The notes below the pieces were generated by a model that saw nothing but the letters and a program-made list of their open reading frames with translations, had not been told where the DNA came from and ran no database searches. From an uncultured Clostridiaceae bacterium (GTDB taxonomy: Bacteria > Bacillota > Clostridia > TANB77 > CAG-508): a stretch of 62,485 nt of DNA. The stretch spans positions 1-62,485 of the forward strand of contig CANRSN010000011.1 of the NCBI GenBank assembly GCA_947642455.1. The letters run 5' to 3'. The position numbers were made by a program, and so were the translations under genes. The number at the start of each line of letters is the position of its first letter. Position 1 is the first letter of the stretch. Positions 1-62,485 of this stretch are shown here, one piece after another.

Positions 1-5
1 CAACC

Positions 6-42
6 AAAAAAATTAGATGTAAATTCATTTATTTACATCTAA
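6..42 (-). terminator. Intrinsic terminator overlapping the end of a recombinase fragment
   Basis: Read on the minus strand there is a perfect 12-bp inverted repeat (TTAGATGTAAAT / ATTTACATCTAA, 6-nt loop) followed by seven T. The stem encodes the last residues of the upstream reading frame and the loop contains its TGA stop, so termination and the stop codon coincide. Confidence 0.75.
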
Positions 43-312
43 CAGTATACATGTATCTAACATTTTGGTTATATTATCTTTATAGTAATTTAAAGTTCTA
101 GTTGAGCAACCTTCAATTTCTTTAGATGATATAAATTTATTTAATATATCTGTATTATTCTTTTGTGTTTCTTGCTTTTTAGTTTGTTCTAGCATTTCAA
201 TTTGATAATTTAAGCATATTTTCATAAGTATTTCTTTTAATTTTATTCTTTGGTTATTGTCTAAAAAATTTTCTGTTGTATTAATTACTTTTTCTACAAA
301 TAATTCTCTCAT
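25..312 (-). CDS. Truncated tyrosine recombinase: N-terminal SAM-like domain only
   Basis: The 95-residue product resembles the N-terminal core-binding (SAM-like) domain of phage-type tyrosine integrases, especially around residues 55-85 (FISSKEIEGCSTRTLNYYK). The catalytic domain with its Arg-His-Arg-Tyr residues is absent, and the frame ends inside an intrinsic terminator. A full integrase is normally 300-400 residues, so this is a remnant or a stand-alone N-terminal fragment. A strong ribosome binding site (AGGAGG, about 8 nt before ATG) suggests it could still be translated. The stretch before it holds no intact gene. Family assignment rests on local similarity only, so the call is moderate. 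Confidence 0.5.
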   Translation of the reverse strand: MRELFVEKVINTTENFLDNNQRIKLKEILMKICLNYQIEMLEQTKKQETQKNNTDILNKFISSKEIEGCSTRTLNYYKDNITKMLDTCILLDVNK

Positions 313-684
313 TACAATTACCTCCTATACTTTTAAATCATTTTACATCTTCCAATATATAGAGCTATGACTATATTATACAATACTTTGTTTAATTTAC
401 ATAATTTTGAAGTGTATGGGCAATTTTTATAATTTTTATAATATACAGTAAAAAAAATAAGCTTATTTAAACTAATATACTCATTTTCAAATTTATTTAA
501 TTTTGACATTAGCTTTGTTTATAAATAAGCAAAACATCCATATATTCATCATTACTGCTTACTAATACAGATGTTCTTGATTCATATTTACTTAAAAGTT
601 TCCCTTTAAGAAGGAATAGATTTCCTTTAATATCTAATATTTGTACTGTATATATTCCTTAAAATATATAATCTGACTTGTATA
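313..684. other. Gene-poor stretch with a possible coding remnant
   Basis: No intact gene is seen. On the minus strand, 658 down to 509 is open for about 49 codons and ends in TAA, but it has no start codon with a ribosome binding site and is preceded at once by a stop. It may be the 3' remnant of a lost gene. The rest is AT-rich upstream DNA of the recombinase fragment. Confidence 0.3.
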
Positions 685-1368
685 TTAGAGCACTCGACGG
701 AACGCATAAGGCACATTTTTGTAGTTCTTGTTATTAGGATTGAAATTGTTCCTGTTAAGGTCTGTGGGTGGATTATTGTAATTGTAATCAGCACCGCCAC
801 CAAAATAGCCAGTTCCTCCGTTTCTGAGTTTTATAACTCTTACACGTGGAAGTTTATCAGCTTTTTGGAGTAAATCAACCACAGATTCCCCATTACAAAT
901 TCTCATCTGCAATTCGAAATCACAGATAATCTCATCACACATTCCATCGCCTACATCTTCACACATATCTCTCATTTCCTGTTCAGTTTTATACTCCCAG
1001 TTATGCTCAAAGATATATGTTTCAATCAAGCGAGGATATTGGTCGGGATTCTCATCAGCGATTTTATTCGACTTTTCAAATCTCTCCCAAAGTGCTTTAC
1101 CTTCTCTTCCTGACTCCTCACACTTGCGACGAATTTCTTCTTTACTTTTGTCGATAATATCTCTGTCAATGCGAAACCATTCGCCGAACTTCAGTTTCGA
1201 TGTAATCGGCTTGTCACCCTTCGGCTCGGATGCAATTTCCTTTTTTGAAGTTTCCTCCTTCAAAAGTCTTTCATAATCTCTAACAAGGTCTTCCAAAGGC
1301 ATCATCCGACCATCAGAAAGTTGTACATGCAGTTCCTCTGCACTTTTCTTCACGAACACATTAAGCAT
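685..1368 (-). CDS. Hypothetical protein with richer base composition than its neighbours
   Basis: I do not recognise this 227-residue soluble protein. It starts with MLNVFVKK after a good ribosome binding site (AGGAGG, 8 nt before ATG). It is acidic and Arg/Glu/Asp-rich in the middle, and its C-terminal 45 residues are rich in Asn, Gly and Tyr (runs such as NPNNKNYKN). There is no signal peptide or membrane segment. Codon use includes many C- and G-ending codons (CGC, GAC, CTC), unlike the strongly A/T-ending codons of the surrounding genes. Together with the recombinase fragment and broken genes beside it, this suggests acquisition by transfer. Function unknown. Confidence 0.6.
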   Translation of the reverse strand: MLNVFVKKSAEELHVQLSDGRMMPLEDLVRDYERLLKEETSKKEIASEPKGDKPITSKLKFGEWFRIDRDIIDKSKEEIRRKCEESGREGKALWERFEKSNKIADENPDQYPRLIETYIFEHNWEYKTEQEMRDMCEDVGDGMCDEIICDFELQMRICNGESVVDLLQKADKLPRVRVIKLRNGGTGYFGGGADYNYNNPPTDLNRNNFNPNNKNYKNVPYAFRRVL

Positions 1369-1745
1369 AATTTTTTCCTCCTGTTATTTGAAAAATAGTA
1401 AAGCAAAATGCTTCCTATTTTCTATTTTAACATAATTTCTTATTTTTCGTAACTCTACATAATCTATTTCATTTTATCTTCATAACGATTTGTAATATCA
1501 GCGATAACTTACTATTTTAGATTATACCATATGTCCCTTTATAAAACTACTATTTTATAATATTTTTTATCCTATCAATAATCAAAATTGCCTAGAAGCA
1601 ATTTTGCAGGATCAGGGCGACGTCTCCAATCCACACAACTGCCTAAAAGCGTGGCTTTTATCGGTATACGCTTTTATTATAGCGATGTCAAATAGATGTC
1701 TCATTTTTTGCTAGAAAAGAACCAATATAAATTAATAAATCTATA
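1369..1745. other. Intergenic region with hairpins, no gene seen
   Basis: This holds the upstream region of the preceding minus-strand gene. At 1583-1606 there is a hairpin, CAAAATTGC / GCAATTTTG, whose 9-bp stem recurs with another loop at 47060-47081. A second inverted repeat (AACCAATATA / TATATTGGTT) at 1720-1751 lies at the far end of the peroxiredoxin remnant and may have been its terminator, although the following T-tract is weak. No coding frame of note. Confidence 0.4.
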
Positions 1746-1749
1746 TTGG

Positions 1750-2205
1750 TTTTCACTTTTATTTCAATTCTTCTTTTAATTTTATTTCATCTTCTAGTCC
1801 TTCAAAATAATATTTTTAATGTCAAGATAATTCTTAAAAGTTATTCGCATATAAACTTGTCCAATTTGTATATAAGTGGTATCCATACTCCTTTAAATTC
1901 TCTCAATATTCATTTTCTTCCCAACCAATCACTCCATAATCGATTTTGTGCCATTTTAATTCTAAATTTGATTAACTTATCGATATCAAAAACAATAGGC
2001 AATATCAGACACTTTCATATTTTTTTCAACCTTCCCCAAATTGTAAGAGCATACGGGGGTAAAATCTCCGTGGGTGAGAGAAAAACACTACCCATTTGCC
2101 CTTATAATCACTTAAATTTATCTTTCCCATTGTCGTATCTGCTTCAAACTCTGGTGCAAAACTTCCAATTTTCACATTTCCATTCATCATAATTTCATAA
2201 TCCAT
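1750..2205 (-). pseudogene. Broken peroxiredoxin (AhpC/TSA family)
   Basis: Reading from ATG at 2205 gives MDYEIMMNGNVKIGSFAPEF, then a stretch ending GKWVVFFSHP, the typical start of a thiol peroxidase of the 1-Cys/AhpC-TSA superfamily. The next expected motif, GDFTPVC with the peroxidatic cysteine, is present but only in the adjacent frame, so a one-base insertion near 2068-2072 separates HP from GDFTPVC. Downstream the reading is further degraded by several stops and no intact thioredoxin-fold C-terminus can be joined. An intact family member has about 160-220 residues and reduces peroxides. A weak ribosome binding site (GGGAG) precedes the ATG. I read this as a decayed gene. Confidence 0.7.
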
Positions 2206-2362
2206 AAAAAATAAACTCCCTTCATTATAAAAGAACTAAAAACGTTCTTTTTTCTTATATAATATGAAAAAAAATACATTGTGTGATTTATTTTTACGCA
2301 AACAAAGAGAGTGTCCTAAAATAAATTTTTGTGTAATAATGTGTTATATATAATAAAATTAC

Positions 2363-3754
2363 TTAATGCTTAAATTTTCCTAAAATATCCTTTAAAATCT
2401 TCTTATTTATATATACACAATAAATTACTGTTAAAATTAACATTACTATTTGAAAAACCATATTTTGTGAATAATATGCACCTAAAACAATTCCTAAAAT
2501 AATTAAATTAAGCCATCTTACTCTTGACCTTATTTTAACATAACGTCTAACTTTCTTTTTTCTTTGAATATATACAAAAAAAGTTGCTACTACTGTAGAA
2601 ATTGCAGCTGCCCATAGCCCAACAAATTTAATAAGAGCTATATTCACAATTACATTTATTACAGCTGATATAATAGTAGTTTTTCCCATTATTTTTGTAT
2701 TTTTGTAAGCTGCAAATATTCCTCCAAAAAAGCTAGACATATTAGAAAAATATGTTGCTATAATTAATATTGGAACATATATATATGCCTCTTGAAAGTC
2801 ACCTTTAATTAATAGTGGCATAATAAATGGTAAACATGCAATCATTCCTGTAACAATAGCATACATAAAATTTCTAACTGTTCTATAAATGCTATTATAA
2901 AATCTACGTGCATCTCCCTCATCATTTAAAGCCTTTGATGCTGATTCTTTCCAAGCTGTATAAAAAAAGCTGTATAATGTATCCATATAGTTAGGAAACT
3001 TATATGCCATTGAATATATACCATTTGCAGCAGTTCCCAAAACTGATGATACTATTAACCTATCTGACAAATTTATTATTGTCCAAGATAAACTATTTGG
3101 AACTAGCGGAAATGAGTATTTTATCATTTCCTTCATTGTTTTGCTCTTCTCTACCCTTTTTAATGAAATGAACTTATATACTTTTAATCTAACAAATAAA
3201 AATATTGAAACAATTATATTTGAAATTATTACAGACCATAATAAGCCTTCCATTCCTATTTTTATCCAAGCAATAAATACAACATTTAATAATATTGTTA
3301 ATAAACTTAATAATACATTTGCCCCTGAATATAGCTTTATTTTACCTAAACCTCTAGTAATAGCATTCATAAGTAGCATTACTATTACAGCAATTAAATA
3401 TATTATAAATATTCCTGTATATGGAATCTTACATAAAGCTCCTACAACACCTATCAGTACACTAAAAATTATTGTACTTCTTACTATATATGAAAATGTT
3501 TGAGATATTACATTTTTTATTTCCTGTTTAGTTTTGCAATCTATTAAAAACCTAAACATTGCTTCTTCCATAAGAAGAGTTACCACAGGTGCTAAGAATG
3601 TAGTTATTGTTACTATTAAATCATATACTCCATATTCTTGAGTAGATAAAATTGATGTGTATAATGGAAGTAAAAATACTGATATTACTTGTGTACTCAT
3701 TTTTCCTATTGCTATTATAAAAGTATTAAAAAATAATTCTGCTTTTTTAGACAT
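2363..3754 (-). CDS. Polysaccharide flippase (Wzx/MATE-like, PST family)
   Basis: A 463-residue integral membrane protein with about 12-14 hydrophobic segments across its length and an N-terminus (KAELFFNTFIIAIGKMSTQV) typical of oligosaccharide flippases of the MOP superfamily. These carry lipid-linked sugar repeat units across the cytoplasmic membrane for capsule, teichoic or exopolysaccharide assembly. It lies 25 bp downstream of glmM and in the same orientation as the CpsB/C/D regulators, which fits a role in envelope polysaccharide export. The ATG follows GAAGGGAAG. The polysaccharide it serves cannot be told from this window, since no polymerase or initiating sugar transferase is nearby. 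Confidence 0.85.
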   Translation of the reverse strand: MSKKAELFFNTFIIAIGKMSTQVISVFLLPLYTSILSTQEYGVYDLIVTITTFLAPVVTLLMEEAMFRFLIDCKTKQEIKNVISQTFSYIVRSTIIFSVLIGVVGALCKIPYTGIFIIYLIAVIVMLLMNAITRGLGKIKLYSGANVLLSLLTILLNVVFIAWIKIGMEGLLWSVIISNIIVSIFLFVRLKVYKFISLKRVEKSKTMKEMIKYSFPLVPNSLSWTIINLSDRLIVSSVLGTAANGIYSMAYKFPNYMDTLYSFFYTAWKESASKALNDEGDARRFYNSIYRTVRNFMYAIVTGMIACLPFIMPLLIKGDFQEAYIYVPILIIATYFSNMSSFFGGIFAAYKNTKIMGKTTIISAVINVIVNIALIKFVGLWAAAISTVVATFFVYIQRKKKVRRYVKIRSRVRWLNLIILGIVLGAYYSQNMVFQIVMLILTVIYCVYINKKILKDILGKFKH

Positions 3755-3779
3755 TATTCTTCCCTTCTATAAAGACATA

Positions 3780-5147
3780 TTAAATTCCCAATGTCTTTTG
3801 TATCAATTCAGCAACTTCATTTGCTTTTTCTTTTATATAAATTTCGTCTGAACCTTCAAGCATTACTCTAACTAATGGTTCAGTACCAGATGGTCTAATT
3901 AAGATTCTGCCATTGCCATCTAATTCATTTTCTATTGATTTTATTTTTTCATTAATTTGTGTTATATTTTCTATTTCATATTTTTTATTATTAGGAACTT
4001 TCACATTTACTAATACTTGAGGATATATTTTTATTATCTTTGAAGCCTCTGATGCAGTTAAATTTTTTTCCAATAAAACTTTAATTATCATAAGTGATGT
4101 TAATATTCCATCACCTGTTGGGTTATAATCCAAAAAGATTACATGACCTGATTGTTCTCCCCCTAGGCTATAACCATTTTTTAACATTTCTTCTAATACA
4201 TATCTGTCTCCTACTTTTGTTTGGACAAAATTAATTCCATTTTCTTCTGCATATTTTTTAAGACCTAAATTACTCATAACAGTAGCAACAATAGTATTAT
4301 TTTTTAAACTTCCCTTTTCTTTTAAATAATTTGATGCTATTGCAAGTATTGTGTCTCCATCTATTTCTTTGCCATTTTCATCTACTAATAAACACCTGTC
4401 GCCATCTCCATCATAAGCTATTCCTAAACTACATTTATGCTCTTTCACAAATTGTTTTAAACCTTCCAAATGTGTAGAACCACAGTTACTATTTATATTT
4501 ATTCCATCTGGTTCATTATTTATAATATGATATTTTATCCCTAAAACTTTAAATACCTTTTCTGCTACAACTGATGTTGCTCCATTTGCTGTATCTATTG
4601 CTACAACAAACTTTTCTTTATCTATGTTTTCTAATTCTTCCTCAAAATTTTTTCTAAAAAAATATACATACTCTTCTAATAAATCTGTTCTAATTTCTGA
4701 GACTCCTATTTTATCTCCTACTGCTGTCATTGAGTCTAGTCCATCTGAGTCCATTATATCTTCTATTTCTTCTTCTATTTCATCTGGAATTTTCATTCCT
4801 TTATTACTAAAATACTTAACTCCATTAAATTCATATGTATTATGTGATGCAGAAATTACTACACTTGCATCTGCTTTATACCTTTTAGTTAAATATGCTA
4901 CTGCAGGTGTTGGAATTACACCCAATAATTTTACGTTTGCACCATAACTTAAAAAACCTGCTGTCATTGCACTTTCTATTAGCCCACCTGAAATACGTGT
5001 ATCTCTTCCTATTAGTATAGTTGGAGCATGATCTGTATGTTTAGCTAAAACATGAGCTCCTGCCTTTGCTACTTTAAACACTAAACTTGGTGTAAGTTCA
5101 GTATTTGCAATTCTTCTAATTCCATCTGTTCCAAAATACTTTCTCAT
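3780..5147 (-). CDS. glmM: Phosphoglucosamine mutase GlmM
   Basis: This 455-residue enzyme interconverts glucosamine-6-phosphate and glucosamine-1-phosphate, the step feeding UDP-GlcNAc synthesis for peptidoglycan. The N-terminal FGTDGIRR is the GlmM hallmark. The phosphoserine loop VVISASHN is at about residue 100, the metal-binding DGDGDR at about 245, the sugar-binding GGEQSGH at about 330, and the phosphate-binding RPSGTEP near the C-terminus. Length matches the family (about 450). The start is supported by AAAGGA upstream and by the conserved N-terminus. It precedes the flippase gene by 25 bp, so the two are probably co-transcribed. Confidence 0.95.
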   Translation of the reverse strand: MRKYFGTDGIRRIANTELTPSLVFKVAKAGAHVLAKHTDHAPTILIGRDTRISGGLIESAMTAGFLSYGANVKLLGVIPTPAVAYLTKRYKADASVVISASHNTYEFNGVKYFSNKGMKIPDEIEEEIEDIMDSDGLDSMTAVGDKIGVSEIRTDLLEEYVYFFRKNFEEELENIDKEKFVVAIDTANGATSVVAEKVFKVLGIKYHIINNEPDGININSNCGSTHLEGLKQFVKEHKCSLGIAYDGDGDRCLLVDENGKEIDGDTILAIASNYLKEKGSLKNNTIVATVMSNLGLKKYAEENGINFVQTKVGDRYVLEEMLKNGYSLGGEQSGHVIFLDYNPTGDGILTSLMIIKVLLEKNLTASEASKIIKIYPQVLVNVKVPNNKKYEIENITQINEKIKSIENELDGNGRILIRPSGTEPLVRVMLEGSDEIYIKEKANEVAELIQKTLGI

Positions 5148-5246
5148 TAAAAATTCATTCCTTTCTTTTGAAGTTTTATACTATAAACTTATTACCTCTA
5201 TATATCTTTTTTATAGGTTATGAATTATAAGAATAAATATATAAAA

Positions 5247-6026
5247 TCAAAACTTCTTTGCAAACAATTTAGAAATAAAATTATTTTTTATCTCTATTGG
5301 CAATTCAATATTTATATTTTCATTTTGTAGTACCTTTTTTGCATTATTTGTTAGTAGATTATTTAACTGTTCTTTACTAACTATTTTATTTAATTTTTCT
5401 ATAATTTCATCTATTTTATTATATATTGTATTTAATCTATGAGTGTCTGTCCCTAGGAAATGAACCATATTATGTTTTAATAGTTTCTCTACTGTTTTTT
5501 GTGATATTTTTCCATATTGTCCTAATATGCTTCCAAAATTTGATTGGAATAATACCCCCATTTCTATTAGCTCTAGCAACTTGTTTGGATCGTTTTGTAT
5601 GTATTTATACCTTTCTGGATGAGCTATTATAGGAATATTTCCATTTTCTAGCAAACTATATATTACACTTTTTAAATTTAAAGTTTCTATGCTCATTGGT
5701 AATTCAAACAATACATATTTGCTACTATTTATTGTAGATATTGTTCCATTATTTATCAATTCTGGCATCTCGTCTATAATATATACTTCATTTGCTTGAA
5801 ATAAATTTATTTTTATATTATCTTCTTTTAACTTTTTTTGTATTTCTTTAATTCTTTTCTCTATTTCCTTTTTATTTTGTATATAATAATTTTTCATATA
5901 ATGTGGTGTTAATATTATATCTGTAAAACCTGCTTGACTGGCTTCTTTCAGCATTTCAACTGATTCTTGTATATCTTTTGCACCATCATCAACTCCATAT
6001 ACAATATGTGAATGGAAATCTATCAT
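5247..6026 (-). CDS. CpsB/CapC-type PHP tyrosine-protein phosphatase
   Basis: The product of about 259 residues belongs to the polymerase-and-histidinol-phosphatase (PHP) family of manganese-dependent tyrosine phosphatases that dephosphorylate the partner BY-kinase. Metal-binding motifs are visible: DFHSHIVYGVDDGA at the start, the TPHY motif at about residue 54, HPER in the middle and GTDTHR near the end. I chose ATG at 6026 because this gives the conserved MIDFHSH start and leaves a 16-bp gap to the kinase stop. A longer frame up to 6098 would overlap the kinase by 56 bp and adds unconserved residues. The ribosome binding site is weak, so translation may be coupled to the kinase. Confidence 0.9.
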   Translation of the reverse strand: MIDFHSHIVYGVDDGAKDIQESVEMLKEASQAGFTDIILTPHYMKNYYIQNKKEIEKRIKEIQKKLKEDNIKINLFQANEVYIIDEMPELINNGTISTINSSKYVLFELPMSIETLNLKSVIYSLLENGNIPIIAHPERYKYIQNDPNKLLELIEMGVLFQSNFGSILGQYGKISQKTVEKLLKHNMVHFLGTDTHRLNTIYNKIDEIIEKLNKIVSKEQLNNLLTNNAKKVLQNENINIELPIEIKNNFISKLFAKKF

Positions 6027-6042
6027 ATTACCACATTCCCTT

Positions 6043-6723
6043 TTAATAATATTTGCTTTGATATTTCTTTTGGGAGATTGGCATTTTATTAATAACAACT
6101 CCTGCTATTTTCCCACCAACATCTAAAATATCCTTTTTCATCTTTTTCAGGTCATCTGTCTTTGTTTCTTTGTATGAAGCTACTATAACTGTTGTATCAA
6201 CATATCTTGATATAACTATAGCATCTGTTACTATTATACTTGGTGTTCCATCAAAAATTACTAAGTCGCATGCCTGTTCTAAAGTTTCTACTAAACTTTC
6301 CATTTTTTCTGAAATTAATAGCTCTGATGGATTTGGTGGTACACTTCCTGCGGGAATTACACATAAATTTTCTATATTTGTTTCTTTTATATATAATAGT
6401 ATTTTATCTTGTGTCTTTTTTCCATTTGCTCCAATTCCTGATAAATAGTTAGATAACCCTGGTGTTGGTGATATTCCAAATATTGAAAATTGCCTTCCTT
6501 TTCGCATATCTGCATCTACTAATATTACTTTTTTGCCAGCTTGTGCAAATGCAACTGCTAAATTTGCACTTGTCCAGCTTTTCCCTTCTGATGGTGCAGT
6601 ACTTGTTATTAATAATGATTTTAATTTTTTTGTATTCATAAATTGTATATTTGTCCTTAGTGTTCTAAAAACTTCTGATATTGGAGATTTTGGATCAGTA
6701 AATGTTATTATTTCTTCTTTCAT
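6043..6723 (-). CDS. CpsD/CapB-type tyrosine autokinase (BY-kinase)
   Basis: This 226-residue cytoplasmic P-loop kinase has the BY-kinase Walker A (STAPSEGKS), Walker A' (ILVDADMRKG) and Walker B (DLVIFDGTPS) motifs, and a C-terminal tyrosine cluster (KKYQSKYY) that is the usual autophosphorylation site. In this family the kinase is switched on by a separate membrane activator of the CpsC type, encoded directly upstream with a 4-bp overlap. The CpsB phosphatase follows. The three form the usual regulatory circuit controlling capsule or exopolysaccharide chain length and export. Confidence 0.92.
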   Translation of the reverse strand: MKEEIITFTDPKSPISEVFRTLRTNIQFMNTKKLKSLLITSTAPSEGKSWTSANLAVAFAQAGKKVILVDADMRKGRQFSIFGISPTPGLSNYLSGIGANGKKTQDKILLYIKETNIENLCVIPAGSVPPNPSELLISEKMESLVETLEQACDLVIFDGTPSIIVTDAIVISRYVDTTVIVASYKETKTDDLKKMKKDILDVGGKIAGVVINKMPISQKKYQSKYY

Positions 6724-7439
6724 TGTTTTTTACCTTTCTTTGTATTTGTATTGTTAAAATTGCAAGTTGGAATAGTTGCAAGAACTGTGATTCCTATTTT
6801 CTTTTCAATATCTTCTTTTCCTTTTATTGTTGTATCTAGCAAATTTGCTATTAGTACATATATTACTGATACTACAATTCCTATAAATGCAAATATTATT
6901 ATATCTTTAATGTGATTTATATTATATGGTGTTGTTTCTATTTGTGCTTCACTCATTATTTGTACATTATCTATTTTATACCTATCTATTGCAATTTTCT
7001 GTGCAAAAACTTGTGCTGTTTCATCTGCAATTGTTTTGGCTATTTGTGGATTTTCATCTGTAACAGTTATTTTTATTAATTCTGTATTTTCTACAGCACT
7101 AACCTTAATATTTGCTCTTAATTGTTCCTCTGTTTTATCTATATTCAAATTGCTTTTTACTGTATTTATTATTGTTTGACTTTTTATTAATTCACTATAT
7201 GTTGCAACTAATTTTTGATTTAAGGTTAAGTCATTTGTAGTTATTGTTCCAACATTATTTCCATTCTCATCTTCTTTTGACTTAACTAAAAGTAGTGACG
7301 TTTCTGATTTATACATTGGTGATATATATATATATGAATATGCTATTCCTATTCCTATAAATATTGCTATTATTAGTATAATAAAAAGTTTTCTGCTCCA
7401 AAATATATTAAATAATTCTTTTAAATCTAATTCTTCCAT
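6720..7439 (-). CDS. CpsC/Wzz-type chain-length regulator and kinase activator
   Basis: A 239-residue membrane protein with one transmembrane segment at residues 17-37 and a second at about 178-198, enclosing an extracytoplasmic domain; this is the Wzz/CapA topology. The short cytoplasmic C-terminal tail after the second segment is the part that activates BY-kinases in Gram-positive systems. Its TGA overlaps the kinase ATG (4 bp), showing tight coupling. It is the first gene of the run; the palindromic element at 7540-7720 separates it from hisS. Confidence 0.9.
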   Translation of the reverse strand: MEELDLKELFNIFWSRKLFIILIIAIFIGIGIAYSYIYISPMYKSETSLLLVKSKEDENGNNVGTITTNDLTLNQKLVATYSELIKSQTIINTVKSNLNIDKTEEQLRANIKVSAVENTELIKITVTDENPQIAKTIADETAQVFAQKIAIDRYKIDNVQIMSEAQIETTPYNINHIKDIIIFAFIGIVVSVIYVLIANLLDTTIKGKEDIEKKIGITVLATIPTCNFNNTNTKKGKKQ

Positions 7440-7539
7440 ATATAAATTTGTCTCCTTATCTTATGTATTTTATTATATATATTTGTATACTTTTTGGCAA
7501 TAGTTTTTTATGATTTTTTTAATTATAAAGTGACTATTT

Positions 7540-7720
7540 GTTACAATTCACTGCCCAATTTCTATTTAGGCAATATAATATTTATTTAAACGACGTTTTG
7601 CGCAGGGAAGCTCCCAGAGTGGACATGACCCAGAGCGATTGGCGAAGCCAGTAAAAAACTTCGTTTAAATAAATATTATATTGCCTAAAATATATAATTT
7701 TACAAACTGTGAATTATAAC
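7540..7720 (+). repeat. Palindromic element copy R1 (core plus TTACAATTCAC arms)
   Basis: Ends are near-perfect inverted repeats (GTTACAATTCAC at left, its imperfect complement at right). Inner arms of about 32 bp (AGGCAATATAATATTTATTT and onward) pair across the element. They enclose a GC-rich core containing GCGCAGGGAAGCTCCC and TGGCGAAGCCA. The right end runs into hisS: the last codons and TAA stop of hisS are formed by the terminal repeat. Outer segments are of type alpha (AATTTCTATTT) at left and beta (AAAATTATATATTTT) at right. Confidence 0.9.
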
Positions 7721-9018
7721 TTTGCCTTTAAATCTTCTATTTTCAAGGTTTCCTGTTCTCCAGTTTCCATATTTTTTAAAGTTACTACATTATTTGTAAT
7801 TTCATCTTCTCCTATTACTATTACAAATGGAATTTGCAACCTATCTGCATACTTAAATTTTGCCTTTATTTTTTTATTTCCAATATATACTTCTGTTGGT
7901 ATATTATTCTCTCTTAAAAATGTTGCTACTTCTATTGGTTTAGTCATATCTTCTACCATTGATACAACTAGTACCTTTGATATTGATTTTTGTTCTTCTT
8001 TAATTGCTTGTAACTCATTTAGTTTATAAAATAAACGTGTAAGACCTATTGAAACACCTACACCTGGTAATTTTCTATCTGTATAATATTCTGCTAAGTT
8101 TTCATACCTTCCACCAGAACATACACTTCCTAAACTTCTATATTCATTTAAAAAAGTTTCATATACTGTTCCTGTATAATAATCTAACCCTCTTGCTATT
8201 GTTAAATCTACTCTAAAGTTTTCCTCTGGTAACCCAAATATTCTAATATATTTTATTACTTCTTTTAATTCTTCTACTCCTGTTTTAAATATATCATTTT
8301 GTATATTTAACTGTTCTAACTTTTGCAATTTTTCATCTGTTGACCCTTGTATTTGTATAAATTCTATTATTTTATTTATTGCATCTTCTGGTACATTTAC
8401 TTTTGCTAATTCTTGAATTACTTTTTCTTTTCCTATTTTCTCTAATTTGTCTATTATTCTCATTATTTCTATAGAATTTTCTTCTTGCTCTAATTCTTTA
8501 AATAATCCATTTAAGATTTTTCTATTGTTTATACATATTGTAAAATTATCAAAACCTAACTCTTTTATGGTATTATATATTATTTTTGGTATTTCTGCAT
8601 CATTTATAATACTTAATTCTCCATCTCCAATAATATCTATATCACATTGGTAAAATTCACGAAATCTACCTTTTTGTGGTCTTTCACCTCTATATACTTT
8701 ACCTATTTGATACCTTCTGAATGGAAAACTAAGTTCATTGTAATATTGTGCTACATATTTTGCAAGTGGCACTGTTAAATCAAACCTTAATGCTAAGTTA
8801 TTGTCTCCTTTCTGGAATTCATATATCTGTTTTTCAGTTTCCCCTCCTGCTTTTGCAAGAAGCACTTCTGACATTTCTATTATTGGTGTATCTATTGGTA
8901 AAAAGCCAAATTTCTCGTATGACTTTTGAATTTTCTCTTTCATTTTATTAAACATTATTTGATCTTTTGGTAATAATTCCATAAATCCTGGTAATGTTCT
9001 TGGTTCTATTTTATTCAT
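7714..9018 (-). CDS. hisS: Histidyl-tRNA synthetase
   Basis: A 434-residue class II aminoacyl-tRNA synthetase that charges tRNA-His. Motif 2 and its flanks are plain (LRFDLTVPLAKYVA, then YQIGKVYRGERPQKGRFREF), and the histidine-binding signature ARGLDYYTGTVYE is at about residue 290. The C-terminal anticodon-binding domain runs from about 340 to the end. Length is normal (about 420-430). The gene lies alone between the MBL hydrolase and repeat R1. Its last two codons and stop (AAG TTA TAA) come from the terminal inverted repeat of R1, so the native C-terminus was replaced by the insertion. Confidence 0.96.
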   Translation of the reverse strand: MNKIEPRTLPGFMELLPKDQIMFNKMKEKIQKSYEKFGFLPIDTPIIEMSEVLLAKAGGETEKQIYEFQKGDNNLALRFDLTVPLAKYVAQYYNELSFPFRRYQIGKVYRGERPQKGRFREFYQCDIDIIGDGELSIINDAEIPKIIYNTIKELGFDNFTICINNRKILNGLFKELEQEENSIEIMRIIDKLEKIGKEKVIQELAKVNVPEDAINKIIEFIQIQGSTDEKLQKLEQLNIQNDIFKTGVEELKEVIKYIRIFGLPEENFRVDLTIARGLDYYTGTVYETFLNEYRSLGSVCSGGRYENLAEYYTDRKLPGVGVSIGLTRLFYKLNELQAIKEEQKSISKVLVVSMVEDMTKPIEVATFLRENNIPTEVYIGNKKIKAKFKYADRLQIPFVIVIGEDEITNNVVTLKNMETGEQETLKIEDLKAKL

Positions 9019-9081
9019 ATTTAATCACATTCCTTCCTCAAGGCACAATTTTTCATATACACATTATACAAAGTAGCAATT

Positions 9082-9729
9082 TTAAGGTAACCTAGGTCTT
9101 AAAGTCAAATAGATAGGTTCTTCTTCTTTTATTCTGGTAGACTTTCCATGACCTGGGTATACAATAGTATCATCTGGCAAAATAGCAAGTTTATTAGTTA
9201 TAGAATTTATAATATCTTCAAAACTACTTGTAGGTAAATCTGTTCTTCCCCAAGTACCTCTAAATAGCGTATCGCCAGAAAATAGCAACTTTTCCTTTTC
9301 ACAATATAAACAAGTTCCTCCAGCAGTATGACCTGGTGTATGAATCACTTTAAATTCAGTACTTCCAAGATGAATTAAATCATTATCTTCAACTCTAGAG
9401 TCTGCATCTATTATTAGACCATCCTGATTCCATATTGTAAAACTTATTTCAGGATTAAATAAACTCTCTTTGTCTAATCTATGAACTAATATTTTCCCAC
9501 CTTTAGCCTCTTTTATTTCTTTCACAGCACCAATATGGTCACCATGACAGTGAGTTAAATAGATATACTTTATTTTATCTATTTCTAAAACATCTAACAT
9601 TTCTAATATTTTTTCTGGCTCTCCACCTGGGTCTATCACCATAGTTTCTTTTGTATTTTCATCTACAACAATATAACAATTTGTAAGTTGCCCTATTAAT
9701 GTATTTACTTGAATTCTTTTTAATATCAT
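9082..9729 (-). CDS. MBL-fold metallohydrolase (glyoxalase II-like)
   Basis: This 215-residue cytoplasmic protein has the metallo-beta-lactamase zinc motif THCHGDH at about residue 60, a second ligand site in TPGHTAGG, and SGDTLFRGTWGRTD, typical of the hydroxyacylglutathione hydrolase-like (YqgX) group. Substrate cannot be fixed from sequence: members hydrolyse thioesters such as S-lactoylglutathione or related thiol adducts. It stands between hisS and relA, an arrangement common in Clostridia. The ATG is preceded by a weak AAAGGG-type site. Confidence 0.88.
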   Translation of the reverse strand: MILKRIQVNTLIGQLTNCYIVVDENTKETMVIDPGGEPEKILEMLDVLEIDKIKYIYLTHCHGDHIGAVKEIKEAKGGKILVHRLDKESLFNPEISFTIWNQDGLIIDADSRVEDNDLIHLGSTEFKVIHTPGHTAGGTCLYCEKEKLLFSGDTLFRGTWGRTDLPTSSFEDIINSITNKLAILPDDTIVYPGHGKSTRIKEEEPIYLTLRPRLP

Positions 9730-9829
9730 TTTTCCCTTTATGATATATTTAATAACTTAAATAACCATATTCTCCTTCCTTTAAATTCATATCGTAACTT
9801 TTGTTCTAATTATTTATATAGATAATATT

Positions 9830-9886
9830 ATTACATTGGTCTGTCCCTTTTGGGACATTTTTGTCCCAATTTGCTCCGTCCCATTT
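9830..9886 (-). repeat. 57-bp GGGAC repeat, copy 1
   Basis: This segment (read on the minus strand: GGGACGGAGCAAATTGGGAC, then a short palindrome, then GGGACAGACCAATGTAAT) matches 23393-23450 almost base for base in the opposite orientation. It directly follows the relA stop codon. It contains the dyad GGGAC/GTCCC and could fold as a hairpin in the relA 3' end. Confidence 0.85.
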
Positions 9887-12091
9887 TTACTTTCTACGTT
9901 TAACTTCATAAACACTATCTATTTTTCTAAGAGCCTTTAAAACTTGGTTCAAAGAATCTAAATTTTCAACTTCAACAGTAAGTTCTGTTATAGCTATTCT
10001 TTCCTTATTTGCCCTTGAACTTACAGCAATTAACTTTGTTTTGCTATCACCTACAACCTTTATTATATCTGACAACAAACCATTTCTATCATTTGCATAA
10101 ATTTCAATATCAACACTATAAGCAGCCTTATCGTTATCTGCCCAGAACACATCAATCATTCTGCTTTCTTCATCTAAAAATAAGTCTTTCAAATTTTTAC
10201 AATCTGACCTATGTATTGAAACTCCACGTCCTCTTGTAATATAACCTACAATATTATCCCCAGGAACTGGGTTACAACACTTAGATAACTTAACCAAACA
10301 ATTATCAATTCCTTTTACTATAATACCATTATTAGATGGTTTATATTGCATAGTTTTTTGTTTTGACAATTCTTCTAACTTTTCTTCGACATTTTCTTCT
10401 TTATGCACTTTTCTATATTCTTCTAATATTCTAGCAATTATTTTCCCTGCTGATATTGCTCCAAAGCCAACTCCTGCATACATATCTTCAATAGTGTTAA
10501 ATTTATATCTATTTAATGCTCCTACTATAAATTCTGGCTTGAATAACTCGCCATGCTCCATTCCTATTCTTTTAATTTCTTTTTCTATTAATTCTTTTCC
10601 TTTTTCTATATTTTCTTCACGTTGATTTTTCTTAAACCAAGACATTATTTTGTTTTTAGCAGCTGAGCTTTTAATAAATTTTAGCCAGTCTCTACTAGGT
10701 CCCTTACTATTTTCAGAAGTTATTATTTCAACAATATCTCCATTATTTAGCTTAGTAATAATTGGCATCATTTTACTATTTATTTTACAGCCTGTCATAT
10801 GGTGACCAATTTCTGCATGTATACTATAAGCATAATCTATTGGTGTACTTCCACGTGGCAATACTTTTATATCTCCACGTGGAGTAAATACATATACCTC
10901 ATCTTCAAATAATTCAGTTTTCAAAGTATTTAAAAACTCTTGTGGATCTTGCATATCTTTTTGCCACTCTAAAGTCTCACGAAGCCATGCTAATTTATCT
11001 TCTGTTACTTGAACATTAGCTTTCTTTCCCCTTGAAAAACTTGCTTCCTTATATGCCCAATGCGCTGCAATACCAAACTCAGCAATTCTGTGCATATCCC
11101 AAGTACGTATTTGTACTTCAAAAGGTGTTCCCTTTTCTCCAATTAATGTTGTATGTAAAGACTGATACATATTAGGTTTTGGAACTGCGATATAGTCTTT
11201 AAACCTTCCTGGCATAGGATTATACAATTCATGTACAACACCTAATGCAGCATAACAGTCTTTTACAGAGTTTACAATAATTCTTAGTGCAAATAAATCA
11301 TATATTTGATCTAAACTACTATTATCTCTCTTCATTTTTCTGTATATACTATATAAATGCTTTGCTCTTCCTGTAATTTCCGCTTCTATTTTTTGATTTT
11401 TCAATTCTCTTTTTATTTGTTCTTCAATTCTATCTATAAATTCTAATCTTTCTTCTCTTTTTCTATCTATTCCTTCTACCAATTCTCTATATTCTTCTGG
11501 ATATAAATACTTAAAACCCAAATCTTCTAATTGCCATTTTAAAGAATACATACCCAAACGATTTGCAAGTGGAGCATATAAATCCATCGTTTCTTTTGCA
11601 TTTGCAATTTGTCTGTCTCTTGATAAATATTTTAAAGTTTTCATATTATGAAGCCTATCTGATAATTTTATTAAAATTACCCTTATATCTTTCCCCATTG
11701 CAAGAAACATTTTTCTATAATTTTCAACTTGTGCTTCTTCTACACTTTCATAATTCAATTTACTAAGTTTAGTAACACCATCTACCATTTCTGCAATTTC
11801 AACACTAAACTCATTTACTACATCTTGATAAGTCGCCTCAGTGTCTTCTACTACATCATGAAGTAATGCAGCACAAATGGTACTGTCATCTAACCCTAAC
11901 TCTGCCAAAGTATTTGCAACTTGAAGTGGATGTATAATATATGGCTCACCTGATTTTCTCATCTGTTCTCCATGGTTGCCTTTTGCAAAATTATATGCTT
12001 TTAATATCAATTTTGAGTCTGACTTTCTGTTATTCTTTTTCATTCTATTTATTATTTCTTCAATTGTTACTTGTTTTTCTAGTTCTTGCAC
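9887..12091 (-). CDS. relA: Bifunctional (p)ppGpp synthetase/hydrolase (RelA/SpoT family)
   Basis: A 734-residue Rel enzyme that makes and degrades the stringent alarmone. Domains in order: HD hydrolase (HPLQVANTLAELG, then ALLHDVVEDT, about residues 50-85), synthetase (region around VPKPNMYQSLHTT, about 300), TGS (FTPRGDIKVLPRG, about 395), the helical and conserved-cysteine region (SKCCNPVPGD), and a C-terminal ACT domain. Length matches full Rel. The start codon is GTG (12089-12091), 7 nt after AAGGGATG. It sits downstream of recJ with a 92-bp gap, a common clostridial order. Confidence 0.95.
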   Translation of the reverse strand: MQELEKQVTIEEIINRMKKNNRKSDSKLILKAYNFAKGNHGEQMRKSGEPYIIHPLQVANTLAELGLDDSTICAALLHDVVEDTEATYQDVVNEFSVEIAEMVDGVTKLSKLNYESVEEAQVENYRKMFLAMGKDIRVILIKLSDRLHNMKTLKYLSRDRQIANAKETMDLYAPLANRLGMYSLKWQLEDLGFKYLYPEEYRELVEGIDRKREERLEFIDRIEEQIKRELKNQKIEAEITGRAKHLYSIYRKMKRDNSSLDQIYDLFALRIIVNSVKDCYAALGVVHELYNPMPGRFKDYIAVPKPNMYQSLHTTLIGEKGTPFEVQIRTWDMHRIAEFGIAAHWAYKEASFSRGKKANVQVTEDKLAWLRETLEWQKDMQDPQEFLNTLKTELFEDEVYVFTPRGDIKVLPRGSTPIDYAYSIHAEIGHHMTGCKINSKMMPIITKLNNGDIVEIITSENSKGPSRDWLKFIKSSAAKNKIMSWFKKNQREENIEKGKELIEKEIKRIGMEHGELFKPEFIVGALNRYKFNTIEDMYAGVGFGAISAGKIIARILEEYRKVHKEENVEEKLEELSKQKTMQYKPSNNGIIVKGIDNCLVKLSKCCNPVPGDNIVGYITRGRGVSIHRSDCKNLKDLFLDEESRMIDVFWADNDKAAYSVDIEIYANDRNGLLSDIIKVVGDSKTKLIAVSSRANKERIAITELTVEVENLDSLNQVLKALRKIDSVYEVKRRK

Positions 12092-12183
12092 TATAACATC
12101 CCTTCTTTCAATATACTAAATTTCAAAAAATAAATATTAATAACACAGCAAATAGTTTAAGACATCTGAATAGTTACCATATA

Positions 12184-13878
12184 TTAGATAGATTTCATTA
12201 TATCTTTTATATTTATTTGTAAACTTTCCATCCCATTAAATTGATTAATTTCTATACTACCTACTACATCAATCTTGTCACCTATAAGATATTCGTCTGC
12301 TAAATTACCCAAATTAAAACCAATTGCATCAATTGCGAAATTATCTTCTTTAAGATACAATTTTATATGCTTACCTTCTGATAATGTTCTTATTGAATTT
12401 ATTTTTAAATTTTTAAACAGGAATAAAGGCATTTTATTTGCTTCACCAAATGGTTCTAATAGCCTTAGTTCACTTACTGCACTAATATTTATTTCTTTTA
12501 GAGATATTTCTTCATCTATATTAATAATTGGTATTATATCACTAATATTACTTTTTTGTGCATATTCTTCAAATTCTTTTTTAAAATCTTCAAAATTATT
12601 TTTACTAACAGATACTCCTATAGCCATAGAATGTCCGCCAAATCTATCTAAATATGTACTACAATTTGTTAATGCTGTATATAAGTCAAACCCTGGTATA
12701 CTTCTACCTGAACCTTTTCCTACATTTTCTTCAAAACAAATTAAAATACTTGGTTTAAAATACATATCTGTTATTTTTGATGCAACAATTCCTATAACTC
12801 CATGATGCCATCTTTCGTCTCCTAGTACAATTACATTATTTTCTATACCTTGCAATTTTTCATTTTCTATTTTTTCAACAGCTTGTTCAAAAATTGCTTT
12901 TTCTTTTTCTTGACGTTCTTTATTATATGTATTTAACTGTTCTGAAATTTCTGAAGCTTGTTTTGGATCTTCTGTTAAGAACAACTGCAATGCTAATTGT
13001 GCAAACCCTAACCTACCACAAGCATTTATTCTAGGTGCTAGTCCGAATGATATAGCTGTTGAGTCTACTTTTCTATAACCTGCTGTGTCTAAAAGTGACT
13101 TTAAGCCTATATTTTTTGTTACTTCTATAAGTTTTAACCCTAACTTAGTAATAACTCTATTTTCATCTACTAATGGCACTATATCTGATATTGTTCCAAC
13201 AGCTACTATATCTAAATATTTTAAAAATTCCTTTTCTTCTAATTCAAAACGTTGATTTATTGCTTGTATTAACTTAAATACTACTCCTACACCTGCTAAT
13301 TGATTAAATGGATATTTATTATCTTTTCTTTTTGCATCTACCACAGCAATAGCTTTTGGAAGCAACTCTCTAGGTTCATGGTGATCTGTTATTATAGTTT
13401 GTAAACCTAAAGAATTAGCATACTCTATTTCCTCTATTGCAGATATTCCACAATCTACTGTAATCATCAAATCGTATTTTTGACTTGCTATTTTTTCTAC
13501 TGCATTTTTGTTTAGCCCATATCCTTCACTTAATCTGTTTGGTATATATTCATCTGCATTTAATCCTCTTTCTAGTAAATATTTTTTAAGTACTGTTATA
13601 CTTGTAATTCCATCAACATCATAGTCTCCATATATTATTACTTTTTCATTTTGATTTATTGCTTTTTCTATTCTGTTTACTGCTTTTTCCATGTCTGGCA
13701 TTAAATATGGATTGTGGAAGTCGTGTCTTGTTGGATTTAGAAATACTTTTAGTTCTTCATCTTCTACAATATTTCTGTTGTATAGTATTGTTGCTAACAG
13801 TTTATTTATGTTATATTTACTTGATATTTTATTTACTTCTTCTTCATTTGTTTCTTGTACTTGCCACTTTTTATTCAT
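12184..13878 (-). CDS. recJ: Single-stranded-DNA exonuclease RecJ
   Basis: A 564-residue DHH-family 5'-3' exonuclease used in recombination and mismatch repair. Catalytic motifs are visible: IIYGDYDVDGITS (motif I), ITVDCG, the DHH motif in TDHHEP, and the DHHA1 region with GGHSMAIG. An OB-fold C-terminal part follows. The length is close to the family norm (about 560-570). It is followed by relA. Start ATG at 13878; the ribosome binding site is weak. Confidence 0.95.
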   Translation of the reverse strand: MNKKWQVQETNEEEVNKISSKYNINKLLATILYNRNIVEDEELKVFLNPTRHDFHNPYLMPDMEKAVNRIEKAINQNEKVIIYGDYDVDGITSITVLKKYLLERGLNADEYIPNRLSEGYGLNKNAVEKIASQKYDLMITVDCGISAIEEIEYANSLGLQTIITDHHEPRELLPKAIAVVDAKRKDNKYPFNQLAGVGVVFKLIQAINQRFELEEKEFLKYLDIVAVGTISDIVPLVDENRVITKLGLKLIEVTKNIGLKSLLDTAGYRKVDSTAISFGLAPRINACGRLGFAQLALQLFLTEDPKQASEISEQLNTYNKERQEKEKAIFEQAVEKIENEKLQGIENNVIVLGDERWHHGVIGIVASKITDMYFKPSILICFEENVGKGSGRSIPGFDLYTALTNCSTYLDRFGGHSMAIGVSVSKNNFEDFKKEFEEYAQKSNISDIIPIINIDEEISLKEINISAVSELRLLEPFGEANKMPLFLFKNLKINSIRTLSEGKHIKLYLKEDNFAIDAIGFNLGNLADEYLIGDKIDVVGSIEINQFNGMESLQINIKDIMKSI

Positions 13879-13936
13879 CTACTAAAAATACCCCACTTTT
13901 CTTCCTTATTTTCTATTACATTTACATTCGTATATA

Positions 13937-13966
13937 AATATTTATTTTTTAGAAGTTCTGCACAGC
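13937..13966 (+). repeat. Half-element remnant
   Basis: AATATTTATTTTTTAGAAG followed by TTCTGCACAG matches the left inner arm and the start of the core of copies R7 and R2, but nothing of the rest remains. It lies between recJ and the upstream metallopeptidase gene. I take it as a truncated copy of the palindromic family. Confidence 0.5.
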
Positions 13967-13984
13967 AACAATTTTCTATTAGCT

Positions 13985-14695
13985 TTATTTTAAACTTGCT
14001 ATAATTAAATATATTATTATTTTTATACTACAATTAAAAAATAGTATAAATTGTGTTGCTGGTATACCTATAACATTTATTCTTTTATATTCATTTGCTA
14101 TTTTTTCTACATCTTCTCTTGTTATTTCTCTATTTTCCTTCTTTGTTTCAATATAGTCTTCCATATATTCCTTTGCCAAAAACTCTGCTTTTGTCATTGC
14201 ATCAGTCTCTAGAAAAGAACGTACTATATAATATATAAAACTCATTATTATAAAAATACCTGCAAATAGCCATCTATCTTTTATTACTCCTGATAATGTT
14301 AATACACTAATTATTATAAATGATAACATATATATATTGGAATATATAAAATTAAATATTAACATTTTCCTATTTTGTATTGAATGTAAACATTCATGTG
14401 CTATTGTTTGAATTCTTGTATAACTATTTTTTATGTTTGCTATTAAAATAGTATCTGTCATTGCTATATATAAACTTGCTTGTTTATCCTCATTTTCTTG
14501 TACTTTTACTTTTTCATTGTTTAATTTCTTTAATATTGTTTGACATATTTCTTTGTTTTCTGGAAATTTTTGTGACAACTTGTCTAATTCAGGATTTTCC
14601 CCTGCTTTTCTCATTTCTCTTATATTCACATTAAATACTATAAACATTACTATTATAAATACTACCATTATTGATATTAGTATTATAAATTCCAT
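13985..14695 (-). CDS. Membrane-anchored HExxH metallopeptidase-like protein
   Basis: About 236 residues from ATG at 14695, chosen because GGAGG lies 7 nt upstream; a longer frame up to 14815 lacks such a site. It has an N-terminal membrane segment (residues 2-22), a soluble part carrying AHECLHSIQ (an HExxH-type zinc motif at about residue 97), two or three further membrane segments, a DAxxKAEFLA element that may hold the third ligand, and a hydrophobic C-terminus. The layout resembles small membrane zinc peptidases, but the family is not recognised with certainty and no substrate can be named. Confidence 0.65.
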   Translation of the reverse strand: MEFIILISIMVVFIIVMFIVFNVNIREMRKAGENPELDKLSQKFPENKEICQTILKKLNNEKVKVQENEDKQASLYIAMTDTILIANIKNSYTRIQTIAHECLHSIQNRKMLIFNFIYSNIYMLSFIIISVLTLSGVIKDRWLFAGIFIIMSFIYYIVRSFLETDAMTKAEFLAKEYMEDYIETKKENREITREDVEKIANEYKRINVIGIPATQFILFFNCSIKIIIYLIIASLK

Positions 14696-14824
14696 TCTCT
14701 TTCCTCCATTTTTCTCTAGTACAAACTTTTGTAAATAATTGATCTTTTGTAAAATACAAAAACTCAAATTCTTTTTACTTTGAATCATTATAGCATTTAA
14801 CCTTCTTGCTTGCAAGTAAAAATG

Positions 14825-15059
14825 TTTTAGTTTAAGTATTTTTTGAAATAGTAAGTTTTATACGTAAAATATATACTCTACACAGCAATTAATATTTATT
14901 TTTTCAGAGTTCTTTACTGGCTTCGCCAATCGCTCTGGGTCGTGTCCACTCTGGGAGCTTCCCTGCGCAGAACTTTTCAAAAATAAATATTAATTACTGT
15001 GTAGATGTTTAAGAAATATAGCATAAAACTTACTATTTCAAAAAATACTTAAACTAAAA
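14825..15059 (-). repeat. Palindromic element copy R2 (same core, different outer arms)
   Basis: The outermost 36 bp (14825-14860, starting TTTTAGTTTAAGTATTTT) are repeated perfectly inverted at 15024-15059. Further in, CTACACAGCAATTAATATTT pairs with its complement with one mismatch. The central core is the same GC-rich sequence as in the other copies but in reverse orientation. The arms show no similarity to the TTACAATTCAC type beyond the AATATTTATTTT stretch next to the core. AATG flanks both sides and may be a short target duplication. Confidence 0.9.
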
Positions 15060-15135
15060 AATGTAATTATTACAAAAACAAATTAACTTGCCTTTGTAAT
15101 AATTACAATATTTTTATACTTACTTTCAGTTTTTA

Positions 15136-16326
15136 TTATTTATCTAATAACCAATCTAAAACATTTAATTTTCTTATTCCATTATATGATGTCTCAGGAG
15201 TTACATCCATTGTTAGTATGTATTTAGGATAATGATCTTTAATCATATCTAATGATCTTAATTCTCTATTTAGTGTTTCTTCATTCATAGTTGTTTCTGC
15301 CACTTGATAATATTCAATTCCCTTACTATTTATTGCTACAAAATCTATTTCATATTCATCTACTTTACCAATATATACATCATATCCTCTCCTTAGGAGC
15401 TCTAAATACACAACATTTTCAAGTATATGACCTCTTCCTTGTTCTTTCCTACCTAATAAAAAGTATCTTAGCCCTAAATCTACAACATAATATTTGTCGC
15501 CAGTTTTTAAATATTGCTTTCCTTTTATATCATACCTAGTAGTTTTATATAATATAAAAGCTTCTGTTAATGCTGACAAATAGCTTTCAACAGTATGTAC
15601 ACTTATTTTTCTACCATTTGATGTCATTGTATCTGCTATTTTATTAGTAGAATATAAATTTCCAACATTATCTAACATAAAATTTATTATACTTTGTAAC
15701 ATTTGCATATCTTGAAAATTTTTTCTTGCCATAACATCTTTTAATATTATAGAATCATATATTCCTTTTATATACATATCTACATCATCTATATCTTCTA
15801 ATTTTAGAGTATATGGAAAAGAACCTGTTGATATATATTTTTTATAAATTCTATCTATATTTTCATGTGGTAATGCTAAACTATATTCTTTAAATGACAA
15901 TGGTAACATTTTTATTTCTATATATCTTCCAGAAAGTAGTGTTGCAAGTTCTCCTGATAAGAGATAAGCATTTGAACCAGTTATATAAATATCTATATTT
16001 TTTTGAATATATAATCCATCTACTGCTTTTTGAAATTGCTGAATGTTTTGTACTTCGTCTATAAATACATAATTTGTTTTATCTGGATTTGTTTTATCTT
16101 TAATATAATTATATAGTTTTAAATAAGTATCTAGTTCATGATAAATTGGATCTTCTAAATTTAACCTTATTATTTGATCTTGTGTAATACCATTTTTTAA
16201 TAAATAATCTATATATATGTCAAACAAAGTTGATTTCCCACATCTTCTTATCCCTGTTATGACTTTAATTAGATCCTTGTCTTTAAATTTTATCAGTTTT
16301 TTTAAATATTCATCTCTATTTATCAT
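15136..16326 (-). CDS. AAA-type ATPase with DUF4143 domain
   Basis: About 396 residues. The N-terminal half is a P-loop ATPase (VITGIRRCGKST, Walker A at about residue 24; NYVFIDEVQN, Walker B at about 90). The C-terminal half is a DUF4143 region with a restriction-endonuclease-like DxE-type segment (YEIDFVA). Members are widespread in bacteria and archaea and of unclear role; many occur singly as here. I chose ATG at 16326 because AGGTGAT lies 5-6 nt upstream; a GTG at 16335 overlaps that site. Confidence 0.88.
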   Translation of the reverse strand: MINRDEYLKKLIKFKDKDLIKVITGIRRCGKSTLFDIYIDYLLKNGITQDQIIRLNLEDPIYHELDTYLKLYNYIKDKTNPDKTNYVFIDEVQNIQQFQKAVDGLYIQKNIDIYITGSNAYLLSGELATLLSGRYIEIKMLPLSFKEYSLALPHENIDRIYKKYISTGSFPYTLKLEDIDDVDMYIKGIYDSIILKDVMARKNFQDMQMLQSIINFMLDNVGNLYSTNKIADTMTSNGRKISVHTVESYLSALTEAFILYKTTRYDIKGKQYLKTGDKYYVVDLGLRYFLLGRKEQGRGHILENVVYLELLRRGYDVYIGKVDEYEIDFVAINSKGIEYYQVAETTMNEETLNRELRSLDMIKDHYPKYILTMDVTPETSYNGIRKLNVLDWLLDK

Positions 16327-16478
16327 ATTTATCACCTAATATAATTATATATTTCAATCATATTTTTGTCAAGTTTTTGCAGCAGTATTGCAAAAACTTC
16401 TATTTTTCTACATTTTTTTGAATTCATTATAAGTATCTGTATTGCAATATTATAATTATTAAACATATATATACTTTT

Positions 16479-16811
16479 CTATAATACTTCCTTTATAGAT
16501 TCTGCAATAATTTTATTTACATCTGCTATCATTACATTAAACTTCACTTCTAAGTCAAAATATTCTTTTATCTCTTTATTAGCAACAAGTGCTACATACA
16601 TATCCTGAAGTTTTTTTGTTTTTTCTTCATCCTGATTTTGCCCTTGCATTGCAAGTATTTGCATTTCATACCTCATTTTTTCAAAATCATCAACTTTACT
16701 CTTTAAATTACTATCTGCTACTACTGTATCTTTTGCTTTTTTATACTCCAAATATTCTTTTGAAGTTTTTATTTCTTGTGCAAGTTTATTAGCCGTATCA
16801 TATACATTCAT
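16479..16811 (-). CDS. YlbF/YmcA family regulator
   Basis: A 110-residue, almost entirely helical protein of the YlbF/YmcA (com_ylbF) family. In Bacillus the YlbF-YmcA-YaaT complex modulates RNase Y-dependent mRNA maturation and so affects competence, biofilm and sporulation. The sequence shows the family pattern: a long N-terminal helix (DTANKLAQEIKTSKEYLEYK), a charged middle and a C-terminal amphipathic helix. Which paralogue it is cannot be told. A 10-bp hairpin stem (16841-16867) separates it from the glycosyltransferase gene upstream. Confidence 0.85.
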   Translation of the reverse strand: MNVYDTANKLAQEIKTSKEYLEYKKAKDTVVADSNLKSKVDDFEKMRYEMQILAMQGQNQDEEKTKKLQDMYVALVANKEIKEYFDLEVKFNVMIADVNKIIAESIKEVL

Positions 16812-16887
16812 TTAACTTCCTCTTTTCCATTTTATATAAATGCAGTAAAAACCTGCATTTATATAAACATTTATTAATTTATACTTC

Positions 16888-18180
16888 TTAAGCATATGCA
16901 TGCTTCTTTTTAAAACTTAGTAAATTTGTAATTTCTGCATCTGTATTTTTAGCTTTTTTAGTTTTCTTTGCTTTTTCTTGTTCTATTTGATTTGCTTGAC
17001 GTTCTGCCATAGTTTGACATATTGCTTTTTGATATGTAAAATGAGTATCTTGTGCAATTTTGTTCCAATTGTATTCTTCTTTGACTTTTGATTTTGCCTT
17101 TTTGGCTATATTGCTACATAATTGATAATCGTATAATAAAGTTAAAATTGAATCTGCTATAGAGTTTGGATTTCCTGCATAACTTTTCATTCCATTTTCT
17201 CCATGTGTTATAATTTCATTAAGTCCTCCAACATCTGATACTACTGTTGGAACTCCTGCAAGCATCGCTTCTAATGCAACTATTCCAAATGGTTCATATG
17301 TGCTTGGAAATACTGCAATATCTGCACATTTATACATCTTTTGTACTTGTTTACTATTTAAATATCCTGTAAAATATACTTTATTAGAAATACCCATATG
17401 TTCTACTTGTGCTCTTAGTTCATCTAGCATTCCACCTTTTCCAGCAATTATAAGTTTTGCATCATTATAACCACTTAATATTTTAGGCATTGCTGATATT
17501 AAATGTTGAACTCCTTTTTCATATACTAGACGCCCTAAATAAAGTATTATTTTTTCATTATCTGCTGCATATTGTCTTCTAAATTCATAGTCTCTTTCAA
17601 TTCCATTAAAGTTTGTTAAATTAATTCCATTTGGTATTACATTTATTTTGTCAAATGGTAACCCAAAAAGTCCTTGTACATGCCCTTTCATAAAATTACT
17701 ATTTACAATTACCTCTGTTGCTTCATATGTTAGCATCCATTCTGTATCATTAATATATCTTTGTGTTTCATCATGTACTCCACTATTTCTTCCTGCTTCA
17801 GTTGCATGTATAGTTGCTACTACTGGTATTCCAAATGAGTGTTTCAAAGTTTGTGCAGCATTTGCAACTAACCAGTCATGTGCATGTATAACATCAAAAT
17901 TTCCTTCTTTTGCTATTATTTCAGTTGCTTTTGCTACCATGTTAAAATTCAACTGCATAACCCATTCAATAAAATTGTTTGGTCTAATCATATAATTGTC
18001 TACTCTATAAACTTTTACTCCTTTGTCATTCTCATAATATGGAGTGTCTCCATCTTTGTATGTTACTACTGTAACATCATGACCATCTTTTATTAGCCTT
18101 TTTGATAGGTCATGCACTACCCTTGCTATTCCACCTACTATTCTTGGTGGATATTCCCATGTTAACATTAAAATTTTCAT
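16888..18180 (-). CDS. Glycosyltransferase family 4 (GT-B fold)
   Basis: About 430 residues from ATG at 18180, giving the conserved start MKILMLTWEYPPRIVGGIA, in which the glycine-rich loop binds the donor. The Rossmann-like donor domain carries ILYLGRLVYEKGV and the nucleotide-sugar site PSTYEPFGIVALEAMLAG (E-x7-E motif) at about residue 300. The N-terminal pattern resembles bacterial glycogen synthase-like GT4/GT5 enzymes, but the acceptor is unknown. The C-terminal 40 residues are a Lys-rich tail. Upstream in-frame TTG codons exist but lack a properly spaced ribosome binding site. Confidence 0.85.
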   Translation of the reverse strand: MKILMLTWEYPPRIVGGIARVVHDLSKRLIKDGHDVTVVTYKDGDTPYYENDKGVKVYRVDNYMIRPNNFIEWVMQLNFNMVAKATEIIAKEGNFDVIHAHDWLVANAAQTLKHSFGIPVVATIHATEAGRNSGVHDETQRYINDTEWMLTYEATEVIVNSNFMKGHVQGLFGLPFDKINVIPNGINLTNFNGIERDYEFRRQYAADNEKIILYLGRLVYEKGVQHLISAMPKILSGYNDAKLIIAGKGGMLDELRAQVEHMGISNKVYFTGYLNSKQVQKMYKCADIAVFPSTYEPFGIVALEAMLAGVPTVVSDVGGLNEIITHGENGMKSYAGNPNSIADSILTLLYDYQLCSNIAKKAKSKVKEEYNWNKIAQDTHFTYQKAICQTMAERQANQIEQEKAKKTKKAKNTDAEITNLLSFKKKHAYA

Positions 18181-18294
18181 AGGTACTTTTTGTTCCCCTT
18201 TCAAATATATTTTCTTTCGTTATTAATTATTTGTTTACATTTTTATTGTATACAACTTTTCGATAAAAGTAAACAATTTTCACAAATTTTTAAC

Positions 18295-18335
18295 AAAAAA
18301 AATATAAAAAACGTAGATTTTACTCTACGCTTTTT
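18295..18335 (-). terminator. Intrinsic terminator, possibly bidirectional
   Basis: The stem CGTAGA / TCTACG is flanked by A-runs on one side and T-runs on the other, so on the minus strand it gives a stem followed by TTTTTTATATTTTTTTT. It lies about 60 bp after the end of the broken gene at 18388-18863. Confidence 0.7.
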
Positions 18336-18387
18336 TATTTTTATATAATAACTCTAATATTTGTTACTTTTTTTCGCAAATTATACC

Positions 18388-18863
18388 TTACATAATTATT
18401 AGCAAATTCTTATCAGAAGTATTATTAAAATATCTAATATCTGTAGCAATCTCTGGAACTTCTTCTAAAAGTTTCTTTATAGTCTCCATTAGCTCTGTAT
18501 CATATTTTGTTTCTTGTATACATTTTAATATATTAGTCAAATCACATCCATTATTTTTAAAATCTCCAAACGAAAACCATTTTATGTCTTTTTTTTCCGA
18601 AAAAATACCACTTTCACAAGCTTCTTCATTTAAATGTCCTATGTGCTACACCTAATATGAGCTCCTTGTGGTATTGGGCATTTTGATAATCCAATTATAT
18701 TAACTAGTTCTAAGTCTTGTACTTTACTAGTCTCATTAAATAGTTGTAATATTAGTATTACCAATTCACTTGCTTTTTTCTCATATAGTATTTTTCGAGA
18801 TACTTTTCTTTTTTTCCGATTATTAGCTATTTCTGCTACTAATTGATCAATTCTCTTGTCCAT
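18388..18863 (-). pseudogene. Small unknown gene split by a frameshift
   Basis: From ATG at 18863 (preceded by AGGAGG) the first frame gives 74 residues and stops at 18639, after PIPQGAHIRCST. A second frame then runs open from about 18632 to a TAA at 18388, adding about 79 residues (from HLNEEACESG to NLLIIM) with no start of its own. The joined protein would have about 150 residues, mainly charged and helical. I do not recognise a family. A frameshift near 18632-18645 is the simplest reading, and an intrinsic terminator follows. Real mutation and a base-calling error are both possible. Confidence 0.55.
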
Positions 18864-18966
18864 ATCTTTCCTCCTGTTTTTTGAATATATAATTTGCTAC
18901 TTTAATAGTTACATATTATTATTTTACTACATTTTACATGCTTTGTCAATTTTAGCTTAAATTCAC

Positions 18967-19186
18967 AAAAAAAGAGTACAATTTGTTACATTTCACAGAT
19001 ATAATATTCACTTAAATACTATAATATTTATTATAACAAAGTTTTGCGCAGGGAAGCTCCCACAGTGGACATGACCCAGAGCGATTGGCGAAGCCAGTAA
19101 AAAACTTTGTTAAAATAAATATTATAGTACTTATATAATTCTGATTTTAAGCTGTGAAATGTAACAAATTGTACTCTTTTTGGCTG
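18967..19186 (+). repeat. Palindromic element copy R3 with flanking direct repeat
   Basis: Outer ends AAAAAGAGTACAATTTGTTA pair with the right end. Inner arms ACTATAATATTTATT and onward flank the GC-rich core. The 10-bp sequence TTAAATTCAC occurs on both sides (18957-18966 and 19187-19196), consistent with a target-site duplication. The right copy contains the TGA stop codon of mutS, so insertion took place at the mutS 3' end. Because the arms begin AAAAAGAG and end CTCTTTTT, the transcript could act as a large terminator on either strand. Confidence 0.92.
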
Positions 19187-19192
19187 TTAAAT

Positions 19193-21850
19193 TCACTTTA
19201 TTTTCTCTTTAATTCTTACCAAAGTATTCAAAGCATCGATTGGAGTTAATTGGTTCAAATCTATTTTATCAATTTCAGTCGCAATTTCTGCAAGTTTATA
19301 GTTACTCATATCAAGTTGACCTTCAACAACTTTTTTGCTTTCCTTTTCTACTTGTGACAAAACCTTTCCATTTAAAATATTTTTCTTCTCCAAAGAACGT
19401 AATATTTCATTTGCCCTTTTAGTAACATTTTTCGGTACACCTGCTAGTCTTGCAACATGTACACCATAGCTCTCATCTGTTCCACCAGACACAATTTTTC
19501 TCAAGAAAATAATATCTTCACCTTTTTCTTTTACTGCAATAGAATAATTCTTAATACCTTCTAATTTATTTTCTAAATCTGTCAATTCATGATAATGTGT
19601 TGCAAACAATGTTTTCGCTCCACATTTTTCCTTATCTGCAATATATTCTGCAACAGCCCAAGCAATAGAAAGTCCATCATATGTTGAAGTTCCTCTACCA
19701 ATTTCATCAAGAATTACCAAACTATTTGAAGTCGCATTTTTCAATATTGTAGCAACTTCCATCATTTCAACCATAAAAGTACTTTGTCCCATACTTAAAT
19801 CATCTGAAGCTCCAACTCTTGTGAAGATTTTATCTACCACACCAATTTTAGCATAAGATGCAGGTACAAAACTACCACATTGTGCCATTAAAGCAATTAA
19901 AGCAACTTGTCTCATATATGTAGACTTTCCAGCCATATTTGGACCTGTTATAATTGCAAGCCTTGAATCTTCCTTATCTAAATATGTATCATTTTGCACA
20001 AAACTACCTGCTGGTAGCATTTTTTCTATTACAGGGTGCCTTCCCTCTTTTATATCAATCTCACCACTATTATCAACTATTGGCTCTACAAAATTCATAT
20101 CCTCTGCTACAGTAGCAAACGAACATAGTACATCTAATGCAGAAACCGCTTCTGAAGTTTGCCTTAACCTTTTTATATTTTTATCTATTTCTTCTCTTAT
20201 TTCTACAAAAGCATTATATTCAAGATTTATAACCTTTTCTTCTGCTCCTAATATTTGATTTTCTAAATTCTTTAATTCTTCTGTTATATACCTTTCTCCA
20301 TTTGTTAAAGTTTGTTTTCTAACATACCTTTCTGGAACTAAGCTAACATTAGATTTTGTAACCTCTATGTAATACCCAAACACTCTGTTAAATCCTACTT
20401 TTAATCCTTTTATTCCTGTTTGTTCTCTTTCTCTTGCTTCTAGTTCTATTATCCACCTTTTTCCGTCAGTTGTTGCCTTTTTTAAAGTATCTATTTCTTC
20501 ATTATAACCAATTTTTATAATTCCACCTTCCTTAATTGTAATTGGTGGTTCATCTACAATTGCCTTATCTATTAATGTATATATATCTTTTAACTCATCT
20601 AATTTACTATATAATTCTTGCAATTTTTTCGACTTTGTATTTGATAATACTTTTTTTACCTCTGGCAATTGTCCTGCCGAATTTTTTAGTGACATTAAGT
20701 CTCTTCCATTTGCATTTCCATATGATATCTTTCCCGCAATTCTTTCTATATCATATACCTTTTTTAAGGCTTCTATTATATCACCTCTAAGAATTACATC
20801 TTGTTTCAATTCTTTTACTGCTTCTAATCTTTCATTAATTTCATCAACATCTATTAGAGGATCATTTAACCATCTTCTAAGTAGCCTACCACCCATAGAA
20901 GTTGAAGTTTTATCTAATACCCACAAAAGAGTACCTTTTTTTGATTTATCTCTCATTTTTTCAGTAATTTCTAAATTCCTTCTAGCATTTATATCTAAAG
21001 ACATATACTTAGTTGAATTATAGCAAATTATTTTATTTATATGATCTAGTTTTGTTTTTTGTGTATCTTCTAAATAAGTTAATAATCCATTTATTGAACT
21101 TACAGCAACTAAATTTTCTTTCATATTTTCTATAGTTTTATCTCTTTCATTTACAAAACTATATTTTAGAGCTAATTTTTCATATATTGGTTCAAAGCTC
21201 TCTTCTTTCACTCTTGATACATATACTTCAAATCTTTCTTTTATTTTATTTATTTCTTCTATTGATTCATACATAAATGGATTTACTACAAGCTCTGCTG
21301 GTGAATACCTTGATATCTCATCTAATAATTTAGGGAAATTATTTTCATCTGTTATTTGAGTTGTTCTAAACTCTCCTGTTGATATATCACACACACTTAT
21401 ACCAAAAAAAGTACCTGACTTATATATAGACATTATAAAATTATTTTTCTTTTCATCTAATAAATTACTTTCTATTACAGTTCCAGGTGTTACTACTCTT
21501 ATAACACCTCTTTCAACTATACCTTTTGTTGTTTTTGGATCCTCTAATTGTTCACAAATTGCAACTTTATAGCCTTTTTCTATTAACCTTGATATATATG
21601 TTTCTGCAGCATGAAAAGGAACTCCACACATAGGAGCTCTTTCCTCTTGTCCACATAATTTTCCAGTTAATGTTAATTCTAATTCTCTTGAAACTGTTAT
21701 TGCATCTTCAAAAAACATTTCATAAAAATCACCTAAACGATAAAATAATATGCAGTCCTCATATTCTTTTTTAGTTTCTAAATATTTTTGCATCATTGGT
21801 GAAAATTCTTCTATGTTAAAATCTTCTATTTTTGTTAGCTTCTCTGCCAT
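19193..21850 (-). CDS. mutS: DNA mismatch repair protein MutS
   Basis: About 885 residues from ATG at 21850 (MAEKLTKIEDF), 12 nt after AAAGGA; a TTG-led frame would extend to 21883. It recognises mismatches and recruits MutL. The N-terminal mismatch-binding domain has the Phe-x-Glu signature in FYEMFFEDA. The ATPase domain has GPNMAGKSTYMRQ (Walker A), DEIGRGTSTYDG (Walker B region) and FATHYHEL. Length fits the family. It follows miaB by about 70 bp, and no mutL is in view. The stop codon lies within the direct repeat flanking R3. Confidence 0.96.
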   Translation of the reverse strand: MAEKLTKIEDFNIEEFSPMMQKYLETKKEYEDCILFYRLGDFYEMFFEDAITVSRELELTLTGKLCGQEERAPMCGVPFHAAETYISRLIEKGYKVAICEQLEDPKTTKGIVERGVIRVVTPGTVIESNLLDEKKNNFIMSIYKSGTFFGISVCDISTGEFRTTQITDENNFPKLLDEISRYSPAELVVNPFMYESIEEINKIKERFEVYVSRVKEESFEPIYEKLALKYSFVNERDKTIENMKENLVAVSSINGLLTYLEDTQKTKLDHINKIICYNSTKYMSLDINARRNLEITEKMRDKSKKGTLLWVLDKTSTSMGGRLLRRWLNDPLIDVDEINERLEAVKELKQDVILRGDIIEALKKVYDIERIAGKISYGNANGRDLMSLKNSAGQLPEVKKVLSNTKSKKLQELYSKLDELKDIYTLIDKAIVDEPPITIKEGGIIKIGYNEEIDTLKKATTDGKRWIIELEAREREQTGIKGLKVGFNRVFGYYIEVTKSNVSLVPERYVRKQTLTNGERYITEELKNLENQILGAEEKVINLEYNAFVEIREEIDKNIKRLRQTSEAVSALDVLCSFATVAEDMNFVEPIVDNSGEIDIKEGRHPVIEKMLPAGSFVQNDTYLDKEDSRLAIITGPNMAGKSTYMRQVALIALMAQCGSFVPASYAKIGVVDKIFTRVGASDDLSMGQSTFMVEMMEVATILKNATSNSLVILDEIGRGTSTYDGLSIAWAVAEYIADKEKCGAKTLFATHYHELTDLENKLEGIKNYSIAVKEKGEDIIFLRKIVSGGTDESYGVHVARLAGVPKNVTKRANEILRSLEKKNILNGKVLSQVEKESKKVVEGQLDMSNYKLAEIATEIDKIDLNQLTPIDALNTLVRIKEKIK

Positions 21851-21922
21851 TATAAAATCCATTCCTTTCTTTTTTCTGTACAAATATTAATTAAGTAGCC
21901 TAGGTACATTTCCATAGTAACA

Positions 21923-23320
21923 TTATTTTATTTTTCCTTTTAAATACCACATATGTTCAGATAAAATTTCTATTGGTACTATTTTACCAATCAAACTTTT
22001 ATCTGCTTCAAAAACAACCACTTTGTTTGAGTAAGTTCTTCCTGTTAGCATATTTTCATTATTTTTGCTAGTTCCTTCAACTAAAACCTTTTGAATTGTT
22101 CCTATATATTCTTGATTTCTTTTTGCTATTTGTTCTTCTGCTAATTGTTTTAATTTATTAAACCTAGTATGTTTCACTTCTTCTGGTATTTGATTTTCCA
22201 TTCTATCCCCAGGAGTTCCAACTCTTCTTGAATATATAAACATAAACATTTGCTCAAACTTTACTTTTCTTACTACATCTAATGTATCTTCAAAGTCCTC
22301 TTCAGTTTCTCCTGGAAAGCCCACTATTATATCTGTTGAAAATACCACTTCTGGTATAGTACTTTTTATTTTATTTACCAACTCTAAATACTGCTCTTTT
22401 GTATATTTCCTATTCATAAATTTTAATACTTGTGTACTTCCTGACTGCAAAGGTAAATGAATTAACTTACATACTTTTTTACAATCTCTTATAGCTTCAA
22501 TCACATCATCTGTAAAATCCTTTGGATGTGGAGATATAAACTTAATATTTTCTATACCATCTATTTCATTTACAGCTCTTAACAATGTTGCAAATGAGTT
22601 TATTCCTTTATACTCTAATTCTGCTATTTTTCCATTTTCTCTTTCACTTCTCATGTATGAATTTACATTTTGACCTAAAAGAGTTATTTCTTTATATCCT
22701 TTTTTTGCTAACTCTTGTATCTCTTCTAATATGTTTTTAGGATTCCTGCTTCTTTCTCTTCCTCTTACATATGGAACTATACAATAGCTACAAAAATTAT
22801 TACAACCATTCATTATTGTAACTGAAGCACGTATATTATCATTCCTTTTTATTGGTAACCCTTCTATAACCTCTCCATCTATATGTAATATATCTTCTAT
22901 TCTTTTTCTTTCATTTAATATTTTATATATATCTTCTGGAAGTTTGTGTAGAGTATGTGTACCAAATACTATATCCACATATGGATAACTTTGTTTTATT
23001 TTTTCTACTATATGCTTTTCTTGCATCATACAGCCACCTATTGCTATTATTGTACCTTTTTGCTCTTTTTGCTTTTTTACTTCTCCTATTTTCCCAAATA
23101 GCTTTTCTTCTGCATTTTCTCTTACACAACATGTATTATATAATAGGAGGTCTGCTTCTTCTACAGTGTCAGTTTGTATATACCCCATTTGTGTAAGCAT
23201 TCCACTTATTTTTTCTGAGTCATTTTCATTTAATTGACACCCCATTGTTAATATGTGATATTTTAATTCTTTATTTTTTACGATTTCTTTTACTTTCTCT
23301 ATATATTCTTTTGCTTCCAA
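21923..23320 (-). CDS. miaB: tRNA-2-methylthio-N6-dimethylallyladenosine synthase MiaB
   Basis: A 465-residue radical-SAM methylthiotransferase that adds a methylthio group to i6A37 of tRNAs. The N-terminal UPF0004 domain carries three cysteines that hold the auxiliary cluster (GCQLNEND, NTCCVRENA, GGCMMQ). The radical-SAM CxxxCxxC motif is NFCSYCIVPYVRGRERSR at about residue 175. A C-terminal TRAM domain follows. The start codon is TTG (23318-23320), 8 nt after AAAGGAG, giving MEAKEYIEK. It lies just upstream of mutS. Confidence 0.95.
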   Translation of the reverse strand: MEAKEYIEKVKEIVKNKELKYHILTMGCQLNENDSEKISGMLTQMGYIQTDTVEEADLLLYNTCCVRENAEEKLFGKIGEVKKQKEQKGTIIAIGGCMMQEKHIVEKIKQSYPYVDIVFGTHTLHKLPEDIYKILNERKRIEDILHIDGEVIEGLPIKRNDNIRASVTIMNGCNNFCSYCIVPYVRGRERSRNPKNILEEIQELAKKGYKEITLLGQNVNSYMRSERENGKIAELEYKGINSFATLLRAVNEIDGIENIKFISPHPKDFTDDVIEAIRDCKKVCKLIHLPLQSGSTQVLKFMNRKYTKEQYLELVNKIKSTIPEVVFSTDIIVGFPGETEEDFEDTLDVVRKVKFEQMFMFIYSRRVGTPGDRMENQIPEEVKHTRFNKLKQLAEEQIAKRNQEYIGTIQKVLVEGTSKNNENMLTGRTYSNKVVVFEADKSLIGKIVPIEILSEHMWYLKGKIK

Positions 23321-23392
23321 TTTAATTCTCCTTTATACATTTTTCCCTATATGTTATCATAATTTTTGCCTTTTTTCAATAGTCAAAGTAAC

Positions 23393-23450
23393 AAAATGGG
23401 ACGGAGCAAATCGGGACAATATTGTCCCAAAAGGGACAGACCAATGTAAT
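23393..23450 (+). repeat. 58-bp GGGAC repeat, copy 2
   Basis: The same sequence as at 9830-9886 in reverse orientation: GGGACGGAGCAAATCGGGAC, a dyad AATATT, then GTCCCAAAAGGGACAGACC. It lies upstream of miaB and abuts the degenerate palindromic element R4. The two copies differ at only a few positions around the central dyad. Confidence 0.85.
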
Positions 23451-23458
23451 ATTTCTCA

Positions 23459-23648
23459 GAGAAAAGAACAATTTGTTATAATTCACAGATATTAATATCT
23501 ATTTAAACAATATAATATTTATTTTAACGAAGTTTTTCTTAAGGAAAGCTCCCACAATACAAATAACCTAGAGCTACCCACGAAGCCAGTAGAAAACTTA
23601 GAATATATATAACTATAACACATTGTTTTAAGCGCAAAAAAAGAATGC
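23459..23648 (+). repeat. Palindromic element copy R4 (degenerate)
   Basis: The left arm is well preserved (AATTTGTTATAATTCACAG, then ATATAATATTTATTTTAACG). The core is mutated but alignable (AGCTCCCACA, CGAAGCCAGT). The right arm is largely eroded and no longer pairs well. It seems to be an old copy between rpmE and miaB. Confidence 0.75.
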
Positions 23649-23674
23649 CCTTCATAGACCATTCCATTTCATTT

Positions 23675-23875
23675 TTATTGTATTCCATATTTCTTCTTAA
23701 ATTTATCTGCTCTACCACCTGTTGTTTCTCTTTTTAAGTTTCCTGTCCAATATGGATGACATTTTGAACAAACATCAACTTTCATTTCTGATTTTGTTGA
23801 ATTTGTTTTCATTACGTTTCCACAAGCACATGTTATTGTTGCTTCTTTATATTCTGGATGTATTTCTGTTTTCAT
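23675..23875 (-). CDS. rpmE: 50S ribosomal protein L31 (zinc-binding type)
   Basis: A 66-residue protein beginning MKTEIHPEYKEATITCACG with the four zinc-ligand cysteines (CAC and CSKC) of the C+ form of L31, and the usual KFKKKYG end. It sits on the large ribosomal subunit at the central protuberance bridge. In species with both forms, the zinc form is replaced under zinc shortage; no paralogue is seen here. Confidence 0.96.
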   Translation of the reverse strand: MKTEIHPEYKEATITCACGNVMKTNSTKSEMKVDVCSKCHPYWTGNLKRETTGGRADKFKKKYGIQ

Positions 23876-23951
23876 TATGTATTCACCTCTTCCTCTCTTA
23901 TTTAAAAATATCGTTTTTTATGATAACATATTTTTTTGCTTTTTTCAATAC

Positions 23952-24098
23952 TTATTTTTTATTTTCTTCTAAATATACTACTGTAGCTGCAAGTTCTTCT
24001 TCAAATGACATTTTGTTTACTAATTTTGATACTATATTAAATAAACATGCAATTAATAATATTAATAATAATACTTTTTTCCAAATTTTTGCCACCAT
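23952..24098 (-). CDS. Small single-pass membrane protein (48 residues)
   Basis: An ATG at 24098, 7 nt after a strong GGAGG, opens a 48-residue frame ending TAA at 23952. Residues 8-27 are a hydrophobic segment (VLLLILLIACLFNIVSK), preceded by basic residues and followed by a cytoplasm-type charged tail (MSFEEELAATVVYLEENKK). The good ribosome binding site and typical composition argue for a real gene between rpmE and repeat R5. Function unknown. Confidence 0.65.
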   Translation of the reverse strand: MVAKIWKKVLLLILLIACLFNIVSKLVNKMSFEEELAATVVYLEENKK

Positions 24099-24180
24099 TT
24101 GAATTCCTCCTTACTTCTACTACATATTTAATTATACTATATTTTTTATTTTTGTCAATATGTCCTGAATTTTTTCAGCA

Positions 24181-24386
24181 AAAAAGAGTACAATTTGTTA
24201 CATTTCACAGATATAACATTCACTTAAGTACTATAATATTTGTATTGAAAAAGTTTTGCGCAGGGAAGCTCCCAGAGTGGACATGACCCAGAGCGATTGG
24301 CGAAGCCAGTAAAAAACTTTGCCAATACAAATATTATAGTACTTATATGCTTCTAACTTTAATCTGTGAAATGTAACAATTTGTAG
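24181..24386 (+). repeat. Palindromic element copy R5
   Basis: Left end AAAAAGAGTACAATTTGTTA; arms AGTACTATAATATTTGTATT pair with the right side. The core is identical to that of R1. Next to the core both arms carry GTATTG/CAATAC where R3 has ATTTTA-type sequence, so the pairing is kept although the bases differ. The right end stops 11 bp before the stop codon of the gene at 24397. Confidence 0.9.
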
Positions 24387-24396
24387 TATTGTGGCT

Positions 24397-24900
24397 TTAA
24401 TATCCCAATTCTTCAAGTATTTTATTAACTTCATCTTTATAAGCTGTATCTACATTCAAGTATACAACTGTATTCTCAATTCTTGAAACTACCATATAGT
24501 TTCCCCCAGATAATAATGTATATTTAGAAAAATTCTTTCCATTTATATTTGTCTCAGCTGAAGAATTTGATTTTCTTGATTCAAACCTTGTTACATTATT
24601 ATCATAAAATCCCATTGCAGTAGATTCATCTGATAATTCATAAAATTCTATTTGATACCCATAATCTTCATCTGCTGCTATATATGCTTGGATAACATAA
24701 TCATATTGTATAAACTGATCTACTGCATTTTCTGTTATATAGCTTTTTTCTTCCATTTTTGTTACAAATTGATTTGCTGTTATAGGAGTTTTCTCCTGAT
24801 TTACCAATGATATTATTCCAAATACTGACACTATTGCTATAACTGATATTATAGCTATTATTCCAATTACTATTATTGCTATTTTTGCACCTTTACTCAT
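24397..24900 (-). CDS. Membrane-anchored protein of unknown function
   Basis: A 167-residue protein with an N-terminal transmembrane helix (residues 6-34, rich in Ile/Val) that leaves about 130 residues probably outside the cell. The exported part looks like a compact alpha/beta domain (about residues 40-167) with no cysteines or known catalytic motif. It is the last gene of the run that contains the Ig-like surface protein and the MoxR operon, 31 bp after the surface protein gene, so it may belong to the same envelope function. Not recognised further. Confidence 0.7.
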   Translation of the reverse strand: MSKGAKIAIIVIGIIAIISVIAIVSVFGIISLVNQEKTPITANQFVTKMEEKSYITENAVDQFIQYDYVIQAYIAADEDYGYQIEFYELSDESTAMGFYDNNVTRFESRKSNSSAETNINGKNFSKYTLLSGGNYMVVSRIENTVVYLNVDTAYKDEVNKILEELGY

Positions 24901-24931
24901 TTTTATTTCCCCTTTTCTAAAATTATTTAAT

Positions 24932-26317
24932 TTAAAAATTATTTTTCTTGTATTGTCTATATGAAAATACTCCTGCCCCTACTATTGCTAATCCTACTAT
25001 TACCCAAACTATAATATTTTCACCAGTTTGTGGTATTTCTCCTTTAGCAATAGTATTATCTGTATTATTAGTATTATTTACATTTTCAAAGTCAGCCCAC
25101 TTAAAATCTGAAGATCCATAGAAAAATAACCACCAATCATCTTTATTAACACTTGCTCTAGCCAAAGTTACTGCTTCTGGAGATGTATATTTTCCATTTT
25201 CATCATCAGCTTTTATATATAAAAAGTAGTATGCTTCATTTTCTAATCCACTTAAACTAATGACACTTTGTCCAGTAGTATATGCTTCTCCTGCTTGATA
25301 TTCTATAGCAAAACTGTCATCTTTGTCTGCATTAACAGTTTTATTAAAAATTCCATTACTTGATTTTGCAAAAGATAATAATGTTGCAAACCCAGAAGAA
25401 TCTTGACTTTTTATTTTTTGTAAAATAGAATTATCTGTAATTTTACCTACTTTTATTTGTATTTTTCTATTATTTTCTTTTGAATGTGTAAATGTTGTTA
25501 CTAATTGATCTGTATACTTTGTCATAAAAGTTGCATGAAAAGCATCTGTATATTTAGATTCTGCATATCTTTCAAGTTTCTTTCCATAAGAAACAATCTC
25601 TTTTTCATCAACAGTTTTTTCTTCTAATATGGAAACATATAAATCTTGATTCAATTCCACATAACTAGACACTTTTGAATTATCTATTATTGTAAATGTT
25701 TTTGTATCTTTATTATACGCTAACTTCATTATTTCATCAGATGCTTTGTCTGTTACACTTGGTTTATTGCTATTTGAGGTTATAATCATATAATAAAATC
25801 TATCATCTCTTGGTACAACATTAGTAACTTGAACTGTTGCCTTAGATATACCATCTTTTTTTAATTCAAATTTAGCTTTTGAAAAATCTGTCCAATCGCT
25901 ATCATTTGGTTCATCACTTGATGTATCTTTTGCTTTTACTGTTACTGTGCAAGTTGCAGATTTATCACTTCCCTTTGCTGTAATTACTGCTGTACCTTCT
26001 TTTATTCCTTTAACTACACCACTAGAATTTACTGTAGCAATTGAATTATTACTACTCGTCCATGTTATAGTTGAATTTTTAGAAGATGATGCTGTTAATT
26101 GTATAGTTTCTTCCACTTTTACATCTACAGAATTTTTATTGATTGTAACTGTTTCTTCTTGTTCTCTTGCCCTTACTTCACTTTCTCCTTCAGCTTGTAG
26201 AGCTGTATCACCCTCTGGCTCTAACCCTTTATTTGATGCTTTTACAGTATATAAGCTAAAACATTCTAAAAACATTAATACTATTAAAATTATTCCTACT
26301 ATTATTTTCTTTTTCAT
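24932..26317 (-). CDS. Sortase-anchored surface protein with a Big2 Ig-like domain
   Basis: About 461 residues. A signal peptide (residues 1-28) is followed by a bacterial Ig-like Big2 domain (about 60-125; pattern TITWTSSNNSIATVNSSG, then GTAVITAKG), a long unrecognised domain (about 140-370), and a C-terminal cell-wall sorting signal: IPQTGE, a hydrophobic helix, and a basic tail (RQYKKNNF). IPQTG is a variant of LPXTG, so a sortase should link it to peptidoglycan. I chose the second of two adjacent ATGs because GGAGG is then 6 nt away. It follows the MoxR/VWA operon by 175 bp. Confidence 0.85.
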   Translation of the reverse strand: MKKKIIVGIILIVLMFLECFSLYTVKASNKGLEPEGDTALQAEGESEVRAREQEETVTINKNSVDVKVEETIQLTASSSKNSTITWTSSNNSIATVNSSGVVKGIKEGTAVITAKGSDKSATCTVTVKAKDTSSDEPNDSDWTDFSKAKFELKKDGISKATVQVTNVVPRDDRFYYMIITSNSNKPSVTDKASDEIMKLAYNKDTKTFTIIDNSKVSSYVELNQDLYVSILEEKTVDEKEIVSYGKKLERYAESKYTDAFHATFMTKYTDQLVTTFTHSKENNRKIQIKVGKITDNSILQKIKSQDSSGFATLLSFAKSSNGIFNKTVNADKDDSFAIEYQAGEAYTTGQSVISLSGLENEAYYFLYIKADDENGKYTSPEAVTLARASVNKDDWWLFFYGSSDFKWADFENVNNTNNTDNTIAKGEIPQTGENIIVWVIVGLAIVGAGVFSYRQYKKNNF

Positions 26318-26495
26318 CATTTTCCTCCATCTACTATAAAATTAATAAATAATTTAATTAAATATTATACATATTTTTATTATCGTTAACTTTTTTCAGC
26401 ATATCTAACCCTCACTCCTTTCAAATTTTTGTCTAAGCTTTGTTGTATTTTATAATATTTATATATCTAATACAAAAATTTAAAATTACAATATC

Positions 26496-27176
26496 TTACC
26501 AATTCTTTTCTGTTTTATCATAATCATTTCTATAATTTTTGTATTGATTTTCTATTTCTCTTTGTTCTTTTGTTGCTTCTTCCTTTATGTTTTTAATTTT
26601 ATCTTCTATTTTTTCAGAATTATCTTTAGTTTCTGTTTGTTCTTCTTTATCATTTTCATTACTACTATCATCTTTTTGTATTTTTTTTAACCTTTGTATT
26701 TCCTTTTGAATATCTTCTTTCAACTGCTGTGCTTTTTGGCTATGTCCATTTTTATTATTCTTATTCGCACATCCATTTTCAGTTAAGACATCTATTGCAT
26801 TTTCATATGTTTTTATTGCATCTTTTATACTATCTTGATCGTTCTCATTTAGTTGAACAGTTTTGCAAATTGCAAGTGCATAATTAATTCTAATACTACA
26901 TTCCTTATATTTTGGAACTATAGTATTTAACGCCTTTTTATACTCTTCTATTGCACTTTCATAATTGCCATTTTGGTAAAGGACATTTCCATAATTGTAA
27001 TTTGCAACATATTTTTGTGGAAAGTTAATGTATGTTAGTGCTTTAGCTTGACTTTCTGAATACTGTCCATTATTGTATTTTTCTAATAAAATGCTACTTG
27101 CTACAATGTTATATGCAAATTTTAATGTAAAACAAATTAGTATTATATAAATTGCAATTATTATTTTTCTTTTCAC
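26496..27176 (-). CDS. Membrane-anchored TPR protein of the MoxR/VWA operon
   Basis: 226 residues. One N-terminal membrane segment (residues 5-25), then tetratricopeptide-like helices (NYGNVLYQNGNYESAIEEYK at about 62-81 is a clear TPR), then a highly charged C-terminal coiled region rich in Lys and Glu. The GTG start overlaps the stop of the VWA gene (GTGA, 4 bp), so the two are translationally coupled. In Bat-type operons a TPR protein often follows the VWA genes and is thought to act as a scaffold. Confidence 0.8.
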   Translation of the reverse strand: MKRKIIIAIYIILICFTLKFAYNIVASSILLEKYNNGQYSESQAKALTYINFPQKYVANYNYGNVLYQNGNYESAIEEYKKALNTIVPKYKECSIRINYALAICKTVQLNENDQDSIKDAIKTYENAIDVLTENGCANKNNKNGHSQKAQQLKEDIQKEIQRLKKIQKDDSSNENDKEEQTETKDNSEKIEDKIKNIKEEATKEQREIENQYKNYRNDYDKTEKNW

Positions 27177-28213
27177 TGCATTCTCCTCTTTTTTATTATA
27201 AAGTCTATTATAAGTAAAATTACTAAAGGTATTGCAAAATAGTAATATATATCTTGGTATACGCTTATCTTTTCTTCCATTGTTTGTGATTCAGACAACT
27301 GTTGTTTTATGTTACTTATTTTATAATTAATATTTGACGTTTTGTTCATTTGTATATAGTCAATTCCCAAATCTTTTGCTATTTTTTTTAAATTTTTTTC
27401 ATCTATTCTTGAAATTGCTGTTGTCATTTCGTAATTATCATAATAATAAATATAGTAATATTCACTAGTAGGATCATTTTCATATAGGCTATTTATCATT
27501 TTTCCACCTGTAGTTGTTCCATAACCTAAAACTGCACCATTTGAAATATATTGTGATATACTTGTAAATGACTCTAACACTTCGCCCTTTTTAGTTATTT
27601 CTCCATCTGTTACAAAAAACACTATAAATTTTGAATTTCCATTTTGTCTTTTTTGTTCTTCTCTCAATGTTTTCTCAAGTATTTCCTTTGCTAAATTCAT
27701 TGAGCTTCCTTTTGCATAAATGTCATCTTCAAGTCTTATAGCTTTTAGCTCAGCTTGTACCATATCTGTATCTGTTGTAAATGGAATTACTCTTTGTGCT
27801 GTATCTCCAAATGTAATAATTGAAAATTTACAATTAGATAACTCCTCTACAATATAGCAACAATCATTTATTACTCCCTCAAGCCTTTCTTTGTTTCCAT
27901 TATAGTCCAATGCTTTCATACTAATACTTGTATCTACAACAAATAAAATATTAGTATCTGAATTAACTGCCATCGTTTCTCCATTTGGAACCATGAATCG
28001 CAAATTTATAATAAATATCAAAATAACAATTGCTATTTTTATTGATGAATTTAAAATATGTTGCTTAATTAAATTCTTTTGCCTTAATGTTATTTCATTA
28101 TTCAATTTATTTTTAATCATATTCCTTATTTGTACATTATAAATTATAAGTACTATTGCTATAATACAAATTATAGTCATAAGCCAAATAGGAATTATTG
28201 GGTTTATTATCAT
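27173..28213 (-). CDS. VWA-domain membrane protein (BatA/BatB-like), second copy
   Basis: 346 residues with two N-terminal membrane helices (residues 7-27 and about 50-70), a von Willebrand factor A domain with the MIDAS signature VVDTSIS (DxSxS) at about residue 92, and a C-terminal membrane helix (about 322-340). This is the BatA/BatB topology. The start ATGA overlaps the previous gene by 4 bp. Such proteins are partners of MoxR ATPases; the metal-ion adhesion site suggests protein-protein binding at the membrane face. The exact role is not established in Clostridia. Confidence 0.87.
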   Translation of the reverse strand: MIINPIIPIWLMTIICIIAIVLIIYNVQIRNMIKNKLNNEITLRQKNLIKQHILNSSIKIAIVILIFIINLRFMVPNGETMAVNSDTNILFVVDTSISMKALDYNGNKERLEGVINDCCYIVEELSNCKFSIITFGDTAQRVIPFTTDTDMVQAELKAIRLEDDIYAKGSSMNLAKEILEKTLREEQKRQNGNSKFIVFFVTDGEITKKGEVLESFTSISQYISNGAVLGYGTTTGGKMINSLYENDPTSEYYYIYYYDNYEMTTAISRIDEKNLKKIAKDLGIDYIQMNKTSNINYKISNIKQQLSESQTMEEKISVYQDIYYYFAIPLVILLIIDFIIKKRRMQ

Positions 28214-29253
28214 AATTTAACTCTCTTCTCTATAATAATTAATATTAGAAAAAGTATTGTGATAGATATAAGAAATATTTCAGGATGATCTGTTACAAAA
28301 GTTTTTTTACTTGTTTTTAATAAAGAGGTTTTTGTTTCTTTTATTTCATTTACTATATTTGTGGACATTTGATCTAAATTCCCTGTATAAAAGTTCCCTC
28401 CTGCTTTTTGCTCTACTGCTTTCTTATATGATGATATTTTTCTACTTGAGGTATATGTATTCATTTCAACTGTTGGGCAATACGCATATAAATTTATTTT
28501 ATATTTTTTGCAAATAGTACATGCTTCTTCTAATGTAACTGTTTCTGTTCCATCAACAGCATTATCTGTTGCAAAAATAATTATCCTAGTTCTATCTTTA
28601 TTAGTTTTTAAGTCTGGAAATGAATATATAGTTCCTGCTAATCCATCACCTACAAGTGAACTTCCTCTTTCCTCACTGTTTGCTACTGTTCCCCCATACC
28701 AAAAAGTAAATGTTTCTATTTCTTCTTCATCAAATGGTGGAACATCTCCATTATTATCAACTACTTTTTGTAATTGATTTTGTATTATATCAAAACATTC
28801 ATTTATATAATCATAATCATCTGTTAAAGGACAATATACAATAGGAGCTGTATTGTAAAGTACTATTCCTATTCTATCTCCTTTAATACTTGGAATTATT
28901 TTTTTAAATTTCTTTACTAATTCCAAGTTAACATCACATTCAGATGTTGAAATATCTAAGCCTATAAGAATATCTCTGTTATATTTATCTTCACTTCTAG
29001 TTTGAATTGTTATAGGTCTTGAAACTAGTATACCTGCTATTATTATACATATAACACTTAATACTTTTATTATTTTAGATATTATTTTATATCTTTTTAC
29101 TTTTAACTTATAGTACTCTGTTTCCCTTATATATTTTGTATTAGCAACTTTTTTTCCATTTGTATATTCTTTTTTCTTTTTAAAATTTATAAAAAGCAAT
29201 GCTATTGAAAGTGCTAAACAGATGATTATTGCAATTGGGTACATTAATTCCAT
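28210..29253 (-). CDS. VWA-domain membrane protein (BatA-like), first copy
   Basis: 347 residues with membrane helices at about 5-25 and 62-83, a VWA domain with the MIDAS motif GLDISTS at about residue 102, and a C-terminal helix (about 322-342). It is a paralogue of the following gene, in tandem. Its ATG lies inside the end of the upstream gene (10-bp overlap). Tandem VWA proteins next to MoxR and DUF58 genes form a widespread bacterial operon linked to envelope stress or protein maturation. Confidence 0.87.
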   Translation of the reverse strand: MELMYPIAIIICLALSIALLFINFKKKKEYTNGKKVANTKYIRETEYYKLKVKRYKIISKIIKVLSVICIIIAGILVSRPITIQTRSEDKYNRDILIGLDISTSECDVNLELVKKFKKIIPSIKGDRIGIVLYNTAPIVYCPLTDDYDYINECFDIIQNQLQKVVDNNGDVPPFDEEEIETFTFWYGGTVANSEERGSSLVGDGLAGTIYSFPDLKTNKDRTRIIIFATDNAVDGTETVTLEEACTICKKYKINLYAYCPTVEMNTYTSSRKISSYKKAVEQKAGGNFYTGNLDQMSTNIVNEIKETKTSLLKTSKKTFVTDHPEIFLISITILFLILIIIEKRVKL

Positions 29254-29723
29254 TCGTTTATAACTCTCCTTGCTTTATTTATTGAATTGTTAAAATCTCC
29301 TATAGATTTACTTGCAAATTCTGGTTCATAATATTCTTTAATCAGTTCATATAAAATTGGAATATTCAATTTTTTTATTTCTGATAAAGAATAATTTTGT
29401 GTTGTAATATCAGTAATTTCAAAAACAAATAGCCTAATTGTTTCACTAATTAATTGATATGCTTTTCTTAATTCTATCATTTCATTGTTATATTTATATT
29501 CAATTGAATTTAATTGATTCAAATATTTACTTTTTATTACTGGTATATCTTTTATATTTTTTTCAGGAATCACCTTTATTTCATTTTCTAGCACTTTAAC
29601 TTTTTCTTTTTTCTTTCTTGTATATATTAAGTAACATGTAATAGTTATTGTTAAACATAAGGTAATTATTAAAGGTATAATTGAATATGTAAAAGGTTCT
29701 TGTAAATTAATAGATGTTTGCAT
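29244..29723 (-). CDS. Single-pass membrane protein of the MoxR/VWA operon
   Basis: 159 residues: a short outer N-terminus, one membrane helix (about 14-34), then a basic and charged cytoplasmic domain of about 120 residues. The position between the DUF58 and VWA genes is where DUF4381-like or BatD-like proteins occur, and the topology fits a DUF4381-type protein, but the sequence itself gives only weak similarity. It overlaps both neighbours (17 bp and 10 bp), which argues for a fixed stoichiometry with them. Confidence 0.65.
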   Translation of the reverse strand: MQTSINLQEPFTYSIIPLIITLCLTITITCYLIYTRKKKEKVKVLENEIKVIPEKNIKDIPVIKSKYLNQLNSIEYKYNNEMIELRKAYQLISETIRLFVFEITDITTQNYSLSEIKKLNIPILYELIKEYYEPEFASKSIGDFNNSINKARRVINEWN

Positions 29724-30576
29724 TTTTTCGCCTTTCTAATAGTTTAAATACATCATTTACTATATCTTTTTGGTTATTTATTGTTGTTACAATAATTTTA
29801 TATTTTTTAAATTTTTCTTTTGTTTTATCATAAATTTTTGTTTTTATTTCCATTTCTATATCTTTTAATTTTTCGTCTTCTAAAATATAATCTGGAATAT
29901 AGCTATCTTGATCTACATCAAAAGCATTATAGCCTGTCATAAAAGCATCTGAAATATTTATAAACATTACATCATGTAGTAAAGATAACTTTTTTAACGT
30001 TTGTTCAGAAATATTACACATTCCTTCAATATCAGTTATAATAAAAATAATCATTCTTCTTTTAATAAATTTTAAAACATAGTCTATTAAGTCTTCTAAA
30101 TTATTTTCTACACCTATTTCCTTTTCATAAGAATTAAGTATTTTTTCTATATTGTATAATCCTGTTTTAAATGGAAATAATTTGATATTATCTTTTCCTT
30201 TATATATTGCACTAATTGAGTCTCCATGTTTATCTACTAAGTAGCATATAGTTCCTGTAGTCATTAATGCAACATCCTTTTTGGAGTCTAAATCTTTTGT
30301 ATCTGCTAACATTTTCTTTCCAGAATCTAATATAAATAAAATATTATGTTTCTTTTCTGCTATATATTGTTTAATTAAAATTTTATTTGACCTAGCTGAA
30401 GCCTTCCAGTCTATATCTTTTACATTATCTCCTATTACATATTCTCTTAAATCTTCAAAATTCATACTTTTCCCCTTATATATGGAATTATATGAACCTT
30501 CTAAGATATTTGAAGTTTTCTTTTTAGTATAAATTGAAAGATTTGCTTTTACTTTAGTAATATATTTCATATACAT
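29707..30576 (-). CDS. DUF58 protein of the MoxR/VWA operon
   Basis: 289 residues, soluble. The DUF58 signature is clear: DLREYVIGDNVKDIDWKASA at about residues 42-61, then KQYIAEKKHNILFILDSGK, the degenerate VWA-like segment. DUF58 proteins are encoded with MoxR ATPases and are presumed partners. It starts 25 bp after the moxR stop. The DxSxS metal site is incomplete (LDSGKK), as is usual in this family. Confidence 0.88.
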   Translation of the reverse strand: MYMKYITKVKANLSIYTKKKTSNILEGSYNSIYKGKSMNFEDLREYVIGDNVKDIDWKASARSNKILIKQYIAEKKHNILFILDSGKKMLADTKDLDSKKDVALMTTGTICYLVDKHGDSISAIYKGKDNIKLFPFKTGLYNIEKILNSYEKEIGVENNLEDLIDYVLKFIKRRMIIFIITDIEGMCNISEQTLKKLSLLHDVMFINISDAFMTGYNAFDVDQDSYIPDYILEDEKLKDIEMEIKTKIYDKTKEKFKKYKIIVTTINNQKDIVNDVFKLLERRKNANIY

Positions 30577-30601
30577 AACAAAATAAATTCCTTTCTTGCA
30601 T

Positions 30602-31588
30602 TTATGGCACTTTTATTGAATTAATTATCTCATCTATTATTGTTTCAACTTGTATGTCATCTGCAATTGCTTCAAAGCTTAAAGAAATTCTATGTCTTAA
30701 TATACCATAACTTAAAGCCTTAATATCATCTGGTGTAACATATGTTCTTCCATTTATAAGTGCTAATGCTTTACCTGCTTCCATAAATGATATTGATGCT
30801 CTTGTACTTGCCCCATTAGTTATATATTTAGATAATTCTGGCCTTATTACTTTTGTAGCATTTCTTGTTGCATATACAATGCTTATAAGATATTTTTTTA
30901 CAGCTTCATCTATATATACTTTCTTGCTTAAATCTTGCAAATATCTTATATCTTCTATATTTACAACATTTTCTGCTTTTTCAAATACATTTCTTTCAAT
31001 TCTATTTAATACTTCCAGTTCTTCTGCTACACTAGGATACCTCAATGTTTCTTTAATTATAAATCTATCTTGTTGTGCTTCAGATAATAAATATGTTCCT
31101 TCTTGTTCTATTGGATTTTGAGTTGCTATAACTATAAATACTTCTGGTAATTTATGGTTTTCTCCACCTATACTTATTTGCTTTTCTTGCATTGCCTCTA
31201 ACATGGCACTTTGTGTTTTTGAACTTGACCTATTTATCTCATCTAATAGCACAAAATTAGCATATACTGGTCCAATCTTTGTTTCAAACTCTCCTGTTTT
31301 TGTATTATAAGTTTGAGTACCAATAATGTCACTTGGCAATAAATCGGGGGTACATTGTATTCTTGAAAATTTACCCCCACAGCTTTCAGTTAATACTTTA
31401 GCTGCTGTTGTTTTTGCCAAGCCTGGTACAGATTCGACTAGTATATGCCCATTTGCAATTAATGTTATTAATAATGATATTTGTAGATTTCTTTGCCCTA
31501 CTATTCTTGATGTATAATATTCTGATATTGCTTTTATTATATTATTACTCTTTTGTAGTTCTTCATTTGAAATGTTTTTATTTTCCAT
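30602..31588 (-). CDS. MoxR-family AAA+ ATPase
   Basis: 328 residues. Walker A is VESVPGLAKTT at about residue 55, Walker B LLDEINRSSSKTQ at about 115, with the arginine finger and sensor motifs downstream (IATQNPIEQEGTY) and a C-terminal lid (RASISFMEAGKALALI). MoxR ATPases act as chaperone-like assembly factors for metal-loaded or VWA proteins. It is the first gene of a run of six coupled genes ending with the TPR protein. A start at AAGGGGATAAAAAATG is well supported. Confidence 0.92.
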   Translation of the reverse strand: MENKNISNEELQKSNNIIKAISEYYTSRIVGQRNLQISLLITLIANGHILVESVPGLAKTTAAKVLTESCGGKFSRIQCTPDLLPSDIIGTQTYNTKTGEFETKIGPVYANFVLLDEINRSSSKTQSAMLEAMQEKQISIGGENHKLPEVFIVIATQNPIEQEGTYLLSEAQQDRFIIKETLRYPSVAEELEVLNRIERNVFEKAENVVNIEDIRYLQDLSKKVYIDEAVKKYLISIVYATRNATKVIRPELSKYITNGASTRASISFMEAGKALALINGRTYVTPDDIKALSYGILRHRISLSFEAIADDIQVETIIDEIINSIKVP

Positions 31589-31721
31589 TTTTTATCCCCT
31601 TATTCGTTTATTTATAGTTTTTAAATGTATATTCTTTATTTATAAAACTGTAACTCTGTAGTAAACATTCTATCAAATAATGTATTTTTTTGCAATATAA
31701 TTTGAGAAAAATTTGATTTTT

Positions 31722-31907
31722 TTGTTACAATTCACAGTTTATAAAATTATATATTTTAGGCAATATAATATTTATTTTAACGAAGTTTTGCACAGGGAAG
31801 TTCCCAGAGTGGACATGACCCAGAGCGATTGGCGAAGCCAGTAAAAAGCTTCGTTAAAATAAATATTATATTGCCCAAATAGAAATTGAGCTGTGAATTG
31901 TAACAAT
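31722..31907 (+). repeat. Palindromic element copy R6 (core flipped relative to outer arms)
   Basis: Ends GTTACAATTCACAG and its complement. The left outer segment is the beta type (AAAATTATATATTTT) and the right is alpha (AATAGAAATTGAG), the reverse of R1 and R7, yet the core is in the same orientation as in those copies. The core has small changes (GCACAGGGAAGTTCCC). It ends 12 bp before the stop of the next gene. Confidence 0.9.
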
Positions 31908-31919
31908 TGTTTATGGATA

Positions 31920-32285
31920 TTATCTTTTCTGTACTATATCAACAATATCTGCAACAAACTCACCAATTACAGGAATATTTAAGCTAACAATTTTCTGAAG
32001 AATAATAATTAAAACTGCTGTAATAATTGTAACACCAATACCTATACCAATCCCCTTAGAAATACCTGAAATCAAATTTACCCATAACAAGCGAAATCTA
32101 TTTTCCATTAATTCAGACATTTCTAGCAATTTACTTTTAGCTAAACTTTTATTCAAATTATCAACCTGCCATACCAAAAGTCTTAGAATTATATTTTCCT
32201 TTTTCTTTTTGTTACCTCTTAAAACATACTTCTTATTACTTAATTTAACATTTTTCAAAATAATACACCCAATATTAGGGTGCAT
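31920..32285 (-). CDS. DUF5665-like small membrane protein
   Basis: Up to 121 residues; the C-terminal 90 match the DUF5665 pattern: a short amphipathic helix, RLLWVNLISGISKGIGIGIG, a membrane helix, then LNIPVIGEFVADIVDIVQ. The function is unknown. The start is doubtful: the first ATG (32285) lies inside a terminator-like hairpin and has no ribosome binding site, and the family usually begins about 20-30 residues later, where no good ATG, GTG or TTG is seen. The listed start is the longest possible. Confidence 0.7.
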   Translation of the reverse strand: MHPNIGCIILKNVKLSNKKYVLRGNKKKKENIILRLLVWQVDNLNKSLAKSKLLEMSELMENRFRLLWVNLISGISKGIGIGIGVTIITAVLIIILQKIVSLNIPVIGEFVADIVDIVQKR

Positions 32286-32291
32286 TATTTT
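32257..32291 (-). terminator. Intrinsic terminator after the giant surface protein
   Basis: A 14-bp inverted repeat (AAAATAATACACCC / GGGTGCATTATTTT, one mismatch) with a 7-nt loop lies about 90 bp after the stop of the 2258-residue gene on the minus strand. A T-rich tract lies on both sides. It overlaps the first possible start of the DUF5665-like gene. Confidence 0.7.
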
Positions 32292-32381
32292 AATTTTTTT
32301 ATTCTATTTTTTATATTTATTTTATTATTTATAAAATAACAAATTTAGTTACATACTTAGAGTAAATAATAACTTTCCAAA

Positions 32382-35300
32382 CTAAAACTTAGTTATTTTT
32401 TTAGCAACATATTGCAATATTCTAACTGCATCTAATGTATTAACTCTGTTATCTTTATTTGTATTAGCTGCCAACATCTGAGCCTCTGTTAATGTTGTTT
32501 TCTTAGCAACATACTGCAATATCTTTACTGCATCTAATGTATTTATTTTTCCATCATTATTAACATCTCCTAGTGTATATCTAACTCCTGGCTTTACTTC
32601 TGTACTATCCTTTTTTACAGTAATTGGTATAACCTTTTTTATATTTGACCCATCTGTAGTCTCAATATACAATTCTGTAGTACCACTTGCAAGTGGTGTA
32701 ATCGTTCCATTTTGATTTACTGTAGCAATTTTTGTATCTTTTATACTATATTTTAAGTTTCTATTTTTAGCATTATATGGAAATGCATAAGCTGTTATAT
32801 ATATTGTTCTAGTTATTTCTCCAGTAGGAGTATTATATACTCTAATGTCTGTACATTTTATATCTACATTTACATTGATATTAATGCTTTTATTTGAACC
32901 ATCTGTTGTTTTTACTGTAATTATTGCTGTACCATTTCCTACTGCTCTTATTCTTCCATAACTATCTACTGTTGCTATATTAGTATCAGATGAAGTATAA
33001 GACAATGTAGTATTTGTAGCCAATTTAGGTTCATATTTTACTGTTAATTCCTGATAAGTATTAGTTGTTGCAAGATTATAGCTTGATTTTTCGGCTATTA
33101 AAGATGTAATTTTAATGTCTATTGCTTGAAAATTAATATTATATTCATTTGCATGTGTCTGTGCAGTAGAATCCTTTATTCCATATATTGTCATATTAGG
33201 ACAATTTACAAATACTTCTTCTTTATAGTAACTAGTGCCCACACTTGCATTTGAGTTCAATATATACACTTTAGTTAAGTTAGGCATATCTCTTATAGCT
33301 CCAACAGCAAAACCAGTAACATTTTTTAAGTAATGTAACTCTTTTAAATAACTGTTACTTACAAATGACCAATTTCCAATTGTTGTTACTTCAGATGGAA
33401 CTGTAAATATTTCATCCTGTTTTCCAGAAGGATATAATAGTAACCTATATGGCTTATTATTCCATTTTTGATATACAACACCATCTATTGATATATAATT
33501 TGAGTTATTGGTATCTACACTAATTGCTTTTAAGCTATTACAATTACCTGCAAAATTTTGTGTTAATGATGTTACACTTTGAGGAATTGTAAGTTGCTCT
33601 ATTGAATCACAATAACTAAAAGAAGCCTCAATTGTTTTTACCGTATTTGGTATTGTAATTTTCTTTATTGTAGTATTATGTTCATTATATTCTGCAAAAA
33701 TGTAATTTCCAAGTGCTGTTACTGTATAACCATCTATTTGAGTTGGAATTGTTATATTAGTAGCATTTCCTAAATATTTTGTTATTTTTATTGTATTATC
33801 ATCTAATATTTTATATTCATATTGATTTGTAAATGAGTCTGCCACTGTAACTTTGCATGTAGCCTTTATTGAGTTATTTGCCTCACATGTAGCTGTAATT
33901 ATTGCACTTCCATTTGCTATTGCTGTAATTTTTCCTAGTGAATTTACCTTTGCTACATTTTCATTACTTGAAGTCCATATTATACCTGTATAATCTGTGG
34001 TTGGACTTGGAGTATATGTAGCACTTATAGTAGTATTTTCTCCATTTTTTAGATATATAGAATTTTTCGCAAGTTCTAATTTAGTTATAGGAGTATTTTG
34101 TTTAAACACACGTACCCATGTACTTACTATTACATTTCCACTAGCATCGCAACATTCCACTGTTGCTGTTCCCTCTTTTTGAGCTGTTATTGTTCCATCA
34201 TTAGCTACTGTTACATTTTCATTACTAGCCTTTACACTAGAAAATTCTATACCTTCAGTTGCTTTATATTTTTGACCTACAATCATCATTTTTTCATTTG
34301 TTAATACTCTTGTTTTAATACTTGCATTACTGTTTTTTACTTCTAACTTTTCTACATTTTTGTTATTATAAAAAGCATATCTTCCAATTGTTGTAACACT
34401 TTCTGGAATTACTATATCTCCTGTTAGCTTTGAACAATATTCAAACGCTTCGTACTCTATTATTTTTACAGAATTAGGAATAGTTATTGTTTTTAAACCT
34501 GTGCTTTTAAATGCACCATGACCTATTTTTTCTAATTTTGATGGAATAATTATTTCTTCAAGTACTGTATCTCCCGAAAATAAAAGTTCTGAAATCTCTG
34601 TTAAATTTTCTGGAAGTTTTACATTAGTAAGTTCGCTCATACTAGCAAATGCTGCCCTTGAAATTTTAGTTACACTATCTGGTACAATAATTGATTGAAG
34701 TTTTGTTCTATAAAAAGCATTTGCTCCTATTTCAGTTAGGGTTGATGGCAATGTTACACTTTGTAAATTTTTTGCCTCATCAAAACATCCATTTGGAATT
34801 ATTGTATACCCTTCTGGAATTATTACTGTTTTAATAACTTCACTTTGATAAAAAGTTTGATAACCTAGTTCTATTTTCATCCAAGGATATTGGATTTTTG
34901 GTAAAGTTATACTAGATACTCGATTGTCAAAATTTCCTATTGTATATTGCCCTTTTTCACTATCATAACTATATTCAAAATGCTCAAATTTTGTAAGGTC
35001 TACTATGCCTTGATTATTATAATTATTAAAAATTGATTCATTTGAAATATCTATTGCAAAAAATATTGCCTTTTCTCCAGTAGTAACACTCCATACCACT
35101 TTATTATTATATATAATCGGTTTACAATCTGATAAACGTCCACCTATTGTTATTACATCACTTAAATAATTACCATTTGCATCAATCATTACTGCTTTTA
35201 TAGTTGTTGAGTTATTTGCAACTTCTTCCCACATTACTACCAATTTATTGTCATTTATTTTAACCAATTGAGGTGTATTACAATATATATTGCCATCTGC

Positions 35301-38300
35301 CGTATAATTAGTAAGCCATTTTATGCTTGTGTTTTCTTCTGTTACTTTACTTTTATTAGTAACAGTTATAAATATATTTCTCTTTTCATAATAATTGCTA
35401 TCACTGGAAGAATTTTCATTTTGTTTTACTGAATTTCCTGCTATAATACAAGAAGTTTCTGACAACTCAGCTCCCCCTATGGAAACTCCTGTATTATTAT
35501 TTCCACTAGTTCCTGAAATTAAATATGTATATGCTATTTCTGTTGGTCTCTCTTTTCCTATTTGTGTTTTACATATAGATATTGCTCTTGGGTATGCATC
35601 TCCATGGTCTATTGTATAAATATAACTGTCATCTGCTAATATATATTGGTTAAATGAATGACTTACATACCCTGTTCCAATATTACTTACACCATGCCTT
35701 GTATATAATTTTTGCATTGTTTCTTCATCAATTCTAATTAGCATATTTGATTGGTGATGATATCCATCTTCTGATTTATACATTTTATGAGAAGTATCTA
35801 TATATAATATTCCATTTTTTTCTACCATTCTACAACTACCAGCATCAAATGGTATATATGTATTTATAGCATTTATTGAACATTGTGATAGTTTATTCCA
35901 GTTTTTATCATATTTTACAACTCTTATTACTTCTACATTATCATCATCTTCCAAATTTCTTTGTCCAAATACAAGAAAATTGTATTTTTCTCCACTAAAA
36001 TATCCACCACAAATCTCTAATTCATACTTAATTTCTTTTACAGATATATAGTTAAAATTTGAATCATATTTTTCTATTAACACTTTAGATTTTGAAGAAT
36101 CGTTTCTGTCAAATACTAATTGCACCTTTTGCAAAGTTCCATCACTATTATTATTTAAGTAACTACCTACTATACTTCCATGTATACTATAATTATTGTT
36201 TGAATAATTGTTATAACTAATATTAGTTTTACTTTCAGTAAAATATGTTTTTGTTGTTTCTGTATTGTCTCCTGTATTTCCTGAAATCTCTGAAGTTGGT
36301 ATGGTTACCATGCAAGTTGCTGTTTTTTCTCCTACTCTAGCTGTTATTGTTGCTGTTCCTGGAGCTACTGCTGTTACTTTTCCATTTGAAACAGTTGCAA
36401 TTTTTGAATCACTTGTAGACCACTTTACATTAGGGCTATCTGTTGTGTTTTGTGGTCTATATGTAGCACTTAAAGTCTCTGTATTACCAGTTTTAGCAAG
36501 AGTAATTTGTGTTTTATTTAATGTAACATTTGTTACAGGATTATATTGCCCTGGTGTAAATGAAGCCATTCCATTATCTATATCTCCTATAATAGCTGCA
36601 TCTATTGCATTTACTATACCATTTCCATCCATGTCTGCTATTGCTATTTCATCTGGTGTAAGTTCTTCGTTTGACCAATCTAATAGCATTGCTGCATCTA
36701 TTGAATTTATTACTCCATCTCCACTTAAATCTCCTGGGTATACTTTACTTCCATCACTTAAAGTCCTTAATACACATACATAAACCCAACAACTGTCTGT
36801 TCCAAAAGCATTTTTAGCATTAATATGTACAAACCCACCACTTTTAGCTGTTACTAATCCATTATTGTCTACAGTTGCTATGTTAGGATCTTCAGAAGTC
36901 CATGTTGCATTAGATGTTTTTCCATTACTAAGCATAGCATTTAGCTGTATATTACTTCCTATAGCATTAATTTGTGCCTGATGTTTATCTAATGACATTG
37001 TAATATCTTCAGTATTTGTAACTATTTTTACACTTTGTTTTAGTCCTGAATATTCTTCTTTTACCTCAATTGTAATAGGATCTGTTATAATGTCTTTCAC
37101 TATTATTATTCCATTTTGTGTTACATCTACTTTTGAAGTATCTGAAGATCTCCATACCATTTTTATATATTCATTAGTCCCTGTTGTTCCAATTTTAGCA
37201 TTTAATTTACTACTTTGCCCCACCAAAGTTTTATATGTAATATTATCGACTTTTGTTAAGTCACTTGATGCTTCAATACTTAAATTAGATATTCTTTTGT
37301 CTATTTTACTTGTATCTGCATATTCGAATCTAGTTCTATATTTGTAATCTACTAATGTATTAGTATTTTCATCAAGTACATTTTTTACAACAATTTCATA
37401 TACTTCTCCCACTATTGGGTTTATTGAGCTATCATAAAAAACTACTTTATTATTTAATGACTGTATTGATTTTGTATACCTTGTAAAATACCTACTACTA
37501 GTGTTTTCTTCTTCATTCCAAGTCCACCTTTTTCCATCATTTAAGCGTTTTACTTCTACTGTTGTATTTTCCTGAACTTTATATCTTTTTACAAATTGTG
37601 TACTCCACTTAAAACTTCTAATTATTGATTCCCAAAAAGTAATACCATTTGCAGGCCATGTTTGTGCTACAATATCAGATGCTTTATATCCTGAAAATTC
37701 ATTTGCAAATGTAAGGTTACTTATTCCATACCCAAAGTTTGTAAATTCTGTATCTAATACTTTTGTTCTATGGCTAAAATTTTGAGGTCTTTCTGAGCTA
37801 TCATCTACAAACATATTTATATGGTACATCATAACTTCTTCTGAGTTACTAGTTTGTGAATATCCTAAATTTTCTGCATACCCTTCTGAAGCAGCTAAAC
37901 ATTTTTGATAAAATTCATCACTTACTCCTTCTGGTTTTGGTGGTATATGTTGAATATCTAGCCCTAGCTGTGTTTTTCTATAGCTTATTAATGTTGATAT
38001 ATATTGAGATATTGTAAATGCTTTTTCATCTAATTTATATGGTGAAAGTCCTTCTCCTGCTCTTATCATGTTAACATAATCTACAATTCCTTGTTTTTTA
38101 GAATCTTTAAGTTCTCCTGCTACTAATGTTTGAGCATTTGTAGTTTGTGGTTCGACTTTAAATAACCCTTCTTCTTGATATAACTTTTCTATTGCAGATT
38201 TATATAAGTTTCTTCCATTTTCTAATTTTTGTTGTTCTTCTTCTGTATATGGTATTTCACTATTTATGTCCAAAACATCTTCTCTTACCATACCCATAGT

Positions 38301-39158
38301 TAATATTTTTGTATCTGAGTTATAATCAAAAATTGCAATATTTTGTTCTCCTAAGTCTTTTTCTGCATATGTAGCTGATGTTGCAAATATAAGTGGATTT
38401 AATATATAATAGTTTGCATATAAAAAATCTACTTTGTCTCTTGATCTTATCCCTCTATATTGGCTTGTTTTACCAGTTCTATTTAGCATGTCTTTTATAT
38501 TTGTTTGATATTCTTTTAATTGTTGATTTATGTAAAAATAGTTATCATTAAAAATCGCTTTAGAAGTAATTCCTTTTTTAGCTCTTATTGCATTAAACAT
38601 TTCTACTGAATGTTTTATTAAGGTATATAAATATTTATTTTCATCTGATTTATAATTATTAATATATTTATTTACAAATTCATTATACGAATTAGCACCT
38701 ACACTCCATTTTTCTTTGTTATAATATACCCCACCTATTATTGTTCCATCTGAATTATACATACATCCATGAAGTATTCCATTTTCTTTATAATTATATA
38801 AATCTCCATAACTATATTTATTTGTTTTATATGTAGAATCTACAGAACCATAAGATGCAATATCTCCATTTTCATCAGTTTCTAAGTATAAATAATTACT
38901 ATAATTGTTATCTGTATAAAAGGTATATGCACTTCCTCCAAATGCAGATGGTGTTTGTATTTTAGGTTCACCTAATACATTTATAATATCATTTATTTTT
39001 GTACTTGTAGTTACTGTTAATTCATATTTGCCTGTTCCTACCGAAATTAATAAGTTTGGGTCTGTTGTAGCTTTTATAATATTTATTGGTAATACATTAG
39101 CTAGTAAAATGGCTATTATAATTATATTTAAAATTTTAGTTATTATTTTACTCTTCAT
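32382..39158 (-). CDS. Giant secreted protein: CAP, Big2, leucine-rich and two dockerin-like modules
   Basis: 2258 residues with a signal peptide (1-30). Approximate order: CAP-associated N-terminal domain (40-160), CAP/SCP domain (355-515), Ig-like Big2 repeats (630-770), an internal dockerin-like calcium module (GDLSGDGVINSIDAA and ADMDGNGIVNAIDAA, 805-860), another Big2 (870-940), a beta-rich region (980-1430), BspA-type leucine-rich repeats (1460-1600), Big2 (1690-1772), more leucine-rich repeats (1800-1990), Big2 (2010-2185) and a C-terminal dockerin type I (GDVNNDGKINTLDAVKILQY and its repeat, 2193-2258). There is no sorting signal, so attachment may be through a cohesin-like partner. 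The start is supported by GAGGG 7 nt upstream. A terminator follows. The role is probably surface adhesion or matrix; no catalytic residues are evident apart from the CAP fold. Confidence 0.9.
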   Translation of the reverse strand: MKSKIITKILNIIIIAILLANVLPINIIKATTDPNLLISVGTGKYELTVTTSTKINDIINVLGEPKIQTPSAFGGSAYTFYTDNNYSNYLYLETDENGDIASYGSVDSTYKTNKYSYGDLYNYKENGILHGCMYNSDGTIIGGVYYNKEKWSVGANSYNEFVNKYINNYKSDENKYLYTLIKHSVEMFNAIRAKKGITSKAIFNDNYFYINQQLKEYQTNIKDMLNRTGKTSQYRGIRSRDKVDFLYANYYILNPLIFATSATYAEKDLGEQNIAIFDYNSDTKILTMGMVREDVLDINSEIPYTEEEQQKLENGRNLYKSAIEKLYQEEGLFKVEPQTTNAQTLVAGELKDSKKQGIVDYVNMIRAGEGLSPYKLDEKAFTISQYISTLISYRKTQLGLDIQHIPPKPEGVSDEFYQKCLAASEGYAENLGYSQTSNSEEVMMYHINMFVDDSSERPQNFSHRTKVLDTEFTNFGYGISNLTFANEFSGYKASDIVAQTWPANGITFWESIIRSFKWSTQFVKRYKVQENTTVEVKRLNDGKRWTWNEEENTSSRYFTRYTKSIQSLNNKVVFYDSSINPIVGEVYEIVVKNVLDENTNTLVDYKYRTRFEYADTSKIDKRISNLSIEASSDLTKVDNITYKTLVGQSSKLNAKIGTTGTNEYIKMVWRSSDTSKVDVTQNGIIIVKDIITDPITIEVKEEYSGLKQSVKIVTNTEDITMSLDKHQAQINAIGSNIQLNAMLSNGKTSNATWTSEDPNIATVDNNGLVTAKSGGFVHINAKNAFGTDSCWVYVCVLRTLSDGSKVYPGDLSGDGVINSIDAAMLLDWSNEELTPDEIAIADMDGNGIVNAIDAAIIGDIDNGMASFTPGQYNPVTNVTLNKTQITLAKTGNTETLSATYRPQNTTDSPNVKWSTSDSKIATVSNGKVTAVAPGTATITARVGEKTATCMVTIPTSEISGNTGDNTETTKTYFTESKTNISYNNYSNNNYSIHGSIVGSYLNNNSDGTLQKVQLVFDRNDSSKSKVLIEKYDSNFNYISVKEIKYELEICGGYFSGEKYNFLVFGQRNLEDDDNVEVIRVVKYDKNWNKLSQCSINAINTYIPFDAGSCRMVEKNGILYIDTSHKMYKSEDGYHHQSNMLIRIDEETMQKLYTRHGVSNIGTGYVSHSFNQYILADDSYIYTIDHGDAYPRAISICKTQIGKERPTEIAYTYLISGTSGNNNTGVSIGGAELSETSCIIAGNSVKQNENSSSDSNYYEKRNIFITVTNKSKVTEENTSIKWLTNYTADGNIYCNTPQLVKINDNKLVVMWEEVANNSTTIKAVMIDANGNYLSDVITIGGRLSDCKPIIYNNKVVWSVTTGEKAIFFAIDISNESIFNNYNNQGIVDLTKFEHFEYSYDSEKGQYTIGNFDNRVSSITLPKIQYPWMKIELGYQTFYQSEVIKTVIIPEGYTIIPNGCFDEAKNLQSVTLPSTLTEIGANAFYRTKLQSIIVPDSVTKISRAAFASMSELTNVKLPENLTEISELLFSGDTVLEEIIIPSKLEKIGHGAFKSTGLKTITIPNSVKIIEYEAFEYCSKLTGDIVIPESVTTIGRYAFYNNKNVEKLEVKNSNASIKTRVLTNEKMMIVGQKYKATEGIEFSSVKASNENVTVANDGTITAQKEGTATVECCDASGNVIVSTWVRVFKQNTPITKLELAKNSIYLKNGENTTISATYTPSPTTDYTGIIWTSSNENVAKVNSLGKITAIANGSAIITATCEANNSIKATCKVTVADSFTNQYEYKILDDNTIKITKYLGNATNITIPTQIDGYTVTALGNYIFAEYNEHNTTIKKITIPNTVKTIEASFSYCDSIEQLTIPQSVTSLTQNFAGNCNSLKAISVDTNNSNYISIDGVVYQKWNNKPYRLLLYPSGKQDEIFTVPSEVTTIGNWSFVSNSYLKELHYLKNVTGFAVGAIRDMPNLTKVYILNSNASVGTSYYKEEVFVNCPNMTIYGIKDSTAQTHANEYNINFQAIDIKITSLIAEKSSYNLATTNTYQELTVKYEPKLATNTTLSYTSSDTNIATVDSYGRIRAVGNGTAIITVKTTDGSNKSININVNVDIKCTDIRVYNTPTGEITRTIYITAYAFPYNAKNRNLKYSIKDTKIATVNQNGTITPLASGTTELYIETTDGSNIKKVIPITVKKDSTEVKPGVRYTLGDVNNDGKINTLDAVKILQYVAKKTTLTEAQMLAANTNKDNRVNTLDAVRILQYVAKKITKF

Positions 39159-39209
39159 TTTTATACCCTCTTTTCTATTTTCATATCAAATAATTCTTCA
39201 TGTAGTCTA

Positions 39210-39257
39210 TAGGCAATATAATATCTATAAATTGAACAAATTGTATTCTTTTTTATG
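39210..39257 (+). repeat. Palindromic element remnant
   Basis: AGGCAATATAATAT, the inner arm of the family, is followed within 20 bp by CAAATTGTATTCTTTTTT, an outer end of the R3/R5 type. The core and one side are missing, so this is a collapsed copy between the giant protein gene and the UPF0182 gene. Confidence 0.55.
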
Positions 39258-39289
39258 AATGTTTTGTAGGAAGATTTACTAATATATCT

Positions 39290-42200
39290 TTATTGTGAAA
39301 TTACATTTGAACTTACTGTATTTACTACATTTGAATTATCAATTAAATTCATAGTACTTGAAATTTCATTTTTGTGTTTATTTTCTTTTTCAACCGCTTC
39401 CTCAAGTTTTTTTACTAATTCTTGAAGTCTCTTAACATCTTTCCCCATCATTTCCCAGTCACTACTATACATAGAAGTACTTAGGTTATTATTTGCTTTA
39501 ATAATAGCATTTATTAAGTCATCTACACTATCTGTATTTTCAACTTCAATACTAACTGCATATTGAGAAACTAGCCTTGCCAAAGCCTCTTTCAAATTAT
39601 CTCCAATTGCAACTTTACTACCTGATGCAACAACAACTTTTTTAAGAGTAGGAAGTGCATCAGACTCATTAATATATTGTTGATAAATTGGTTCAACATA
39701 TAAAAGAGTATTATCTAGTGGTACAACAATCATATTTTTTATAATTTTTGTTCCAGTTACATTTAATGCCTCAATTTCTTTTGAAATAGTTTCATCTTGA
39801 CCTAATTGAGTATCCAATTGCATTGGACCTAGTACACTAGAGTCTGCTGGGTATTTATAAATTGTTAGTTTTCCATTACCACTATTGTCATAAGTTCCAA
39901 CTAAATATGAAATTAAACTTTGCTTTCCATATTGTGTATATGGAAGTACTAGCCCTAATTGCGACTTTTGATTGTCTATGGTTTTTACCATTGTATAATA
40001 TGGCTCTATATCTGTACCTGTTTTTGTAATAACTTTTCCTGTATTATGTGTTGCTATTTTCCATGTGTCATCACCTCTAAACAAAACATCTGGTTGAACT
40101 TTATGATATCTAGTAATTATGTTTGCTTGTATATTATATAAAAACTCTGGATATACCATATGGCTTGTTACATCTGCTGGCATACTTTCTTCTAAATCTA
40201 CAAATAATTCTGAATATATATTTTTGTATGCCATTGCAATAGGATCAGTTCTGTCTGTTATATAGAAATTTATTGTTCCATCATATGCATCTATTAGTAC
40301 TTTTACTGAATTTCTAATATAATTTATTTCTTGTTTTGAGCTTTCTGATTTACTTATGACAGTTTTTTGTGCATATGGATATGAATTTGATGTTGTATAC
40401 GCATCTAATACCCATATAAGTTTACCTTCATCATTTACTACTAAATAAGGATTCTCATCATACATTAAATATGGCATTATTATTTTTGCTCTTTCTATGA
40501 TGTTCCTATTAGTTAAAATTTTACTTTCATCTGTTATATTTCCTGAAAATGCTAATTTCAAGTCACCTTCTTTTATTGAAAGAATAATTCTATCTATAAA
40601 GTTCAATTTCAAACCTGCCACTCCATTATATGTATTTGTAGAATTCTCAGCATCATTTGATGTAAGTACAGGGTAATCAAATTCTTTTTTATTACTTGTA
40701 TTTGTAACTACAGTATCATTTGTTTCTAAACCAAAATATATTCTTGGTTCTGATATTGCTATTACATCTTTTGTACTATCAAAACCTTTTTGAATATTGT
40801 TTAGAGTTCCATTTTCTTTTGTGTCTGTGGCAGAAGTTGCAATTATTCCATATCCATGTGTATATTCATATGTTTTATTGTTATATGTTCCTGTATTACT
40901 TACTATTTCTCTTGGAGAAACATATACTAATTTATTTTCTCCATTTATTTTATATTGTTGTAACTTTGCAGCTCTATATGAATAATATCCTTTTGCTGTT
41001 TGGCTACTTTTTAAATCTTTTAATACTATGTCATTACTTATAATTGCTATATTATTAATTACTTCTTGCCTCTCATTTATATCTTGTGTTGTAACAGTTC
41101 CCGCATTTTCTAAGTTAATTTCTTCTATATCTATTCCATAAGCACTTTTGGTATATTTAATATTATGTTCTATATATTCTTTTTGTTTATCAAATTTATT
41201 ATTATTTACAAATACTGCATCAAAACATACAACTATAAAAAATAGTGCTACTAAATATGTTGGAACCGCCATTATTGATAAAACCATCTTTTTAATTTTT
41301 CCCTCTTTAAATGATTTTACTCCTATGTATACAGATACTACAATTACTACAGCTAATATTCTATATGCCCATAGCTTAATTGTTACATCTGTAAAACCTG
41401 CTCCATGTAAAGAATATGAAGTTGTTTCATCACTTAAAGTTATAAATTTATTAGTTTCTATATCTTGTGTTTTTAAAATTACCATACCAGCTAACAATAC
41501 TGATAAAATAATTACTGTTGATGTTACTTGTTTTATAAGCTTACTATTTTTTAAAGTTTTTCTATCTACACCATCAAAGAACATATTAAATGTAATTACA
41601 TAATATATTACTGTATATATTGTTGTTGCAATAACTGCAATTATTATATACCATAATATTAACTCTATAAAAGGCTCAATAAACATGAAATACCCTATAT
41701 CTAGTCCAAATATTGGGTCTGCTGTTCCAAATGATGTTGCATTAAAGCATAATATCGCTTTTTCCATTATAAATGATGATGTTATAGCACTTACTACTAT
41801 AGCAACTATAAATGCTATAGACTTATTTAATAATTTAGGCATCTGCTTATTTTCTTCTTTAAAAAATTCACTTAAGCCTTTTTTTATTTTTTTGTTTGTA
41901 TAATACATTATTATATATATTATTATAAAGTTTATAACTAATGTAATTGACATGTATTTTATATTCTGCCAAAATACACTTACATATTTTTCTCCTATTT
42001 CTAAAGTTTCTAAGTACGTTCCTCTAAATAGTATATATGCAACAATTGCTGTTAAAAGTGCGAATAATAATACTATTATTGGTCTTCTTTTATTTTTCTT
42101 AGTTTTCTCTTTTTTGTTTATACTATTTTCTTCTTTACTAATATTTTCGTTAGTATTACTAGATTTATTTTCGTTATTTGTAACTTTTTCTATTTTACTG

Positions 42201-42292
42201 TTTTCTTGTGTATCATTTTTCATTTCATTTACTTTTTCTTCTTTTGCTTCAATGTTTTTTTCTTGATTAATTTTTTCTTTTTTTTCTGCCAT
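39290..42292 (-). CDS. UPF0182 family membrane protein
   Basis: About 1000 residues. A charged Lys/Glu/Asn-rich cytoplasmic N-terminus of about 68 residues is followed by seven membrane helices (about 72-370), then a large extracytoplasmic domain (about 380-920) with the UPF0182 patterns ATSATDTKENGTLNN, FGLETNDTVV, YDGTINFYITDRTDPI and YPEFLYNIQANI, and a C-terminal coiled-coil-like tail. The function of this family is not known. The start ATG at 42292 gives MAEKKEKINQ; an in-frame GTG 9 nt upstream is less likely because it overlaps the ribosome binding site. The gene lies directly downstream of ftsY. Confidence 0.92.
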   Translation of the reverse strand: MAEKKEKINQEKNIEAKEEKVNEMKNDTQENSKIEKVTNNENKSSNTNENISKEENSINKKEKTKKNKRRPIIVLLFALLTAIVAYILFRGTYLETLEIGEKYVSVFWQNIKYMSITLVINFIIIYIIMYYTNKKIKKGLSEFFKEENKQMPKLLNKSIAFIVAIVVSAITSSFIMEKAILCFNATSFGTADPIFGLDIGYFMFIEPFIELILWYIIIAVIATTIYTVIYYVITFNMFFDGVDRKTLKNSKLIKQVTSTVIILSVLLAGMVILKTQDIETNKFITLSDETTSYSLHGAGFTDVTIKLWAYRILAVVIVVSVYIGVKSFKEGKIKKMVLSIMAVPTYLVALFFIVVCFDAVFVNNNKFDKQKEYIEHNIKYTKSAYGIDIEEINLENAGTVTTQDINERQEVINNIAIISNDIVLKDLKSSQTAKGYYSYRAAKLQQYKINGENKLVYVSPREIVSNTGTYNNKTYEYTHGYGIIATSATDTKENGTLNNIQKGFDSTKDVIAISEPRIYFGLETNDTVVTNTSNKKEFDYPVLTSNDAENSTNTYNGVAGLKLNFIDRIILSIKEGDLKLAFSGNITDESKILTNRNIIERAKIIMPYLMYDENPYLVVNDEGKLIWVLDAYTTSNSYPYAQKTVISKSESSKQEINYIRNSVKVLIDAYDGTINFYITDRTDPIAMAYKNIYSELFVDLEESMPADVTSHMVYPEFLYNIQANIITRYHKVQPDVLFRGDDTWKIATHNTGKVITKTGTDIEPYYTMVKTIDNQKSQLGLVLPYTQYGKQSLISYLVGTYDNSGNGKLTIYKYPADSSVLGPMQLDTQLGQDETISKEIEALNVTGTKIIKNMIVVPLDNTLLYVEPIYQQYINESDALPTLKKVVVASGSKVAIGDNLKEALARLVSQYAVSIEVENTDSVDDLINAIIKANNNLSTSMYSSDWEMMGKDVKRLQELVKKLEEAVEKENKHKNEISSTMNLIDNSNVVNTVSSNVISQ

Positions 42293-42328
42293 TATTATCA
42301 CATTCCTTTCCTAGTATTATTAGTTTTA

Positions 42329-43237
42329 TTAATCTATTAAAGCATTTACAAAATCGTTACTATTAAATATTTCCATATCATCTATTTGCTCTCCGACTCC
42401 AATAAATTTAATTGGTATTTCATTTTGCTCTACTATTCCTATCACAGCTCCACCTTTTGCTGTTCCATCTAATTTTGTTAATATTATTCCTGTTATATCT
42501 ACAGTTTCTTTAAAAGCTTTTACTTGTGATATTGCATTTTGCCCTGTTGTTGCATCTAACACCATTAATATTTCTTTTGAAGCCTCTGGTAATTCTTTAT
42601 CTATAACTTTTTTTATTTTTATTAATTCATCCATCAAATATTTTTTGTTATGTAATCTTCCTGCTGTATCACATATTAATACATCTGCATTTTTCTCTTT
42701 TGTTATTTTTATTGCATCAAATACTACTGAAGCTGGATCTGTTCCTTCATTTCTTTTTACAATGTCACATCCTGCTCTATTTGCCCATATTTCTAGTTGC
42801 TCTACTGCTGCTGCTCTAAATGTATCTGCTGCTGCAACAACTACTTTTTTTCCATCTTTTTGTATTCTTGCAGCTATTTTTCCTATTGACGTTGTTTTTC
42901 CTACTCCGTTTACTCCTACTACTAATATAACTGCTGGCTTTGTTTCTAATTTTAGTGTTCCATCCGTTTTTTCTAATATTTCTTTTATTTCTTTTTTTAT
43001 TGCTTGCTTCACTTCTTGTTCATCTTTTATGTTTTCTTTTTTTACTCTTTCTCTTAAATTTTGTATTATTTTTAGTGAAGTTTCTGTTCCTACATCTGAC
43101 ATTATTAATGCTTCTTCTAGTTCTTCTAATAATTCTTCATCTACTTTTCTAAAACCACTAAATATGTTGTTTATTTTTTCATCAAATGATGTTTTTGTTT
43201 TATTTAAACCACTTTTTAATTTCTCAAAAAATCCCAT
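42329..43237 (-). CDS. ftsY: Signal recognition particle receptor FtsY
   Basis: 302 residues. The NG domain GTPase delivers ribosome-nascent chain complexes to the membrane. G-motifs: GVNGVGKTTSIGK (G1), AAADTFRAAAVEQL (G2), CDTAGRLHNK (G3), TKLDGTAKGG (G4). The N-terminal helical domain is at 1-85 and there is no long acidic A domain, as is usual in Gram-positive bacteria. The start follows an AGGTG-like site. Repeat R7 lies in the upstream region. Confidence 0.95.
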   Translation of the reverse strand: MGFFEKLKSGLNKTKTSFDEKINNIFSGFRKVDEELLEELEEALIMSDVGTETSLKIIQNLRERVKKENIKDEQEVKQAIKKEIKEILEKTDGTLKLETKPAVILVVGVNGVGKTTSIGKIAARIQKDGKKVVVAAADTFRAAAVEQLEIWANRAGCDIVKRNEGTDPASVVFDAIKITKEKNADVLICDTAGRLHNKKYLMDELIKIKKVIDKELPEASKEILMVLDATTGQNAISQVKAFKETVDITGIILTKLDGTAKGGAVIGIVEQNEIPIKFIGVGEQIDDMEIFNSNDFVNALID

Positions 43238-43341
43238 TTATGTTTCACCTTTTCCTTTTCTTGTTTTTCTATATTATATTATCATACTTTTTTTAATTTT
43301 TCCATAATTTAACTAATATTTAAGAAATTATATTAAAAAAT

Positions 43342-43535
43342 GGTTACAATTCACAGCCTAATTTCTATTTAGGCAATATAATATTTATTTTTAGAAGTTT
43401 TGCGCAGGGAAGCTCCCAAAGTGGACATGACCCAGAGCGATTGAAGCAATCTTTGATTGCGACAGCAAAAAACTTCGTCAAAATAAATATTATATTGCCT
43501 AAAATATATAATTTTATAAACTGTGAACTGTAACA
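43342..43535 (+). repeat. Palindromic element copy R7 (core hairpin replaced by another hairpin)
   Basis: The arms are of alpha/beta type as in R1 (left AATTTCTATTT, right beta). The core begins as usual (GCGCAGGGAAGCTCCC) but where the other copies have the small hairpin TGGCGAAGCCA, R7 has a different one (GCAATC TTT GATTGC) at the same position. The hairpin is kept while its sequence is not. Confidence 0.9.
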
Positions 43536-43540
43536 AAAAA

Positions 43541-43582
43541 CAGAGTATATTTACCATATGGTATTTAATATACTCTATTTTT
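43541..43582 (-). terminator. Intrinsic terminator after dpaB
   Basis: On the minus strand the stem AGAGTATATT / AATATACTCT encloses the dyad TACCATATGGTA and is followed by GTTTTTTGTT. It lies about 30 bp beyond the dpaB stop and directly before the end of R7. Confidence 0.75.
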
Positions 43583-43610
43583 GTATCTGGTTTAGTATAA
43601 GTACTAATTG

Positions 43611-44195
43611 TTATATTCCTAATAATATTGGGCTTATTTGTTTTCCCTCTAATGCATACTCTAATGTTTTTATTATATAATCTGCATCAAAAACTATTGA
43701 ACGTGGTTTTGTTATAAAATTATCTTGCTTAAAAGGTACAAAAAAATAATTATTTCTATTAAGTAATTTTCCTATATTCTCTGCACTCCCAGCCAATCCA
43801 TCATTTGTTGAAATTGCTATTACTACAGGATTTCCATTTCTTAAATGAGATTTTGTTGCCATAGTAGCAGCATTGTCTGTAATTCCATTTGCAAGTTTTC
43901 CTATTGTATTACCAGAACATGGTGCAATTATTAATATATCTGTTAAATTTTTAGGACCAATAGGCTCTGCTTCTTGTATTGTATGAATTATTTTGTTTCC
44001 TGTAATTTCTTCTATTTCATCTATATGTTCTTTTGCTTTACCAAATTTAGTATCTAATTCATACGCATTATTAGACATTATTGGCAATACTTTTGCACCT
44101 TCTTTTACTATGTTTTTAATTTGCTCTTTTGTTTTTTTAAATGTGCAAAAAGACCCTGTTAGAACAAATCCTACTCTTTTGTCTTTCAATTCCAT
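43611..44195 (-). CDS. dpaB: Dipicolinate synthase subunit B
   Basis: 194 residues of the flavoprotein-type DpaB/SpoVFB family. With DpaA it makes dipicolinic acid in the mother cell for the spore core. Visible features: an N-terminal Rossmann segment (VGFVLTGSFCTF), the PCSGNTIGKLANGITDNAAT flavin-phosphate loop, and TNDGLAGSAENIG. The ribosome binding site AAGGAGGG is strong. dpaA, normally directly upstream, is not here; the next gene upstream is a glycosyltransferase. A terminator follows. Confidence 0.92.
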   Translation of the reverse strand: MELKDKRVGFVLTGSFCTFKKTKEQIKNIVKEGAKVLPIMSNNAYELDTKFGKAKEHIDEIEEITGNKIIHTIQEAEPIGPKNLTDILIIAPCSGNTIGKLANGITDNAATMATKSHLRNGNPVVIAISTNDGLAGSAENIGKLLNRNNYFFVPFKQDNFITKPRSIVFDADYIIKTLEYALEGKQISPILLGI

Positions 44196-44325
44196 AAAAT
44201 ATATCCCTCCTTATTTAGGACTTTATATATTTTATGAAATTATGTAAATTTTGCAATTATTTTTGTATAATATTATTAAATAATTTTACAGATTTTAGAC
44301 ACTAAATTATTACATCTTCACATAA

Positions 44326-45378
44326 TTATTGTCTTAAGCAGTTTTCGAAATATAATTTGTATATTTTTTTTATATTTTCTATTTCGTAATATTTAGAATA
44401 TTCATAGTTTTCTTTTGATAGCTCTCTTAATGTATCTCTATTATTATATAAAAATACAATTTTCTCTTTTAATCTTCTTCTTATTTCAGAATCATTCTTT
44501 CCAATTATTCTTTCTCCTAATATATATTGTCTCTGCTTATCTCCTAATACTTGATTTATCACACCCACATCAGTTGTAATAATAGGAATTGCACACCCCA
44601 TAGCTTCTAATATTGGTTTTGGAGTTCCTTCTTGATTTGCTACACATACAAGTATTTGAATTTTTGAATAATATTCACACATTTTGTCATTTGGAATTTG
44701 CTTTATATTTTTATCTGCACATTCTAATTGTATATTATAGCCTTCTTCTTGCAGTTCCTCTATAGTTGGCTTTAATATTGTGTGAACCCCCTTAAAATCT
44801 ATTGATTTTCCAGTTTCATCTTTTTGTACCTTATTCCAAGTAGAATTTCCAACCCAACCTATTACTAGCTTTTCATTATCTAAATTAAATCGTTCCATAT
44901 TACATGGAAAAAATTTTTGTTTTTCAAAAGTATCTCCCATTATACAATTGGGATTTTTAATCTCTTTCATATTATTATATATTTCAAACAATTTTTCTGA
45001 ACTTACTACATAATTATTACAATATTTTGTAAATTTTTTGTTATACTCTATATTTTCCTCATGCAAATGGTCATATACTCCTGTTGATATCTTTTTTACT
45101 ATATCACATACATATTTTTCATAGTTCTTATATTTTTCAATTACTCTTTCTTTAAAATCTTCTTTTTCAAAATCTAATAATATCCCTCTCCAAAAAAAAT
45201 GTATTAAATCATATTGTTTTAAAGTCTCTAATATTTTAAATAAGTCATTATTAAATTCGTTTGATTTACTATAAAAAATATCTATTTGAAACGAATCTAT
45301 TAAACTATTCTTTATAATATTTGCTGCTATATCAAAAGCCCAGTCTTTTACATCTGCAACTAATGCTATTTTTTTCAT
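44326..45378 (-). CDS. Glycosyltransferase (GT-B fold, family 4-like)
   Basis: 350 residues. The C-terminal half shows LVIGWVGNSTWNKV and the sugar-nucleotide site LVCVANQEGTPKPILEAMGC (a GT4-type E-x7-E region) at about residue 250. The N-terminal half is diverged. Its ATG overlaps the stop of the GT2 gene by 4 bp, so the two are probably a pair adding sugars to one acceptor. The acceptor is unknown. Confidence 0.82.
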   Translation of the reverse strand: MKKIALVADVKDWAFDIAANIIKNSLIDSFQIDIFYSKSNEFNNDLFKILETLKQYDLIHFFWRGILLDFEKEDFKERVIEKYKNYEKYVCDIVKKISTGVYDHLHEENIEYNKKFTKYCNNYVVSSEKLFEIYNNMKEIKNPNCIMGDTFEKQKFFPCNMERFNLDNEKLVIGWVGNSTWNKVQKDETGKSIDFKGVHTILKPTIEELQEEGYNIQLECADKNIKQIPNDKMCEYYSKIQILVCVANQEGTPKPILEAMGCAIPIITTDVGVINQVLGDKQRQYILGERIIGKNDSEIRRRLKEKIVFLYNNRDTLRELSKENYEYSKYYEIENIKKIYKLYFENCLRQ

Positions 45379-46250
45379 ATATTTTCCTCCTCTATAGTAT
45401 TTATATCTGTAAATTTATATTGCCTTTTGGCAAAAACAGGAGCATTTTCCTTATTTTCAATAGCATTTAGTATACATTTTATTTTAAAAGGTATTCCTTT
45501 TGTTTCATTTATAATAAAACTTAATAAATAAGGTTTAAGATTTTTTGGTGCTTTATCATATAGTTCCATTAAATTCGCTAACATTTTGTACATATCTGTA
45601 CATCTACGAATCGAAGGAGTTGTCATTATACTTCCTACTCTATTTTTATAGTAATTAAATATTGGAAACTCTCCATACATTGTTTTTTTAGAAAGTATTA
45701 CTGCATTTATAGAATATATCATATCTTCATAATATATGTTTTCAATAAATTTTAAATCATTCTCTTCTAAAAATTCTCTTCTCCAACATTTACTTGGAAC
45801 TGAAAAATTAGTATCACACATTAGTCTTGCTTCTTTTGTTGAGTCCTCAGCAGTAGATATTCTTAATCTATTATTTCCATTTATTTCTTGAAAACCTAAA
45901 AATATAATATCTGGATTATTTGTTCCTATTAAATCATCTATTTTCTTTAGTGTATTATCATCATATAAAGTATCGTCACCATCTAAATGAATAATATATT
46001 CTCCCTTTGCATTATCTATTCCTATATTTCTAACTGCTCCTAATCCTTTATTTTTATTGTTTTTAATAATATTAATTTTTCCTTCATATTTCATGATTTT
46101 TTCTAATGTATTATCTGTTGATTTATCATCTATTACAATTACTTCATAATTGTAGAATTTTTGATTTAATACACTACTTATTGCTCTTTCTATATATGGT
46201 TCTACATTATATGCACTTATTATTATTGAAAATCTATATTCATTTATCAT
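45375..46250 (-). CDS. Glycosyltransferase family 2
   Basis: 291 residues. The GT-A fold is clear: FSIIISAYNVEPYIERAI at the start, DDKSTDNTLE, GAVRNIGIDNAKGEYIIHLD with the DxD-type metal motif (DGDD) at about residue 92. The C-terminal part is acceptor-specific and unrecognised. It is upstream of, and coupled to, the GT4-like gene by a 4-bp overlap. It starts about 440 bp from the divergent LysM gene. Confidence 0.88.
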   Translation of the reverse strand: MINEYRFSIIISAYNVEPYIERAISSVLNQKFYNYEVIVIDDKSTDNTLEKIMKYEGKINIIKNNKNKGLGAVRNIGIDNAKGEYIIHLDGDDTLYDDNTLKKIDDLIGTNNPDIIFLGFQEINGNNRLRISTAEDSTKEARLMCDTNFSVPSKCWRREFLEENDLKFIENIYYEDMIYSINAVILSKKTMYGEFPIFNYYKNRVGSIMTTPSIRRCTDMYKMLANLMELYDKAPKNLKPYLLSFIINETKGIPFKIKCILNAIENKENAPVFAKRQYKFTDINTIEEENI

Positions 46251-46417
46251 AATACTTACATTGGTATTTTAAATACACAATATCCTCCTTTCAAGTACTA
46301 ATTCTAATATTATTTCCTTATTTATTATATCATTTTTATAGTTTATAGTCAATTCTTTAAATTCTTACAAAATTCTTAATTTTAAGCACATTTTCGCTAT
46401 ATTTTATAATTCCAATC

Positions 46418-46488
46418 TGTTACAATTCACAGCTCAATTTCTATTTAGGCAATATAATATATAATTTTATAAACTGTGAATTGTAACA
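46418..46488 (+). repeat. Coreless short element R8
   Basis: About 70 bp: GTTACAATTCACAGCTCAAT, the alpha segment, AGGCAATATAAT, then a beta segment and the complementary end. It is exactly the outer arms of R1/R7 with the core and inner arms missing. A direct repeat AATCT (5 bp) flanks it. Orientation alpha to beta. Confidence 0.85.
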
Positions 46489-46521
46489 ATCTGTCAATTA
46501 TAATTTTTTTTCAAAAAACTC

Positions 46522-46577
46522 TTGACAAAGAATATTTGTTCGGATATACTATTAATAGTTGAACGAAATATTGTTTG
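46522..46577 (+). promoter_or_regulatory. Sigma-A-type promoter with two LexA-like boxes
   Basis: TTGACA (46522-46527), 17 bp, TATACT (46545-46550): a near-consensus promoter for the LysM gene. Two sites resemble the Gram-positive LexA box CGAACnnnnGTTyG: AGAATATTTGTTCG (46529-46542), inside the spacer, and CGAAATATTGTTTG (46564-46577), just after the transcription start. The match is partial at each site, but the arrangement fits LexA repression. Confidence 0.6.
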
Positions 46578-46688
46578 TTTAAGTAGTAAAATACCTCCAT
46601 ACATATTCACTTATGTAAATGGATATATGCAATTTTAAAAAACATATTTTCTATAAATATATCTAGCAAATGAAAGGAATGAATTAAT

Positions 46689-46988
46689 ATGAAAATTAAA
46701 AATTTAAAAAGATTTATAACATTTATAATTGTTTTAATAGGTATCATAATATCACTTTGCTTATTTGGAGCTAACTATAGCTTCTCACATATAGACAATA
46801 TAAAAACCAAAACTATATATGCTTCAGAAGGAGACACTTTATGGAGTATAGCTCAAATAGAGCAAAAGAAAAATAGATATTATGAAGATAAAAATATAAA
46901 AGAAATAATTGAGAATATAAAATCAGTAAATAACTTACAAACTAGCAACATCTACAATTCCCAAAAATTAATAATTCCATATATATAG
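46689..46988 (+). CDS. LysM-domain membrane protein, YneA-like
   Basis: 99 residues: an N-terminal transmembrane or signal-anchor segment (about 10-32), a short linker, and a LysM peptidoglycan-binding domain (about 43-99; IYASEGDTLWSIAQIEQ and QKLIIPYI). This is the layout of YneA, the SOS-induced division inhibitor of Bacillus, usually next to lexA; lexA is not in this window. The ribosome binding site is AAAGGA, 10 nt before ATG. The putative LexA boxes upstream support a damage-regulated role, by inference. Confidence 0.75.
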   Translation: MKIKNLKRFITFIIVLIGIIISLCLFGANYSFSHIDNIKTKTIYASEGDTLWSIAQIEQKKNRYYEDKNIKEIIENIKSVNNLQTSNIYNSQKLIIPYI

Positions 46989-47160
46989 AACAAAAGAGGC
47001 ATGATTAAAATATTTAGACCTTTTAGATTACTTTTCATGCCTCGTCTTTGTTCGCCCGCCAAAATTGCTTTAGCAATTTTGTGTGGAATGTTTGCGAAGC
47101 TTTTATATACCAGGAAAGTATAACAATTTGTTATACTTTCCTGGTATATAGCAAATTGTA
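46989..47160 (+). repeat. Short repeat unit with hairpins after the LysM gene
   Basis: It contains the inverted repeat GAGGCATGA / TCATGCCTC with a T-rich tail (possible terminator for the LysM gene), the stem CAAAATTGC / GCAATTTTG (47060-47081), and the dyad ACCAGGAAAGTATAACAA / TTGTTATACTTTCCTGGT. The last part and its flank match 54268-54350 downstream of the Cys-rich gene. Confidence 0.7.
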
Positions 47161-47166
47161 TAAAAA

Positions 47167-47210
47167 CAACCAGATAATTTAACTCATTTGAGTTAAATTA
47201 TCTGGTCATC
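47167..47210 (-). terminator. Intrinsic terminator
   Basis: ACCAGATAATTTAACTCA pairs with TGAGTTAAATTATCTGGT (18-bp stem, very small loop). On the minus strand it is followed by TTGTTTTTAT. It lies about 30 bp after the stop of the 120-residue gene at 47236. Confidence 0.75.
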
Positions 47211-47235
47211 AACCTAAAAGTTCACATATGCTTAC

Positions 47236-47598
47236 TTACTTATAAAGCATCTTTTTAGATCCATATTCTAAAATCATCTTTCTAAAAAATGCTTCTTTGA
47301 TTCTTTCTTCTTCTACTTCACATTCTCCATTCCACACAATGCAAATATCACTTGTTGTTGCATCTGCAAGTAACATTATACGATAGCCATGATGTCCTTT
47401 TTCTGAATTCTTGTTTTCCAAAAATGCAATTAGTGCACCTGGTGGCACATCTTTTATAAAATGTGCTGCCTTTTCATCTGATTCATAAGTTATCATTTTG
47501 GAAATGTTCTTTCCTAAACAAAAGGTTATTTGTACACTTCCATTTTCCTCATTCCACCGCATTTGTGGCTGTACAATAACAGAATCATTTTTGTTCAT
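47236..47598 (-). CDS. Hypothetical protein (120 residues)
   Basis: A soluble protein not recognised here. It has a mix of beta-strand-like segments in the first half (GSVQITFCLGKN, ALIAFLENKN), two cysteines, and an acidic C-terminal helix (EVEEERIKEAFFRKMILEYG). Its ribosome binding site is strong (AGGAGG, 7 nt before ATG), and a terminator follows, so it is a separate unit. It lies between the LysM gene and the acetate kinase cluster with no clear link to either. Confidence 0.6.
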   Translation of the reverse strand: MNKNDSVIVQPQMRWNEENGSVQITFCLGKNISKMITYESDEKAAHFIKDVPPGALIAFLENKNSEKGHHGYRIMLLADATTSDICIVWNGECEVEEERIKEAFFRKMILEYGSKKMLYK

Positions 47599-47670
47599 AT
47601 GTTATCCTCCTAATATTTTTTGTGTTTTAATATTAACATAACTCTATGAATTTGTCAATTTTTTAGTGAA

Positions 47671-48873
47671 TTAGTTGCGAAACTCTACAATATTCTTAGT
47701 ATCTCTTGCTATAACAAGCTCCTCATTTGTAGGAATTAAAAGCACTTTTACCTTGGAAGTATCAGAAGATATAATCTTTTCCTCTCCTCTTACATTATTC
47801 TTGTTGTTATCAATTTCTACTCCCATAAACTTAAGCTTATTACATATTTTAGCTCTAACATCAAATTGATTTTCTCCAATTCCTCCTGTAAATACTATTA
47901 CATCAATTCCCTCCATGCTAGCTGCATATCTTGCAATATATTGAGCTATAGAAGAAATAAACTTATTAATAGCAATAATTGCATCTTCATTATTATCTTT
48001 AGATTTACTCTCTATTTGTCTAAAGTCTGGTTCTAATTTTGAAATAGCAGAAAGACCTGACTTTTTATTTAGAATACTTTCCATTTCATCTGGAGAAATG
48101 TTTTCTTTTTTCATAATAAAAGTAACTACTGAAGGGTCTAAATCACCTGCTCTTGTGACCATAGGAATTCCTCCAAGAGGTGTTAGTCCCATTGAAGTAT
48201 CTATAGATTTACCTCCCTGTATAGCACAAATACTAGCTCCTTGTCCTAAATGGCAAGTAACAATCTTTAAATCTTCTATATTTTTATTTAGCATTTGTGC
48301 TGCAACATTTGCAACATATTTATGCGATGTTCCATGTGCTCCATATTTTCTAACTCCATATTTTTCATAATATTCATATGGTATTGGATATAAATAATTT
48401 TCTTTTGGCATTGTTTGATGAAATGCTGTATCAAAAGTTGCTACCATTGGAACATTTGGCATCTCTTTTTGACATGCTCTAATTCCTAAAATTGCTGCTG
48501 GATTATGAAGTGGTGCTAATTTACTACATTCTTCTATTCCTTTTATCGTTTCCTCATTTATAAAAGTGGATTTATCAAAAATCTCCCCACCACCAACAAT
48601 TCTATGACCTACTGCACTAATCTCAGATAAACTTTTAATTGTTTGATGTTCTGGATTTAATAATTCTCTTATTATAATATTTAAAGCCTCTGTATGATTT
48701 AATACTGTTTTTTCTATTACAAATTTCTCTCCATTGTTCATTTTATGTGTTAAAAATGCCTCTTGTTCTCCTATTCTTTCGTAATTTCCTTTTGCCATTA
48801 CTTCTTCATTTTCCATATTTATTAATTGATATTTCAATGAAGAGCTTCCACAATTTAAAACTAATATTTTCAT
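47671..48873 (-). CDS. ackA: Acetate kinase, diverged copy
   Basis: 400 residues of the ASKHA fold; converts acetyl phosphate and ADP to acetate and ATP. Motifs: LVLNCGSSSLKY at the start, FDTAFHQTMP, YGAHGTSHKYV, TCHLGQGAS, TRAGDLDPS and PTNEELVIARDT. Two positions are unusual: the family sequence GHRxVHGGE reads GHRIVGGGE (His to Gly), and the GNG of HLGNGxS reads GQG (also in the second copy). The gene is 105 bp downstream of the second ackA in the order pta-ackA-ackA. Whether it is fully active is uncertain. Confidence 0.93.
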   Translation of the reverse strand: MKILVLNCGSSSLKYQLINMENEEVMAKGNYERIGEQEAFLTHKMNNGEKFVIEKTVLNHTEALNIIIRELLNPEHQTIKSLSEISAVGHRIVGGGEIFDKSTFINEETIKGIEECSKLAPLHNPAAILGIRACQKEMPNVPMVATFDTAFHQTMPKENYLYPIPYEYYEKYGVRKYGAHGTSHKYVANVAAQMLNKNIEDLKIVTCHLGQGASICAIQGGKSIDTSMGLTPLGGIPMVTRAGDLDPSVVTFIMKKENISPDEMESILNKKSGLSAISKLEPDFRQIESKSKDNNEDAIIAINKFISSIAQYIARYAASMEGIDVIVFTGGIGENQFDVRAKICNKLKFMGVEIDNNKNNVRGEEKIISSDTSKVKVLLIPTNEELVIARDTKNIVEFRN

Positions 48874-48978
48874 ATTTTATACATTCCTTGTATAATAATT
48901 TAGGTTTTTAAAAGGTTACCTATAAACCTTTATACTAATTACATATTTCTTCCTAAAGTATAAATAACAATTTTATAA

Positions 48979-50169
48979 CTATTTTGTTAATTCAACTGTT
49001 TCTCTAGCAATCATCAATTCTTCATCAGTTGGAACTATCCATACTTTAACTTTTGAATTTGGAGTAGAAATTTCTCTTTCTACAGCTTTTACATTATTTA
49101 ATTCTTTATCTAGTTCTACTCCCATAAAACCTAAATAGCTACAAACATCTTCTCTAGTAATTGGTCCTCTTTCTCCTACACCTGCTGTAAAAGTTATAAC
49201 ATCAACACCATTCATTGCAGCAGCATATCTTGCTATATATTGTGCAATAATATAATGATATTCTTTTAATGCAAATATTGCTTGTTCATTACCTGCTTCC
49301 ATAGCCTCTTCTATATCTCTATTGTCAACTGAAATTCCTGACAATGCAAGTAATCCAGATTTTTTATTTAATATATTATTCATTTCTGCTGGAGTTAAAT
49401 TCTCTTGTTCCATAATATATGTAACTACTGATGGATCTAAATCTCCAGATCTACTTCCCATGGCAATTCCTCCAAGTGGAGTTAACCCCATTGAAGTATC
49501 TATACATACTCCATTTTGAATTGCACATAGACTTGCACCTTGCCCTATATGGCAGTTAATTATTTTTAGACTTTCTATAGGTTTTCCTAAAACTTCTGCT
49601 ATTCTATGTGCTACATATTTGTGTGATGTACCATGTGCCCCATATTTTCTAACTCCATATTTTTCATAATATTCATATGGTATTGGATATAAATAATGTT
49701 CTTTTGGCATTGTTTGATGGAATGCTGTATCAAATACTGCTACATTTGGTTTTCCACTAAGTTCTTTTTGGCAAGCACGAATACCTTGTAAATGTGCTGG
49801 ATTATGAAGTGGTGCAAATTTTATTGCATCTTCTATTCCTTTTATAACTTCTTCATCTATAACTACAGATTTTGTAAATTTCTCTCCTCCATGTACTATT
49901 CTATGACCTATTGCACTAATTTCATCTAAATTTGATATTACTCCATGCTCTTTATCTGTTAATTGCTCTAATACTAATTTAATAGCCTCATCATGATTAT
50001 TTGCATTTTTCTCAAATTTATACTTTTCTCCCCCAACTTTATGTGTTAAAAAAGAATTTCCTATTCCTATTCTTTCATAAACTCCTTTTGCCATCACTTC
50101 TTCTTTATCCATATCCATTAATTGATATTTTAATGATGAACTTCCACAATTGATAACTAATACTTTCAT
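48979..50169 (-). CDS. ackA: Acetate kinase, canonical copy
   Basis: 396 residues with the same architecture as its neighbour. Motifs: LVINCGSSSLKY, GHRIVHGGEKF (the usual His kept), FDTAFHQTMP, YGAHGTSHKYV, NCHIGQGASL, SRSGDLDPS and PTDEELMIARET. The Asn normally found in GNG is Gln here too. It lies 45 bp after pta, so pta-ackA are likely co-transcribed for substrate-level phosphorylation. The two copies are clearly alike along their whole length and arose by tandem duplication. Confidence 0.95.
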   Translation of the reverse strand: MKVLVINCGSSSLKYQLMDMDKEEVMAKGVYERIGIGNSFLTHKVGGEKYKFEKNANNHDEAIKLVLEQLTDKEHGVISNLDEISAIGHRIVHGGEKFTKSVVIDEEVIKGIEDAIKFAPLHNPAHLQGIRACQKELSGKPNVAVFDTAFHQTMPKEHYLYPIPYEYYEKYGVRKYGAHGTSHKYVAHRIAEVLGKPIESLKIINCHIGQGASLCAIQNGVCIDTSMGLTPLGGIAMGSRSGDLDPSVVTYIMEQENLTPAEMNNILNKKSGLLALSGISVDNRDIEEAMEAGNEQAIFALKEYHYIIAQYIARYAAAMNGVDVITFTAGVGERGPITREDVCSYLGFMGVELDKELNNVKAVEREISTPNSKVKVWIVPTDEELMIARETVELTK

Positions 50170-50214
50170 AATTTTACTTGTATGAGATTACTCATACACT
50201 CCTTTCTCTTTAAT

Positions 50215-51222
50215 TTAATTTTTATTTTGTGCTTGTGCCTGAACCGCTGTAATTGCTATAACTCCAGCAACATCTTTACTACTGCAACCTCTAGATAAAT
50301 CATTTACAGGTTTTGCAATACCTTGACACAAAGGTCCATATGCTTCTGCTTTTGCTAACCTTTGTACTAATTTATATCCTATATTTCCAGCATCTAAGTC
50401 TGGGAATATTAATGTATTTGCATGTCCTGCAACAGGACTTCCTGGTGCCTTACTTGCTCCTACTTCTGGTATTATTGCTGCATCTAGTTGTAATTCTCCA
50501 TCTGCAATCAAATTTGGTTCTTTCTCTTTTAATAACCTAGTTGCTTCTACTACTTTTTCTGTAAGTGGTGATGATGCACTTTCATATGTAGAATATGAAA
50601 GCATAGCTACTTTTGCTGGCTTTCCTACTAATTGTTCAAAGCTTTTACTAGATGATATTGCTATTTCTGATAAACTATCTGCATCAGGATATTCGTTCAA
50701 ACCACAATCTGAAAATATAAAGGTTCCATTTTCTCCATATTCGCAATTTGGTACAACCATTAAGAAAAATGCTGATACAAGTTTTGTATTTGGAGCTGTT
50801 TTTAATATTTGTAACGCTGGTCTTAATGTATTTGCTGTTGAATGACATGCTCCAGATACTAGACCATCTGCATCTTCCATTTTTACCATCATCATTCCAA
50901 AATGAGTATAATCTTTCATTAATTCTTTTGCCTTATCTAATGTCATTCCTTTTGCTTTCCTTAACTCATAAAACTCATTTGCATATTTGCTAAAGTTTTC
51001 TGATGTTTCTGGATCTACTATTTTGGCTTTTGATATGTCTAAGTTATTTTCCTCTGCTAGTTTTAATATTTCTTCTTTTTTTCCAATTAATACTATATCA
51101 CTATATCCTTCTTTTAATGCTATTGAAGCTGCTTCTACAACTCTTATATCATTACTTTCTGGTAATACTATAGTTTTTATGTCTTGTTTTGCTCTTTGTT
51201 TTATTTCTTCTATAAAAGACAT
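50215..51222 (-). CDS. pta: Phosphate acetyltransferase (short form)
   Basis: 335 residues, the short single-domain Pta that exchanges CoA for phosphate on acetyl-CoA to make acetyl phosphate for AckA. Typical segments: TIVLPESNDIRVVEAA near the start, GLVSGACHSTANTLRPALQI, LADGELQLDAAI-type motif (IADGELQLDAAI) and LIFPDLDAGNIGYKLVQRL near the end. The start follows AGGAGGAAGAAA. It is the first gene of the pta-ackA-ackA run. Confidence 0.96.
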   Translation of the reverse strand: MSFIEEIKQRAKQDIKTIVLPESNDIRVVEAASIALKEGYSDIVLIGKKEEILKLAEENNLDISKAKIVDPETSENFSKYANEFYELRKAKGMTLDKAKELMKDYTHFGMMMVKMEDADGLVSGACHSTANTLRPALQILKTAPNTKLVSAFFLMVVPNCEYGENGTFIFSDCGLNEYPDADSLSEIAISSSKSFEQLVGKPAKVAMLSYSTYESASSPLTEKVVEATRLLKEKEPNLIADGELQLDAAIIPEVGASKAPGSPVAGHANTLIFPDLDAGNIGYKLVQRLAKAEAYGPLCQGIAKPVNDLSRGCSSKDVAGVIAITAVQAQAQNKN

Positions 51223-51332
51223 TTTCTTCCTCCTTATATTTATTTTTTAATATTCTTATTATATATTCATTTTTAAAAAAATACAATAGTAACATTTATA
51301 AAATAGCAAACTTCTAAAAATAACTATATTCA

Positions 51333-51427
51333 AACAGTGGAAACGATCCTTTTTGTTCGTCTTTCCAACTAACAATAGCAGTAATGCTAATATAGAAAAC
51401 GAACAAAAAGGATCGTCCCCAGTGTTC
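51333..51427 (+). repeat. Isolated palindromic repeat (GGATCGTCCCC type)
   Basis: An imperfect inverted repeat of about 32 bp (AACAGTGGAAACGATCCTTT at the left, the complement of AACACTGGGGACGATCCTTT at the right) with a central hairpin TAGCA GTAA TGCTA. It lies upstream of pta, downstream of the GerQ-like gene. The sequence is unrelated to the other repeats in the window. Confidence 0.75.
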
Positions 51428-51443
51428 TACTACACTTTTGCTT

Positions 51444-51731
51444 TTATCTCCAATAGTTTACTGGATATGGCGAAATTGTAACAAATTTAATTGAATAAAT
51501 ATCTGCATAAGTAAGAACTCCACTTTCTAATGCACGAAGTAGAATATAACTTGCACCAACATCCTCCAAAATTCCTATTCTGTCAACTAAATTATTAGTT
51601 CCAATCAAAAATTCAACTCTAACTAGCTTTCCAATTTGTTCTCTAAGAAAAGCTGGTGTATAAATATTATTAGTCAAAGTCTCTGGTGTAGTATTATTAA
51701 TTGAAACATTTCTTTTATTACTTTCTTCCAT
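51444..51731 (-). CDS. GerQ-like spore coat protein
   Basis: 95 residues. The segment PAFLREQIGKLVRVEFLIGT and onward to ADIYSIKFVTI (residues 27-87) resembles the conserved domain of GerQ, the coat protein needed for proper function of CwlJ. Residues 1-24 are polar and probably disordered. The next gene upstream is a broken SleB/CwlJ-family hydrolase, which matches the gerQ-cwlJ pairing known in Bacillus. The assignment is by domain likeness and context, not by full length (Bacillus GerQ is about 180 residues). Confidence 0.7.
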   Translation of the reverse strand: MEESNKRNVSINNTTPETLTNNIYTPAFLREQIGKLVRVEFLIGTNNLVDRIGILEDVGASYILLRALESGVLTYADIYSIKFVTISPYPVNYWR

Positions 51732-51811
51732 CTAAAATTCATTCCTTTCTTTTTATTGTAAAGTACCAACCTAAAAGGTTAAAACAACTCAATTTCAAAT
51801 AAACGATTCCA

Positions 51812-52260
51812 TCAAGTTTGCAAATATTGAGGTGTTGGTCTAAAAAAGCAATGTTCTATAATTCTAGTATGAAGAGTACCTGTTCCGTTATATGGAAAAG
51901 TTTGAGGACAACTTGGTTTAAAAGGATTCATATACCAAAGGCAGTCTCCTACTTCTGGAATTCTATTACCTGCAATAGCCCAATCTGCAATATTATAATG
52001 TACCTCTGTAGGATTCATATTATAAATATTTTGAGGATTATATTTATTTCTTAGAGTTTCAGTTGCACAATCAAATTGCCCTTTTTGAAATAGTATATTT
52101 CTTATACTTCCACCTTGAGAAATTCTTGAATATTCCCCGAGTAGGAGTATTAACTCTATTCATTATAACAGATGCCGCTGCCTTCATTCCGATTTTCTCC
52201 CTCTCCTCCAGCCTCACATTGAATCATCCTTGCTAATAATTCTCTTTCTGAATATGCCAC
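51812..52260 (-). pseudogene. Spore cortex-lytic hydrolase (SleB/CwlJ family) with two frameshifts
   Basis: From GTG at 52260 (AGGTG 7 nt upstream) frame one reads VAYSERELLARMIQCEAGGE, containing the catalytic Glu region. Near 52192-52196 an extra base shifts the frame; frame two gives IGMKAAASVIMNRVNTPT. Near 52135-52141 another extra base leads to frame three, GEYSRISQGGSIRNILFQKG and on to HCFFRPTPQYLQT with a stop at 51812. Joined, it makes a complete family member of about 148 residues. Both shifts lie at homopolymer runs, so real decay and sequencing error are both possible. It pairs with the GerQ-like gene. Confidence 0.85.
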
Positions 52261-52312
52261 TTTCTTCACCTCTAATCTTATAATATGTAACTAAAAAAAA
52301 CATGTGCATTTG

Positions 52313-52532
52313 CAGAAAAAAGAGTACAATTGTTATAATCCATGGATATTAATATCCATTTAAGCAATACAATATTTATTTTAACGAAATTTTGCGCAGG
52401 GAAGCTCCCACAGTAGAAATGACCCAGAGCGATTGGCGAAGCCAGTAAAAAATTTCGTTAAAATAAATATTATATTGCTTATAAGCTTATAATTTCAAAC
52501 TATGAATTATAACAATTGTACTCTTTTTTCTG
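52313..52532 (+). repeat. Palindromic element copy R9 with a 9-bp target duplication
   Basis: The ends are perfect inverted repeats, CAGAAAAAAGAGTACAATTG at left and the complement at right. GTGCATTTG flanks both sides exactly (52304-52312 and 52533-52541), a good target-site duplication. Inner arms (CAATATTTATTTTAACGAAA) pair; where other copies have CGAAG/CTTCG this one has CGAAA/TTTCG, again changing on both sides. It lies between the divergent cortex hydrolase and guaD genes. Confidence 0.94.
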
Positions 52533-52609
52533 GTGCATTTGTTTGAACAATTAGTAAATTTGTGTTATACTAACAAAGTATTTTTAGAAATAGAAAGGAG
52601 CTTATTTTA

Positions 52610-53071
52610 ATGAATAAATATATGAAACTTGCAAAAGAAGTTGCACAAAATGGCATGAATAACAATGAAGGAGGACCTTTTGGAGCAGTAATTACAGATA
52701 AAGAAGGAAATATAATTTCAACTGGAAATAACAAAGTTTTAAAAAACAATGATCCAACAGCACATGCTGAAATTACAGCTATAAGGGAAGCTTGCTCAAA
52801 ATTAAAAACATATGACTTATCTAATTATATCTTATATACTTCATGTGAGCCATGCCCTATGTGTTTATCTGCTATTATATGGTCAAATATAAAAGAAATA
52901 TATTATGCTTGTACTAGGCAAGATGCTGCCGAAATTGGATTTAGAGATGACTTAATATATGAGTATCTTAATGGTAAAGCAAATAATCTAATCAAATTAA
53001 ATCATATTGATAGAGAAAATTGTATTGAAGTTTTTGAAAAATATAAAAATGAAAATAAAATCATTTATTGA
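52610..53071 (+). CDS. guaD: Guanine deaminase (nucleoside deaminase family)
   Basis: 153 residues of the cytidine-deaminase fold. The zinc motifs are TAHAEITAIREA (HAE) at about residue 53 and TSCEPCPMCLSAI (PCxxC) at about 83. The pattern DAAEIGFRDDLIYEYL after the zinc site is shared with Bacillus GuaD rather than with tRNA adenosine deaminase TadA, so guanine to xanthine conversion is the likely reaction. The ribosome binding site is AAAGGAG. It starts a plus-strand run of three genes; the pseudouridine synthase starts 10 bp after it. Confidence 0.88.
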   Translation: MNKYMKLAKEVAQNGMNNNEGGPFGAVITDKEGNIISTGNNKVLKNNDPTAHAEITAIREACSKLKTYDLSNYILYTSCEPCPMCLSAIIWSNIKEIYYACTRQDAAEIGFRDDLIYEYLNGKANNLIKLNHIDRENCIEVFEKYKNENKIIY

Positions 53072-53080
53072 GAGGAATTT

Positions 53081-53971
53081 ATGAAGTTAATTTATAAAAT
53101 TGAAAATAATAACCATAAAACCGTAAAAGATATTCTTATTTCTCACTTTCATATTTCACACAGATTATTAATAAAATTAAAAAACTTAAATAATATTTTT
53201 TTAAATAACTTTCCTTGTACTGTTTCAAAAGAAATTTGTATAGGAGATATTATTTGTGTTAATCTTAATTATCCAGAGGACAATTCTAACATAGTTCCAA
53301 GAAAAATGGAATTAGACATTTTATATGAAGATGACGCTTATATTATAGTCAATAAACCTTATGGAATTCCTGTACACCCTTCTATTTCACATTTTGAAGA
53401 CAGCCTTTCTAATGGTATTAAATATTACTTTGATACTATCGGATTGCAAAAAAAGATAAGACCTGTTAATCGAATTGACAAAGATACTTCTGGAATTGTT
53501 ATATTTGCCAAAAATGAATATATTCAAGAACTCCTTATACAACAAATGAATTCAAAACAATTTGTAAAAGAATATATTGCTATTGTAGAAGGACTTTTTG
53601 AAAATAAAAAAGGGATTATTAATTTACCTATTGCTAGAAAAGAAAATAGTATCATTGAAAGATGTGTTAATAGCTCTGGTATGCCATCAATTACCCATTA
53701 TGAAGTTATTAAAGAATTAAAAAATATATCTGTTTTAAAATGTTACTTAGAAACTGGGAGAACTCATCAAATTAGAGTACATTTAAGTTATATTGGTCAT
53801 CCCTTACTTGGTGATGAACTATATGGTGGAAATTTGTCTCATATAAATAGGCAGTCTTTACATAGTTACTATGTTTCTTTTATACATCCTATTAAAAATT
53901 GCATTGTTGAGTATACTTGCAAATTTCCTGAAGATTTACAAAATCTTCTTGAATCTTATGTAAATATATGA
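53081..53971 (+). CDS. RluA-family pseudouridine synthase
   Basis: 296 residues. An N-terminal S4-like part (1-80) is followed by the catalytic domain. The RluA motif with the catalytic Asp is RPVNRIDKDTSGIVIFAKNE at about residue 133, and ETGRTHQIRVHLSYIGHPLLGDELYGG lies at about 220. It makes pseudouridine in rRNA or tRNA; the position cannot be told (RluD-like, YlyB-like or YhcT-like). The start follows GAGAGGA. It overlaps no neighbour. Confidence 0.9.
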   Translation: MKLIYKIENNNHKTVKDILISHFHISHRLLIKLKNLNNIFLNNFPCTVSKEICIGDIICVNLNYPEDNSNIVPRKMELDILYEDDAYIIVNKPYGIPVHPSISHFEDSLSNGIKYYFDTIGLQKKIRPVNRIDKDTSGIVIFAKNEYIQELLIQQMNSKQFVKEYIAIVEGLFENKKGIINLPIARKENSIIERCVNSSGMPSITHYEVIKELKNISVLKCYLETGRTHQIRVHLSYIGHPLLGDELYGGNLSHINRQSLHSYYVSFIHPIKNCIVEYTCKFPEDLQNLLESYVNI

Positions 53972-54039
53972 TATCATATTTATATCTTGTATTATGCAAG
54001 TGTGCAAATAACCTACAAAAATAATTTTAGGAGGTATTT

Positions 54040-54267
54040 ATGTTAAACACTGTACAAAATAATGTAGCCACATCTTCAGTTACTACCAACAATAAGGTTG
54101 GTAAAAATGTAATTACTCAAGAAAACCGTTGTAACCCATGCAATTGTTCTTGCATTTGCGACAAAGGTTGCAAAGGGGACACAACAAAATGCACAAGCAA
54201 AGAGGCTATACAAAAAAAGTGTACACATTGTTGTGGTTGTTTCCTCTCATTTGATAACCCAATGTAG
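54040..54267 (+). CDS. Cysteine-rich small protein (11 Cys in 37 residues)
   Basis: 75 residues. Residues 1-30 are polar (Asn/Thr/Val), and from 31 to 67 there are 11 cysteines (pattern CxxCxCxCxC, then C-x3-C, C, and CxxCCxC). A strong ribosome binding site (AGGAGG) 7 nt before ATG supports it. There is no signal peptide. The dense Cys clusters suggest metal binding, disulfide cross-linking (as in spore coat proteins), or a ribosomally made peptide precursor; no modifying enzyme is adjacent. Not recognised as a known family. Followed by a repeat and a bidirectional terminator. Confidence 0.7.
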   Translation: MLNTVQNNVATSSVTTNNKVGKNVITQENRCNPCNCSCICDKGCKGDTTKCTSKEAIQKKCTHCCGCFLSFDNPM

Positions 54268-54350
54268 CATGATTTAAAAATTTGTGTACAATGTTAGCAA
54301 AACTTTTATCTACTAGAAATTTATAACAAATTGTTATACTTTCCTAGTAT
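54268..54350 (+). repeat. Second copy of the short repeat after a plus-strand gene
   Basis: GCATGATTTAAAAATTTGTG, then AATGTTAGC, ACTTTTATCTACTAGAAA and the dyad ending ATTGTTATACTTTCCTAGTA match the region 47002-47160 with scattered differences. Both copies directly follow the stop codon of a small plus-strand gene. Confidence 0.7.
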
Positions 54351-54351
54351 A

Positions 54352-54412
54352 TAAAAATAGAGAATATTGACTATATTATAGTACAATATTCTCTATTTTA
54401 GTATTTTTTTAT
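54352..54412. terminator. Bidirectional intrinsic terminator
   Basis: A 16-bp perfect stem (AAAATAGAGAATATTG / CAATATTCTCTATTTT) with T-runs outside on both strands. It can end the Cys-rich transcript on the plus strand and rnpB on the minus strand. Confidence 0.85.
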
Positions 54413-54420
54413 GATTGTTA

Positions 54421-54761
54421 AGTAAATCTGTAAGCCGGGTTCTGTCGTGAATAGTCATTTATCTACTTTCTATATTACTATAGAACTTACAGCCACCAAA
54501 TTAGAAGATGACGAGCAGTCTTAGCCTTCTTTCTCGGTGTTGCTCCAGATGGGGTTTGCACATACACCTTATGTCACCATAAAGCAGGTGAGCTCTTACC
54601 TCGCCTTTTCACCCTTACCCAATTAATGGGCGGTTATTTTCTGTTGCACTTTCCTTAAGGTTTCCCTCACTGGACGTTATCCAGCATCATTACTCTGTGG
54701 AGCCCGGACTTTCCTCGTACGCAGTCTTTCGACAGTGCTATACGCGACTATTCAATTTACT
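54421..54761 (-). ncRNA. rnpB: RNase P RNA, class A
   Basis: About 341 nt, the catalytic RNA that trims tRNA 5' leaders. Ends pair as P1 (AGTAAAT / ATTTACT) and P2 (GAATAGTC / GACTATTC). Conserved stretches are present in order: GAGGAAAGTCCGGGCTCC, then GTGCAACAGAAA, GGGTAAGGGTGAAAAGGCG, GGTAAGAGCTCACC, CTGGAGCAACACC-type loop, and ACAGAACCCGGCTTACAG at the 3' end. The architecture is class A as in Clostridia rather than the Bacillus class B. The 3' boundary is set by P1; the promoter is described separately. Confidence 0.96.
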
Positions 54762-54769
54762 CTAGTATT

Positions 54770-54798
54770 ATTTTAATATACAATATGATAAAAGTCAA
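54770..54798 (-). promoter_or_regulatory. rnpB promoter
   Basis: On the minus strand: TTGACT (54793-54798), 17-bp spacer, TAAAAT (54770-54775), with the RNA starting about 8 bp downstream. Near-consensus sigma-A type. Confidence 0.85.
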
Positions 54799-54855
54799 GT
54801 ACAAGATTCTTTTTAAATTTCGGTATTTTTTTAATAGCAAACTTCAACAAGATTC

Positions 54856-55875
54856 TTATCTATTCTCATTAGTCTCTATATCTTCTATATTTTCCATAAG
54901 TTTTTTATACTTAATATAATATAACTGTTTATCCTTTTTATCTATTGAATTATTAAATTCCCCAAGTAACACATAAACCTTACTAAATTTATTTTGTTTC
55001 TCCATATTTTTTTCATTAGCATTATTTATAATATTAGAGAAATGTTCTTGAGCTTTAGTCACTTTAAGTTTTGCCTCATTCCAGTTATCTTGTTGAATAT
55101 AAGCATAAGAAGAAATTATATATGACTTCGCATATGACAAATTTATTTTTGTAGAGTCCTCAGTATAATGTTCTACATATCTTGGTATATATGAATATAA
55201 ATTTGCAAGCATTGCAGCAGTATTTACCTTATCTTCTTTTTGCACATTTACTATTAAATCATCAAGTTGACTACTAAAATTCAAAATATCTTCATTATTA
55301 ACATTTACAGTATGAAGATCCACAATCATACTAGACCATATAGAATATAAATTTTCAATTTCATTTTTAGTGGCTTCCCAATCCACAGCTTGGTTATTAT
55401 CTAAAATTCCACTTTCTTTCATTTCATATTGTATACCTGATGAATTAGTACTTGAGCCCTGAGTAGAACTTGAACTTGAGTTTCCTCCTGTTGTTCCACC
55501 TGATGAACTTCCTCCAGAGTCTGTACTACCACCGCCTTGACCTGAAGATCCACTTTCCCCTTGTCCTCCCTGTTCTGAAGACTGTGCAGATTCACTTCCT
55601 GATTTTTGTGTTCCAGACTTATTTTCTCCTTCTGATGATTCATTTCCTTGTTTTTCGTCTTTAAAATTTTTTTCTGCTAAAACATAATTAGTAAGTTTTA
55701 TATTATTTAATCCATTAATCACACTTATAAGTTTATTTTCCATAAACTTAATTTCCTCTCCCACTTTTTCTTTTGTTTTATCTTGTTCTCCACAAGCCGA
55801 TAAAGTAAAAATAAGAAATACACTAATTATAAGTATAGCGAAATACTTTATATATTCAAAAAATTTATTTTTCAT
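54856..55875 (-). CDS. Lipoprotein with a Ser/Gly-rich linker
   Basis: 339 residues. A signal peptide ends in the lipobox LSAC (Cys at about residue 28). After a short helical part (about 35-70), a low-complexity Ser/Gly/Gln linker runs from about 75 to 145, then a helical domain (about 150-335) with TPR-like segments (YAKSYIISSYAYIQQDNWNEA). It is tethered to the outer face of the membrane; function unknown. A 94-bp gap separates it from rnpB downstream. Confidence 0.8.
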   Translation of the reverse strand: MKNKFFEYIKYFAILIISVFLIFTLSACGEQDKTKEKVGEEIKFMENKLISVINGLNNIKLTNYVLAEKNFKDEKQGNESSEGENKSGTQKSGSESAQSSEQGGQGESGSSGQGGGSTDSGGSSSGGTTGGNSSSSSTQGSSTNSSGIQYEMKESGILDNNQAVDWEATKNEIENLYSIWSSMIVDLHTVNVNNEDILNFSSQLDDLIVNVQKEDKVNTAAMLANLYSYIPRYVEHYTEDSTKINLSYAKSYIISSYAYIQQDNWNEAKLKVTKAQEHFSNIINNANEKNMEKQNKFSKVYVLLGEFNNSIDKKDKQLYYIKYKKLMENIEDIETNENR

Positions 55876-56081
55876 TTTTTATCATTATCCTTTCTTAATG
55901 CAAAAATTGTAATTATTTTTCGTAACAAATTAGAAATATTATATTGTTTGCTGTGTTACTAATATTTATCTCTAAACTTTTTTCATCAATATATATTATC
56001 TTATAATATTTGAATTTTATTCCTAGTATAGATATAAAAAAATTTTTTATACTATTATTAAATGAAAGGATGATATTTTTT

Positions 56082-56420
56082 ATGTATACTTCTGTTAAAT
56101 TATATAGTAATAAAGAAAATGAAATTTTTAATTTTTTAAATAGTTTCTACAATTTAGACAAAAATATTCACAAAGACAAAACTTTGACTAATAATACTAA
56201 CAAAAATAGTGGTAAAACTATAAAAAATTCAGATTTAGAATGGGAAAACATCTATCAAAATCCTATTGAAATAGTTGATATAATAGGAACTTTTATTGAA
56301 AATAATGATAAATATAAAATTAATATGTGGATTTGTATGGATGATGACATATATATAAATGTAACTGATCAAAATGCAGATGAATTAATTAGATATTTAT
56401 ATGAGAGATTTCCATATTAA
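56082..56420 (+). CDS. Hypothetical protein (112 residues)
   Basis: Starts MYTSVKLYSNKENEIFNFLN from ATG at 56082, with AAAGGATGAT upstream; a longer in-frame extension to 56010 lacks a ribosome binding site. The protein is soluble and acidic, rich in Asn and Ile, ending DELIRYLYERFPY. No known domain. The stop codon lies in the left half of a 13-bp perfect hairpin. It is convergent with dtd. Confidence 0.6.
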   Translation: MYTSVKLYSNKENEIFNFLNSFYNLDKNIHKDKTLTNNTNKNSGKTIKNSDLEWENIYQNPIEIVDIIGTFIENNDKYKINMWICMDDDIYINVTDQNADELIRYLYERFPY

Positions 56421-56435
56421 TCATATGGAAATCTC
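56405..56435. terminator. Hairpin between convergent genes
   Basis: GAGATTTCCATAT / ATATGGAAATCTC, perfect 13-bp stem, 5-nt loop. It covers the end of the plus-strand gene and lies 40 bp from the dtd stop. No clear T-tract follows, so termination is likely but not certain. Confidence 0.5.
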
Positions 56436-56473
56436 ATAGTATAAATAAAATTTTGTTTTTGATATTGTATAAT

Positions 56474-56911
56474 TTATTTTTCTAAAATAATAGTAACTGG
56501 ACCATCATTTAAAAGTTCTACTTTCATATCTGCTCCAAAAATACCATGCTTAGTTTTCAATCCTTCTTTTTGACATTGATTAATAAAATACTCATATAAT
56601 TCATTTGCCAACTCAGGCTTAGCAGCTCCTATAAAACTTGGTCTATTACCACCTGTACAGTCTGCATATAGAGTAAATTGTGAAACTATTAATAGCTCAC
56701 CATTAATATCTTTTACAGATAAATTCATTTTATCATTTTCGTCTGTAAAGATTCTAAGTTTTACTAACTTTTGCACCAAATAGTCTGCTATTTCTTTTGT
56801 GTCTGTTGGCGCTACACCTAAAAGTACAAGAAAACCTCTCTCGATTTGACCTGTTATATTATTGTCTACAGTTACTTTTGCATTTTTAACTCTTTGTACT
56901 ACTAATTTCAT
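56474..56911 (-). CDS. dtd: D-aminoacyl-tRNA deacylase
   Basis: 145 residues. Removes D-amino acids and glycine mischarged onto tRNA. Hallmarks: [13 protein letters not shown] start, the SQFTLYAD motif at about residue 78, and the Gly-cisPro type [10 protein letters not shown] end. Length is typical. It is 60 bp after gpsA in the same orientation. Confidence 0.95.
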
Positions 56912-56971
56912 TTTGTATATCCTTTCTTCTAAAAATAAATATCCCTAACATCTCTCTAAACTGTTACAATT

Positions 56972-57961
56972 TTAAATATCTTCTGACTTTTTATCTCTAG
57001 TCATAAGCATATTAACTGCCTCAGCTGGCTTAAGGTTATTGTATAGCATATTGTATACAGCACTTATAATTGGAACCTCTACATCAGATTTCTTTGAAAG
57101 TTCATATGCAACCTCAATATTGTCTACACCTTCTATAACCATACCAATTTCTTTCCTTGCTTCTTCTAAAGATTTACCTTGACCTATAAGCATACCTGCT
57201 CTTCTATTTCTACTATGTTCACTTAAACATGTAACAACTAAATCTCCTAAACCTGTTAGTCCATAAAAAGTTTGCTTTTTTCCGCCAAGTGCAACACCTA
57301 ATTTTGATATTTCTGTCATTCCTCTAGTAATTAAAGCTGCAAAAGTATTGTCACCCAAACCAATTCCTGCTGCTACACCTGCACAAAATGCAATTATATT
57401 TTTTAAAGCTCCTCCAAGTTCAATTCCTTTCATATCTTCTGATGTATATACTCTTAAATTTTCACTCATGAAAATATCTTGCAATTCTTGTGCTATTTTC
57501 ATGTTTTCTGAGGAAATTACCATTAAAGTAGGTATTCCTTTTGATACTTCTTCTGCATGACTAGGACCTGAAAGAACTGCTAAATTCACATTTGGCATTT
57601 CTTGTTTTAAAACTTCATCTAATGTACATAATGTGTCTTTTTCAAATCCTTTTGTACATATTATAACTGTTTGATTTGTTACATACTGTTTATATTCTTT
57701 TACTGTATTTCTAGTAAATTTTGAAGGAGTTACATGTAAAATATATTCGCTTCCTTTTATCGCTTCTTCATATGATGTTGTACAATATATTCCATCTGGT
57801 ATAGTAACTTCTGATAAAAATTTACACTTTTTTTCTTTATTTATTAAGTTTGCTTCTTCTTCTTCAAAAGACCATATTTTAATCTCATTTCCTAATTTTG
57901 CTAAATGGATTGCTAGAGCAACTCCCCAACTCCCACTACCTATAATTGAAATTTTCTTCAC
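56972..57961 (-). CDS. gpsA: Glycerol-3-phosphate dehydrogenase [NAD(P)+]
   Basis: About 329 residues. Makes sn-glycerol-3-phosphate for phospholipid synthesis. The dinucleotide fold is at the start (ISIIGSGSWGVALAIHLAK). Family motifs: LSGPSHAEEV, GGALKNIIAFCAGVAAG with the catalytic Lys, and YGLTGLGDLVVTC. I prefer GTG at 57961 (6 nt after AAAGGATGA, giving MKKISIIG); an ATG at 57970 abuts the ribosome binding site. It lies downstream of plsY, and the coreless repeat R10 lies between them. Confidence 0.95.
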   Translation of the reverse strand: MKKISIIGSGSWGVALAIHLAKLGNEIKIWSFEEEEANLINKEKKCKFLSEVTIPDGIYCTTSYEEAIKGSEYILHVTPSKFTRNTVKEYKQYVTNQTVIICTKGFEKDTLCTLDEVLKQEMPNVNLAVLSGPSHAEEVSKGIPTLMVISSENMKIAQELQDIFMSENLRVYTSEDMKGIELGGALKNIIAFCAGVAAGIGLGDNTFAALITRGMTEISKLGVALGGKKQTFYGLTGLGDLVVTCLSEHSRNRRAGMLIGQGKSLEEARKEIGMVIEGVDNIEVAYELSKKSDVEVPIISAVYNMLYNNLKPAEAVNMLMTRDKKSEDI

Positions 57962-58057
57962 TTTTTTCATCCTTTCTACATATATTACTATTATAATATT
58001 TCATACACTATTACTTTTTTAATATATTTTTCTATAACACTGTTTAACTATTACATT

Positions 58058-58119
58058 GTTACAATTCACATTTTATAAAATTATATTACCTAAATAGAAA
58101 TTAGGCTGTGAATTGTAAC
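58058..58119 (+). repeat. Coreless short element R10
   Basis: About 62 bp: GTTACAATTCAC, a beta-type segment (TTTTATAAAATTATATT), then ACCTAAATAGAAATTAGG (alpha complement) and the end. ATTACATT flanks both sides (58050-58057 and 58120-58127), a likely 8-bp target duplication. Orientation is beta to alpha, opposite to R8. Confidence 0.85.
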
Positions 58120-58155
58120 ATTACATTAAACTTTCAAATATTTTAGATATAAATA

Positions 58156-58806
58156 TTATTTTATTTTCTTAAAATCCAATTTGTTCTCTGTTCCATTTAA
58201 AAGTCTTTTTACATTAGTTCTATGATTATATACCACAATTATTGCCAATATAATTCCATAAATAATATAACTACCTTCTTTTACTAAGTAAGCACTCTCT
58301 TGAGTAGGAGGCATAAAAATAAGTAAAACTGGAAATAATATTGCAGCTGCAATAGAACCTAGAGAAACCATTCTTGTTAATACTATTAAAACTAATGCAA
58401 ATACTAAACAAATAAGTCCTATATTCCAATTAGTTATTAGTAATACACCTAAAGCTGTTGCTACACCCTTTCCTCCTTTAAACTTGAAAAATACAGGGAA
58501 TGTATGACCTACAATAACTGCAATTCCTGCCAATTGAACTAATAAAGCATTATCTATAATTTCATTAAAAATTAACCCTGCTACATAAGCAACTAAAATT
58601 GCAACAACACCTTTTAGTGCATCACATAGCAATGTTAATGCTCCTGCTTTTTTTCCAACTGTTCTTAATACATTTGTAGAACCAGCATTTCCACTTCCCT
58701 TTTCTCTTACATCAAATCCAGCCATTTTTTTACTTATAATTACTGAAAAACTTATACTTCCTATTAAATATGCTAAAACTGTTACAATAATATAAACTAC
58801 TATCAT
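58156..58806 (-). CDS. plsY: Glycerol-3-phosphate acyltransferase PlsY
   Basis: 216 residues. Transfers an acyl group from acyl phosphate to glycerol-3-phosphate, the first step in phosphatidic acid synthesis. A membrane protein with five or more helices and the three family motifs: GSGNAGSTNVLR at about residue 37, VGHTFPVFFKFKGGKGVAT at about 100, and a C-terminal HRTNVKRLLNGTE. Its usual partner, gpsA, is the next gene. Confidence 0.95.
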   Translation of the reverse strand: MIVVYIIVTVLAYLIGSISFSVIISKKMAGFDVREKGSGNAGSTNVLRTVGKKAGALTLLCDALKGVVAILVAYVAGLIFNEIIDNALLVQLAGIAVIVGHTFPVFFKFKGGKGVATALGVLLITNWNIGLICLVFALVLIVLTRMVSLGSIAAAILFPVLLIFMPPTQESAYLVKEGSYIIYGIILAIIVVYNHRTNVKRLLNGTENKLDFKKIK

Positions 58807-58849
58807 TTAAAATTCATCCTTTCATTTAGGGAAATATGTTTAAAATAAA

Positions 58850-60169
58850 TTAATCTCCCTTTTTTTCTCTAACAATCATTCTTACAGGTGTTCCAGTAAG
58901 CCCAAACTCTTTTCTAATTTGATTTATTAAATATCTTTCATATGAAAAATGAAATAATTTTTTATCATTTACAAATACAACAAATGTTGGTGGTTTTGTA
59001 GATGCTTGTGTCATATAAAATATTTTTAGTCTTTTTCCCTTGTCTGTTGGTGGTTGTACTATTGCTATAGCCTCATTTAATACTTGGTTTAAAACTGCTG
59101 TTGATACTCTCATTGCATTCTGATTAGCAACCATATTTATCATTTCAAACAATTTTTGAACCCTTTGACCTGTTTTTGCAGATATAAATATTATTGGTGC
59201 ATATGATAAATATGAAAGTTTATCATATACTTGTTTTTTATATTTTTCTGTTGTATTTGTATCCTTTTCATATTCATCCCATTTATTTATTACTATTATT
59301 ATACCTTTTCCTGCTTCATGAGCTTCTCCTGCAATTTTGGTGTCTTGTTCTGTAACACCTTCATTTGCATCTATCATAAGTAAACAAACATCTGCCCTTT
59401 CTACTGCTAAAAGACTTCTCATTACACTATATTTTTCTATTTTTTCATCAACTTTACTTTTCCTTCTAATTCCAGCTGTATCTATAAATACATATTTACC
59501 AAACTCATTTTCAAATTCTGAGTCTATTGCATCTCTAGTAGTTCCTGCTATATCACTAACAATTACTCTATTTTCTCCTAATATTTTATTTACCAAAGAT
59601 GATTTTCCTACATTTGGCTTTCCTATTATTGCTACTTTTATAACATCTGCCTCTTCATTTTCAGATTCTTGAGGTAAATCATCATAAATTGCATCAAGTA
59701 CATCACCTATTCCTATTGCATTTACTGAAGATACTGGATATGGTTCTCCCAAACCTAAGTTATAAAATTCGTATATATCATCTGAAGTTTTTCCAAAGTT
59801 ATCTGCCTTATTGCAAACTAAGATTACTGGTTTTCGAGATTTTTTTATCATTAATGCTATGTCTTTGTCTTCTGCTGTTACTCCTTGTTTTATATCTGTT
59901 ATAAATAGAATTACATCTGCTACATTTATTGCAATATTGGCTTGTTCTCTCATTTGAGATAATATAATATCCTCTGATTCTGGCTCTATTCCTCCTGTAT
60001 CTATTAGATTAAATTCTTTTCCCTTCCATGTTGCCTCTGCATATACTCTGTCTCTAGTAACCCCTGGTTCATCTTGTACTATTGATATTCTTTTTCCAAC
60101 TATATAATTGAAAAATGTTGATTTTCCTACATTTGGTCTTCCTATTATTGCTACTGTTGGTTTTGACAT
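58850..60169 (-). CDS. der: Ribosome assembly GTPase Der (EngA)
   Basis: 439 residues. Two GTPase domains in tandem, each with its own motifs: GRPNVGKSTFF and DTGGIEPES, then NKAD in the first; GKPNVGKSSLV, DTAGIRRKS and NKWD in the second. A C-terminal KH-like domain follows. Required for 50S subunit maturation. The gene order der-plsY-gpsA is common in Clostridia and Bacilli. Confidence 0.97.
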   Translation of the reverse strand: MSKPTVAIIGRPNVGKSTFFNYIVGKRISIVQDEPGVTRDRVYAEATWKGKEFNLIDTGGIEPESEDIILSQMREQANIAINVADVILFITDIKQGVTAEDKDIALMIKKSRKPVILVCNKADNFGKTSDDIYEFYNLGLGEPYPVSSVNAIGIGDVLDAIYDDLPQESENEEADVIKVAIIGKPNVGKSSLVNKILGENRVIVSDIAGTTRDAIDSEFENEFGKYVFIDTAGIRRKSKVDEKIEKYSVMRSLLAVERADVCLLMIDANEGVTEQDTKIAGEAHEAGKGIIIVINKWDEYEKDTNTTEKYKKQVYDKLSYLSYAPIIFISAKTGQRVQKLFEMINMVANQNAMRVSTAVLNQVLNEAIAIVQPPTDKGKRLKIFYMTQASTKPPTFVVFVNDKKLFHFSYERYLINQIRKEFGLTGTPVRMIVREKKGD

Positions 60170-60261
60170 TTTTTACATTCCTTTCTCTTTTTTTCTTATT
60201 TTATAACATTTTATGTAATAGTTCAATACTTTCTTATTTTAAGTTTCGATATTTTTTGAAA

Positions 60262-60346
60262 TATCAAATTTTAGGCAATATTAAAAATTTACACAGAATA
60301 TTAATATTTATTTTTGAAAAGTTCTGCACAAGTTATAAATTGTGCA
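60262..60346 (+). repeat. Half-element remnant at the 3' end of a membrane-protein gene
   Basis: TTTTAGGCAATATTA resembles an inner arm, then ATTAATATTTATTTTTGAAAAG followed by TTCTGCACAAG matches the arm and core start of R2 (reverse complement) with few differences. The rest is missing. The last codons of the adjacent membrane protein (AELFKNKY and stop) are read from this remnant. Confidence 0.55.
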
Positions 60347-62011
60347 AACAGTATTAATAGTATTGTAAAACCTATAAAAGACACTACCATACTTATTTTC
60401 ATAACTAAAGTTCCTGTATATTTCACAACAACTTTTCCCTGTGCAAATTCTGGAATAGTAATACTTACAAAACCATTATCTGACTCAAACACTTCTAATT
60501 TTACTCTATCATCATTTTGAAGATATACATTATAACCTAAATAATAAATATATGGCAACTCCAAAGTAGTATTTTCTAAAGTATAATCTATTTCAAACTC
60601 CATATTTGTATTATTTTTATACTCATTACTTATTTGAGTATTCCCATGCAAAATATGTACTGTATTATCTCTATTTTCTATATAACTTCTATTTTCAAAA
60701 GCTTTACATGGCAGATATTCAAAACTTGCCATTCCAGCATGTACCCTACCTGTATCCTTAGAAACACTTACTGCTGGCCATAAAACATTTTCATCAAAAT
60801 TTGGAAGATAGTGTACCTTATCTATTAATACAAAAGTTAAAATAACCAGTATTAATGTTAATATTGATATATCATAAATTTTTAATTTTTTAACTAAAAT
60901 TCCAAAATTTATAGCTACCACAAAAGCAAAGAAAAAACCTGAAAATTCTAGTAATCTAAAAGTAAATTGTATCATTTTTAAAATAGATGGCATATATTCA
61001 AATGGAAATATTTTTAAAGTCATTATTGTACATAGAACTCCTGAAATTAGCATAAATATATATAATTTAAAATATCTTTTCTTTTTTACTTTTTTTATTG
61101 CAAATGGAGTTAGTATTAGCCCTATTAATGTAACAATTCCCATTTCATATACCATACCACCATCATTTGAAGAATAAAGTAATTCATGTATACTTAGTTT
61201 AAAGGCTTTTAATACTTCTGTTCTTTCCATTCTTCCTGACTTGAATACTTCATAGTCTGCTGACATTTCATGTTCCAATAATGGTGCCCAAAAAAAGCTA
61301 GTTATTACTATTATAAAAATTAAGTTTACTACTAATTTTTTTAATATATCTTTATTTTTTAACTTTTTTATATTTATTAATGTATATACAAATGCAAAAA
61401 TTGCTGTATACATAGTTACAATTGTATGTGTTAAAATTAACCCTATTGCTCCTAATGCTAGAATGTATTGAAATTTGCTTTTCTTTTCAAAAATATTATA
61501 TAATCCGCAAAAAGATTAATGGTATAAACATAAAAGATGTAAGCTCTGCCAGTGCATTACGTATGTACATATCTGTTATTCTATATGGAAGAAGTATATA
61601 TAACATTGCTGCCAATATTGCTACATTATTCTTTCTTGTAACACTTTTTACAAATTTATACATAAAAAAGCCTGATAAAAATACTACTACAAACATAAAC
61701 ACTTTTATGCAATTTGTAAAACTCATTCCTAGTATTCTAAAAATTAGTGGCACAAATGCTGTAGCTGGACTATAAAATATATTCCAACTATATCCAAAAC
61801 CATTGCAAAACTTAGACATTATTACAGGAAATACTTGTCCTTCTTTTATTGATTGCTGTGTTCCCATTAACCTACATATATGTTGTATTCCATCATCATA
61901 GGTCATATCTATATCTTTATTTAACAATGGCATACATATTACTATTGATGCTAAAAGTATAAATATTATTGCTAAATTTCTTTGACTAATTTTCTCTAAT
62001 ATTTTTGACAT
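60301..62011 (-). pseudogene. Large membrane protein (PTPS-related family) with a frameshift
   Basis: The N-terminal part (ATG at 62011, MSKILEKISQRNLAIIF) is open to 61496. The frame shifts by one base at a T-run near 61502-61507, after IPLIF, and continues (CGLYNIFEKKSKF) to 60301. Joined, it gives about 570 residues: about ten membrane helices, then a C-terminal extracytoplasmic domain (about 390-540) and a last helix. It resembles membrane proteins of the 6-pyruvoyl-tetrahydropterin synthase-related domain group, large envelope proteins of unknown role. The C-terminal domain is like that of the next gene. A homopolymer error in the read is possible. Confidence 0.7.
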
Positions 62012-62485
62012 TCTTCATCATTCCTTTAAAAAAGCCTAATTGCTTTTTATTAAATGCTTTTTGGGTATATAAATATACAAAAAATGCTATAATTGAAAAT
62101 ATTGATATTATGTACGAAATTTTTGTAATTAATGTTCCTGTATATTCTACCTCTATTGTTCCTATTTCTATATCCTGTGGGATTTTAACTGATAAATAAC
62201 CATTTTCTGATTCTTCTGGTTTTAACTTTGTTTTACCATTAAGTATGATATCATATCCAGGATAAAAAATATATGGAAACTCTATTATTGTATTTTCACT
62301 TACATTATTTATATTTGCTGTTAATTTTAAATTATTCTTTTCTTCATTACTAATTTGTGCATTACCTTGTAATATATATATTCTATCTTCTCTTTCTTTC
62401 ATATATGTATTTTGTAGTATAAGTGCCTTATATGGTAGGTATTCCCTATTTATTTGCATATGACTAATTTTTTTATTTTCTATTA
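61986..62485 (-). CDS. Tandem paralogue of the membrane protein, 3' end only
   Basis: The frame is open to the right edge of the window, so this is the C-terminal part (about 165 residues). It repeats the pattern of the neighbour: YLPYKA, then YILQGNAQISNEEKNNLKL, IEFPYIFYPGYDIILNG, SENGYLSVKIP, VEYTGTLITKISYI and a final helix. The 26-bp overlap with the downstream gene shows a coupled pair. The start is outside the window. Confidence 0.75.
   Translation of the reverse strand, partial: IENKKISHMQINREYLPYKALILQNTYMKEREDRIYILQGNAQISNEEKNNLKLTANINNVSENTIIEFPYIFYPGYDIILNGKTKLKPEESENGYLSVKIPQDIEIGTIEVEYTGTLITKISYIISIFSIIAFFVYLYTQKAFNKKQLGFFKGMMKNVKNIREN

Follow-up and report, generated by a model that had tools for sequence, protein, structure and literature searches.

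The 62,485-nucleotide (nt) stretch of DNA from an uncultured Clostridiaceae bacterium analyzed here (the window) contains a family of long palindromes, which probably represents a modular, non-autonomous, hairpin-forming mobile element whose inner unit is centred in shells with terminal inverted repeats of their own. The inner unit (~110–125 bp) consists of a GC-rich core of ~60 nt enclosed by AT-rich inner arms that are perfectly or almost perfectly inverted. At least three end types occur among the outer shells in whose centre this unit lies, and these shells carry their own terminal inverted repeats. The preliminary description of the window had recognized dispersed palindromes with a conserved core, and this part stands; its arms, however, resolve into a common inner stem and outer shells, and the family is better read as mobile and MITE-like.

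Copies in the window and the host genome

Eight core-bearing copies had been proposed, and a covariance model trained on non-window copies and some of the window copies recovered 8 of 8. Seven of them matched with E-values of 7.6e-30 to 8.3e-23 and, being palindromes, also matched on the opposite strand with a lower score, and R4 matched at 23515–23610 (E 3.7e-8). The window copies are intergenic and span 181–241 bp, and are therefore too short for a transposase gene. Shell F1 encloses R1 (7540–7720, plus strand; core 7600–7652), R6 (31724–31904, plus strand), whose inner unit is flipped relative to R1, and R7 (43343–43534, plus strand), which has a longer third hairpin in its core. R2 (14822–15062, minus strand) carries its core on the minus strand within shell F4 (outer arms 14822–14861 and 15023–15062). 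Shell F2 surrounds R3 (18966–19186, plus strand), which adjoins the 3' end of mutS and is flanked by the 9-bp target duplication (TSD) TTAAATTCA (18957–18965 and 19187–19195), as well as R5 (24175–24390, plus strand), which has a degenerate right end and no clear TSD. R9 (52313–52532, plus strand) has an F3-like shell and the exact 9-bp TSD GTGCATTTG (52304–52312 and 52533–52541). R4 (23466–23640, plus strand, ends approximate) is decayed, with its right arm partly lost and no core 16-mer. Additionally, two core-less F1 derivatives (solos), neither with an assigned strand, were found at 46419–46487 (weak model match, E 0.34) and, in inverted orientation, at 58058–58119.

Both core motifs named in the preliminary description were confirmed. 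GCGCAGGGAAGCTCCC occurs in seven copies, exactly at 7600, 14953 (minus strand), 19046, 24258, 43402, and 52394 and with 2 mismatches at 31790 (mean of 0.02 matches in shuffles), and TGGCGAAGCCA is exact in six copies. As had been stated, the cores of R1 and R5 are identical, those of R2, R3, and R9 are a few positions off, and the core composition is unlike that of the host (33 of 53 positions G+C in the R1 core by hand count, versus 23–31% in 2-kb windows). The AT-rich inverted arms were also as described, with lengths of 24–42 nt and 88–100% complementarity in the seven intact copies, and they vary in sequence but still pair around the GC-rich core. The frame of the core reads GCGCAG ... GGCGAATGG-hairpin-CAGYAAGG, its middle taking at least two alternative forms, and core versions V1 and V2 are both present in shells F1–F5.

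In the 2.2-Mb host genome, 97 cores (≤3 mismatches; 0 in the reversed control) and 71 exact copies of the core 16-mer were identified. The preliminary description had named absence of the core outside the window as an outcome that would speak against the family; instead, the dispersed palindromes extend well beyond it, and other genera of a single uncultured Clostridia-type family carry the core too, there enclosed by different inverted arms that are likewise AT-rich. The host assembly is fragmented (85 contigs, contamination 5.63%), which could point to an artefact of the metagenome bin, but the flanks differ between copies, TSDs are present, and the elements recur in other genome assemblies, so that such an origin is extremely unlikely.

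Outer shells and target duplications

Of the 46 copies with shell F2/F3, 18 have an exact 9-bp TSD (null 0.6%) and 29 have one with ≤1 mismatch (null 4.6%), where the ends were allowed to slide by 3 nt identically in the null, and exact repeats at 10 bp were found in only 4 of the 46. At least one shell type, F2/F3, has thus moved about the genome. Shell F1 showed no convincing TSD, and those of shell F4 were seen by eye in three copies only. Among the matches listed for the F2 end pattern, no pair brackets a gene, and neither a transposase nor an autonomous copy came to light there. The F2/F3 shell might be moved by a putative transposase acting in trans, with the inner unit riding in it as a passenger.

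The ends of F1 are related to those of F2/F3 (0 of 1000 shuffles equally good), so the shells are not all unrelated. The F5 ends are weakly like F1 (3.6% of shuffles), and those of F4 and of the copy L044 are unlike the remaining shells. Given this kinship among F1, F2, and F3 ends, and perhaps of F5 with F1, much of the shell diversity could reflect divergence rather than new hosts. Among copies with a shell match of at least 0.8, to which this identity comparison and that of arm coupling were restricted, core identity between shells was 0.921 (F1–F2), 0.907 (F1–F4), and 0.945 (F2–F4), and within shells it was 0.890 (F1), 0.963 (F2), and 0.929 (F4); the F5 cores stand somewhat apart (0.869–0.884 versus other shells, 0.892 within). 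The cores are mostly as similar between as within shells, and have therefore been exchanged or homogenized.

The occurrence of the inner unit in shells of several end types would also be expected if this unit were a mobile hairpin in its own right, entering the loops of existing hairpins via single-stranded DNA, with the shells as its targets; attC, REP, and IS605-type substrates are analogues for such insertion. Of 41 copies in other genomes, 10 have outer inverted repeats beyond the arms that reach or exceed the 99% level of the null, but none was significant in the other 31. In 67 of 99 copies, the strand bearing the core is locally the G-poor one (p = 0.0006); this bias is modest, copies on the same contig are not independent, and in the relatives it is non-significant (27 of 42, p = 0.09). 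In two syntenic comparisons (L169 and L163) the element-free relative has a short hairpin in the gap, although intergenic gaps often contain short hairpins. A clean empty shell was not seen, as, judged by eye, some of the inner arm is retained in 12 of 12 F1/F3 solos. Insertion of this kind would accordingly be a possibility of rather low probability. A broader form of the idea, which we consider doubtful, would make the inner unit a new mobile hairpin module, in which the core frame, exposed only via a palindrome of nearly any sequence, is the site for a putative single-strand recombinase or RNA-guided factor, and which would jump into the loops of hairpins before the shells of other elements carry and amplify it. 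Under the preferred reading of a modular element carried by its shells, the core-less forms may arise by tip deletion. No solos with F5 ends were found; with the wider ATTTGTT pattern, 9 sites were counted on each strand versus 5 in the control, so that these are partly chance.

Arm coupling and the fold of the core

Within families, double Watson–Crick changes in the arms numbered 32 (22 distinct) versus 0.6 expected, alongside 42 one-sided changes (31 distinct). In an alignment of 50 of 89 distinct copies, from which five decayed or truncated loci had been dropped beforehand, both sides changed in 21 of 34 stem pairs, and the whole structure had 253 doubly changed cells versus 85 in shuffles. 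G.U pairs were rare in the stem (18 cells by our own count from the per-pair table), and inner units are flipped in R6, L048, L050, L092, and L112. Coupled changes with few G.U intermediates and flipped cores fit DNA template switching better than RNA selection, and the arm coupling thus looks DNA-level rather than RNA-level. In the literature consulted, template switching is described as making the two arms of an inverted repeat alike and as inverting the spacer. Here, the complementarity would be kept, and the spacer flipped, by polymerase template switching or by gene conversion from one arm to the other.

The elements could instead be a dispersed structured RNA, with a long stem maintained by RNA-pairing selection and the core as its functional non-coding tip, serving, for example, as a 3' end stabilizer, terminator, or regulator. 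The core is kept across genera with invariant positions, the third core hairpin varies in length while its pairability is kept, and the R5 element has a very stable fold (-78.9 kcal/mol, z = -9.8). The long hairpin that had been predicted is supported by this fold, but its structured tip only in part: one short hairpin is clear, and comparison between genera gives a weak consensus core fold (5 pairs, -1.95 kcal/mol). The scarcity of G.U pairs also speaks against an RNA, as does Rfam, where no element matched above the gathering threshold and relaxed E-values, applied to one element and ten loci of relatives, gave nothing credible; the lax matches of the one element lay far below threshold, and a known RNA family was rejected. 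With a crude longest-frame call of flanking open frames, orientation was unbiased (68 same versus 80 opposite, p = 0.37). This call gave a frame on either side for 54 of 99 copies, of which 6 were between convergent, 11 between divergent, and 37 between tandem frames, so that no excess between convergent genes supports a terminator role. Taken together, the RNA reading is unlikely. For the mobile element preferred here, we propose that the core is conserved because it is a cis signal recognized by a trans-acting factor; such a putative signal would act when the palindrome exposes the core as a hairpin.

Loss of SbcCD as the reason why the palindromes survive was unsupported. An SbcD-like protein was weakly detected in the host genome (35 bits, below the cut-off), and all but one of 22 genomes, whether or not they contain elements, had similar sub-cut-off matches.

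Host range and comparison with known systems

No core was found in the 26 congeners searched, barring one match (G014) rejected as chance because it has no palindrome and seems sited at a gene start, and the F2 end pattern was likewise missing from the searched congeners. The sampled genomes of the order's other families contained no core. A search of genome contigs gave 35 matches, of which 27 carry arms of 12–33 nt and were retained; eight (L162, L166, L170, L185, L186, L187, L189, and L190), from Streptomyces, Sphaerisporangium, Pelagibius, Gemmatimonadales, and Lentisphaeria, were dropped as chance because they have no arms, with exact inverted repeats of at most 5–9 nt. By eye, no recurrent mobile-element protein was noticed beside the relatives' copies, and candidate genes common to these neighbourhoods formed clusters of syntenic-looking housekeeping genes, several of which link loci within one genome. 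The conserved core, the intergenic position of the window copies, and the presence of about 100 copies would suit a BIME-like site for a chromosome-organizing protein, maintained by selection. Nevertheless, absence from the searched congeners argues against a general chromosomal function, making this very unlikely.

The claim that the core belongs to no known family held within the libraries searched (Rfam, plasmid, phage, and viral contigs): plasmids and phages gave no match to one 118-base query, and viral contigs none to two exact patterns. The literature gave no match for the core 16-mer, and, as far as titles and abstract openings indicate, no paper listed on the topic is apparently on the core.

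The roughly one hundred long palindromes of this genome form a natural set in which copying between arms, inversion of the spacer, and deletion of the tip can be counted, making models of bacterial template switching directly testable. In addition, conservation of the core across shells and genera points to a putative mobilizing or binding factor in these uncultured Clostridia.

Integron attC sites, which can be used as single-stranded hairpins, are imperfect palindromes whose arms vary and whose tip is structured. The present elements resemble them in their imperfect palindromy, variable arms, and tip; unlike attC sites, they form no gene-cassette array in the window, where eight copies lie kilobases apart over 45 kb, several of them beside housekeeping genes. 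They share dispersed palindromes and high copy number with REP/REPIN sequences and their RAYT transposases, but REPs measure 20–40 bp, according to the parts consulted of PMC3733652 and PMC2817692, and the present elements are far longer; by eye, the GTAG-/CGTC-tag architecture of REPs was not recognized on them.

The most fitting description of the family is a set of non-autonomous, MITE-like hairpin elements allied to bacterial MITEs and palindromic repeats, since the copies are short, multi-copy, and bounded by terminal inverted repeats, with TSDs for shell F2/F3 only. Bacterial MITEs and small mobile repeats, including Correia/NEMIS, ERIC, RUP, RPE, and others, have been reviewed (PMC2229807). 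The features that these repeats share with the present family are a length of 100–250 bp, a high copy number, terminal inverted repeats, target duplications, and transcripts predicted as long stem-loops. The table of that review gives 5'-TA-3' termini for several families, which were not noted on the present elements. Unlike these MITEs, the present family is palindromic over most of its length, has a 9-bp TSD, and carries one GC-rich core across several shell end types and several genera.

Structure and number of the elements

The elements share an inner unit composed of inner arms with AATATTTATTTT and its complement, a short stem (AAGTTTT/AAAACTT), and a GC-rich core of ~53-60 nt, and its columns were mostly conserved at >90%, a few decayed copies apart. 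This unit is set in outer shells that start with GTTACAATTCACAG (F1), with CAGCAAAAAAGAGTACAATTTGTTACA, in which an F1-like end is contained (F2 and F3, which differ inside), near TTAAGTTTCGGTATTTT (F4), or with TAACTATTCAGA (F5), and one more copy, at locus L044, lies in yet another shell. Local alignment of the shell ends showed that F1 is related to F2/F3 and that F5 is weakly similar to F1; no resemblance to other shells was found by this alignment for the F4 and L044 ends. On each side, an asymmetric, mostly unpaired stretch separates the terminal stem of the shell from the inner stem. Nesting of elements was identified by eye, with F4 inside F2 in loci L104 and L133 and inside an F1-like shell in L064.

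The eight copies claimed for the window in the preliminary description (R1-R7 and R9, at 7.5-52.3 kb) were borne out, seven as intact palindromes and R4 as a decayed copy. The core was also present outside the window: in the 2.22-Mb source genome, a conserved core 16-mer occurred exactly 71 times and a 37-nt core pattern 97 times with up to 3 mismatches, compared with 0 in the reversed control of each. Allowing up to 4 mismatches, 99 copies were parsed; 8 additional, more diverged copies were found in L119-L124, L133, and L138, as well as a partial one in L129. Two core-less relatives are located in the window at 46419-46487 and 58058-58119. The window also contained an RT-14 RNA (531-690) and a bacterial RNase P class A RNA (54415-54763), both above the Rfam threshold, and a 2258-aa open reading frame (32382-39158), all on the minus strand.

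Host range and core sequence

Covariance-model and pattern searches for host range showed that the core recurs outside the source genome, in related Clostridia. Under strict filters, 24 of the 390 same-family genomes, the source genome among them, matched the covariance model; they represent 5 of 39 genera. One locus was read in 19 of the 23 other matching genomes (L140-L158; G067, G097, G189, and G313 were left out): 14 carried the same core within other arms, four (L153, L155, L156, and L158) had similar arms with a different middle, and L157 was a further relative. A core-only model matched 5 of 385 sampled genomes of the order, all from the same family and five genera, with G140 as a partial match. 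An exact pattern run against a set covering 84,980 species identified 35 stretches, including 27 with arms in Clostridia MAG records; the other eight, in other phyla, were judged chance matches. A stricter pattern gave no matches, and none were obtained in viral contigs, plasmids, or phages. The records named sheep rumen and rabbit (our reading of "Lapin") as sources, and the remaining hosts, as well as the organism of the window, presumably also live in the gut.

Across genera, the core comprised GCGCAGGGANGCTCC..C.GAGTGGAAATGACCCTAGGCGAATGG, a hairpin of variable length (judged by eye), and CAGYAAGG, and it contained invariant positions. The arm sequence varied between genomes and complementarity was kept. 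RNAalifold on the core alignment yielded only five pairs, indicating that conservation of the core lies mainly in its sequence. Additionally, a second core class with a different middle (AGCGANCAACCGNAGCG and similar) and the same kind of arms was observed in L153, L155, L156, L158, L161 (roughly 2950-3110), and L191 (roughly 6540-6690). The alternative middles of L158 and L191 retained a 3' frame like GGCGAA-TGGAG-hairpin-CGACANCAA.

Core-less copies and neighbouring repeats

Core-less derivatives (solos) numbered 12 from one pattern, and further ones were identified besides these. By eye, many solo joints lie at short repeats and part of the inner arm was retained in all 12 solos, which fits products of hairpin-tip deletion rather than empty shells. 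Some joint forms recur, so the reverse order, in which the shell predates insertion of the unit, may instead have occurred. Very short derivatives of the F2 end (CAG...CTG, ~29 bp) occur in L125 and L130, and the one in L125 is apparently flanked by a duplication; they suggest deletion of the hairpin nearly up to its ends.

In 10 of 41 copies of other genomes, an outer inverted repeat beyond the arms reached or exceeded the 99% level of the null (three copies without enough flank were dropped), indicating that some copies, not most, lie within other palindromes. Among four syntenic comparisons, a short hairpin occupied the gap of two element-free relatives (L169 for the L160 site and L163 for the L161 site), the gap match being rough; L161, compared for the L163 site, showed only weak folds, and one comparison was unreadable. 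In 67 of 99 copies of the source genome, the core strand coincided with the strand locally poor in G (p = 0.0006; neighbouring copies are not independent), as it did in 27 of 42 copies of relatives (p = 0.09). Flanking gene orientation showed no bias (68 vs 80, p = 0.37).

A different palindromic repeat (ACGATCCTTTTTGTTCG / CGAACAAAAAGGATCG) at 51322-51437 of the window is probably another outer repeat family, since similar pieces lie beside elements in L044, L062, L099, and L111. Adjacent perfect palindromes at 47104-47150 and 47169-47206 have arms of 23 and 18 nt with spacers of 1-2 nt, and a sequence resembling the former adjoins the element in L084. A short repeat of GGGAC/GTCCC motifs (GGGACGGAGCAAATCGGGACAATATTGTCCC) adjoins elements at 23405-23445 of the window and in L091 and L131. 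In the relative G234, the palindrome lies inside a roughly 430-bp repeat (L179:144-570 and L167:433-859), which is often found at contig ends.

Arm complementarity, possible core exchange, and mobility

In an alignment of 50 copies, 95.3% of inner-stem cells were paired and 21 of 34 inner-stem pairs had changes on both sides; the whole structure contained 253 doubly changed cells, whereas shuffles gave 84.8. When the partner was shifted by 1-3 columns, pairing fell to 41-47%. Part of this double-change signal reflects differences between shell families. Within families, there were 32 (22 distinct) double Watson-Crick changes vs 0.6 expected under independent arm mutation, and 42 (31 distinct) one-sided changes, 15 of which leave G.T, these counts being cells with shared ancestry and not events. 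Long-term RNA selection usually leaves more G.U cells than these stems show, in which they were scarce (18 by our count from the per-pair table). The inner unit was flipped relative to the shell in several copies (R6, L048, L050, L092, and L112). Template switching between inverted repeats is reported to homogenise arms and invert the spacer (PMC8604942), the pattern seen here, and is said to be able to create and maintain perfect stems (PMC8794818).

Core identity between shells (F1-F2 0.921, F1-F4 0.907, F2-F4 0.945) compared with values of 0.890, 0.963, 0.919, and 0.929 within F1, F2, F3, and F4, respectively; F5 cores were lower (0.869-0.884 to other shells and 0.892 within F5). Of two core versions, V2, whose block differs from V1 at 5 of 6 positions, was present in all five shells (F1 7/27, F2 1/20, F3 3/12, F4 3/20, and F5 7/16). 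These results indicate that cores were exchanged by gene conversion or that the unit moved between shells, two readings between which the data do not distinguish. The core is not tied to one shell.

Copies with F2/F3 ends were flanked by exact 9-bp direct repeats in 18 of 46 cases (null 0.6%) and by 9-bp repeats with up to one mismatch in 29 of 46 (null 4.6%), the null being mismatched flanks and a 3-nt slide of the ends being permitted in data and null alike. Exact repeats fell to four of the 46 at 10 bp; therefore, the duplication length is 9 bp. Among the F2/F3 copies of the window, R3 and R9 have an exact duplication and R5 has no exact 9-bp one. Target-site duplications were looked for in F1 with none evident, and three were recognised by eye in F4 (R2, L096, and L108). 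In the 26 congeners searched, the F2 end sequence was absent, and the F2 element had no match save one judged chance; the element models matched no congener. Thus, the F2 shell was not seen beyond this species within the genus. No pair of F2 ends bracketed a gene among the matches listed, so no autonomous copy was recognised there. The elements work like bacterial MITEs, and the F2/F3 shell shows the MITE features tested, except that no autonomous partner was found. The conserved core may act as a recognition signal. These elements differ from bacterial MITEs in that one conserved core is common to several shells and several genera, and in that their arms behave as DNA copied from each other.
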